From the NCBI GenBank assembly GCA_030433295.1, contig JAUIMJ010000011.1, positions 1 to 33,510 on the forward strand: a stretch of 33,510 nt of DNA, given 5' to 3'. A model generated the notes under the pieces. That model was not told where the DNA came from and made no database searches. It worked only from the letters and a program-made list of their open reading frames with translations. The number at the start of each line of letters is the position of its first letter. The first letter of the stretch is position 1. This DNA is from a bacterium. Its GTDB lineage: Bacteria > Bdellovibrionota_C > UBA2361 > SZUA-149. The translations under genes and the position numbers were made by a program. Below, piece after piece: positions 1-33,510 of the stretch.

Positions 1-180
1 AATTTTTGCGAGGTCGGCGGCTCAATGTCTCCTTGAAATGACAGGCACTCAGCAGTCCGCCTTTGCCGGATTCTATCTCTTTAAATTATGCCGAATTCGG
101 GCTATTTCTGAACCTGCGGGCTCTGCTTCCGGAGACCTGACGTTTTTTTACCTGAGACAATATAGAGCAAAGAAGAGTCG
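1..180. other. Upstream region of the dapF homologue
   Basis: I see no coding region here. The last part carries a T-run (about 144-150), a TATAGA-like box at 161-166 and a purine-rich stretch AAAGAAGAG (169-177) just before the ATG at 181 that can serve as a ribosome binding site. No convincing -35 box, integrase gene or attI site is visible, although a cassette array begins right after dapF. Confidence 0.3.
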
Positions 181-1035
181 ATGAATTTCTACAAGTATCA
201 TGCGCTGGGTAATGACTATATCGTGCTACGTGCGGAGGACGGTGCTGATCGCCTGCAGCCGGAGCAGATCGAGCGCATTTGCCACAGGCATTTTGGCGTG
301 GGGTCCGACGGAATTCTGGTGTATTTTCCTAAGGACGAGGACGGCAGCTTTCCCTTTCGCGGCTTCAATCCTGATGGAAGTGAGTTTGAGAAAAGCGGAA
401 ACGGGCTACGGATTTTCTCGCGATTTCTTTACGACCAGGGCTTTGTCAGCGAAGAGCCTTTCAAGATTCGGACAATCGCCGGGCCTGTTGAAAGCACGGT
501 AAGCGATCAGGGACGCAGTGTTTCCATTGAGATGGGCGAAGTCAGTTTCCAGAGTGAGATTATTCCCGTAGCTGGCGAATCCCGGGAAGTAGTGCAGGAA
601 ACCATTCAGGCCAAAGAAAAGAGCTTTGTTTTTACGGCAGCCAACATCGGCAATCCTCACTGTGTGATTCCGACTACGGGGCTTAGTGCTGATATGGCAA
701 AGACCTATGGGCCGGATTTAGAAGTGCATCCCATGTTTCCCAATCGCACTAACGTGCAGTTCATGGAGGTGCTGGATCGAAACGCCATCCGCATCGAGAT
801 TTGGGAGCGAGGCGCCGGGTATACGCTGGCATCCGGAAGCAGTAGTAGTGCTTCAGCTGCGGTGGCGAAGAAGCTCGGTCTTTGTGACAGTGACATCACG
901 GTGCATATGCCGGGGGGGGGTCTGTCTATTCATGTCGATGATTCCTTTGCGGTTCGCATGGCTGGGGATGTTACTCGGGTTGGGGATGGGCAGTTTTATC
1001 CGGAGATGATGGAGTGGACTTTGGGAGGGGGCTAG
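181..1035 (+). CDS. Diaminopimelate epimerase-like protein lacking both catalytic cysteines
   Basis: The 284-residue protein has the DapF fold signature from end to end: N-terminal FYKYHALGNDY (3-13), HFGVGSDG (37-44), a FNPDGSE segment (62-68), NIGNPHC (155-161) and WERGAG (208-213). DapF normally interconverts LL- and meso-diaminopimelate in the lysine/peptidoglycan pathway using two cysteines. Here both positions are serine: EKSGNGLR has Ser72 and TLASGSSSSA has Ser218, where canonical enzymes read CGNG and ACG. The codons are AGC at 394-396 and TCC at 832-834, so this is not a translation artefact. The length is normal. The protein may be a paralogue with a different or lost activity. I therefore withhold the symbol dapF. 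Its stop codon lies two bases before a GTTAGGC core that opens the cassette array. Confidence 0.85.
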   Translation: MNFYKYHALGNDYIVLRAEDGADRLQPEQIERICHRHFGVGSDGILVYFPKDEDGSFPFRGFNPDGSEFEKSGNGLRIFSRFLYDQGFVSEEPFKIRTIAGPVESTVSDQGRSVSIEMGEVSFQSEIIPVAGESREVVQETIQAKEKSFVFTAANIGNPHCVIPTTGLSADMAKTYGPDLEVHPMFPNRTNVQFMEVLDRNAIRIEIWERGAGYTLASGSSSSASAAVAKKLGLCDSDITVHMPGGGLSIHVDDSFAVRMAGDVTRVGDGQFYPEMMEWTLGGG

Positions 1036-1064
1036 CGTTAGGCGTTTTTTGAGAGGCTCGTGGG

Positions 1065-1182
1065 ACGCCGGAGGAGAAAGCATGTCTTTCGCTCTCTGGT
1101 CCTCGCGCTTTCGTCCTTTAGTTTTGCTCAAAGGCCTGTCGGCTGCGGATGTTCGCTACAGACATGCTTTCTCCTCCGGCGT
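1065..1182. repeat. Perfect 23-bp inverted repeat, copy 1
   Basis: The arms 1065-1087 and 1160-1182 are exact reverse complements (arm starts ACGCCGGAGGAGAAAG), with a 72-nt spacer. The right arm is followed by GTTTTGC, so the transcript could fold into a very stable hairpin and perhaps end transcription. It is unlike an attC stem, which normally has mismatches and bulges. Confidence 0.85.
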
Positions 1183-1335
1183 TTTGCTTGTTTGCTGGGG
1201 GTTGTTTCTCCGGGGAACTTTTCTTCTGACTGCATTTACTCCGGTGGGAAATGCAGTTCAGAAGGAGGAACTTAAGTCTGCTCCGGATACCTATGTTTTT
1301 GCTAACATCCTGTATTTGTTTTTGTTAATCTCGAA

Positions 1336-1431
1336 GCTAAGAACTTACACTCGAGTGGAACTGCAGTCGCATTGAGTGTAATCGAGTTTGAACTGAATGG
1401 GTGGCGAGAACTCGTCATCATTATGTTATCT
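1336..1431 (+). other. attC-like site of gene-poor cassette copy 1
   Basis: The right half, TGGCGAGAACTCGTCATCA followed by TTATGTTATCT, is a recurrent sequence in this array (also near 3085, 5389, 6345 and, weaker, 12632). It ends in a good GTTRRRY-type core at 1425-1431. The left half (from about 1336, GCTAAGAAC) is degenerate compared with copy 2. The left boundary is approximate. Confidence 0.55.
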
Positions 1432-1464
1432 CTCTAAAAACAGGCTCGTCATCTATTCGTAACA

Positions 1465-1839
1465 ATGGCCAAACGTGTGTGCTGTAAGTGTAGCAACGGT
1501 GAAAAGTGGAGGGATGCCCCCGGTGCCTCTGCATCGCTGCACTGGGATGATCTTTACAGGCGAGACGATTACCTATTTGTGCCGTTTAAAACATGGTTTG
1601 TGTGTCAGGAGTGTATTGACAGAGATTTAAAGCATAGTCCCATTTTGTGGAAAGTTGGTTGTTTGATCAGAGCTACGGTAAGTTTCCTTTCTTTTCTGGC
1701 GACACTCCTGGTATTTGTCGTTTTTGGAATGTTTATCGGGTTTGAATTTGGACCGAACGGGGCTATTGTAACTTTAGTAGTAATAGCCTGCGGAATCGGC
1801 GTCCTTAGTGCGGCAGTGTCAGCTATCGGTAGAGATTAA
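1465..1839 (+). CDS. Hypothetical membrane protein with N-terminal CxxC pairs
   Basis: This 124-residue protein is of unknown function. The first 55 residues carry CCKC near the N-terminus and CQEC near residue 50, a spacing that suggests a small zinc-binding module. Hydrophobic segments follow at about 65-90 and 95-118, so it is probably an inner-membrane protein with two spans. The ATG at 1465 lies 40 nt after the preceding recombination core, and the stop is about 10 nt before the next attC, which is the usual layout of a one-gene cassette. Confidence 0.6.
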   Translation: MAKRVCCKCSNGEKWRDAPGASASLHWDDLYRRDDYLFVPFKTWFVCQECIDRDLKHSPILWKVGCLIRATVSFLSFLATLLVFVVFGMFIGFEFGPNGAIVTLVVIACGIGVLSAAVSAIGRD

Positions 1840-1849
1840 TCGCAGCGAG

Positions 1850-1946
1850 AGATAACAATTCGCTGCACCGGATTCTCGGCTTGTACTTTTTTGTGGTACC
1901 AGAGACTAAACAGTTTGCCGAAAACCGGTGAGCTTTAACGTTATGT
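1850..1946 (+). other. attC site
   Basis: The site begins at AGATAACAATTCGC and ends TTTAACGTTATGTTT, with core GTTATGT at 1940-1946. Its inner arms GCACCGG (1863-1869 region) and CCGGTGAGC pair imperfectly. The next ATG follows at 1957. This layout matches chromosomal integron attC sites. Confidence 0.8.
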
Positions 1947-1956
1947 TTCTTGAGAT

Positions 1957-2316
1957 ATGTACGAGTTACCGAATGAATCACATTTAAAGGAGTTGATTGG
2001 GCAAGAAGTAACTCTTGTGTCGATCGGCCCATATGACGCTCAAATTGCCTTCGAAAAGGGAGTAGTGATTCAATCTCTACACAAACTAGAGGGTGAGGTA
2101 AATGGAATTAAATCGCTGTGGTTTGATGGTAAGTGGGTAACCACTAAAGATGTTATCCACGTACCCAAGAAAGAGGTAACTGGCATCAGAAATGAGAATG
2201 AACTGGTGCTAAAAATTGCTTTAACTGGTGGTGTAGCTCTCTACATACACACAGAGGTCTCGCAATACGAGAGCATAAATATTACTCGTAGCGATGGCGC
2301 ACTTGAGGTTATATGA
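1957..2316 (+). CDS. Hypothetical cassette protein (possibly DUF6188-like)
   Basis: This 119-residue soluble protein has no signal peptide or membrane span. The N-terminal LKELIGQEVTLVSIGPYDAQ segment recalls small beta-rich proteins of the DUF6188/immunity-protein type, where a 'GpyDaqi.F' pattern recurs; that is recollection and unverified. A W-rich centre (SLWFDGKWV) and C-terminal YESINI complete what can be seen. The start is 11 nt after the preceding attC core, and an attC follows the stop by about 14 nt, so the gene fills one cassette. Confidence 0.6.
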   Translation: MYELPNESHLKELIGQEVTLVSIGPYDAQIAFEKGVVIQSLHKLEGEVNGIKSLWFDGKWVTTKDVIHVPKKEVTGIRNENELVLKIALTGGVALYIHTEVSQYESINITRSDGALEVI

Positions 2317-2329
2317 GCAAGCACCAAAA

Positions 2330-2410
2330 CATAACAAGGCCAGGCACAATCGCCCCTTCGGTGCTGGACCTCCGCACTTCGTGCTCCGGCCTGTGCTGGC
2401 GACGTTACTT
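2330..2410 (+). other. attC site
   Basis: This well-formed 81-bp site runs from CATAACAAGGCCAGGCACA to TGTGCTGGCGACGTTACTT. The outer arms pair (GCC-GGCACA with TGTGC-TGGC) with one extra unpaired base, and the centre GCACTTCGTGC forms a second stem. The core GTTACTT is at 2404-2410. Extrahelical bases of this kind are a hallmark of attC folding on the bottom strand. Confidence 0.88.
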
Positions 2411-2431
2411 TGCTTTCCAATATGAAGGTGC

Positions 2432-2734
2432 ATGAAGAATTTTGTGCTCATAATTTTGGTCGTTGCCCTTGGCTTTTCGGCGTTCGTCATATTCCATCAA
2501 CGAGAGGCTCAACATTTAATGCTTACGAAGATTGAAACTCTTCGCTTGGAAGCTCTGGCGTCAGCGATTAATTCCTATGCTCGTCACAGCTCGAGAAAGG
2601 AGCTGCCGGTCAATCTACAGGTTCTTCTCAAGGACGATGGCCAATATCGGGCAATTGACGACGAACTCCTCGAGAACCCCTGGGGTTGCGCAGTCTTAAA
2701 AAGAGCCGGGCTACTTGAGCCCGGAGGGGGCTAG
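2432..2734 (+). CDS. Pseudopilin-like small membrane-anchored protein, C-terminus overlapping repeat DNA
   Basis: The 100-residue product has a hydrophobic N-terminus (residues 4-22), then a helical region and a DDELLENPWG segment resembling the 'DPWG' stretch of type II secretion pseudopilins. It lacks a clear prepilin cleavage motif with Glu at +5, so this assignment is weak. The last ten or so codons (from AGLLEPGGG) are read through the recurrent GAGCCGGGCTACTTGAGCCC motif and the start of the duplicated cassette. The natural C-terminus may therefore have been replaced by insertion of that element. The start is 22 nt after an attC core. Confidence 0.5.
   Translation: MKNFVLIILVVALGFSAFVIFHQREAQHLMLTKIETLRLEALASAINSYARHSSRKELPVNLQVLLKDDGQYRAIDDELLENPWGCAVLKRAGLLEPGGG
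2698..2724 (+). repeat. GGAGCC-hairpin motif, copy 1
   Basis: The sequence AAAAAGAGCC GGGCTACTTG AGCCCGG contains the stem GGGCT/AGCCC around ACTTG. It lies inside the 3' end of the preceding reading frame and abuts the second copy of the duplicated cassette. Confidence 0.7.
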
Positions 2735-2764
2735 CGTTCGGCGTTTTTTTGAGAGGCTCGTGGG

Positions 2765-2882
2765 ACGCCGGAGGAGAAAGCATGTCTTTCGCTCTCTGGT
2801 CCTCGCGCTTGCTTCTTTTAGTTTTGCTCAAAGGCCTGTCGGCTGCGGATGTTCGCTACAGACATGCTTTCTCCTCCGGCGT
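2765..2882. repeat. Perfect 23-bp inverted repeat, copy 2
   Basis: The arms 2765-2787 and 2860-2882 are exact reverse complements and identical to those of copy 1, with the same 72-nt spacer length. The spacer has several substitutions around 2810-2820 while all 46 arm bases are unchanged. Confidence 0.85.
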
Positions 2883-3012
2883 TTTGCTTGTTTGCTGGGG
2901 GTCGTTTCTTCTGCCTGGATTTACTCCAGTGGGAGATGCCGTTCAGAGGCGGGAGCGTAAGTCTGCTTAGGGCGTCTGTATTTTTTAACGTCCTACATTT
3001 GTTTGTGTTAAG

Positions 3013-3114
3013 CTGTAACGCAGGAGTCCGAGCTCGAGGGGAACTAAGGTTTCATTGATTGTTATCGAGTTCAAATTTGATTGGTGGCGAGAACTCGTCA
3101 TCACTATGTTAACT
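3013..3114 (+). other. attC-like site of gene-poor cassette copy 2
   Basis: The site runs from CTGTAACGCAGGAGTCCGAG to TCACTATGTTAACT, with core GTTAACT at 3108-3114. The outer arms GAGTCCGAGCTCG and CGAGAACTCGTC pair imperfectly. Its left half recurs alone at 4287-4327 and its right half at 5356-5418. Confidence 0.65.
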
Positions 3115-3129
3115 CATTTATATTCGCTC

Positions 3130-3492
3130 ATGAATAAGTTGAAAAAATATTTAATATACATTTGTATTTTTGCAATATTTTTCATTTGGATTGAAAAAAT
3201 GCTTTTAGCACCAACTGGTTCCGATAGCATCAGAGAGGAGTTTCAAGAGGCTTCTTTGTCACCGGACAGGTGGGTAAATCTAATTGGTATAAGTGAGGGG
3301 CGTATATATTTCGAAATAGGGAATCGCGATAGTGTCGTATCTAATTTTGGCTTAGGCTTTTCTAGGGAGGTTCGCTGGGTTCCATTAGAGCCACCCTCTG
3401 GAGAAAATAGAGATTCGAATTTTTACTTCACTAAAAAAGAACTAGAATCTCTAGCTATGGGTAACATACCGTGGGTTAAAGATGAAAAATAG
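3130..3492 (+). CDS. Hypothetical single-span membrane protein
   Basis: From the ATG at 3130 the product has 120 residues. A lysine-rich start (MNKLKKYL) is followed by one hydrophobic segment (about 8-25), then a roughly 95-residue soluble, probably periplasmic domain with no family I recognise. The reading frame is open back to 3055, but that part lies in the attC repeat, so I choose 3130, which is 22 nt after the recombination core. The gene is AT-rich compared with the flanking core genes, which fits foreign origin. Confidence 0.55.
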   Translation: MNKLKKYLIYICIFAIFFIWIEKMLLAPTGSDSIREEFQEASLSPDRWVNLIGISEGRIYFEIGNRDSVVSNFGLGFSREVRWVPLEPPSGENRDSNFYFTKKELESLAMGNIPWVKDEK

Positions 3493-3651
3493 CATCAAGA
3501 AGATAACAATTTTAATCACAGAACGTTCGCTTCGAGAACGCCTGTATCTATAACTGCTATCTCTTATTTACCCTATGGGTTGCTATGAAGAGAGCAACTG
3601 AATCGTACATCAGTTCCAGCGAGCTACTGGTGAGAACAGATCGAAGTACCT

Positions 3652-3682
3652 AAAAAACGAGCCGGGCTACTTGAGCCCCGAG
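3652..3682 (+). repeat. GGAGCC-hairpin motif, copy 2
   Basis: An A-run followed by CGAGCCGGGCTACTTGAGCC and CCGA. The hairpin GGGCT-ACTTG-AGCCC ends 9-12 nt before the TTG start of the next gene. The 3493-3651 stretch ahead of it has a GATAACAA box at 3502-3509 that may be the left end of a decayed attC, and no gene. Confidence 0.65.
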
Positions 3683-3690
3683 AAATTTGA

Positions 3691-4221
3691 TTGTCAGACG
3701 AACAAGAAGAAATAATCGACATCGCCATCTTGGACATGGGCGGCACTATTAACGGCATCCTATCGCCGGAAGATCCTTCGCCGAAAGAAAGTCGTGTCAT
3801 TGAATTTATCACTGAACGACAGTCCGCATATTCGATAAGATGTACATCTGAGATAGTCGTCATGAAGGATTCTCGCGCGGTTCTTGATAATGACCGCGAT
3901 TTACTCGCTGCTGCGATTGGGCGAACCCTCAGCAGTCGCATCCTCGTACCTCACGGGACATTCACGATGCCGGAAACGGGCGAGTACCTCCAACATATTC
4001 TAGCTCCATCGATAGGAGGCAAGTGCATAATTCTCGTGGGCGCAATGACCCCACTCCACGACGACGATTCCGACGCTCCAGATAACCTTGAATTCGCGCT
4101 CGATAAACTTCGAGACGCGCCGCCTGGGATATGGGTGGCGATGAACAAGAGGCTTTGGGACCCGAAAACAGTCATCAAAGACCCAGAAACGGGTGAGTTT
4201 AGGGAGCGAAGTGGGGTATAA
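3691..4221 (+). CDS. Asparaginase-domain protein, N-terminal domain only
   Basis: The 176-residue product matches the N-terminal domain of type I/II L-asparaginases. It has MGGTI with the first threonine (Thr19), PHGTFTMPETGEYL with the second (Thr90), LVGAMTP (116-121), a SDAPDNLEFAL segment, and a TVIKDPETGEF end whose Lys163 aligns with the catalytic lysine. Full asparaginases have about 330 residues. Short stand-alone homologues ending in a similar WVAMN...ETGEF pattern are known as a separate, poorly characterised group. The residue after Thr90 is Phe where classical enzymes have Asp, so asparagine hydrolysis is doubtful. The start is TTG at 3691, just after the hairpin motif. Function in the cell is unproven. 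Confidence 0.7.
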   Translation: MSDEQEEIIDIAILDMGGTINGILSPEDPSPKESRVIEFITERQSAYSIRCTSEIVVMKDSRAVLDNDRDLLAAAIGRTLSSRILVPHGTFTMPETGEYLQHILAPSIGGKCIILVGAMTPLHDDDSDAPDNLEFALDKLRDAPPGIWVAMNKRLWDPKTVIKDPETGEFRERSGV

Positions 4222-4418
4222 CCAATGCGGTGATAAGAGCCAGCAAGCTGGCCTTTCGAAAGGAGCCGGGGTACTTGAGCCCGCGGCGCAGGAGTCCGAG
4301 CTCGAGGGGAACTAAAGTTCCATTGATCTAGCAAAAAGGAGCCAGGCTACTTGAGCCCCGAAGAAGGTCTTTTCCGATGCAGTGGATTTGGCTACGTTTA
4401 ACAGGAGAACGCTGGCGA
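4222..4418 (+). repeat. Gene-free stretch with two GGAGCC-hairpin motifs and half an attC
   Basis: The region holds copy 3 of the motif (4259-4282, AAAGGAGCCGGGGTACTTGA then GCCCG). Next comes the left half of the 3013-type attC (4287-4327, CGCAGGAGTCCGAGCTCGAG onward) and copy 4 of the motif (4333-4361). The right attC half is missing at this place. GGTATAACC at 4214-4222, at the stop of the preceding gene, may be the R'' box of its attC. It looks like a patchwork of rearranged cassette ends. Confidence 0.55.
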
Positions 4419-4474
4419 CATAACAAAAAATGGGCCGGAAGAGCTTGAGCTCGCCACTCATTTATCCGTTATAC
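4419..4474 (+). other. attC site (short)
   Basis: The site begins with CATAACAAAAAATGGGCCGG and ends TTTATCCGTTATACG, with core GTTATAC at 4468-4474, which fits GTTRRRY exactly. The centre AGAGCTTGAGCTC is partly palindromic. The next ATG is 17 nt downstream. Confidence 0.7.
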
Positions 4475-4490
4475 GTGAATAGGATCGAGA

Positions 4491-4829
4491 ATGGAGCTTG
4501 AATCGAAACCACTGGGTTGGTGGATGCGGAATCTACACGAAATGCCTAGTGATATCTGGCTTTGGATTTCAAGCGAAACAGATAAGCTTTCTCCAGAAAC
4601 TGTATGCTTCATTGTAGATAATGGCATTGATCTGAGCGCCGAAGAGCAAGATCAAAGAGAGATTGATTTAGAAAATAGTGGTTTAATGTGCTTCTTCTTC
4701 AAAGATCAACTTGAAGAAATTCAGCTCAACCTAAAGGCACAAAAATCAAACTTTGAATCCAGTGACTTATATGAGGCATTAAATTACTACTGGGAAAACG
4801 ATGCATTCATCGATCTCAACAACGTATAA
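4491..4829 (+). CDS. Hypothetical acidic cassette protein
   Basis: This 112-residue soluble, acidic protein has no signal peptide. A Trp-rich N-terminus (LGWWMRN, DIWLWISS) and the C-terminal segment EALNYYWENDAFID are the main recognisable features. The latter recalls a family of small uncharacterised proteins (possibly DUF7716), which is unverified memory. The stop codon lies inside the R'' box of the following attC, as is common for compact cassettes. Confidence 0.6.
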   Translation: MELESKPLGWWMRNLHEMPSDIWLWISSETDKLSPETVCFIVDNGIDLSAEEQDQREIDLENSGLMCFFFKDQLEEIQLNLKAQKSNFESSDLYEALNYYWENDAFIDLNNV

Positions 4830-4906
4830 CAAGGCCAAGTAGCATCGCGCACTGCGTGCACTGGATCTCGCTACGCTACGCTCGGCCGCTTTTGGCGGCG
4901 TTACAC
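4824..4906 (+). other. attC site
   Basis: An 83-bp site running from GTATAACAAGGCCAA to TTGGCGGCGTTACAC. The outer arms GCCAA and TTGGC pair. Inner segments GTAGCATCGCGCACTGCGTG and CTCGCTACGCTACGC can form further stems. The core GTTACAC is at 4900-4906. The AACAAGGCCA box is shared with the site at 2330-2410. Confidence 0.85.
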
Positions 4907-4916
4907 CGCTTTAGCG

Positions 4917-5333
4917 ATGACCACTAAGACCCCAGAGCAACAGAAAGATACTGACCGATTAAATCGATACATAGCGCGCGAAGGGCTTGTCTCCTTTATG
5001 AGTAACACTAAGTGGAGAAAACTAGTCGACACGATTAGTTCTATCGAAGGGTATCGTCCAAGATTTCGAGTTAAAGTCGTTCGAGACGAATTTCTAGAAG
5101 AAAGTTGGGACTTTAGTTGGCCTTATCATCTACCACCATACAAGAGTATCGAATGGCTTGATCTCGATTGTAACTTGAGAACTCGGCGTGGGAATTTGAT
5201 AGAGGATCATGTAGAAAGCTTCTTTGAAAAGCTGAGCCTATCTTTAAACATGGTCCATATTGAGTTTGAGAAAATAGAGGACGAAAACATCCTCCGCGTT
5301 TATGGATACAAGCGAAGTGGAAAATCGGTCTGA
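4917..5333 (+). CDS. DUF6678-like protein, first of two neighbouring paralogues
   Basis: The 138-residue soluble protein contains FMSNTKWRKL (about 29-38), a WDFSWPYH segment, SIEWLDLD near residue 80 and the C-terminal ILRVYGYKR. The same pattern order occurs in the protein at 5435-5764 (MNDTKWEEL, EWFYHFREGG, TLEWIEIQ, VIRVFGYLP). I recall this pattern from DUF6678, a family of unknown function; the name is not verified. The start is 11 nt after an attC core. Confidence 0.65.
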   Translation: MTTKTPEQQKDTDRLNRYIAREGLVSFMSNTKWRKLVDTISSIEGYRPRFRVKVVRDEFLEESWDFSWPYHLPPYKSIEWLDLDCNLRTRRGNLIEDHVESFFEKLSLSLNMVHIEFEKIEDENILRVYGYKRSGKSV

Positions 5334-5340
5334 CCTCGAG

Positions 5341-5418
5341 AAGAAGCCGGGCTACTCATTGATTGTAATCGAGTTTTAATTTAATAGGTGGCGAGAACTC
5401 GCCATCACTATGTTATCC
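5341..5418 (+). other. Chimeric repeat: truncated GGAGCC motif joined to an attC right half
   Basis: AAGAAGCCGGGCTACT (5341-5356) is the start of the hairpin motif without its second stem arm. It runs directly into CATTGATTGTAATCGAG and the recurrent GGTGGCGAGAACTCGCCATC block, ending in core GTTATCC at 5412-5418. A normal attC left half is absent, so this site may be inactive or a recombination product. Confidence 0.6.
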
Positions 5419-5434
5419 CTCTCAACGCACAAAT

Positions 5435-5764
5435 ATGAATTCGGCTTACGTCTCTTGCATGAATGACACGAAATGGGAGGAGCTTCGACAGGCTATGCTC
5501 GCGCTTGGTGAGATTTCTCCAAAGTGGCGTGCGTGTGATCTCGAAACGAAACACATTAGTAGCTGGGATGGTGAGTGGTTTTACCATTTCAGAGAGGGGG
5601 GATACTCAACCCTTGAGTGGATCGAGATCCAGACAGAGAGTCCTCAGCAGCATGAGGCGGCCTTAGAGGCCATCAAAAAAATCCACGTTCCTGGAAGAGT
5701 TAAGGGAGATGTCATTCGAGTCTTCGGATATTTACCTCCGGGAGAGCAAATCGACTATCTATAG
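5435..5764 (+). CDS. DUF6678-like protein, second of two neighbouring paralogues
   Basis: This 109-residue protein shares the order of motifs with the protein encoded just upstream: CMNDTKWEEL (9-18), EWFYHFREGGYSTLEWIEIQ (47-66) and VIRVFGYLPPGE near the C-terminus. It lacks the roughly 20-residue N-terminal extension. The two sequences are only distantly alike, so this looks like acquisition of two family members rather than recent tandem duplication. It starts 17 nt after the attC core at 5412-5418. Confidence 0.65.
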   Translation: MNSAYVSCMNDTKWEELRQAMLALGEISPKWRACDLETKHISSWDGEWFYHFREGGYSTLEWIEIQTESPQQHEAALEAIKKIHVPGRVKGDVIRVFGYLPPGEQIDYL

Positions 5765-5769
5765 ATGGG

Positions 5770-5874
5770 GGACAACAACTAGGTTGAGCGGACGGGGTGA
5801 TCGACTTATCGTTGTTGCATTATTATTTGCTGAGCGGCTGGGAGTGAGCCCGCCGCTCACCTAAACCGTTATCT
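5770..5874 (+). other. attC site with visible extrahelical bases
   Basis: This is the clearest attC fold in the window. The left arm AGGTTGAGCGGACGGG (from 5781) and right arm CCCGCCGCTCACCT (to 5862) pair along AGGT/GAGCGG/CGGG, leaving a T and an A unpaired on the left side. The site is bounded by GACAACAA (5771) and core GTTATCT (5868-5874). Unpaired bases at such places direct integrase strand choice in known attC sites. Confidence 0.9.
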
Positions 5875-5957
5875 GAATATAGCGCTTAGTTGATCCGGTG
5901 CATACACGATATGTATTCCTTTTGCGTATGATTGTAGCCACACTCCATTAAGGTTCC

Positions 5958-6275
5958 ATGGAAACTCCAGAACTTCAGAGGCGAGCAAGGTATACATTGA
6001 AGAGGGGCCTGATTCTAACTGCATCATCCCTGGTATGCGGAAGTGTCGGGCTGGTAATTTCTTTGGGGACTCGAGACGTGTTACTTAGTGACTACTTCTT
6101 GATTCCTCTTGGGCTTCTCTTAGGTATCTTCTCTTTCTATATGTTCTTTTCATCATACGTTGATTACATTCGACTATGGAGAGCCGAAGGAATTTTTTCA
6201 GCTTACCTAATCTTTTTTTCGATATTTCTTGTTTTGGTAGCAGTTTGGATGCTTTGGTTACTTGCGTACATCTAA
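5958..6275 (+). CDS. Hypothetical inner-membrane protein with three predicted spans
   Basis: The 105-residue product is highly hydrophobic. Likely spans are residues 15-37, 45-67 and 80-103, after a positively charged start (RRARYTLKR). No family is recognised. The ATG is 89 nt after the preceding attC core, longer than usual, leaving room for a cassette-borne promoter; I see no clear -35/-10 pair there. Confidence 0.55.
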   Translation: METPELQRRARYTLKRGLILTASSLVCGSVGLVISLGTRDVLLSDYFLIPLGLLLGIFSFYMFFSSYVDYIRLWRAEGIFSAYLIFFSIFLVLVAVWMLWLLAYI

Positions 6276-6317
6276 GCGCCTTCTGCATTCGTTTTTTCAG
6301 GCCTAGATTATTCCTCA

Positions 6318-6375
6318 GAAAAGGAGCCAGGCTTAATTTGAGAGGTGGCGAGAACTCGTCATCACTATATTTTCT
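6318..6375 (+). other. Truncated GGAGCC motif plus attC right half with degenerate core
   Basis: AAAAGGAGCCAGGCTTAATT (from 6319) is the first half of the motif. It is followed by GAGGTGGCGAGAACTCGTCA and TCACTATATTTTCT. The core position reads ATTTTCT instead of GTTATCT, so the G at the cleavage point is lost and the site is probably dead. The next ATG is at 6392. Confidence 0.6.
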
Positions 6376-6391
6376 CTTTTAACCGAAACTA

Positions 6392-6964
6392 ATGGATAAA
6401 ACCCGAGAACTGACTCGTAGGTTACTGGAAGCCGTCGAAAGTAATGACTTGGAGTTATGCCGAGAGCTTTGTCTTGCGGGGGCTAGCTTGGAGCCCGTGC
6501 TTTTCGCAGAAAACAAAGACGAAGACTTAAATGACTACCCACTCCCTCATGCAGCGGATCTAAATCACTTTGAAATAGTCGCGTACTTTTTGGATTCTGG
6601 AGTAAATCCGAACAAATTTTTCGACCTTTCGGCGCTTCATTACGCCGCGAGCAATGGCAATCTCGAAATGGTTCGACTCTTGCTCAAAAGTGGCGCCGAT
6701 ATTGATCTTGAAGATTGCTCTTGAGACACTCCTATTCTTGGCGCTGCCGCACGAGGTCATCTTGAGGTTGTCCAGTTCCTCGTTGAGGCTGGAGCCAAGG
6801 TGAACTACTGGTCAGAGGGCGATTCTCCCCTTTCAGTTTCTCGCGATCATGCAGAAGTTTATGAATTTCTTTACGCTTTGAGTGATGAAGAGCGCAGAGA
6901 GCATTCGGCTAAAATTCGGAAAGATGAAATTTCCAAGCCGACAAAGCATCAATTCAGGAGATGA
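6392..6964 (+). pseudogene. Ankyrin-repeat protein gene interrupted by one in-frame TGA
   Basis: The frame from ATG 6392 gives 110 residues with ankyrin repeats (FEIVAYFLDSGVNPN, SALHYAASNGNLEMVRLLLK) and meets TGA at 6722-6724. In the same frame translation continues for 80 codons to the TGA at 6962-6964, giving DTPILGAAARGHLEVVQFLV and more, a perfect continuation of the next ankyrin repeat. The full product would have 190 residues and about four repeats plus a charged tail. The TGA sits just before DTP, where repeats often have Trp or Gly; one G-to-A change from TGG would explain it. Two shorter products or read-through are possible but unproven. Ankyrin proteins mediate protein-protein contacts. 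Confidence 0.75.
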
Positions 6965-7079
6965 CTAACGGAATGAACCGATGGCCACTCTATTGTAGTT
7001 CCAGAAGTATTGGCTAAATGAAGTGCTTAGGTCATACGGGCCACAGCTCTTCCTTACCTTTCTTATGTAATCTGTTTCT

Positions 7080-7505
7080 ATGAGCACAGACTTTACATGT
7101 TTTGCTGAAGTTAGACGCGACGGCGAGTGGCGTTTGTTAACCAGTACTCTAAAAGAGCAAACCGGTGAATACAGGCCACAAGAATTCGATTTTGGCGGGA
7201 TTCAATTCTCCGACCAGGAAATGGCTAAAATATTCGGCGGTCCAGATGATGCCTTTTCTGTCATGGAACGAGGGGATGAGATTGGCGAATTGCCGGGGGA
7301 TTGTTCCCACTATCTTCTTAAATACGAGAAAGACGGCTACACACCATATCCTGGTACTCTAAGCGTAAAGGAACTCAAGGAGCATCTTCATCATCTAGGC
7401 TCTGAGCTATCACCTCGCATGAAGAATGCATTGGAGCGATCAATTAGTAAATTGTCGACTGTTGGGGACGATGATGATGTTAGAATTGTATATTGGTTCT
7501 CTTAG
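7080..7505 (+). CDS. Hypothetical soluble cassette protein
   Basis: The protein has 141 residues and is acidic, with no signal peptide or membrane span. Visible features are a strand-rich start (DFTCFAEVRRDGEWRLL), the central GDEIGELPGDCSHYLLKYEK and a C-terminal DDDDVRIVYWFS. I do not recognise a family. A weak CTTATGT core about 17 nt before the start suggests a decayed attC in 6965-7070. Confidence 0.55.
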   Translation: MSTDFTCFAEVRRDGEWRLLTSTLKEQTGEYRPQEFDFGGIQFSDQEMAKIFGGPDDAFSVMERGDEIGELPGDCSHYLLKYEKDGYTPYPGTLSVKELKEHLHHLGSELSPRMKNALERSISKLSTVGDDDDVRIVYWFS

Positions 7506-7696
7506 TGCGATGAAGGATAACAAGCAGGGGAACTAAACGTTCCAAGAATGCCTTGAGCTGGAGCCGACGAAACCCCCCGTCGGTCGATCCTGACAAATTT
7601 TTTTGTCGTCGGGTGTTCGGACCTTCCTTCGTTGGGTAATTGTACTTTCATTCATTGCTTTCCTTACGAAATACCTAACGTTACCCCTTAGCATTG
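7506..7696. other. Gene-free stretch with small hairpins and a possible decayed attC
   Basis: GGATAACAAGCAGGGGAAC just after the stop looks like the left end of an attC. The region also has two hairpins: CCGACG/CGTCGG (7564-7583) and GACAAA-TTTT-TTTGTC (7592-7607). A palindromic TAACGTTA lies near 7677-7684. No gene is visible. Confidence 0.4.
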
Positions 7697-7800
7697 GCTA
7701 ACAAAAAGTTGGAGAGGACGTTACGAGCGTAATGTGCTAGGCCTAGTCACTAGTAGCTCGGCAGAGCCAATGGCTGCCTGCTCTCCTAATACGCTTATTC
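7697..7800 (+). other. Degenerate attC site
   Basis: The site starts GCTAACAAAAAGTTGGAGAG and ends TGCTCTCCTAATACGCTTAT TC. The arms GGAGAG and CTCTCC pair. The core reads CTTATTC (7794-7800), with the first base changed from G. The next ATG is 13 nt downstream. Confidence 0.55.
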
Positions 7801-7812
7801 CATTAAGGTAAA

Positions 7813-8226
7813 ATGAAGCTTCAGAAAGCACTACGTTACTCAATTCTTGTTTCTCTTCTTTTATCAGGAGGAATAGGACTTTCACTTAAGCAGAAATTTT
7901 CTGTTACTCCGTGGGCTACGGTAGTCTTTTTGTTTCTGACCTGTACACTTTCTATCGCTCTCGGCCTCCGCTACTTTTATTCTCAGGACAAGACCCCCAC
8001 TACATTGGTGGATCGTATCTTTGGAGGCCTTGGCGGATTAGTTCTTTGTGGGCCGATTTGGCTCGAAATAATAATGAAGTTAGATTTTCCAGATATTGCC
8101 TGGATATTTGAAAGTAATGGAATGAAGGTAATCTTCCTACTACTGGCATTTTCCTATGGGTTTGCCTGCTACAGTGTGGGGGTCGCCTCTATTAAAGCTA
8201 AGAGTGAAAGCGAAAGTCGCGAATAA
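7813..8226 (+). CDS. Hypothetical inner-membrane protein with four predicted spans
   Basis: The 137-residue product has hydrophobic stretches at about 9-26, 34-53, 70-88 and 102-127, with a short basic N-terminus and a charged C-terminal tail (KAKSESESRE). It probably sits in the inner membrane. I do not recognise a family. TTAAGGTAAA upstream of the ATG is a modest ribosome binding site. Confidence 0.55.
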   Translation: MKLQKALRYSILVSLLLSGGIGLSLKQKFSVTPWATVVFLFLTCTLSIALGLRYFYSQDKTPTTLVDRIFGGLGGLVLCGPIWLEIIMKLDFPDIAWIFESNGMKVIFLLLAFSYGFACYSVGVASIKAKSESESRE

Positions 8227-8309
8227 GCGCCGCGCCGACGTAAACCAGTAATCTGGTCACTTCACGCCAAAATTATAAGTGTCGATCTATTTTGTACAAG
8301 GCTTTCGCT

Positions 8310-8729
8310 ATGTCAGGATTCAATCTTGCACTTTGTTCAATGCTCTTTATGGGTGTGAGCAACTACCTTTACAAGCGTAGCACTGACGCGATTGGCCCGA
8401 CTAACACGACGTTCTATTACTACGCCTTCAGTGCGATTATTGCAGTATTTGTCTGGCTTGCCTTTCGCGAGGAAAATACTCCCACCCTCGCCCAACTTGG
8501 ATGGCCGCTCGCCGTCGCGGTCTCACTGTTTCTCAGTGTTTGGACCTTCAACCTCGCGCTTGGCTCTCTCGATGTATCCGTGGCCTCGACTATCAGAGGG
8601 CTGTTCTTTCTTGTCACCTTTGCGCTTGCAGTTGCGCTTTCGGGAGAGCCGCTAACGGCAAGAAGGCTTTTTGCTACAGCGCTTGCCCTGCTTGCTGTGG
8701 TCATCTACGGGACTGGTGGAAAGAGTTAG
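8310..8729 (+). CDS. Single-domain EamA/DMT-superfamily transporter
   Basis: From the ATG at 8310 the protein has 139 residues and four to five hydrophobic helices. The last third (VASTIRGLFFLVTFALAV through GEPLTARRLFATALALLAVV) matches the end of an EamA domain, where a conserved 'E.lt...l.G..li..Gv' pattern occurs. Typical EamA permeases have two such domains (about 300 residues); half-size members are known and work as dimers, like small multidrug resistance proteins. The substrate cannot be told. A TTG at 8292 is an alternative start, but AAGG lies 9-12 nt before 8310. The GC content is higher than in the neighbouring cassette genes. Confidence 0.75.
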   Translation: MSGFNLALCSMLFMGVSNYLYKRSTDAIGPTNTTFYYYAFSAIIAVFVWLAFREENTPTLAQLGWPLAVAVSLFLSVWTFNLALGSLDVSVASTIRGLFFLVTFALAVALSGEPLTARRLFATALALLAVVIYGTGGKS

Positions 8730-8749
8730 AGAAGAGGAGACTATAGCTT

Positions 8750-8817
8750 TTTGGTAGGCTGTGAAACACTTAGCTAAGCGATGGGATCTGGCCCGCCGCA
8801 CATCTTAACCGTGATAC
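8750..8817 (+). other. Degenerate attC site
   Basis: The right half GGCCCGCCGCACATCTTAAC CGTGATAC is clearly related to the right half of the site at 5770-5874 (GAGCCCGCCGCTCACCTAAA CCGTTATC). The core is GTGATAC (8811-8817) with one change. The left half is not clear, so the left boundary is a guess. Confidence 0.5.
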
Positions 8818-8827
8818 AATACGCGTT

Positions 8828-9271
8828 ATGGAATCTTTTATTCGATTAGAACGAGTTCCCTACGAAGAACCACACCACTTGAACCTGGTCATTCAGGTTT
8901 CAAATGGTAGGCAACAAGGTGAGCTTGAGTTTTACGATAATGCCTTAACTCTCCTTGAAATTGCTGAGGCATTAGAGTCTTTTCCAAGGGACATTTCTGA
9001 TAGTTTCTTATGGCAACTTGGTTCAGAACAGCCGAGTGACAATTTTGCACACTATTTTTACTTCATGGTGCATTGCTATAAGAAGACAGGACAAAGTGCG
9101 ATTTATATTCGGTTTAACAACAACCGAGACCTGCCAGATCGTGAAATCTCAGAGTTTTGCATAAAGACATATCCTGCAGATATCAATCGGCTTGGGGCAC
9201 TTTTCAGGGAGTTCTCCAAACTAGAAACCAAAGTGCTTGAGTGGAGCGCGACGAGTGCAGAATTTTTCTAG
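8828..9271 (+). CDS. Hypothetical soluble cassette protein
   Basis: The protein has 147 residues and is acidic, with alternating strands and helices and no signal peptide. Segments seen are LNLVIQVSNGRQQGELEFYD (about 19-38), FAHYFYFMVHCYKKTGQSAI and an LE-rich C-terminus. The general look is that of small immunity-like or integron proteins of unknown role. The start is 10 nt after the preceding core. Confidence 0.55.
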   Translation: MESFIRLERVPYEEPHHLNLVIQVSNGRQQGELEFYDNALTLLEIAEALESFPRDISDSFLWQLGSEQPSDNFAHYFYFMVHCYKKTGQSAIYIRFNNNRDLPDREISEFCIKTYPADINRLGALFREFSKLETKVLEWSATSAEFF

Positions 9272-9282
9272 TGTTGAATACT

Positions 9283-9341
9283 GTACAACAAATTATTTAC
9301 GCGAGACGGTATAAGCACCGCTGCGTGGTATTAACGTATAT
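9283..9341 (+). other. attC site (short)
   Basis: A 59-bp site running from GTACAACAAATT to TATTAACGTATATA. The arms ACGCGAGACGGT and ACCGCTGCGTGG pair with one or two unpaired bases around a 6-nt loop (ATAAGC). The core reads GTATATA (9335-9341), missing one T of the consensus. Confidence 0.6.
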
Positions 9342-9344
9342 AGG

Positions 9345-9373
9345 AAAAAGGAGCCGGGCTACTTGAGCCCCGA
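9345..9373 (+). repeat. GGAGCC-hairpin motif, copy placed between RBS and ATG
   Basis: AAAAAGGAGCCGGGCTACTT GAGCCCCGA immediately precedes the ATG at 9375. AAGGAG could be a ribosome binding site, but the linear distance to the ATG is about 21 nt. Folding of GGGCT-ACTTG-AGCCC would shorten the effective distance to a few nucleotides. Confidence 0.7.
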
Positions 9374-9374
9374 C

Positions 9375-9641
9375 ATGTTTGTAATCGAAGATGAAATTCA
9401 CGCCGAACTCTGTGGAGAGTTTGAGACATTCGACTCGGCACTTGCAGAGCTTCGGTCACGGGCTACAGTTCCCTGGGACAGTGCGCCGAACCAGTGCCCG
9501 TGCCAGAGCTGGAAAACTTGTGGGCGTGAGTACTCGATTGTTCAATACGATGTGTCCAAGAGCCCCTGGACGGTGATTGCTCGAAGTATTGTCCTAGAGA
9601 TTTCTAGTAAGGGCGTCGTATGGCATGAAGCAAGCGATTGA
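9375..9641 (+). CDS. Conserved hypothetical protein
   Basis: The protein has 88 residues from the ATG at 9375. MFVIEDEIHAELCGEFETFD, then a TVPWDSAPNQCPC stretch and WKTCGREYSIVQYD, resembles a small uncharacterised family seen in several proteobacteria (from memory). Two cysteines (CPC) and CGREY could bind a metal, but this is only a possibility. An upstream in-frame TTG lies inside the hairpin motif and is less likely as a start. Confidence 0.6.
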   Translation: MFVIEDEIHAELCGEFETFDSALAELRSRATVPWDSAPNQCPCQSWKTCGREYSIVQYDVSKSPWTVIARSIVLEISSKGVVWHEASD

Positions 9642-9712
9642 TTTAGATGGCGACCGGACAAGTAGTAAGACGCTGATTCGGCTGAACTAACTTAAAGCGT
9701 CATGTTTTCCCC

Positions 9713-10033
9713 ATGTGTGTTCAAAAAGAAATTTTGGCTCGCTCCCATTCGGCTGATGAAGTAGTGCTAAGTTACTTTGACGCAATGGAGCTATTGAATT
9801 CGCTGGAAGGAACAAATACAAGGCTGATTTCCTGGGAAGGCCGGATACTCCATAGGAATGGAAACTATGGGCACTCTCAGCGATTTCAAGGTACGTGTGA
9901 CCTTTCAGAGATGCCAATCGGGTCCGCGCTGGCATTGGTGAGAAATACTATCATGCAGTCGAGGGCAGAGTGGGATGAGAATCCGGAGGTTGACGGTGGG
10001 GACTTGTTATTCTGTCTGACACTGGAAGCCTGA
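9713..10033 (+). CDS. Hypothetical cassette protein
   Basis: The protein has 106 residues, is soluble and of unknown function. Mixed strands and helices are expected, with VDGGDLLFCLTLEA at the end. A GTCATGT sequence at 9699-9705, one change from the GTTATGT core, lies 8 nt before the ATG, so an attC may have decayed in 9642-9705. No good stem is visible there. Confidence 0.5.
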   Translation: MCVQKEILARSHSADEVVLSYFDAMELLNSLEGTNTRLISWEGRILHRNGNYGHSQRFQGTCDLSEMPIGSALALVRNTIMQSRAEWDENPEVDGGDLLFCLTLEA

Positions 10034-10115
10034 TCTAAAGAATGCTGATGCCTGAGTTTCGGAGCTGATGAGTTGGCACCGAATTTACAGCATTTAAACC
10101 TGTAGAAAATCTAAG

Positions 10116-10493
10116 ATGGACGAGTCGAGGGGGAACATTCTGGTCGAAGATACAGTCTATAGAGTTCTGACGGAGATGTTCCCCAAACGCAATGATTTTG
10201 CTGAATCCGATTACTCGGAGGAATTGGCGGAGCTCCATCATTTTGGAATTAAGTCAGAGGAGGATTTTCGACAATTACTTGTTAAACATCGGGCTAAGAT
10301 TTTGGAAATCGATGCCAGTCCGATGGATAATTGGCATGAAGAATACTATCAGAGAGAGTATCCGGACCAGCCCGTACGAGAACGAATTGATCAGGGTTTT
10401 TGGTTCGCGTTTCCAGCCTTGCTACGGTTGGCACTTGAGTTGGAATTTGGAGAGCAATACGAAAAATTTGCCAACAAGAGAGACGAGGCATAA
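10116..10493 (+). CDS. Hypothetical acidic cassette protein
   Basis: The protein has 125 residues, is acidic and mostly helical, with WHEEYYQREYPDQPVRERID (about 70-90) and FWFAFPALLRLALELEFGE near the end. No family is recognised. The region before it (10034-10115) has no clear attC apart from a CTGTAGAA sequence near 10098. Confidence 0.55.
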   Translation: MDESRGNILVEDTVYRVLTEMFPKRNDFAESDYSEELAELHHFGIKSEEDFRQLLVKHRAKILEIDASPMDNWHEEYYQREYPDQPVRERIDQGFWFAFPALLRLALELEFGEQYEKFANKRDEA

Positions 10494-10511
10494 CACTAAA
10501 TTAAACCAAAC

Positions 10512-10541
10512 AAAAAAGGAGCCTGGCTACCTGAGCCCCGA
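10512..10541 (+). repeat. GGAGCC-hairpin motif, variant copy
   Basis: AAAAAAGGAGCCTGGCTACC TGAGCCCCGA. Compared with the common form, CGGGCTACTTG reads TGGCTACCTG here; the GGCT/AGCC stem is kept. It lies 27 nt before the GTG start of the next gene. Confidence 0.65.
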
Positions 10542-10568
10542 CCAATGTACTGAAACAGGGAAACTTTT

Positions 10569-11342
10569 GTGACGCTAGTTGAAACTCAAATACAAGCATT
10601 ACTAGATGAGCTCGAACGAGATGAGGAGGTTCGACTTCTTTTCGTGTGTGAGTCGGGTAGCCGTGCGTGGGGCTTCGAGTCGGTGGATAGTGATTTCGAT
10701 GTACGTTTCGTTTACGCTCGTTCCAAAGAGTGGTACCTGACCATCGATGAAGGTCGGGATGTAATTGAGCGCCCCATCGATGACGCTATTGACTTAAGTG
10801 GCTGGGATATTCGAAAAGCCCTGAGGTTACTAAGAAAATCTAATCCGCCTCTTCTGGAGTGGCTTCAGTCTCCCATCATTTATCGTGAGAACACCAGGGT
10901 ATCCAGCTGGCTAAAAGAGGAAATCTCGAAGTCTTACTCTCCCACCTCTTGCATGTACCACTATCTCCATATGGCTCAGGGAAACTTTCGAGAGTATCTG
11001 CGCCGGGATGAAGTGAGATTGAAGAAGTACTTTTACGTGTTACGACCCGTTCTCGCATGTCTCTGGATAGAGCAAGGTCGGGGTCCGGTGCCAATGGAGT
11101 TTGACACATTGCTCAAGGAGCTTGTTCCTGGTGGACCCCTGCTTCGGGAAGTATCGAGTTTACTTGTTCGCAAAAAAGAAGGAGAGGAGCTGGACAGAGG
11201 CCCCGCGATACCTGTGATAAATGAGTTCCTTGAATCAGAGATTGAACGCTTGAGTTCGAATAAAGTGGAGCGTAGCGAGAAGACGGAAAGAACCGCTCAA
11301 CTCAATCAGCTTTTTCGAAATATTCTCGATGAAGTTTGGTGA
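10569..11342 (+). CDS. RlaP-type nucleotidyltransferase (Pol beta superfamily)
   Basis: The 257-residue protein matches the predicted nucleotidyltransferases of the RlaP (RNA ligase-associated Pol beta, PF10127) group. CESGSRAWGFESVDSDFDVR (28-47) contains the GS motif (Gly30-Ser31) and the metal-binding DxD (Asp42, Asp44). A KxxxVLRPVLACLWIE helix (about 158-172), typical of the C-terminal part, follows. These enzymes are thought to add nucleotides to RNA or protein ends in RNA repair, but few have been tested. The start is GTG at 10569. It is the largest intact enzyme-like gene of the array and appears complete. Confidence 0.8.
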   Translation: MTLVETQIQALLDELERDEEVRLLFVCESGSRAWGFESVDSDFDVRFVYARSKEWYLTIDEGRDVIERPIDDAIDLSGWDIRKALRLLRKSNPPLLEWLQSPIIYRENTRVSSWLKEEISKSYSPTSCMYHYLHMAQGNFREYLRRDEVRLKKYFYVLRPVLACLWIEQGRGPVPMEFDTLLKELVPGGPLLREVSSLLVRKKEGEELDRGPAIPVINEFLESEIERLSSNKVERSEKTERTAQLNQLFRNILDEVW

Positions 11343-11425
11343 GGAGTTGTAATACAACGCTGACGGACCCTTCACCTCTGATGATCCAAAGCAGACTGAA
11401 ACCAGTATTTCGGGAGAGATTATCA

Positions 11426-11755
11426 ATGCCAATAGCCAATTGCTTATTGTGTGACCCGTCAATACAAGTTGCCGACGATATCGTTGAAACCTGGTCGAAT
11501 GAGTCTGGTGTCTCTGCTGAACATATGACCGTGAATTGTATCCCAAGAGTTCAGCAATTCGGGAGGTCCTACAAAATCATGGGCACCTTATATCTCCCTA
11601 CGGCATGGGAGGCGGAAGCTGTGGACTCCTTACAAATTGGGCTGAGCCGTTCTTTAGCGAAATGTTGTAAGCTTGAACTATCCGAGATTCATGTCGTTAC
11701 GCTGCGTGTGGCCTCAGGTATGGTTGTGGAGAATGGTTTACTAGAAACCTGGTAA
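11426..11755 (+). CDS. Small conserved protein, possibly tautomerase-like
   Basis: From the ATG at 11426 the product has 109 residues. GGGAGAG (11412-11418) is a good ribosome binding site 7 nt upstream, so I reject the longer frame from 11336, which overlaps the preceding gene. The protein starts Met-Pro (MPIANCLLC), and its length and ABB-like pattern (GVSAEHMTVN, YKIMGTLYLP, LSEIHVVTLRVASGMVVENG) resemble tautomerase/MIF-fold proteins that use an N-terminal proline. This is an inference; the remaining active-site residues cannot be judged. Confidence 0.5.
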   Translation: MPIANCLLCDPSIQVADDIVETWSNESGVSAEHMTVNCIPRVQQFGRSYKIMGTLYLPTAWEAEAVDSLQIGLSRSLAKCCKLELSEIHVVTLRVASGMVVENGLLETW

Positions 11756-11824
11756 GCCTGATGTATTGAAGCCATGGCGAAGGAGTTCGAAATCCCCATA
11801 GTAATGCGCTAACGAAGCTTACAA

Positions 11825-12211
11825 ATGACGGCCAGCATCACAAAAGAAAAAATGCTTCCGCTTCTCGTTGAATCCAGTCCTGGCTTTGCCGGGCAGTGGG
11901 AGGCATTTCAGGCGGATTGGAAAGATGAAGAAGCTCCGCTTTATGTTGTTTTGGGTGATTTCGCTCGCTACCTGATTGATAAGCATGAAAAGGGCGAGAC
12001 ATCAGATTTCGACGCGATATTTAACGTCGTAGAACGCCTGCACATTGATGGCGACGCTTATGTTCAGAACGCGGTGGCTGTCGGACTCCTGGAGGGCATG
12101 CAAAACTCCATGCGGGCTAACGACAGTAACCCGGAGGTGTTTGTTGAGTACCTGCAAGCAGCGACTCGAGAGTCCTGGAACAAGCTGAATACATTTTGGA
12201 ATCCAGTATAG
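11825..12211 (+). CDS. DUF7674-like hypothetical protein
   Basis: The 128-residue acidic helical protein contains EKMLPLLVESSPGF (8-21), LYVVLGDFARYL (38-49) and DGDAYVQNAVAVGLLEGMQN (about 75-94). That arrangement recalls DUF7674, a family of small proteins of unknown role; the name is from memory. GCTAACGAAGCTTACAAATG just before the start may be a relic of a recombination core. Confidence 0.55.
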   Translation: MTASITKEKMLPLLVESSPGFAGQWEAFQADWKDEEAPLYVVLGDFARYLIDKHEKGETSDFDAIFNVVERLHIDGDAYVQNAVAVGLLEGMQNSMRANDSNPEVFVEYLQAATRESWNKLNTFWNPV

Positions 12212-12260
12212 AATAAGTTTACAAGCGTACTTCAGCGGGCGTTTTATGTGAGATGCGACT

Positions 12261-12569
12261 ATGAAAACCTGCAATGTAGAGGAGATTAGAGTTTCTGAAG
12301 ACGGGCGACTCTATGTAAAGCCGGATGGGCTGACGTTCCCGTATATTTATCGTGAGGCGATGGAGGTATCTTGGGACAAGGAATTGAAGTCATTCTACTC
12401 GCCTCACCCAAGAGAGTGGACGTATCTGGAATGGTATAGGCAGATTCATAAAGCAGCCATAGCGCAGAGTTGCCAACTGAAAATTACCTTTGAGACCCTA
12501 TGGGTCAACATTTCAGACGAATTGAAGGAAAGCATATCTGCTGAGTTTGACGAAAAAGGAGCGGAATAA
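12261..12569 (+). CDS. Probable Hfx_Cass5-type integron cassette protein
   Basis: The 102-residue protein reads DGRLYVKPDG, FPYIYREAMEVSWD (about 27-40), FYSPHPREWTYLEWYRQIHK (about 45-65) and ends in a charged helix. This resembles a widespread small protein family one member of which (Hfx_Cass5) was recovered from an environmental integron cassette and crystallised; function is unknown. The match is from memory of the pattern. A GTTTTAT core-like sequence (12241-12247) lies 14 nt before the ATG. Confidence 0.6.
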   Translation: MKTCNVEEIRVSEDGRLYVKPDGLTFPYIYREAMEVSWDKELKSFYSPHPREWTYLEWYRQIHKAAIAQSCQLKITFETLWVNISDELKESISAEFDEKGAE

Positions 12570-12573
12570 AAGG

Positions 12574-12654
12574 AGCGAACAAACGCCCGCTAGCTTAGTC
12601 TGAGGTGAGGTGATACCAGTATTTAACAGGGAACTCGTCATTGCCAGGTTATCC
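12574..12654 (+). other. Degenerate attC site
   Basis: The right half GGGAACTCGTCATTGCCAGG TTATCC is related to the recurrent GAGAACTCGTCATCACTATG TTATCC block, and the core GTTATCC is at 12648-12654. The left boundary at GAACAAAC is tentative. This site argues that the next gene starts at 12664 and not at the upstream GTG. Confidence 0.5.
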
Positions 12655-12663
12655 TTATACGTC

Positions 12664-13077
12664 ATGACCACAAGATTCATTCATATCAATCAAGATTGGA
12701 ATGCGGAGCCTAACGATCCAGAGCCAATGGTCTCGCTTGTCGACGGCGTACTTTTTCTTGAATTCTACGCGAATCCTTGGGCCTACGAGGGGTACGCTGA
12801 AGGCGAGAAGCTTCGGCTAGAGTTCTCCGGGTGCAAACGCTATCGACTTGGTAGAGTCAACGACGAGGGCTGGTATCGTGGGCAGTGTCGTTTTTCGACG
12901 TTGGCTCCCAAGTGGGGTGAGTTTTACGAACTCCAGGGAGACAGGCTCCTTGAAAAATGTCCTTCCGATTGGATAGACGTCGGACCTGCACACGGCCCCA
13001 GACATTTTCTTTTTTACTTTCGTGATGAAGAGTTCGAGTGTGAAGCAGACAGTTTCGAAATGAAGCGAAGGGAATAA
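12664..13077 (+). CDS. Conserved hypothetical protein
   Basis: From the ATG at 12664 the product has 137 residues. The frame opens at GTG 12610, but 12610-12654 lies in an attC-like repeat, so the later start is preferred. A conserved-looking centre, RLGRVNDEGWYRGQCRFS and LAPKWGEFYELQGD, resembles a small uncharacterised family found in proteobacteria (from memory). It is aromatic-rich, probably beta-sheet and soluble. No catalytic motif is recognised. Confidence 0.6.
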   Translation: MTTRFIHINQDWNAEPNDPEPMVSLVDGVLFLEFYANPWAYEGYAEGEKLRLEFSGCKRYRLGRVNDEGWYRGQCRFSTLAPKWGEFYELQGDRLLEKCPSDWIDVGPAHGPRHFLFYFRDEEFECEADSFEMKRRE

Positions 13078-13137
13078 CAAGAATAATGCAGCGGATTTTG
13101 GTGTGAGTCATCGGTATCAACAAGGTTTCTAGCAGAT

Positions 13138-13608
13138 ATGAGCGACCCGAACGTAGCGAAATGGAAGCCAGCAGGAATCACTTCAGTGTGGCGTTATCTC
13201 GATAATGCGAGGAATTTCCCGGGTTGGCATCTGACCGCTGACGCGGAGTCCTGCGCAGCTCTGCAGCAACTATTCGAACAAATGCTACTTGCGAAGTATT
13301 CAGTAAAGACCTCCTTGCTCACCTGCCCGCCGACTCAAGAACTACTCTGCGTTCCCAATAATCAAGGCGGAAAAGCTCGATGGGAGAGCGTTGAGAAACT
13401 TCATTTAAAATTCGACCCCGCAAAACAAGACAATCATTGGATTGTAAATCCTGCGAGCGATGGGCTCCACATCGAAATCGGACGAGGGAAACTAGAGAGT
13501 CTTCGGGACGGGGTCCGGGATATCACCAGAGGGAAGGGCGACTATTCCATAGGTCCTGAAGATGACTCACAGTACGACGAACAATGCCTGTGGTTTTGGT
13601 GGCAATAG
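13138..13608 (+). CDS. Conserved hypothetical protein
   Basis: This 156-residue soluble protein contains FPGWHLTADAESCAAL (27-42), LCVPNNQGGKARW (about 70-82) and ends LWFWWQ. The pattern resembles a small uncharacterised family found next to other immunity-like genes (from memory). The gene is followed after 18 nt by the next one without an attC, so the two may share a cassette. GGAATAACAAGAATAATGCA at 13071-13090 may be the R'' box of a preceding decayed attC. Confidence 0.55.
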   Translation: MSDPNVAKWKPAGITSVWRYLDNARNFPGWHLTADAESCAALQQLFEQMLLAKYSVKTSLLTCPPTQELLCVPNNQGGKARWESVEKLHLKFDPAKQDNHWIVNPASDGLHIEIGRGKLESLRDGVRDITRGKGDYSIGPEDDSQYDEQCLWFWWQ

Positions 13609-13626
13609 AACGGGAAAACAAACAGC

Positions 13627-14193
13627 ATGCACAAACTAGGCGTCTTCCTTGAAAACGACACCGATTTTCACGATGAAGTACCGTTTCGCTACGACAATGT
13701 TTATTCTCGCGAACAAACTACCGGGCCTGAACGTTTGGTCATTGCTCCCCGAGAAGCACACATAGACATCCTTATTGATCTTGCTGCGACCTGGCAGTCA
13801 GACTACTGGCTTCTTTACATCCTTCTGGTGTCACGGTGTGGCAAAGAGCCATCGAGGTATCAATCTCCGGCTGAGCTTGATTTTGAGAAGCTTAAGGAGT
13901 TTTTGACTGAGTTTGGCTCATTTCTTTCTACTGACGGGCGACATCATTTCTGGATAGGCTCAACACAAAATGAAGGAATGCTCATTTACGATCAGCACGA
14001 TGTCATCTACGCATACGGTAACCTTGACGAATACGAGGCCAGGTTAGTTCGGCGAGGGCTTACAATCGGCGAGGTCTCTTTCCCAGCGCCGCATTTGCAC
14101 TGTTACAACCAGGAAAACGACGAGCACGAGATCGGGCTGTTGAATTATTTTGATTGGATGCAATCGCCATTGCAGGATGGAGACGAATATTAA
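13627..14193 (+). CDS. Hypothetical protein, probably co-transcribed with 13138-13608
   Basis: The 188-residue acidic soluble protein has no signal peptide. The segments ERLVIAPREAHIDILIDLAA (about 36-55), HHFWIGSTQNEGMLIYDQHD and DVIYAYGNLDEYEARLVRRG suggest an alpha/beta fold. No family is recognised. The very short gap to the previous gene suggests translation from one message; a two-gene cassette or loss of the intervening attC would both fit. Confidence 0.55.
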   Translation: MHKLGVFLENDTDFHDEVPFRYDNVYSREQTTGPERLVIAPREAHIDILIDLAATWQSDYWLLYILLVSRCGKEPSRYQSPAELDFEKLKEFLTEFGSFLSTDGRHHFWIGSTQNEGMLIYDQHDVIYAYGNLDEYEARLVRRGLTIGEVSFPAPHLHCYNQENDEHEIGLLNYFDWMQSPLQDGDEY

Positions 14194-14278
14194 CCCGCTT
14201 TGCTGTGTTACTTGAAAATTGACTGGTGTGCATAGGCGTCGGGCATCTAGACGATTGGACAACTAGGAAATGTAAACC

Positions 14279-14569
14279 ATGAGAGCTTTTCCCCCTGATG
14301 AATTGGAACGCCGCGTAGATGAGGTGCTGTTCTATGTTTGGGACCCTATTGGAGTAGCGCCTGAACCCGCTGCCCGTTACGAGTATCGCTCCTATGTTAG
14401 AAAGATCCTGGAAATAGTCGAAACAGGTGGGGAGCCCGACAAGATAGTAAAGTATCTCTGTGATATTGAGTCCGGGATGATGTCATTGCCTGCGAGAGAG
14501 AAACAAGCCCAAGAGGCAGCAGAGCTTATTTACTCTCACAAAGAGGCTATAGTTGAAGGATACGCATAA
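14279..14569 (+). CDS. Conserved hypothetical helical protein
   Basis: The 96-residue protein begins with LERRVDEVLFYVWDPIGV, followed by ARYEYRSYVRKILEIV and a helical C-terminus. The pattern resembles small uncharacterised proteins annotated in many proteobacteria (from memory). It is probably cytoplasmic. The intergenic 14194-14278 shows no clear attC apart from GGACAACTAGG at 14257. Confidence 0.6.
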   Translation: MRAFPPDELERRVDEVLFYVWDPIGVAPEPAARYEYRSYVRKILEIVETGGEPDKIVKYLCDIESGMMSLPAREKQAQEAAELIYSHKEAIVEGYA

Positions 14570-14654
14570 GCAATGTGAGCTGCGGCTGGTGTCGCCTTGT
14601 TTTTTTATCGGGGCTATGATCGTTAACAACTAGTTCATTCGCTGCGTATGACTC

Positions 14655-15497
14655 ATGTATTCAAGTCACTATAGAACCATCGATGTTCGCGAAACAATTT
14701 CCGACAGCGGATTTCCAAAGCATACGAAGCCTTATACGCTGGACGATATACGCGAGCGCACGCATCTTGCTATTCGTGTAGCGTCTCAGAAAAGCATACT
14801 TAAGGAAGTTACTCAGCTAAAGTCATTGACTCATTTCTTAGTAGTTAAGGCGAGCAACGAGGATATCGCTAGTATTGCGGCTTGCGACCGACTAAGCCAC
14901 CTTCAACTGTATCAAAGCACGGCAACGGATTTTTCACCTCTTCGACGACTCACGAACCTACAATACTTGACGATGCAGACAAACTCGAAGCTGACTTCTC
15001 TTGAGGATGTTGGAAAGCTCAGGACTTTAAGGGGGCTGAATCTCGAGAACCTAAGCGGGGTTCCTTCTCTTGAGGGGCTTTCGGACTTGTCAGAACTAAA
15101 ATTTCTCGCATTCGAAGGGACCCTTAATAAGAATTTATCTGTGTCAACCTTAGAGCCATTGGAGTCGCTTTCGACGCTTGAGGTTCTCCACATGACTGCT
15201 GTTAGGTTTGAAGAAGCGAGTTTGAGATATTTAAGCGGATTGAGGAACCTTCGAGAACTCTCCCTTGGAGTGTTCTTTCCGGCTGAGGACTTTGCGCGGC
15301 TGGCGGGGACGCTCAGTGAATGTGACTGCAAGTGGTTTGAGCCATTCCACGATAGCCCCATGAAGTGCAAGAAAGGACACAAAAAGCTAATGCTATCCGG
15401 CAAAGGTCTTCGGGATCTTTGCCCGAAGTGTGATGTTGAGAAAATTAAGAAGTTCTCTTCTGAGTTTCAATGTTGGAAGGATGAGGGATTCGGTTAA
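14655..15497 (+). CDS. Leucine-rich repeat protein with C-terminal zinc-ribbon-like motif
   Basis: The 280-residue product has about five leucine-rich repeats between residues 50 and 205, e.g. LSHLQLYQSTATDFSPLRRL, LTNLQYLTMQTNSKLTSLED and LRNLRELSLG, which form a protein-binding solenoid. There is no signal peptide. The end has CKKGH (about 235-239) and CPKC (about 257-260), a C..H/CxxC set able to bind zinc. This combination is not one I recognise. It is the last gene of the array; its TAA overlaps a GGTTAACC box. Confidence 0.7.
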   Translation: MYSSHYRTIDVRETISDSGFPKHTKPYTLDDIRERTHLAIRVASQKSILKEVTQLKSLTHFLVVKASNEDIASIAACDRLSHLQLYQSTATDFSPLRRLTNLQYLTMQTNSKLTSLEDVGKLRTLRGLNLENLSGVPSLEGLSDLSELKFLAFEGTLNKNLSVSTLEPLESLSTLEVLHMTAVRFEEASLRYLSGLRNLRELSLGVFFPAEDFARLAGTLSECDCKWFEPFHDSPMKCKKGHKKLMLSGKGLRDLCPKCDVEKIKKFSSEFQCWKDEGFG

Positions 15498-15559
15498 CCT
15501 ACTCTGGTTGTAGAGAGTAAATTCCTTAAAGAGTCGCGCTTTTTAACTTCACGTTACAT
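15491..15559 (+). other. Possible terminal attC of the array
   Basis: CGGTTAACC at the stop of the last gene and CACGTTACATC (core GTTACAT, 15553-15559) have the spacing of attC ends, with a weak hairpin ACTCT/AGAGT (15500-15518) between them. The convergent trpA gene ends 53 bp further on. No strong terminator is visible between the two converging units. Confidence 0.4.
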
Positions 15560-15611
15560 CGCTTCTACTTTGGAAACGACCTTGCCTGACCAATATCACA
15601 ACCCCGTCGTC

Positions 15612-16457
15612 TCACGCCCCGCACAGAGAACGAGTAAACGCTCTTACCTGTGAAATCCTGTTACGCGCGTTGCTCTGGCTGATCTTATCAATCATCGCAC
15701 TTCCGACGATTGCAATATCAGCATGCTCTCCAAGCGCCTCTACGTGTTTGGGCTCTGAAATTCCAAAACCCACCGCCAGAGGTTGTGAGAAGACCTTTTT
15801 TATACGGGCGAGGTATTCGGCCAGTTCATCAGGCAGGGCTTTTCTTGCACCGGTGGTTCCCGTGGTTGAAACACAGTAGACAAAGGCGTCGTCGCCGCAG
15901 GCCTTTGCGATGTTTTTTAATCGCTGCTGACTTGTCACCGGAGAAACTAAGGGAACGGGCAGGAGATTATACTCCTTTGAGGTTGTCCAATATCCCTCGC
16001 TGTTTTCCTCGGGGGGCACATCGGGAACAATGAGCCCCGTTGCTCCGGCATTACTTGCGTCCCGGCAGAAGTGGGCGATTGAGTCGTGGTTGCCGCCAAT
16101 ACCCTTCCCACCGGCGTAGGCAAAGAGCAGGTTGAAGTAGCTCATAAACAGTAGGGGAACATCGGTCTTGCCGGCGAGCTTTTCCATCGCTTTCAGGCAG
16201 TTTTTTGGTGTTACCCCGGTCTCAAGCGCTGCTTCGTTGGCGGTCATGATGGTTGGTCCATCGGCCATGGGATCGGAGAAAGGGATTTGCAGCTCTATGA
16301 AATCGGCCCCGGAGTCTGCCATGGCGAGCACCACTTCCATGCTTTCCGGAAGGCTTGGGTAGCCGAGGACCACATGGGTCATCAGTCCTGGCCGGCTTCT
16401 TTTTCCTGAGGCTCGCTCTTCCCGCAGGGTGTCGAGTCTAGCTTGAAGATGATTCAT
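15612..16457 (-). CDS. trpA: Tryptophan synthase alpha subunit
   Basis: The 281-residue TIM-barrel enzyme cleaves indole-3-glycerol phosphate to indole and glyceraldehyde-3-phosphate, and passes indole to TrpB through the heterotetramer tunnel. The catalytic residues are visible: Glu55 in FIELQIPFSDP and Asp66 in MADGP, matching E. coli Glu49 and Asp60. VGFGISEPKHV and the VGSAMIDKI phosphate-binding end are also present. Compared with common TrpA (FVTAGYP), the start reads GLMTHVVLGYPSLPES, a divergent but recognisable variant. Its ATG lies inside the 3' end of trpB (20-bp overlap), so translation is probably coupled. There are no other trp genes in the window. Confidence 0.95.
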   Translation of the reverse strand: MNHLQARLDTLREERASGKRSRPGLMTHVVLGYPSLPESMEVVLAMADSGADFIELQIPFSDPMADGPTIMTANEAALETGVTPKNCLKAMEKLAGKTDVPLLFMSYFNLLFAYAGGKGIGGNHDSIAHFCRDASNAGATGLIVPDVPPEENSEGYWTTSKEYNLLPVPLVSPVTSQQRLKNIAKACGDDAFVYCVSTTGTTGARKALPDELAEYLARIKKVFSQPLAVGFGISEPKHVEALGEHADIAIVGSAMIDKISQSNARNRISQVRAFTRSLCGA

Positions 16458-17700
16458 CGACGTAGTCTTTTAGAAAGTCAGTAAACTTCTCATCGCCAAT
16501 GTGCTTGGCCAGAATGAAAATATCTTTGTCGCCCCGTCCCGAAAGATTTACGACAATGCTTTTTCTCTTTGAAAGCGTCGGTGCCAGAGCTATGGCGTGG
16601 GCAACTGCGTGCGCAGACTCAAGCGCCGGAATAACACCTTCTGTTTGCGCGAGCATTTTTACTGCCGCGAGGACCTCGGTATCTCGTGCGGACGTGTATT
16701 CAACCCGGCCCGTGTCGTGCAACTGCGCGTGAATCGGACCAACGCCGGCATAATCGAGTCCGGCAGAAATGCTGTGCGTATCAGCAACCTGTCCGTTCTT
16801 GTCGAGCAACCAGTAAGACTTATAGCCTTCAACCACGCCGAGACGTCCGCCCTTAAATCGAACCGCATGCTTGCCCGAGCGAACTCCCTTACCACCGGCT
16901 TCCACACCGATAAGCTTTACTTTTTTCTCGCCAAGAAAGGCATCAAAGGCGCCGATGGAATTACTTCCTCCTCCGACGCAGGCGATGACGTAGTCCGGCA
17001 ATGAGCCCGCAGCTTCTTTGAACTGCTTTTTTATCTCCCTTCCGACGATCCCCTGGAAATAACGGTTTATCTCCGGAAAGGGATGCGGCCCGAGGGCAGA
17101 CCCGAGAAGATAGTGAGAGTCGCGAACCGTGGTAATCCAGTCTTTAAGGGCTGCATTCACCGCATCCTTCAGCCGTCGCCCACCAAACTCAACGGGAACG
17201 ACCTTTGCGCCGAGCTGCTCCATCCAGAAGACATTTGGCCTCTGCCGCTCAACATCCCGGGCGCCCATATAAACGACGCATTCCATGTCGTATTTTGCAC
17301 AGACCGATGCCGTAGCCAGGCCATGCTGTCCTGCGCCGGTCTCAGCAATGATCCTGCGCTTCTTCATCCGCTTGGCCAGCAGCACCTGTCCCACGCAGTG
17401 ATTGATCTTATGGGCCCCTGTGTGAGCCAACCCCTCGTTTTTTATGTATATTTTCGCGCCGCCGAGTTTTTTGGTCAGGTTCTCACAGAAGAGAAGCGGG
17501 GTAGGGCGACCAACGAAATCCTTATAGCCCTGCGCCAGCTCCTTCTTGAACGCAGCGTCCTTTTTGGCCTTGCTGAAGCAGTCCTCGAGTTCTTCGAGCG
17601 CCGGTATCAGAACCTCAGGCGCGTAGCGTCCGCCATAGGGCCCGTAGTGGCCGCCTGCGTCCGGCTTGAATGAGGGATTCGTGTTGTTAGATTTTTTCAT
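16438..17700 (-). CDS. trpB: Tryptophan synthase beta subunit
   Basis: The 420-residue PLP enzyme joins indole and L-serine to make tryptophan. The PLP lysine is Lys98 in HTGAHKIN, the catalytic glutamate is Glu120 in AETGAGQHG, and the PLP phosphate loop is GGGSN (243-247). SISAGLDY and VVNLSGRGDKD mark the C-terminal part. The lysine is preceded by KNEGLA where most enzymes have KREDLN, and SAGLDYAGVGPIH replaces the usual YPGVGPEH; these are mild departures. The length is typical. It is the first gene of a two-gene trpBA unit. The 256-bp upstream gap is shared with the divergent ABC transporter operon. No leader peptide with Trp codons or attenuator is evident. Confidence 0.95.
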   Translation of the reverse strand: MKKSNNTNPSFKPDAGGHYGPYGGRYAPEVLIPALEELEDCFSKAKKDAAFKKELAQGYKDFVGRPTPLLFCENLTKKLGGAKIYIKNEGLAHTGAHKINHCVGQVLLAKRMKKRRIIAETGAGQHGLATASVCAKYDMECVVYMGARDVERQRPNVFWMEQLGAKVVPVEFGGRRLKDAVNAALKDWITTVRDSHYLLGSALGPHPFPEINRYFQGIVGREIKKQFKEAAGSLPDYVIACVGGGSNSIGAFDAFLGEKKVKLIGVEAGGKGVRSGKHAVRFKGGRLGVVEGYKSYWLLDKNGQVADTHSISAGLDYAGVGPIHAQLHDTGRVEYTSARDTEVLAAVKMLAQTEGVIPALESAHAVAHAIALAPTLSKRKSIVVNLSGRGDKDIFILAKHIGDEKFTDFLKDYVDESSSS

Positions 17701-17955
17701 ACTGAATGCGGGGTATTAGCGGCAAAACAATCTCCGAGAATCACTGATTTTGGGGTAAATGGCAAACAGCAGAGCCACTTATTTTCCGCCTCGCTTTCAT
17801 TTTCAAGCGGGACGGGATTCGCCGCATCCTCGCTCTGCTCTCTTGCTGGAATCTGCGATTTTCTTTTCGAAGATTGACCACTTAGGATGTGCGAAGTAGT
17901 AATCAGCATACCTTCTTAAACCCGGTGTACAATTTCTCTTTGGCTGAATCCTGAC
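17701..17955. promoter_or_regulatory. Divergent intergenic region between trpBA and the ABC exporter operon
   Basis: This region must hold promoters for both directions. On the + strand a good -10 box TACAAT lies at 17928-17933, 22 nt before the GTG start, but the matching -35 is poor. A TTGACC at about 17875 with TAGTAA 17 nt later is another weak option. I see no credible gene or Trp-repressor-like palindrome here. Confidence 0.35.
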
Positions 17956-18711
17956 GTGATCGAAGTTACGGAACTTACAAAACAATACGGCGATGTTCTG
18001 GCGGTTGACCGCCTGAGCTTCAGCGTGCCGGATACGTCGGTGGTTGGCCTTCTTGGCCCTAATGGTGCGGGAAAGACGACCACCATGCGTATGCTGACTA
18101 CCTTTCTTGCGCCAAGCTCGGGAAGCGCGCGTGTTGCCGGTTTCGACATTCGAAAAGATGCGGCAAAGGTTCGTGCCGAGATTGGCTACCTTCCGGAGAC
18201 TCCGCCACTGTATCCTGAGCTGCGCATAGAGGAGTATCTATCCTTTGTTGCCCGTATCAAGGGCGTAGCCTCAAAGCGAGTAGCTTCGGTGGTGGATGAA
18301 GCGATTGAACAATGCATTCTGAGTGATGTTCGACGGCAGCTGTGCTCTCAGGTTTCAAAAGGCTTCAGACAGCGCATAGGTCTGGCTGCTGCCATTCTTC
18401 ACAAACCGCGAGTTATTATTCTGGACGAACCCACCAGTGGCCTGGATCCCGCGCAGATTATCGAAATCCGGGAAGTGATACGGAATCTCGGTTCTGAACA
18501 TACCGTTATTCTCAGTACCCACATCCTGCCCGAGGTATCAGAGACCTGCTCTTCGGTCATCATCATCGCAAACGGAGAACTGGTCGTTGAAGGCACCGTT
18601 TCGGAGCTGACTGAGAATCAGTCTCTTGAGGAACGTTTTTTGGAGGCAGTATCAGCGACAAAAAGACAGAGCGCTGAGCCTACTTCAGATGCGGAGGCGG
18701 CCGATGCGTAA
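17956..18711 (+). CDS. ABC transporter ATP-binding protein, GldA-like
   Basis: The 251-residue nucleotide-binding subunit has Walker A GPNGAGKTT (34-42), Q-loop region YLPETPPLYP, a signature motif reading VSKGF (133-137, normally LSGGQ), Walker B VIILDEP (153-159) and the switch histidine in STHIL. Degenerate signatures of this kind are usual in the GldA/CcmA-like class. With the next three genes it forms a Gld-type ABC complex; in Bacteroidetes GldA-F-G support gliding, but homologues with a DUF4340 partner occur in many non-gliding bacteria with unknown substrate. The start is GTG. The acidic C-terminal tail (AEPTSDAEAADA) is not conserved in the family. Confidence 0.88.
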   Translation: MIEVTELTKQYGDVLAVDRLSFSVPDTSVVGLLGPNGAGKTTTMRMLTTFLAPSSGSARVAGFDIRKDAAKVRAEIGYLPETPPLYPELRIEEYLSFVARIKGVASKRVASVVDEAIEQCILSDVRRQLCSQVSKGFRQRIGLAAAILHKPRVIILDEPTSGLDPAQIIEIREVIRNLGSEHTVILSTHILPEVSETCSSVIIIANGELVVEGTVSELTENQSLEERFLEAVSATKRQSAEPTSDAEAADA

Positions 18712-19465
18712 CGTGCTTACTATTGCGGGCAAAGAAGTTCGCTCAACCTTTGTAACACCGACGGCCTACGTGATTATCGCGGGCTTTCTGCTTCTGTCCG
18801 GTTTTTTCTTTTTTACTCTCCTGCAGCAATTCAACGGCCTGCTTGCGCAGGCAGCCATGATGCCGGAACTCTCCCCAAATCTGAACGAATGGGTTGTGAT
18901 TCCCTTCTTTCAGACGCTTGAGGTGGTGCTGATTTTTCTGATTCCCATTCTGACCATGCGTGCCGTAGCTGAGGAGCGCAGAAGCGGAACCTTTGAACTT
19001 CTGGCGACCTCACCAATCAGCGCAAACGACATAGTGCTGGGAAAGTATCTCGGACTTCTGGTGACCGTATTCGTGATGCTTGCTCTCTCTTTTTCATTTC
19101 CTTTAATTCTCATTGTCTTTGCAGACCCCGAGGTATTGCCAATCTGGGTCGGCTTCTTTGGAATACTCCTGTTTGCCGCAGCCTTTGTTTCTATGGGCCT
19201 TGCGGTTTCGTGTTTTACCAGAAGCCAGACGGTTGCGGGCGTGCTCAGTCTCGTGCTGCTGCTGGTGTTTTACGTAATCGATGCACCCGCGGAGAAAATC
19301 GGCGGACCTTTTGCAGACGTCCTTCGCTATATCGCACCGTCAAATCACATCGAAACTCTTTTGAAGGGAGTGGTGACCGGTACCGATATTGTCTACTTTA
19401 TTTCGCTTCTTTTGTTTGGTCTGTTCGTGGCCAATCGAACGCTTGATGCCGAGAACTGGAGGTAG
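18704..19465 (+). CDS. ABC transporter permease, GldF-like
   Basis: From the ATG at 18704 (GGAGG at 18693-18697 as ribosome binding site) the product has 253 residues with six hydrophobic segments, about 16-38, 62-84, 115-138, 147-168, 178-200 and 230-247. The loop MRAVAEERRSGTFELLATSP is diagnostic of ABC-2 type permeases of the GldF/NatB group. The gene overlaps the end of the ATPase gene by 8 bp, so translation is coupled. A longer frame opens at 18626 but lies within the ATPase gene. It would form the membrane pore of the exporter. Confidence 0.88.
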   Translation: MRNVLTIAGKEVRSTFVTPTAYVIIAGFLLLSGFFFFTLLQQFNGLLAQAAMMPELSPNLNEWVVIPFFQTLEVVLIFLIPILTMRAVAEERRSGTFELLATSPISANDIVLGKYLGLLVTVFVMLALSFSFPLILIVFADPEVLPIWVGFFGILLFAAAFVSMGLAVSCFTRSQTVAGVLSLVLLLVFYVIDAPAEKIGGPFADVLRYIAPSNHIETLLKGVVTGTDIVYFISLLLFGLFVANRTLDAENWR

Positions 19466-19498
19466 TGTTTACTCGGAGAGAGTGGGGCTAAGAAACGT

Positions 19499-21103
19499 AT
19501 GAAGAGAAATATATCGTTTGTAGGTCTGGCAGGGCTAATCATCTTTACCTTCGGCCTGCTCACCTATTTTCTCGTCTCTTTTGACGAATACTACTTCGTT
19601 GCCGGACATCTCGGACTGGGGATTCTCCTTCTGCTTTACTTTGCCGCACGCGGGGGGCTGCAGCCCTTTGGAAAGGCAGCGGTGCGACGGGCAGCGGGAT
19701 TCAGCCTGGGGATGGCTGGCTACAGTCTGATTTTCATTGCTCTTCTTGCGCTGATAAATTTTTACGTGGCTCGCAATGATGCGCTCTACTTTGATAGCAC
19801 CGAGCAAAAGATATACACGCTGGCACCCCAGACGAGCTCTCTGCTCGAAAAGATGGAGCCGACCGTTATTGTCAGGGGGTTTTTCATCGGTGGTAAGCCT
19901 CCGGTTGAAGTTTCTGAGCTCATCAAGCGCATGCGACGTATCACGGATAAGCTGGACTGGCGCGTGATTGATCCGGAACTCAATCCGACAATGACCGAAA
20001 CATTCGGAGTCAGCGAAAAAGACACGCTTCATTTTTCGATCGCAGATGAAAACTCTAACAGAGAAGTGAAAGTAGCTCGAACGCTCACCGAGGAAACCAT
20101 CGTAAACGCGCTGATAAAGCTGACTCGCAGTGGGAAGAAGGTCATCTACTACGTTTCCGGACATGGTGAGTCCGACCTCGACGAGTCTAAAGAAGCCGGA
20201 TTTCTTTTTCTGAAAGAAGCAATTCAGGGTGAAAACCTCGAGGTAAAAAAACTACTGCTGGCTGAGGCCGGAGCGGTTCCCGACGATGCGTCTGCCCTCT
20301 TGCTGATGGCACCGCGTGTCTCCCTGCTTCCGATCGAGCTTGCGGCAATTAAGAAGTATTTGTCTGCGGGTGGTCCGGCGATTTTTGCGAGTGAGCCTCG
20401 CACGGTTCGGGATGTTGCGAACCTGGTTGAGCCAATGGGTATTGTCGTAGGGGACGATATTATCCTGGACCAGGTTTTGAAGATGTCTAATTTTCTTCAG
20501 GGTGAAAGCCCCGGGGTTGGCGTGCAGCCGACAATCACTAACTTTGCGGATCATGCCGTTACCCGGGATTTTAATCAGGGCATTGTTCTCAGTACAGTAA
20601 ACTCTGTTCGAAAAACGGAAAACTCCTCGGCAGTTGAGCTTGCGTTCAGTGGTGAGCGAAGCTGGGCTGAGCAGGACATCGAACTGGTCTTTAGTGAAAC
20701 ACCACAGGCGACCTTAGAGGATAGCGACATACGCGGTCCGGTGAGTGTTGCCGCCGCATTCGAGGGTGTCGTGCATTACCCGGCGGAAGAAGAGGGGGAT
20801 GCGCCTGCTTCCGTCGCCGAGGAGGACCGTAAGCCGACCAGAGTATTTGTGATGGGAGATGCGGATTTTGTCGCTAATGTTAATATTCGCCATCTGTTCA
20901 ATCGCGACTTTTTCTTAAACGCCTTGAACTGGGTGCTCGGCGAAGAGGAAGGAATTACGATACGTGCCAAGACGCTCAGAGCCTCGACGAAGAGCCTTTC
21001 CGACGAGCAGTTCCAGTCTATTTTCTTTTTTACCGCAATTGTAATCCCCGAGTGTGTCGTTTTGGGCGGATTTTTCGTCTTCTGGCGAAGAAAGCGCGCA
21101 TAG
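19499..21103 (+). CDS. GldG-like ABC auxiliary protein
   Basis: The 534-residue protein has three N-terminal spans (about 5-27, 37-50, 66-88) and one at the C-terminus (505-528) followed by RRKRA, so the long middle part is periplasmic. The periplasmic region contains FDSTEQKIYTLAPQTSSLLE (about 98-117), typical of GldG/ABC-type uncharacterised transport proteins, and VIYYVSGHGESD (about 215-226). It also has an internal acidic EEEGDAPASVAEEDRKP stretch near residue 430. It lies 33 bp after the permease gene. In the family it acts with the ATPase and permease, perhaps as a periplasmic or mechanosensing subunit; the substrate is unknown. Confidence 0.85.
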   Translation: MKRNISFVGLAGLIIFTFGLLTYFLVSFDEYYFVAGHLGLGILLLLYFAARGGLQPFGKAAVRRAAGFSLGMAGYSLIFIALLALINFYVARNDALYFDSTEQKIYTLAPQTSSLLEKMEPTVIVRGFFIGGKPPVEVSELIKRMRRITDKLDWRVIDPELNPTMTETFGVSEKDTLHFSIADENSNREVKVARTLTEETIVNALIKLTRSGKKVIYYVSGHGESDLDESKEAGFLFLKEAIQGENLEVKKLLLAEAGAVPDDASALLLMAPRVSLLPIELAAIKKYLSAGGPAIFASEPRTVRDVANLVEPMGIVVGDDIILDQVLKMSNFLQGESPGVGVQPTITNFADHAVTRDFNQGIVLSTVNSVRKTENSSAVELAFSGERSWAEQDIELVFSETPQATLEDSDIRGPVSVAAAFEGVVHYPAEEEGDAPASVAEEDRKPTRVFVMGDADFVANVNIRHLFNRDFFLNALNWVLGEEEGITIRAKTLRASTKSLSDEQFQSIFFFTAIVIPECVVLGGFFVFWRRKRA

Positions 21104-21186
21104 TTTACGTCAAAGGTATTCGTGCCCTGCGCTTTGTCTGTGCGGGATGCAAACGCAAGAGACTATTCGTTTAGAGTGATGATGTA

Positions 21187-22761
21187 ATGAGTTTGCGTAA
21201 AGCAATATTGATGCTGATGCTCCTGGCACCGATAGCGCTCCTCGTCGTGCAGTCAGAAAGAAGGCGTGCGGAGCAGGAGAAACTCGACGCGCCGGTTGTG
21301 CTTGGTACCATTGAACTCAAGGACGTTGAGTCGCTTAAGATTTTTCACGAAGGCGGATCGTATCGGGTTGCGCGAGCTTCTACTATTCCCCGGTTGAGTA
21401 CCGATGGAGATCCGCAGCGCTGGGTCTTTAGCGCACCGGAGGGTGCTCCGGCAAATCAGGAAGTGGTTGACTCAGTCGTCAATGCTTTGATTAGCGTTCG
21501 CGCGGAGAATAGCATTCCCGTAAACGACGTCGATGCGAATCAGTCCGTGTATGGCTTAGACCCACCAGAACTCATTGGTATCCTGCGCGGGTCTTTTGGC
21601 AAGAGGGTCGTTAGCTTCGGAAAACAGAACCCGGTTTCAAAGCGCAGATACGTGCAGCCCGAGCAGGATGGGAAACTGTATCTCGTCGACAATGCGACCT
21701 TTCTTGAGGCAGCCAAGGCGCCGACCGCGGTTCGGGCAAAATACCCTCTGCGCTTTCCTCGAGAAAAAGTAAAAAGCGTTCTCGCCCTTCCCAGAGACGG
21801 TGAGGCGATACACATTCAGCGGACATCGGAGCGAAATGCAGATACCCTTGAACAAGAAGATCGGGAACTTGCTTCATGGGTTATCAGGAAAGGGAAGACC
21901 TATTTTGATGCTGACACCGATGTCGTCCATCGGGAGCTGGGCGAGCTGCTCGAAGTAGAGTCAATTCGCTACATCGATCAGGCTGCCCACGGCCTGCCGT
22001 ATTTTGGTTTGCTCAAACCCATTCTCACCGTGCGTATCGAACTCGATGCTCCGGTCACTCAGAAGGAAAGTTCTTCGGTCGTTGGTGGAGATGACGGGGT
22101 GATAATCGTTCAAATTGGTCGTGGCCTTGATGCCGAGAAGGGCCTCGCTGCCGGAAATCGAGCGTATTTTCTTAAAATTACCGGCCAGCCCTGGGTCTAT
22201 GAGTTCTCTCGACCCTTTTACATGGACTGGTTGCAGGGCTTTCAGCATTTTCAGGATCGAACTCCCTTTGATGCAATGGATCCATTACATCTCAGGCAGA
22301 TCATCGCGGCCAGAGGCTCGGCCAGCCGCAGCGTGCTCGCTAAAGCGCCTGATAAGGAGGAAGCACTAAGCTGGGAGGGCGCAGATGCCACGCTCGTGGA
22401 GAATCTATTAGGGGCCTTGTATCCCCTTCGCATACTCTCATTCGTAAAAACTATTGAGCCCGAAGAGATAGATGGTCTTGCAGAACGCTTTGGAATAACG
22501 AAGGATTCTCTGCGAGTGGAGCTAAAAACTTCTGATGACAAGAAGCGCATTGAGCTTCGTTTCGGTAAGAAAGTCAGTGCATCAGGGTCACAAACATCGG
22601 AAGATACCGCTGTTCCTCGCTTTGTCCTGCTCACAACGACTCGTAGTGTAGAAGCAGAGCAGGAAGAGATGACCTTTGCTAACCTTGTCGTGGTGAGTGG
22701 GAAGCAGGTCCATGCACTTGAGGCTCAGGGAGAGAATTTGTTAGGCGAGACTGCACCCTGA
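21187..22761 (+). CDS. DUF4340 domain protein of the ABC exporter operon
   Basis: The 524-residue protein has one N-terminal membrane anchor (about 6-21) and a large periplasmic part. The repeated pattern of short strands with VYGLDPPELIGILRGSFGKR VVSFGKQN (about 123-150) and RRYVQPEQDGKLYLVD is typical of DUF4340 proteins, which regularly follow GldG-like genes. No catalytic residues are known for the family. It is the last gene of the operon and is followed by a hairpin at 22788-22818. The Gld/DUF4340 gene order is complete here. Confidence 0.82.
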   Translation: MSLRKAILMLMLLAPIALLVVQSERRRAEQEKLDAPVVLGTIELKDVESLKIFHEGGSYRVARASTIPRLSTDGDPQRWVFSAPEGAPANQEVVDSVVNALISVRAENSIPVNDVDANQSVYGLDPPELIGILRGSFGKRVVSFGKQNPVSKRRYVQPEQDGKLYLVDNATFLEAAKAPTAVRAKYPLRFPREKVKSVLALPRDGEAIHIQRTSERNADTLEQEDRELASWVIRKGKTYFDADTDVVHRELGELLEVESIRYIDQAAHGLPYFGLLKPILTVRIELDAPVTQKESSSVVGGDDGVIIVQIGRGLDAEKGLAAGNRAYFLKITGQPWVYEFSRPFYMDWLQGFQHFQDRTPFDAMDPLHLRQIIAARGSASRSVLAKAPDKEEALSWEGADATLVENLLGALYPLRILSFVKTIEPEEIDGLAERFGITKDSLRVELKTSDDKKRIELRFGKKVSASGSQTSEDTAVPRFVLLTTTRSVEAEQEEMTFANLVVVSGKQVHALEAQGENLLGETAP

Positions 22762-22787
22762 GTGTTTCTCGGTGTAGAGACTTGTAG

Positions 22788-22818
22788 CCGGAGCGAGAGC
22801 AGTATACATCTCGCCCGG
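22788..22818 (+). terminator. Hairpin after the ABC exporter operon
   Basis: CCGGAGCGAGA and TCTCGCCCGG pair over ten base pairs with one bulged A and a 10-nt loop. The following bases (AGTCTTGATTT) have only a weak T tract, so it may be an intrinsic terminator of modest strength or an mRNA-stabilising hairpin. Confidence 0.4.
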
Positions 22819-22894
22819 AGTCTTGATTTAAAAATTCAAAGTAGATACTCGCAGCAGTTGGAATCTGCAGAGCGCGTCAATTGTTTACTCATTA

Positions 22895-25342
22895 ATGATG
22901 AAAAAGCTATTTCGATTTGTATTTAAGTTTGGGGTAATCGTTGGATTACTCTCAACGATCGCAGTAGTGATTGCGGGTATCCATTTTTATATCAAGCTCA
23001 CAAGAGACCTTCCTCAGATTCAGCGAATCAGCGATTATCAGCCAAAAGCAGTCACCACACTTGTTTCAAAAAAGGGGATTCCCATTGCAGAGGTCTACGA
23101 TGAGCGACGGTATCCGGTGGCTTTTTCGGAGATACCTGAACTGGTCCGTAATGCATTCCTTGCTGCGGAGGACGCCAACTTTTACAATCACCCGGGAATT
23201 GACATCGTCAGTATTGCGCGTGCCTTCTGGGTGAACCTCCAGGCGGGTGGCTCGCGCCAGGGAGCTTCTACGATCACGCAGCAAATCGTAAAGTCTCTCC
23301 TGCTTACGAGAGAGAAGACCTACACCCGTAAAGCAAAAGAGGCGATTTTATCGTATCGCCTTGAGAAGGCGCTTACGAAAGATGAGATTCTTGGACTCTA
23401 CCTGAACGAGATCTTTCTCGGTTCTCGTGCCTACGGCATTGTTGCGGCGGCAAAGGTGCATTTCCATAAAGCGCTTGACGAGCTGACCGTTGCCGAAGCT
23501 GCATGGCTTGCCGGTTTGCCAAAGAAGCCTTCTTACTATGCGGCTCTGCGAAATCGCGATGAAGCCCTCGAGCGGCAGCGGTATGTGCTGAAGCAAATGC
23601 TGGAAAACAAGTTCATCAACGGCGAGCAGTACAAAGAAGCGCTCAAGCAGGAACTGAAGATTTTTGAGGCCGAAGATCAGACCATTCTTGCGGCGCCTTA
23701 TTTTGCGAGTCACGCAATCCACGAACTGAAAGAGCTGTTTCGCAAAAAGTTAGGAAAGGGTGTGGAGCCCGGAAACCCTGGTGGCTATGTCGTTGAGACC
23801 ACCGTGGATCTAGAGGCTTACGATGCCGCGGAGCGAGCGGTGCAGGACAATCTTCGCAATCTCGACAAGCGCCAGGGCTGGCGTGGCCCTTTTCGCAAGG
23901 CCGCTGAGTTGAAGGAGAATCCTCTTGATTCTTATTTTGCCGACTTTACTCATCCTTCGCAGATAGAAGAGCGAAAGGTGTATCGTGCTCGCATCGAGAA
24001 GCTCTCAAAAGGGAACACCCTTCTTGACGTAAGCATCGGCGAAATCAAGGGGCGGCTTTCACTTGCGAAAGCCAAGTGGGCCCGGCAAATGCTTAACAGC
24101 AAAAAGAAAGTCTATTGGGGAAAACCCGAGCGCAGTGTCGGGGTCGGGGATATCATTGAAGTATCGCTTGCTGAGAAACAGCGTAAGCCGGATCCGGAAA
24201 AGGAGGAAAATCCGGAAGACACGGGCAAAGCTGAGAACGCAGAAAAAAAGAGCAAAGCGCCTGCAGCAAAGGTGCATACGCCTTTGAAGCTGCGCCTGGA
24301 TCAGACGCCGTCTGCACAGAGTGCTATGGTCGTTTCCAACGCCATTACCGGAGATGTTGTTGCGATTATTGGTGGCTATGACTATTCGCTGAGTCAGTTC
24401 AATCGTGCGACGCAGGGGCGACTTCAGCCGGGTTCGGCGTTTAAGCCGTTTATCTACCTGGCCGCGATCGAAGAGTTACAATACACGCCCGCTACTATTG
24501 TTCCCGACTCACCTATCAGCATGGTTGCGGGCGACGGGAAGCTCTGGGCTCCGCAAAACTACGACCATACCTTCCTTGGTCCGATTACCATGCGAACCGC
24601 CCTGCAGCGATCGCGAAACGTGGTTTCCGTGTATCTTCTGCAACGCATTGGTGTCGCGCGGGGAATACAGTCGGCTCGCCGCCTGGGAATCAGTACGCCG
24701 ATTCCGCCTAATATGTCTATCTCGCTTGGGACTGCTGAGATTCACCCCATAGAACTCGTGCGCGCGTACGGTGCGTTTGCTGCCGAGGGATGGCTGGCGG
24801 ACACCGTGGTGATTCGCAAGGTTAAGGATCGATACGGGAAGCTTCTCTATGAAAAGAGAACCAGGCAGGAGCCCGTTATTGACCCCACCGATGCTTTCCT
24901 GATGGCCAATATGATGAAGGGCGTTGTTGAGCGGGGAACGGCGCAGCGGGTTAAAGCGCTGGGGCGTCCGGTTGCCGGAAAGACCGGAACGACAAATGAT
25001 CAGATGGATGCCTGGTTTGTTGGCTACACCCCGGAGTGGGTTGCTGGTGTCTGGGTCGGTTTTGATCAGAAGCGCTCCCTGGGGCGATTTGAGACCGGCG
25101 GAAAGGCGGCGGCCCCTGCGTTTCTGGCATTCATGCAGGAGTTTCTTGAGGGAGCTACCGTCTTTGATTTTAATATTCCCGACGGGGTGATTCCCGTTCC
25201 GATCAATCTCGCCACCGGGCAGCTTGCCGATCCGGAAGACCCTTCGGCTTTTGTTGAGTATTTTAAGAGTGGAACTGAGCCGCGGCGAACGACTCGTCAG
25301 CTTGAAATTCCAAGGGATTACTTAACGAACGACGAATTTTAA
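22895..25342 (+). CDS. Class A penicillin-binding protein (PBP1A type)
   Basis: The 815-residue bifunctional peptidoglycan synthase has an N-terminal anchor (about 12-34). The GT51 glycosyltransferase domain has catalytic Glu92 in AAEDANFYNHPG and QGASTITQQ (122-130). The transpeptidase domain has SAFK (Ser514, Lys517), SRN (573-575) and KTGT (696-699). It polymerises and cross-links peptidoglycan in the periplasm. A highly charged, lysine/glutamate-rich insertion (about 428-457, e.g. KPDPEKEENPEDTGKAENAE) lies between the OB-like and transpeptidase domains and is longer than I expect. ATG ATG at 22895/22898 leaves a one-codon uncertainty in the start. It stands alone with its own upstream gap. 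Confidence 0.93.
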   Translation: MMKKLFRFVFKFGVIVGLLSTIAVVIAGIHFYIKLTRDLPQIQRISDYQPKAVTTLVSKKGIPIAEVYDERRYPVAFSEIPELVRNAFLAAEDANFYNHPGIDIVSIARAFWVNLQAGGSRQGASTITQQIVKSLLLTREKTYTRKAKEAILSYRLEKALTKDEILGLYLNEIFLGSRAYGIVAAAKVHFHKALDELTVAEAAWLAGLPKKPSYYAALRNRDEALERQRYVLKQMLENKFINGEQYKEALKQELKIFEAEDQTILAAPYFASHAIHELKELFRKKLGKGVEPGNPGGYVVETTVDLEAYDAAERAVQDNLRNLDKRQGWRGPFRKAAELKENPLDSYFADFTHPSQIEERKVYRARIEKLSKGNTLLDVSIGEIKGRLSLAKAKWARQMLNSKKKVYWGKPERSVGVGDIIEVSLAEKQRKPDPEKEENPEDTGKAENAEKKSKAPAAKVHTPLKLRLDQTPSAQSAMVVSNAITGDVVAIIGGYDYSLSQFNRATQGRLQPGSAFKPFIYLAAIEELQYTPATIVPDSPISMVAGDGKLWAPQNYDHTFLGPITMRTALQRSRNVVSVYLLQRIGVARGIQSARRLGISTPIPPNMSISLGTAEIHPIELVRAYGAFAAEGWLADTVVIRKVKDRYGKLLYEKRTRQEPVIDPTDAFLMANMMKGVVERGTAQRVKALGRPVAGKTGTTNDQMDAWFVGYTPEWVAGVWVGFDQKRSLGRFETGGKAAAPAFLAFMQEFLEGATVFDFNIPDGVIPVPINLATGQLADPEDPSAFVEYFKSGTEPRRTTRQLEIPRDYLTNDEF

Positions 25343-25490
25343 GTCTTCCCATACCTAAAAACGAGTGTTTTACTGAGTTGTGGCCGCACGCCGTACGGGT
25401 GAAAACATCCGGGCATCTCTCGCCCTTGAACATACGATGAGACGCAGTTTTGTGAATCAAGGCTTGTTTAGCGATAAGGAGCCGGGGATC

Positions 25491-26261
25491 ATGCCACAGT
25501 ACAGGTGGATTATGGGCAGGTGGTTTTTTGTTTTAGTTGTATGCTGTGGCGTAGTATCGGGAGTTTCTCGGGCTGAGGATTTCAGTGTGGATGCTGCCCT
25601 CGAAGTAGAAGATGAGCAGGCGTCGCCTGGTGAAAATGAGTTTCTTGATTTGGAGGAGGAGAATCTTCCGTTCAGGGTGCCGAAAGATCCTCTCTTGCTG
25701 CCCCCGTCAGCTTTAATTGAAACGAGCAAGGGGCCCTTTGAAATTCGCTTTTATCGTGAGGAAGCGCCAATTTCTGTGGCTAACTTTACGCATCTTGCTC
25801 AGAAGGGAGTGTATAAAGGAGTGCAGTTTCACCGCTACGTGCCGGGATACCTGATTCAGGGGGGCGACCCGACCGGGACTCGAAAAGGGGGACCCGGCTG
25901 GACACTACCTCCGGAAATCAGAGGTTCGATTCAGCATGTTGCGGGGAGCATAGGGTGGGCACAACTTCCGCGCAGAGTGAACCTGCGCCGAAGATCAAAT
26001 GGCAGTCAGTTTTACATCACCCATAGACCCGCCCCTGGTCTCGATGGAGCATACACTGTTTTTGCCCAGGTGATTCGCGGACTGGACAATGCGCGAAGGC
26101 TCAGGGAAGGGGATAGTATAACTAATATTAAGCTTCCGAAGAAATGGAAGCGAGAAGAGGCGAAGCGAAGAGCAGCTCGCAAGAAGCAATCATCTTCGCC
26201 GCTTCCTCAGGAGAACGAAACGGAAAGTGAGGATCTTGGAGAGGAGCGTGTCACACCATAG
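25491..26261 (+). CDS. Periplasmic cyclophilin-type peptidyl-prolyl isomerase
   Basis: The start at 25491 is supported by AAGGAG (25477-25482), 8 nt upstream; the frame is open further up but without such a site. The product has 256 residues with a signal peptide (about 8-29, ending VSRAED). A linker rich in Asp/Glu follows, and then the cyclophilin core: ISVANFTHLAQKGVYKGVQF HRYVPGYLIQGGDPTG and SNGSQFYITHRPAPGLDG. These cover the canonical FHR and QGGD sites. The tail is basic (KRREEAKRRAARKK type) then acidic. It should speed proline isomerisation during folding of exported proteins. It overlaps the next gene by 35 bp. Confidence 0.88.
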   Translation: MPQYRWIMGRWFFVLVVCCGVVSGVSRAEDFSVDAALEVEDEQASPGENEFLDLEEENLPFRVPKDPLLLPPSALIETSKGPFEIRFYREEAPISVANFTHLAQKGVYKGVQFHRYVPGYLIQGGDPTGTRKGGPGWTLPPEIRGSIQHVAGSIGWAQLPRRVNLRRRSNGSQFYITHRPAPGLDGAYTVFAQVIRGLDNARRLREGDSITNIKLPKKWKREEAKRRAARKKQSSSPLPQENETESEDLGEERVTP

Positions 26262-28488
26262 ACCACGTAAGAGAGCAGTCGAGCTGACTCTCTCCCGCGC
26301 CTTGCGTTTGCTCTTTGTGATCGTTCTGAGCTGGAGCTACCTTGCTGATATTCCTGTTGTGGATTTCCAGGAAGATTCGGCAATAGCGCAAAGCAAAAAG
26401 AAGCGAAAGCGTCGTCGCCGTCGCAAGGTTCGTGAGAGCAAATCCGAGGAAACCAAGGACCCAGGTAAGCCGTTTGCTGTCGTCGGCGGGGATGAGAAAG
26501 TCGATCATGCGGCATTTGATGCAGATCAGTCAGCGAAGAGCGGCTTAGACGTCGTTCTGGTTCTCGACTCATCCAGAAGTATGCAAAGAACCGATCCGGG
26601 ACGCTTACGCGATCAGGGAGCAAAGCTCCTCGTTCGTTTCCTGGCTGAGGGCGACCGCATCGCGATACTGCATTTCGATGAGAAAACCACCGTGGATCTT
26701 CCGATGACCGAGGTGGGCGCTGAGACGCTATCCAAAACAGATTCCGTCATCACCGCGATTCCGAATGAGGGGAATTTTACGGATCTCTGGTCCCCAATTA
26801 ACTCCGCATTCGAGCTGCTTAAGAAAGACGGGCGAGCAAACGCCGATAAAGCGGTAGTGCTTTTGTCAGATGGTAAAATGGATCCGCATCCTAACGCTGG
26901 TGATAAACAGGCTTTGCTGATGCGGCTTCTGGAGACGGATCTTCCGGCGTTTAAAAAGAAAAAGATAAAGCTCTATACGCTTTCGCTGAGCAGCGAGGCA
27001 GACCAGGACCTGCTTCGCTTGATGGCACAAAAAACCGGAGGTCTTCACTGGTTTGCGCCGGACGTAAACACCGTCCACAAAATATTTTCAGATTTATTCC
27101 TCACTCTGAAGCAGCCGCAGGTGGTTGCACTTGAGGGCTCCGGCTTTGAGATCGATGGTACGACGACTGAAGCTACGTTTTATCTCTCTAGAACCGACCC
27201 GAAACAACAGGTCTCAATTATCGATCCTCAGGGCAACAGCTTCAACAACGTAAACTTTCCTTCAAATGTGAAGTGGTATCGAGGGACCCTCTTCGATGTG
27301 GTCACCATCAAAAACCCGCTTCCGGGGGTATGGGGAGTGGATGGCCTGGATAATCCCGAGGGTTTTGCCACGCTCCTCAGTGATTTGAAGGTGCAGGTGC
27401 GCTGGCCACAGCTCGTGCTGCGTAAAGGCGACTCCATGACCTTTATGGTTAGACTTACCGACAAAGGGAAACCGGTGGATGATGCGAATATGAAGGATAT
27501 TACCTTCTATACGTACAAAATCATCGAAAGCCGAAGCGGTAAGCTGATGAACCGAGCCGCCTTAAATGACAAAGGAGAAGACGGCGATCAGGAGGCAGGA
27601 GATGGAATCTATTCCGCTACGATTAAGTTCGACGACGAAGGTGAATATAAAGCCCTGATTTCGGTAGCCGGCCCCACGTTTACGCGACAGCAGTATATTT
27701 CGTTTAACGTCTCAACGGGAACGCTGGCGCTGGTTGTTGAACCGCCAAACGAGTTTACCGGTAAGGCGGGGGCCTTGAAGGTCGTCCTCGGAAAAGAGAT
27801 AGCAGAGCTTGATAAGAAGAAGGTGATGCTGGTTGCCGAGCAAGCGGGGGCCGAGAAAGCTGTTGGTCTTTCTCTGGATGCCTATCTTCAGGATGACGGA
27901 ACATATCTGGTCCCCGACAGCCTGCTCCCTACCGGAACGTATAAGATTCACGCGCGCTTCGAAGGAATCGAAGGGAAGAAGAACAAAGTCGAAGCCGCGA
28001 GTGAGACCATTGAATATGCGTTTAAAAGTATTCCGGGCGAAACCTCACCGGGAGAAGTAAGCATGCTTGCTGCTCAGGAAGAGGAAGCCAGCGAGTACGA
28101 TCTTATTTTCGGTATCTCCTCTACTGTTATCTCTTTGCTGGTCACCCTTGGGGCGGGATATTTCTTTCTGAGAAAAGCCGGTAAGGACGGAGGTGTCTCC
28201 ATTGTTGACCGAAAGAAGTACAGCATTCCTGAAGAAATAGAGCAGGCGATCGAGGCGGTTAAGGAAAGAGCCTCTTCGGAGCGACGGGCACCGAGCGAGC
28301 TTGAGCTTGAACTTTTTCACCTGGTGAAAGATAAGCTTGTTGCAATCCCGGTTACCGAGGGTCAGGGCATTCCTGATGAAGGAGCTGAGGGCGAGGGAGA
28401 TGAAGCTGGTGAAGGAGCCGAGGAGGGGGCCGAAGGTGATGCGGCTTCCGAAGAGGGAGCCGAGGAAGAAAAGGCTGACGGGGCGTAG
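26227..28488 (+). CDS. Membrane-anchored von Willebrand factor A domain protein
   Basis: The 753-residue product begins with GTG at 26227 (AGGAG at 26209-26213). It has a hydrophobic N-terminal segment (about 26-45), a run of eleven basic residues (57-67), then a vWA domain with the MIDAS motif DSSRS (114-118) and VVLLSDGKMD. Beta-rich domains follow (about 300-600), with a second membrane span around 622-646 and a cytoplasmic tail. The tail ends in a low-complexity Gly/Glu/Ala stretch (GAEGEGDEAGEGAEEGAEGD). vWA domains bind metal-dependent protein ligands. The pairing with a coiled-coil membrane protein downstream suggests an envelope complex, but its job is unknown. Confidence 0.82.
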   Translation: MRILERSVSHHRPRKRAVELTLSRALRLLFVIVLSWSYLADIPVVDFQEDSAIAQSKKKRKRRRRRKVRESKSEETKDPGKPFAVVGGDEKVDHAAFDADQSAKSGLDVVLVLDSSRSMQRTDPGRLRDQGAKLLVRFLAEGDRIAILHFDEKTTVDLPMTEVGAETLSKTDSVITAIPNEGNFTDLWSPINSAFELLKKDGRANADKAVVLLSDGKMDPHPNAGDKQALLMRLLETDLPAFKKKKIKLYTLSLSSEADQDLLRLMAQKTGGLHWFAPDVNTVHKIFSDLFLTLKQPQVVALEGSGFEIDGTTTEATFYLSRTDPKQQVSIIDPQGNSFNNVNFPSNVKWYRGTLFDVVTIKNPLPGVWGVDGLDNPEGFATLLSDLKVQVRWPQLVLRKGDSMTFMVRLTDKGKPVDDANMKDITFYTYKIIESRSGKLMNRAALNDKGEDGDQEAGDGIYSATIKFDDEGEYKALISVAGPTFTRQQYISFNVSTGTLALVVEPPNEFTGKAGALKVVLGKEIAELDKKKVMLVAEQAGAEKAVGLSLDAYLQDDGTYLVPDSLLPTGTYKIHARFEGIEGKKNKVEAASETIEYAFKSIPGETSPGEVSMLAAQEEEASEYDLIFGISSTVISLLVTLGAGYFFLRKAGKDGGVSIVDRKKYSIPEEIEQAIEAVKERASSERRAPSELELELFHLVKDKLVAIPVTEGQGIPDEGAEGEGDEAGEGAEEGAEGDAASEEGAEEEKADGA

Positions 28489-28526
28489 AATCAAAGAGCA
28501 GATGTGTAGGGCTTAGGAGCAGTTTG

Positions 28527-29195
28527 ATGCTTTGGATTTCAATAAATATTGGGCTTTATCTTCTCGGGCTGGGGGTGCTCTTCTACCTCCTGGGAAGAAA
28601 AAAAGCCGCTGTTGATAAGCGTCTTGCCACCAACCTTTCACTTGCCAGGAAAGAGCGGGATACCAAGAAGGAGGTCGTCTTTGAACTTGGTGAGCATGCC
28701 CTGGGGATGATCACCAAGGCAGACCTTGAGGCGCTTGATGCAAAGCTTGCTGAGAGCGAAGATTCCCTGCAGACCGGTAAGGGAAAGATCACCATCACCG
28801 AAGCGGAGCTTGAGGCGGTAGATACGCGACTCAGAGAACTCGAAGAGCTAAAGCGCGAGCTCGAAGTTAGTAACATCGATGCGGTTAAAGAGCTTGAAAT
28901 GCTGCGTTCCCAGCAGCGTGAAATTGCTTCGAAGAACGAAGCCATGAGAAATCAGATCAATGAGTCCATACAGCAGATCGACAGTCTAATAGGGGCGCTG
29001 TCAGAGTCTGCGGAAGCGGTCGAAAAATTGACCAACGCAAAGAACGAACTGACCGAAACAGAGCAGAAAGTTCAGGTCTTTGAAGATCAGATTTCTTCGA
29101 TACACGAAAAATACCTTACCCTTAAGAAGGCCTACGATGCGCTTGATATTGAATACGCGCAGCTCTACGAAAAGCAGCAGTCCGCTCTCGATTAG
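28527..29195 (+). CDS. Membrane-anchored coiled-coil protein
   Basis: The product has 222 residues from the ATG at 28527, with TAGGAG (28514-28519) as ribosome binding site; a TTG three bases earlier is also in frame. An N-terminal span (about 5-23) is followed by KKAAVDKR, so the rest is probably cytoplasmic. Residues 45-220 are almost entirely Leu/Glu/Lys/Ala heptads, e.g. LEALDAKLAESEDSLQTGKG, forming a long coiled coil. No family is recognised. It lies 38 bp after the vWA gene and is likely co-transcribed. Confidence 0.75.
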   Translation: MLWISINIGLYLLGLGVLFYLLGRKKAAVDKRLATNLSLARKERDTKKEVVFELGEHALGMITKADLEALDAKLAESEDSLQTGKGKITITEAELEAVDTRLRELEELKRELEVSNIDAVKELEMLRSQQREIASKNEAMRNQINESIQQIDSLIGALSESAEAVEKLTNAKNELTETEQKVQVFEDQISSIHEKYLTLKKAYDALDIEYAQLYEKQQSALD

Positions 29196-29239
29196 TGCCC
29201 CGCTCATGTAGCGCAGAGGGGAGAGATTCACAGCACTCC

Positions 29240-29998
29240 ATGAAGAACATCCTTTTCATTACGGGTACGGATACCGGTGTCGGTAAAACAAAGGTGACAG
29301 CCGGCATCGGTCGCATGCTGCAACAGGCGGGAGTGCAGGTAGGAGTGTGCAAGCCGGTAGAAACCGGATGCGAGCCCGGGCCAGAGGGGGAGCTCCTCGG
29401 GGCAGACGTCGCCTTTCTTCGGTCGAGCCTGTTCGCCACTGAGGCAGCAGCAGAAATCGAGGATATTGTGCTGCATCAGTACGCTGCCCCGGCTGCCCCC
29501 TCGGTAGCAGCGGCGGCCGTGGGGGAGTGCATCGATTTCTCCGCTATGTGCGAGAAAATTAGTGAGAAATCTAAGCAGGTAGATCTCATGCTGCTGGAGG
29601 GGGCTGGCGGACTGCTGGTGCCTATAAACGATGAATTTACTATGCTTGACCTGGCTCGGGAGCTCGGGGCAAGCGTTCTGCTGGTTGTGGCGTCCAGACT
29701 GGGTGCTCTGAATCACGCCTGCCTTACGCTTTCCGTGCTGAACTCTGCTAGACTTCCCGTTTTTGGCTATCTCTTCAATGAGTACTCCTCAGTGGTGGAG
29801 GATCCCTATCGCCTGGCGCGGGAGACCAATCGACAGGAGTTGTCGCGGCTTGCTGCTCAATATGGGGTTCTGGAAAAAGCCTATCTCCCCGTTCTCGCAG
29901 ATGCCGGGGATGTTGGCGAAATTGATGCAACTTTTGCTGCCGCAGAGATGCAGCCATTTCTTGAGTCGATAATTGAATATTTCGACGTAAGGCGGTAA
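29240..29998 (+). CDS. bioD: Dethiobiotin synthetase
   Basis: The 252-residue ATP-dependent enzyme closes the ureido ring of dethiobiotin from 7,8-diaminopelargonate and CO2, the penultimate step of biotin synthesis. It has the P-loop GTDTGVGKTKVT (9-20), CKPVETGCEP (about 36-45) with the carboxylate-binding lysine, and LLEGAGGLLVPI (about 118-129) with the metal-binding glutamate. The ATG at 29240 is preferred over the upstream GTG overlapping the previous stop, because the P-loop then sits at the usual distance from the N-terminus. No other bio gene is adjacent, so biotin genes are scattered in this genome. Confidence 0.93.
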   Translation: MKNILFITGTDTGVGKTKVTAGIGRMLQQAGVQVGVCKPVETGCEPGPEGELLGADVAFLRSSLFATEAAAEIEDIVLHQYAAPAAPSVAAAAVGECIDFSAMCEKISEKSKQVDLMLLEGAGGLLVPINDEFTMLDLARELGASVLLVVASRLGALNHACLTLSVLNSARLPVFGYLFNEYSSVVEDPYRLARETNRQELSRLAAQYGVLEKAYLPVLADAGDVGEIDATFAAAEMQPFLESIIEYFDVRR

Positions 29999-30063
29999 AA
30001 GATCTCCCTTTATCCCCGTTGTCCTTGGAGAAGGCGCAATCAAACGAGTCGATGTTTTAGCTC

Positions 30064-30630
30064 ATGACAGCCAGTGCACACAGTCAGGCCGGTGGTACGA
30101 CTTCTTTCTCTCTCGAAGATTTCATGTCCGAGAGGAGGATAGAGGGGGTGCTTCGGGATCGTATCCTCAAGCTCGATACTAAGGACCAACAGGCACTTTC
30201 TTCGATTCTCGAAGAGAGCCATCCAAGCGCTAACACCCTGCGAGATATTCTTCGCCTGGCTTCTGAAGTCGCTGCCCGGGATAAAATCTCTCTTGCTGAA
30301 GTGTTCACGCAGGAATCGGTTTCTTTGCTCCTGGGTCGTGAAGGACTTTCCCGCAAGGATAAGCAGAGACTGATAAAAAAGGAGATGGAGCGTCTTCGAT
30401 ATCCGGAACGACGTCGTTTGGAGGATCGCGCGCAGGAGCTATGCCGCGAGCTTGTAAAGGACACCGGTCTAAGGATGGAATTGCCGAAAGATCTGGAAGG
30501 GGGAACGATTGCCGTCCGCGTTTCAGAGCGTAGCCCTGAGGGCTTTGCGGAGATTGCAGATAAGTTCAATCAGCTTAGCCAGCATCCCTCTTGTGTCAGC
30601 TTGTTTAATCTTCTGAACGGAGTTGAGTAG
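30064..30630 (+). CDS. Hypothetical protein coupled to the radical-SAM gene
   Basis: The 188-residue basic, mostly helical protein has no signal peptide or membrane span. SLEDFMSERRIEGVLRDRIL (about 16-35), a REGLSRKDKQRLIKKEMERL stretch (about 92-111) and a C-terminal alpha/beta end (GGTIAVRVSERSPEGFAEIA) can be seen. I do not recognise a family. Its stop overlaps the GTG start of the spore photoproduct lyase-like gene by one base (TAGTG), implying translational coupling and a joint role. Confidence 0.6.
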   Translation: MTASAHSQAGGTTSFSLEDFMSERRIEGVLRDRILKLDTKDQQALSSILEESHPSANTLRDILRLASEVAARDKISLAEVFTQESVSLLLGREGLSRKDKQRLIKKEMERLRYPERRRLEDRAQELCRELVKDTGLRMELPKDLEGGTIAVRVSERSPEGFAEIADKFNQLSQHPSCVSLFNLLNGVE

Positions 30631-31811
30631 TGGGACGCGACAGGTCACATATTCATCCGGACATTGTTTTTGTTTCTCCTGAGGCAAAAGACGACGCACT
30701 CACCCGGCGGGTCATAGAGCGCCTGCCCGATGCGGACATTCGCTATTTGTCGCGCGATGGTGATCCCCTGTCAGAGCTTTCCCCTGATGAGACCGGCCTT
30801 TCGTCAGGGCAGGAACTGAGCGAAGTCGATCGATTTACCGCTGGGAAGCGCCTCTTATTGCTGACGCGCTACAAGGGTTCCTGGCTAAAAGCCTGCCCGG
30901 GCACCAGCAGTCATGTCTGCTGCAATTTGTGGATTGTAAACCCGGGAGAAGGGTGCCCGCTGGACTGCACCTATTGTTATCTTCAGAGTTATCTAAAACG
31001 AAACCCGACTCTCAAGCTGTATACGAATACGGCAGAGTTGCTTGAGGCAATCGGAGAGCGTGCTTCACAAAATCCCGACCGACTGTATCGGGTGGGGACC
31101 GGCGAGTTAATCGATAGCCTGGTTTGGGATGATTTGACCGATTTTACCCGGGAGATAGTGCCGTTCATTGGGTCGCTGCCGAACGTCATTCTTGAATTGA
31201 AGTCAAAGGATGACTGCGTCGACAACCTTGTAGACCTGCGTGATACACATAATGGAAACACTGTCGTATCCTGGTCGGTCAATGCTAGAGAAGTAAGTGA
31301 AAAAGACGAAGCTGCAACAGCGACGCTCGATGAGCGCATAGCGGCGGCTGAGCGGGTGGTAGCGGCAGGCTACCGAGTGGGCTTTCACTTTGATCCTTTG
31401 GTGTTCTTCGATGGCTGGGAAGAGGGATACCAGGAAGCAGTAGAGTCGATCTTTTCCAGAATTCCATCCACTGCGGTAGCCTGGGTGAGTGTTTCCAGTT
31501 TGCGCTATCAGCCCGACATGCAGAGGATTATGATGGAACGCTTTCCGGATAGTTCTCTGCCGTTCGGGGAGCAGTTTCAGTCAAAAGATAGTAAATTACG
31601 GTACGTCCAACCAATTCGCTTCAAGATGCTGCGCTTTGTCTGGGAGCAGCTCAAGTCCGTTCGGGAGGATATGCCGGTATATATGTGCATGGAGAGTTCT
31701 GCAGCATGGCGCTCGATAAACGGCGGAGCGCCGGTTGCCGGATCTGAGTTGGCAGAGGTGTTTACCCGACGTGGCAGGCTGCCAATACTACCGAGTTCGG
31801 GACCCGCATAG
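30630..31811 (+). CDS. Radical-SAM protein of the spore photoproduct lyase family
   Basis: The 393-residue protein has the radical-SAM cluster motif Cys109-x3-Cys113-x2-Cys116 (GCPLDCTYCYLQSYL). It is preceded by ACPGTSSHVCCNLWI, an arrangement characteristic of SplB homologues. In spore formers SplB repairs the thymine dimer 'spore photoproduct' with S-adenosylmethionine; here the surrounding genes look Gram-negative and non-sporulating, where family members have an unknown substrate. VILELKSKDD and VSWSVNA are further family segments. The start is GTG, overlapping the previous stop by one base. It may act in DNA repair or another radical reaction. Confidence 0.85.
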   Translation: MGRDRSHIHPDIVFVSPEAKDDALTRRVIERLPDADIRYLSRDGDPLSELSPDETGLSSGQELSEVDRFTAGKRLLLLTRYKGSWLKACPGTSSHVCCNLWIVNPGEGCPLDCTYCYLQSYLKRNPTLKLYTNTAELLEAIGERASQNPDRLYRVGTGELIDSLVWDDLTDFTREIVPFIGSLPNVILELKSKDDCVDNLVDLRDTHNGNTVVSWSVNAREVSEKDEAATATLDERIAAAERVVAAGYRVGFHFDPLVFFDGWEEGYQEAVESIFSRIPSTAVAWVSVSSLRYQPDMQRIMMERFPDSSLPFGEQFQSKDSKLRYVQPIRFKMLRFVWEQLKSVREDMPVYMCMESSAAWRSINGGAPVAGSELAEVFTRRGRLPILPSSGPA

Positions 31812-31923
31812 CTGCCTCCATGCTGCGCAGTCGACGGATTATCTGATGCCCGTCGCGAAATATTTTTATAGAATATGCGGTGCACTGAGGTGCTGCAAAA
31901 AACAATAAGCGGATAGGTAAATC

Positions 31924-33510
31924 GTGTTTAGTCTGGGGAAAAAACTTTTCGGCACCAACAATGAACGTACGCTCAAAAAAATGTGGCCACTGGTCAGCCA
32001 CATTAATGAGCTTGAGCGAAGCGTCGAGCCACTAAGCGATATTGCACTGCAGGGAAAGACCAATGAGTTCCGTGAGCGACTGGACCGTGGAGAGTCGTTA
32101 GATGATCTCCTGCCCGAAGCCTTCGCCGTCGTGCGGGAAGCCTCCCGCCGGGTTTTGGGGATGCGTCATTTTGATGTGCAGATGCTCGGGGGTATCGTTC
32201 TGCATCGAGGGACCATTGCCGAAATGAAAACGGGGGAAGGTAAAACGCTTACGGCGACGTCTCCTGTATACCTGAATGCACTTACGGGAAAAGGTGTTCA
32301 CCTGGTTACCGTCAACGATTACCTGGCCAAGCGGGATGCCGAGTGGATGGGAACGGTGTATTCCTTTCTCGGTCTGACCACCGGTGTCGCCCTTTCCGGT
32401 CTGGATCCTTTTGAGCGCAAGGCGGCGTATAATTCGGATATTACGTACGGTCAGAATAACGAGTTTGGTTTCGACTACCTTCGAGACAATATGAAACTCG
32501 ACCTCGAAGAGAAAGCCCAGCGAGAGCACTATTTCGCAATCGTCGATGAAGTTGACTCCATTCTGGTCGACGAATCGCGAACCCCCTTGATCATTTCCGG
32601 ACCAAGCGAAAAACCTACTGAAAACTATCAGATGGCAGACCAGGTCGTGCGACGTCTGCGAGAGGATGTCGACTGGGAGATGGACCTCAAGAGCAAACAG
32701 CCATCGCTCACTGACGACGGTGTGCGTTTGGTGGAAAAGCTTACGAATACCGAAAATCTCTATGATCCGGGTCAGATTGAGTTGGTGCACCATATCAATC
32801 AGGCGCTCAAGGCTCACACGTCCATGAAGCGCGACATAGATTATGTCGTTCGCAATGGCGAAGTGATTATCGTCGATGAATTTACCGGACGTCTCATGGC
32901 TGGTCGTCGCTGGTCAGACGGTCTTCATCAGGCGGTCGAGGCGAAAGAGGGCGTTCCGATTAACAAAGAGAATCAGACGCTTGCGACGATTACCTTCCAG
33001 AACTACTTCCGCATGTACGAGAAGCTCGCGGGTATGACGGGGACTGCTGATACCGAGGCCGTTGAATTTAAAAAGATTTACGATCTGGACGTTATCGTCA
33101 TTCCCACCAATGAGCCGATGAAAAGGATTGACCACCCGGACGTCGTCTACTCGACCGAGCGCGGGAAGTACAATGCGGTGGTCCGAGAGATCACGCAGTG
33201 CCAGGAGCGCGGGCAACCGGTTCTCGTAGGGACGGCGAGCATTGCCAGCTCAGAAATGGTGAGTGCGCATTTGAGCAAGATGGGCGTTCCCCATCATGTC
33301 CTCAACGCCAAGCAACACGAACGGGAAGCTGAAATTGTTGCTCAGGCGGGACGTATCGGTGCAGTTACCATCTCTACCAATATGGCGGGACGTGGAACTG
33401 ACATTCTGCTTGGCGGGAATCCTGAGTTTCTGGCTGCTGATGAGGCGGAAACGCACGATGCCGAGGACCCGGAGTTTCAGGAGCATCTCGCCCATTTTAA
33501 AGCGGTCTGT
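31924..33510 (+). CDS. secA: Preprotein translocase ATPase SecA, N-terminal part (cut by window end)
   Basis: The coding region starts with GTG at 31924 after GGATAGGTAA and runs in frame to the window edge (529 codons; full SecA has about 850-950). It shows Walker A MKTGEGKT (101-108), DEVD (208-211), [16 protein letters not shown], the preprotein cross-linking region and the start of the second motor domain ([10 protein letters not shown]). SecA drives protein export through SecYEG using ATP. The 113-bp upstream gap holds no gene. The central region lacks obvious insertions. The C-terminus and zinc-binding tail lie outside the window. Confidence 0.95.

Follow-up and report, generated by a model that had tools for sequence, protein, structure and literature searches.

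The run of short genes between dapF and trpA in this bacterial genome raises the question of whether it is an integron cassette array and, if so, of what kind. The window analysed is the whole of contig C386 (33,510 nt; 33.5 kb), part of a 4.45-Mb draft genome in 425 contigs (a MAG with 86% completeness and 3.9% contamination). An earlier note on this DNA had described a CALIN-like array at 1024-15560 consisting of 26 small genes on one strand, and all 26 are indeed short plus-strand ORFs between dapF and trpA, the latter converging with the array (Table 1). The comparison of gene order that the note proposed came out in its favour. In a genome of the same family (L051), dapF and trpBA are likewise convergent, and the 7.3 kb separating them is taken up by ordinary genes, among which none of the 26 window ORFs is present, indicating that the array is, as far as tested, particular to this lineage. 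GC content is 0.46 in the left part of the array, 0.47 in the right part and 0.52 to 0.53 in the flanks. An Rfam search of the window gave no matches, and no convincing PADLOC matches to defence families were found.

Table 1. Coordinates of the flanking genes, cassettes, recombination sites and repeats (contig C386 unless stated otherwise)
Feature	Position	Strand	Remarks
dapF (diaminopimelate epimerase)	181-1035	+	left flank; TIGR00652, 247 bits
Hairpin element copy 1, ~180 bp	1024-1204	+	~28-bp near-perfect inverted repeat; directly upstream of W1
attI W1, complete, without intI	1205-1428	+	crossover G/TTA at 1425; 82% identical to C89 attI; nhmmer 234 bits
Cassette ORF, 124 aa	1465-1839	+	without known family
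attC A, intact	1850-1946	+	scan 16.5; register as class 1 attC
Cassette ORF, 119 aa	1957-2316	+	without known family
attC B, intact	2329-2410	+	scan 13.0
Cassette ORF	2432-2734	+	end inside D2 repeat and hairpin element; no attC; complete attI next
D2 repeat, 29 nt	2697-2725	+	small hairpin; further copies 3653-3681, 4257-4285, 4333-4361, 9345-9373, 10513-10541
Hairpin element copy 2	2723-2891	+	directly upstream of W2
attI W2, complete, without intI	2892-3111	+	crossover 3108; 75% identical to C89 attI; nhmmer 218 bits
Cassette ORF	3130-3492	+	ATG 3130; frame open from TTG 3055
Possible attC I, decayed	3501-3562	+	core GCTATCT; by eye and fold; scan below threshold
Asparaginase N-terminal fragment	3691-4221	+	PF00710, 2e-16
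Internal attI fragment	4287-4327	+	between two D2 repeats; 95% identical to 3019-3059; nhmmer 22.6 bits
attC D, 57 nt	4418-4474	+	fold; R2 match
Cassette ORF, DUF7716	4491-4829	+	PF24832, 2e-13
attC C, intact	4824-4906	+	scan 11.5
Cassette ORF, DUF6678	4917-5333	+	PF20383, 9e-28; ends in ΔattI
Truncated attI, about -55 to core	5357-5416	+	crossover 5412; 87% identical to C89 attI 167-226
Cassette ORF, DUF6678	5435-5764	+	PF20383, 2e-23
attC E, intact	5770-5874	+	scan 16.0
Cassette ORF, 105 aa	5958-6275	+	without known family; ends in decayed ΔattI
Truncated attI, core mutated (ATATTT)	6333-6374	+	nhmmer 29 bits
Ankyrin-repeat reading frame	6392-6963	+	Pfam Ank; in-frame TGA at 6722-6724
Possible attC K, decayed	7696-7799	+	core GCTTATT; fold; scan 9.0 with mismatch allowed, within chance
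Possible attC J, decayed	9283-9342	+	core GTATATA; by eye and fold; scan below threshold; D2 immediately after
Cassette ORF, Hfx_Cass5 integron cassette protein	12261-12569	+	PF18287, 3e-20
Possible attI remnant, weak	12631-12653	+	repeat family D5, 78%; nhmmer 4.6 bits, E 0.56
trpA	15612-16457	-	right flank, convergent with array
trpB	16438-17700		TIGR00263
attI copy on C113, complete	9897-9674		74% identical to C89 attI

The five GTT cores quoted in the earlier note all close attC-type spacers with AAC-type starts (GTTATGT for site A, GTTACTT for B, GTTATAC for D, GTTACAC for C and GTTATCT for E); a further GTTATCT, at 1425, proved to be the end of an attI copy. A generic attC scan, which looks for AAC/GTT ends, R and L stems and one extrahelical base and whose parameters were set after some sites had already been inspected by eye, recovered A, B, C and E on the plus strand, and on the minus strand a single weak match overlapping site D. 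Unrelated contigs (2.45 Mb strand-bases) gave no match scoring at least 16 and 10 scoring at least 13, a background rate at the latter score of 0.06 per 15 kb; three of the four scanned window sites reach that score. This calibrated scan replaced an earlier stem-loop finder whose matches showed no difference between strands or between regions. The attC arms are common to the window and to two other contigs of the genome, C89 and C113: sites A and E, site F on C89 and site G on C113 align without gaps with plasmid-derived class 1 attC when the arms are kept in register and the variable centre is trimmed. On this alignment paired cells make up 91.5%, as against 74.7% in shuffles, 29 cells have changed on both sides (9.6 in shuffles), and sliding the partner by one column lowers pairing to 33-47%.

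The several high-scoring sites on one strand that the earlier note anticipated are thus seen with the generic scan; a covariance model built from 12 class 1 attC only detected none of the window sites (best 10.9 bits, E>1) and was set aside as too narrow for them. The best match of a second model (R2), trained on four of our own sites, was site D, which was not in the training set (15.5 bits, E 0.23) and is plausibly a short attC; this model missed long sites, probably through its length limit. A relaxed search for decayed attC returned nothing above chance beyond the intact sites, and sites I, J and K are therefore marked as possible only. Stems of the R''/L''...L'/R' type with extrahelical base and GTT core are recognisable only in 1850-5874, where we count four to five attC, all on the plus strand and with class 1 attC architecture and covariation. 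To count as a CALIN, an array needs two or more attC no further than 4 kb apart and no intI beside them; this segment has at least four attC so spaced, on a 33.5-kb contig without integrase.

The CALIN-like reading does not extend to the right of ~7.8 kb, where a scan of the window gaps detected no attC. The layout that the earlier note had drawn across all 26 genes, with an attC after each, breaks down there. Along the array as a whole, ORF 6392 is interrupted by a stop codon, and ORFs 3691 and 8310 resemble gene fragments, the latter encoding about half an EamA protein. The progressive decay to the right that the note had claimed is consistent with the loss of attC and the low GC beyond ~7.8 kb. 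We infer that the right half consists of older, decayed cassettes of the same array because of this low GC, the Hfx_Cass5 protein, the decayed sites, and a gene at 14279-14569 that is related (31% identity, E 3e-8) to an array gene on C113 (L019, 7932-8285). Both of these genes, which belong to different arrays of this genome, encode small proteins without known function. At 10569-11342, among otherwise small unknown genes, lies one for a complete member of the RlaP family (RNA repair pathway DNA polymerase beta family; PF10127, 311 bits).

Is the left half then an ordinary cluster of attC cassettes? As the earlier note had inferred, there is no integrase in the window (profile search of C386), and the check it advised elsewhere in the genome located a single, intact integron integrase gene on C89 (TIGR02249, 442 bits vs a cut-off of 265). 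The encoded protein has V. cholerae IntI (2a3v, 2e-78) as its best solved relative and is 48% identical to IntI1; its gene lies near a tRNA-Leu and faces a single cassette, bearing attC F, at the end of the contig. The ~225 bp between this intI and the first cassette is the attI region, attI of this lineage being defined by position and core, and it recurs without intI in the window and on C113. The four complete copies (C89, W1, W2 and C113) are alike up to G/TTA, where the slash marks the crossover, and unlike beyond it, with a different cassette after each. W1, placed right behind dapF, and W2 both lie beside a first cassette and end in G/TT as in a complete integron, but the sequence upstream of the window copies is dapF or a cassette rather than intI. 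No intI stub was found beside W1, W2 or the C113 copy, and a scan with a promoter consensus for Pc revealed no enrichment of promoter-like sequences. When 20 relatives were compared, this attI proved specific to the present genome.

Two to three truncated attI forms also lie between window cassettes, and at the ends of ORFs 2432, 4917 and 5958 an attI or ΔattI stands in place of attC. Two of these ORFs, 4917 and 2432, have the properties of ΔattI cassettes, namely no detectable attC (the scan found none in the gap 5334-5434 after ORF 4917) and an attI end with intact core; the true end of ORF 2432 is lost, as it reads into the D2 repeat. The neighbouring DUF6678 cassettes at 4917-5333 and 5435-5764, with a truncated attI between them, are distant paralogues (22% identity, E 7e-8). 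On the minus strand of C113 (L019, 16747-17566), a phosphoribosyltransferase (pyrE-like) gene looks like a central-metabolism cassette because it is flanked by a weak attI remnant and an attC scoring 18.0; a prephenate dehydratase-like ORF (12074-12646) is present in the same stretch. Because an attI copy stands at the head of the window array, more are found inside it, and intI with the same attI is present on C89, we interpret the array as an attI-headed satellite and not a plain attC cluster. The window is likely to contain a satellite array of the chromosomal integron, in which an attI without integrase gene is followed by attC cassettes. The earlier note was right about the integron nature of the array but overstated how far it reaches, and it missed the attI at the head and the internal attI copies.

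Integron integrases were identified in 14 of 58 related genomes, most of the genomes compared being fragmented MAGs. The attI profile of the present genome had no match at the intI loci of these relatives, and for this reason the region upstream of each genome's own intI was used as query. Of the five further members of the class that were tested, four contain intI-less attI copies. In G026 there are four complete copies (95, 90, 71 and 70% identical) plus two short ones, in G024 three (85, 74 and 71%), in G041 one (72%, obtained with the query from G026) plus two short ones, and in G008 two partial copies (90 and 94%), both within another array that lies 36-38 kb away from intI. In G045, no copy besides its own attI was found with its own intI-upstream query. 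The relatives' copies have the crossover at their end, lack intI and mostly have an ORF start within 40 nt, with attC after several of them. The G008 stretch C60:42000-60000 (L189) comprises a second cassette array with intI on the same contig, two truncated attI and three attC. Over 11 satellite copies, the core-adjacent 40 bp are 88% conserved vs 78% for the rest (Fisher p 3e-7, from counts that are not independent). Two G026 satellites, on C126 and C200, are copies of the integron platform from which intI has been lost, as they keep intI 5' stubs (residues 11-39 at 79% in one and 1-21 at 86% in the other).

CALINs away from intI are common, occurring for instance in about half of Xanthomonas genomes (PMC12444791), and the window array might have formed by insertion at a secondary (attG-like) site or from rearranged array pieces, its attI likeness being incidental. 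This is very improbable, since the similarity to the genome's own attI extends over ~220 bp in these copies and stops at the crossover, and since the pattern is repeated in four other genomes. We consider it equally improbable that attI copies and arrays of other strains or organisms were brought together in one MAG by assembly or binning. Fragmentation into 425 contigs, 86% completeness and 3.9% contamination would allow for such an artefact, but W1 and W2 are on one contig yet differ by 23%, and both intI and a satellite are found on a single 295-kb contig in G008 and on C22 in G024.

The sequence around W1 and W2 suggests a further route by which attI could have multiplied. A hairpin element occurs twice in the genome, upstream of W1 and of W2, and is absent at C89 and C113; copy 1 has a predicted fold of -78 kcal/mol. 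The last codons of dapF (GGG and the stop) lie inside the repeat beginning at 1024, and the window DapF ends in EWTLGGG, its same-family counterpart in EWQIG. The two hairpin copies are 97.6% identical (1024-1204 vs 2723-2893; 98% over 165 nt) compared to 77% for the attI parts behind them, so simple duplication does not explain the pair, and the higher conservation of the hairpin could reflect gene conversion or a mobile attI module. D2 repeats accompany several attI fragments, either preceding them or fused to them, and in a whole-genome search all six copies were located in C386, on one strand, with one additional two-mismatch match on C185. Some D2 copies score as terminators for minus-strand transcription. 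Spread of attI as an intI-free module (gene-less cassettes or MITE-like, comprising attI, cassette promoter and hairpin) inserted repeatedly between cassettes would account for the hairpin shared by W1 and W2 only, for the near confinement of D2 to this array beside attI fragments, and for the D2 copy directly after decayed attC J, and Vibrio superintegrons are known to contain promoter cassettes without genes (PMC11014356). We nevertheless regard such a module as unlikely, as neither target duplications nor element ends are recognisable, the satellites of other genomes have little in common upstream of attI, and the G026 satellites with intI stubs point to platform copies.

Under the satellite interpretation, the integron platform would have been duplicated or relocated and intI lost, while attI and cassettes stayed, and the window attI copies may have arisen by the same platform route as the G026 satellites. 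Cassettes ending in attI (2432, 4917 and 5958) would be of the ΔattI type, formed by recombination or deletion at a duplicated attI. Conserved cores and the different cassettes behind each copy suggest that the remaining IntI may work in trans on the satellites. At least some arrays of this kind are integron platform copies that have lost intI, and they are probably served in trans by the remaining integrase.

The window array resembles a CALIN, a category that outnumbers complete integrons in bacteria (PMC9668308), in its tandem attC on one strand and in having intI elsewhere in the genome and not on the contig, but differs in being headed by an attI copy, in containing more attI inside, and in its right half without detectable attC. 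Cassettes whose attC is replaced by a partial or complete attI (attC-ORF-ΔattI) have been described from integrons of classes 1 and 2, where their function with IntI1 was demonstrated, and are only supposed for sedentary chromosomal integrons (PMC12901181); the present candidates, by contrast, are chromosomal and environmental. An attI also heads an intI-less array in a Shewanella prophage, which has one CALIN with its own attI (PMC9892861). In that prophage, an isolated case, both arrays have the same type of attI, whereas five genomes here contain several diverged copies each. Lineage-typical attC families across arrays, cassettes of mostly unknown function and chromosomal flanks are as in sedentary chromosomal integrons, whereas the combination of several loci with one integrase is not. 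A literature search for attI copies in chromosomal integrons, incomplete in coverage, found only the ΔattI cassettes and the Shewanella CALIN, and within this coverage we saw no description of chromosomes that each have multiple attI copies without intI in the members of a clade.

Integron annotation should extend to copies of attI, as these go unreported when only intI and attC are sought. For the formation of CALINs, attI copies with intI stubs suggest platform duplication followed by loss of intI, and the presence of the genome's own attI in arrays without intI, seen in five genomes of one class, provides a testable origin for orphan arrays. More tentatively, one integrase could in this class regularly use several dispersed attI sites that still work, each building and driving its own array in trans, and the CALINs found there could have been seeded by attI copies and not by chance insertion. 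Should the copies have remained functional, several docking sites and promoters would depend on one integrase, and this would revise the view that only the first positions after a single attI are open to cassette capture and expression.

Follow-up and report, generated by a model that had tools for sequence, protein, structure and literature searches.

Putative orphan attI sites at the head of and inside an integrase-less cassette array in a bacterium of the Bdellovibrionota_C

In the usual description, an integron has one integrase adjoining one attI. Clusters of attC sites that lack an integron integrase are known as CALINs, for example those of Xanthomonas that lie away from ilvD (available text of PMC12444791). 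They are also known from archaea (available text of PMC9668308), and the available texts of both sources propose that CALINs are mobilised in trans. Unusual cassettes of the delta-attI type occur in class 1 and class 2 integrons and are functional with IntI1 (PMC12901181, which cites Partridge 2009). Here we compare with these systems a cassette array found in a stretch of 33,510 nucleotides, hereafter the window, from a bacterium of the Bdellovibrionota_C (contig JAUIMJ010000011.1 of assembly GCA_030433295.1).

The array occupies approximately positions 1036 to 15540 on the plus strand and resembles a CALIN. It is flanked on the left by a dapF-like gene (181-1035, plus strand; Pfam PF01678, 3e-51; TIGR00652, 247 bits), in which both catalytic cysteines are replaced by serine, and on the right by trpA and trpB (15612-17700, minus strand). 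Five well-formed attC were called between 1850 and 5874 and no others elsewhere in the window, against about 1.5 in shuffled sequences. At least two attC without a nearby intI define a CALIN; the window has five and no intI. The content of the array is some 25-30 short plus-strand ORFs, mostly unknown or of varied families. The first two gene cassettes (1437-2410, plus strand) consist of the ORFs at 1465-1839 and 1957-2316 with attC at 1850-1946 and 2329-2410, respectively. Because few attC are recognisable beyond about 6 kb, much of the array may be dead. In one relative (G002), dapF and trpA are convergent and 7.3 kb apart and there is no array between them; we rejected this locus as a clean empty site because ordinary genes fill the interval. 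The dapF product of the window is the only DapF homologue found in the genome, with serine at both catalytic positions (KSGNGLRIF, ASGSSSSA). Three further genera of the family keep this Ser/Ser pair, as does a second family, f13 (one copy reads ASGSSSCA), and DapF in related orders has the usual Cys/Cys.

A unit of about 400 bases is present twice, at 1024-1431 and 2723-3114, with the common junction GGAGGGGGCTAGCGTT, as a preliminary description of the window had stated. That description also reported identical 23-bp arms around a 72-nt spacer in each copy, and these are indeed present at 1065-1087 and 1160-1182 in copy 1 and at 2765-2787 and 2860-2882 in copy 2 (left arms on the plus strand, right arms on the minus strand). 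Its statement that spacers and 3' parts had diverged was right for the 3' parts and wrong for the spacers, which are identical at 69 of 72 positions. The real contrast is between the conserved 5' module (1024-1204 and 2723-2904, plus strand), with 97% identity and 5 substitutions in 181 sites, and the diverged 3' part (1205-1431 and 2905-3114), with 75% identity and 52 substitutions in 210 sites (p = 9e-11). In copy 1, the 5' module consists of the last 12 nt of dapF and a leader that carries the inverted repeat. The unit is a mosaic, in which a 97% leader is joined to a 75% attI, and not the self-contained gene-less cassette ending in attC that had been proposed. Nor are its limits those of a cassette, because the common sequence begins 14 nt before the sole GTT-like left-end core.

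The identification of the 3' part comes from its homologues elsewhere in the genome, on contigs C89 and C113. C89 carries the only integron integrase found in this genome (TIGR02249, 442 bits against a cut-off of 265); the genome is a draft of 4.45 Mb in 425 contigs and 86% complete, and another intI could therefore be missing from it. The order on C89 is a tRNA-Leu-like sequence, intI on the minus strand, attI and then cassettes, the first of which has a well-formed attC. We take C89:19432-19662 as the intI-linked attI because of its position between the intI start and the first cassette. Identity to this site is 80% for window positions 1205-1429 and 74% for 2904-3111 (over 208-226 nt), and 72% for C113:9674-9885. 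All four full-length copies of the genome end in the crossover ATGTTA, with different genes beyond it. The first copy in the window (1205-1431, plus strand) stands at the head of the array and has its crossover GTT at 1425-1427; the second (2905-3114, plus strand) lies within the array, with its GTT at 3108-3110. The GTT ends are followed by cassettes with attC. No IntI was found upstream of 1205, of 2905 or of the further orphan attI on C113, nor anywhere in the window, and the window locus thus has no intI adjoining its attI. The core at the 3' end of the unit had been called attC-like, which is wrong in kind: because homology to the intI-linked attI of C89 extends over the entire 3' half, we regard this core as the crossover end of an attI. 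Of the DNA-level signal suggested earlier, a recombination signal at the 3' end is retained and the hairpin as a selected signal is not. To judge from sequence, both units thus have as their 3' half a genuine primary recombination site of an integron without an integrase, and from this identity and the GTT end it follows that the window contains an integrase-less array headed by attI. The attI region also has a hairpin of its own (CTGCATTTCC...GGGAAATGCAG), which is intact on C89 (L011:2524-2550) and C113, paired in copy 1 (1228-1257) and lost or decayed in copy 2. Because of this loss, copy 2 may be non-functional.

Similar sites were found in relatives. Among 45 genomes of the class, three (G008, G024 and G026) have 2-6 extra integrase-less attI each, beside one intI-linked attI. 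G008 has three attI, one of them with intI (C60:90559). Its two orphans (about 51970-52185 and 54100-54276) share this 295-kb contig with intI, at a distance of 36-38 kb, and belong to an array of their own without intI; attC occur at 53.7 kb, and none was detected at about 61-91 kb. The internal and upstream orphans of G008 have an exact 17-bp leader in common, a parallel to the duplicated 5' module of the window. Directly behind an orphan attI of this genome (L082:4197-5698), the first genes seem to encode a nucleotidyltransferase and a DUF6602-like protein, perhaps a defence pair borne by a cassette. In G024 a single intI accompanies four attI, and in G026 a single intI accompanies five full-length attI and two short ones. 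Nothing of IntI beyond fragment length was found upstream of any orphan attI. In G026, the four full-length orphans retain the beginning of intI, in lengths that vary from about 5 to 42 codons, and because these 5' ends are retained the sites appear to derive from intI-attI platforms. Some copies in this genome are 93-95% identical, and copying was therefore probably recent. The copying has been lineage-internal and repeated, as is seen from the clustering of attI within genomes or genera. Clean attC lie directly downstream of orphan heads in G008 (head A), G024 (C22 and C60) and G026 (C147 and C200). In three independent sets of attI, conservation is highest in the final 32 columns ahead of the crossover (permutation p = 0.001, <5e-5 and 0.006), and gene conversion between copies could account for part of it.

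Taken as a whole, we consider it likely that the window contains orphan attI, one heading the array and others inside it, that arose by copying of a platform and loss of intI, that are served by IntI in trans and that carry a passenger leader. The intI-attI platform would have been copied and intI then lost, so that orphan heads were formed, and the attI heads would have been retained after the loss of the redundant intI. The sole remaining IntI probably works on these heads in trans, where it would insert cassettes and excise them. As for the internal copies, they may be cassette ends of the delta-attI type or local duplications of the array head, and the 5' module may have been copied recently between its two sites by duplication or gene conversion. 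To judge from how dapF ends in G001-G003, the 12 nt common to both copies seem to be native to dapF at least in part, and copying was therefore probably from copy 1 to copy 2. Platform copying and intI loss are supported by the sequences compared; the service in trans we infer. The presence of several orphan attI with usually one integrase suggests that one enzyme may serve many docking sites. It is possible, though we would put it a little short of an even chance, that the class commonly has a multi-platform integron, in which one integrase acts in trans on dispersed attI-headed arrays, the heads being copied and kept and the extra intI lost.

The internal copies could be explained separately, as cassette ends of the delta-attI type, known from mobile integrons, in which an aberrant crossover by IntI takes a piece of attI along with the cassette. 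Besides copy 2, the array contains an attI fragment between two D2 repeats (4284-4326, repeat family D5) and two attI suffixes, one that ends at GTT (5357-5417) and one in which the crossover has decayed to ATATTTTC (6333-6376), all on the plus strand. D2 is a repeat of 20-28 nt (AAAAAGGAGCCGGGCTACTTGAGCCCCGA) that is confined to this array. On the plus strand between 2703 and 10538, it (GAGCCGGGCTACTTGAGCCC) occurs in full from 2703, 3659, 4263, 4339, 9351 and 10519 and truncated at 5346 and 6324. It forms the left junction of each internal attI fragment, lies also upstream of several cassette ORFs and could be a minus-strand terminator or a scar of rearrangement. With the exception of 4284-4326, the internal copies are like delta-attI cassettes (PMC12901181) in that their right end is the attI crossover and their left end varies. 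The replacement of attC by an attI suffix, which characterises such cassettes, is seen in the third cassette, whose ORF (2432-2734, plus strand) has no attC, is joined via D2 to the 5' module of copy 2 and is fused in this way to an attI unit; the two suffixes likewise sit after ORFs without recognisable attC. The neighbouring cassettes at 4917-5333 and 5435-5764 both encode DUF6678 proteins, with a truncated D2 and an attI suffix between them. However, copy 2 includes a leader of 180 bp and the final 12 nt of dapF, which exceed any delta-attI in PMC12901181, and the left junctions all lie within D2 and not at core sequences of IntI. Because copy 2 carries this leader, local duplication or conversion of copy 1 is as likely an origin. 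We are rather doubtful of the delta-attI account, which concerns the internal copies only and is compatible with the orphan-attI explanation.

An alternative for the locus as a whole is pure decay, in which an ancient integron lost intI and left a dead CALIN, the attI being inert relics and the duplications the result of random recombination at repeats. The decayed attC of the distal array, the degenerate crossover at 6376 and the intI 5' fragments adjoining orphan attI in G026 would all be expected from such a process. However, inert relics would not be expected to have crossover ends better conserved than the remainder of the site, nor clean attC directly behind orphan heads, as in the three relatives, and the recent copying in G026 also argues against it. 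We think that decay alone is rather unlikely.

In the preliminary description, the inverted repeat was the core of the unit, and conservation of its arms against a diverging spacer was attributed to selection on a terminator, a small RNA or a DNA signal that moved as a gene-less cassette. The arms are identical between copies, and the perfect 23-bp repeat extends to a near-perfect one of 28 bp (93%) around a 62-nt loop, with a strong predicted RNA fold (z = -4.3). However, the spacer is equally conserved, as there are 0 substitutions in 46 arm positions and 3 in 72 spacer positions (p = 0.28, from two copies), and selection on structure finds no support in two copies that are 97% identical throughout. 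No Rfam family reached its gathering threshold and no intrinsic terminator (a stem-loop with a T run) was called at the hairpin, which speaks against a terminator or a small RNA, and the left end has no cassette boundary. The sole Rfam match with E below 1, a miRNA family, was rejected (E = 0.008; 28 bits, 168 needed). The arms are not an attC either: they have no flanking paired R'' and R' cores, and the scan for the R''-L''-L'-R' hairpin (RYYYAAC...GTTRRRY) passes over them. The module was found in two copies in its own genome and nowhere else in it; neither it nor the full unit was found in 57 relatives or in the other genomes of the 45-genome class, and the search for further arms in databases gave no match to the exact 23-bp arm in genome_contigs or to its 20-bp core in viral_contigs. 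Comparison of the module with intI, attI, the tRNA-Leu flank and the region upstream of the C113 site gave no homology above shuffles. The earlier view that no protein frame is under selection here was correct: a coding role for the plus-strand ORF that starts from the left arm is rejected because each of the three substitutions in the spacer is non-synonymous and the frame of copy 2 soon meets a stop. Both arms hold a Shine-Dalgarno-like AGGAG followed by ATG, directed into the loop from each side. We consider a selected hairpin very improbable; most simply, the module is a recently duplicated leader, a passenger and not the functional core, though it may have some function.

An artefact of assembly or binning, by which copies from different strains were joined in a draft genome of many contigs, is hardly credible, as the two copies differ in sequence and are part of a single contig, and the same multi-attI pattern occurs on the single 295-kb contig of the independent G008, as well as in G024 and G026.

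If several attI heads share one integrase, a genome would have several entry points for cassettes. Tools for finding arrays would then overlook part of the system, and an origin of many CALINs by loss of intI, and not by insertion at random attG, could be tested through attI homologues at their heads. Integrase-less arrays are usually counted by attC alone. In the literature searched we met no direct precedent for orphan attI or for more than one attI, although this does not prove that none exists. As far as we have searched, a genome with several attI heads and one intI is a novel variation on the biology of integrons and CALINs.

The array of the window is like a CALIN, as outlined in the available texts of PMC12444791 and PMC9668308, in that it has attC and no adjacent intI, while the genome keeps one intI elsewhere. 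It differs in that full attI, homologues of the intI-linked attI, stand both at its head and within it, and in that three further genera of the class also have several orphan attI in one genome; the definition of a CALIN rests on attC alone, and the same available texts do not report attI heads for them. The resemblance to delta-attI cassettes lies in attI suffixes of variable length that end at the GTT crossover and replace the attC of a cassette within an array. However, the delta-attI of PMC12901181 are mostly 14-18 nt long (one of 244 nt and one full attI1) and belong to mobile resistance integrons, whereas we find a chromosomal array with full-length attI, a 180-bp leader and dispersed heads of separate arrays. 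By analogy, the unit may also be compared with the gene-less promoter cassettes of Vibrio superintegrons (PMC11014356), which are non-coding, a few hundred bases long and located in arrays and may drive downstream genes, as the unit perhaps might too; those units are cassettes, whereas the unit of the window has an attI as its end and lacks the boundaries of a cassette. The sedentary chromosomal integron, with intI, attI and array in order, is matched by the C89 locus, whereas the window locus consists of attI and an array without intI.
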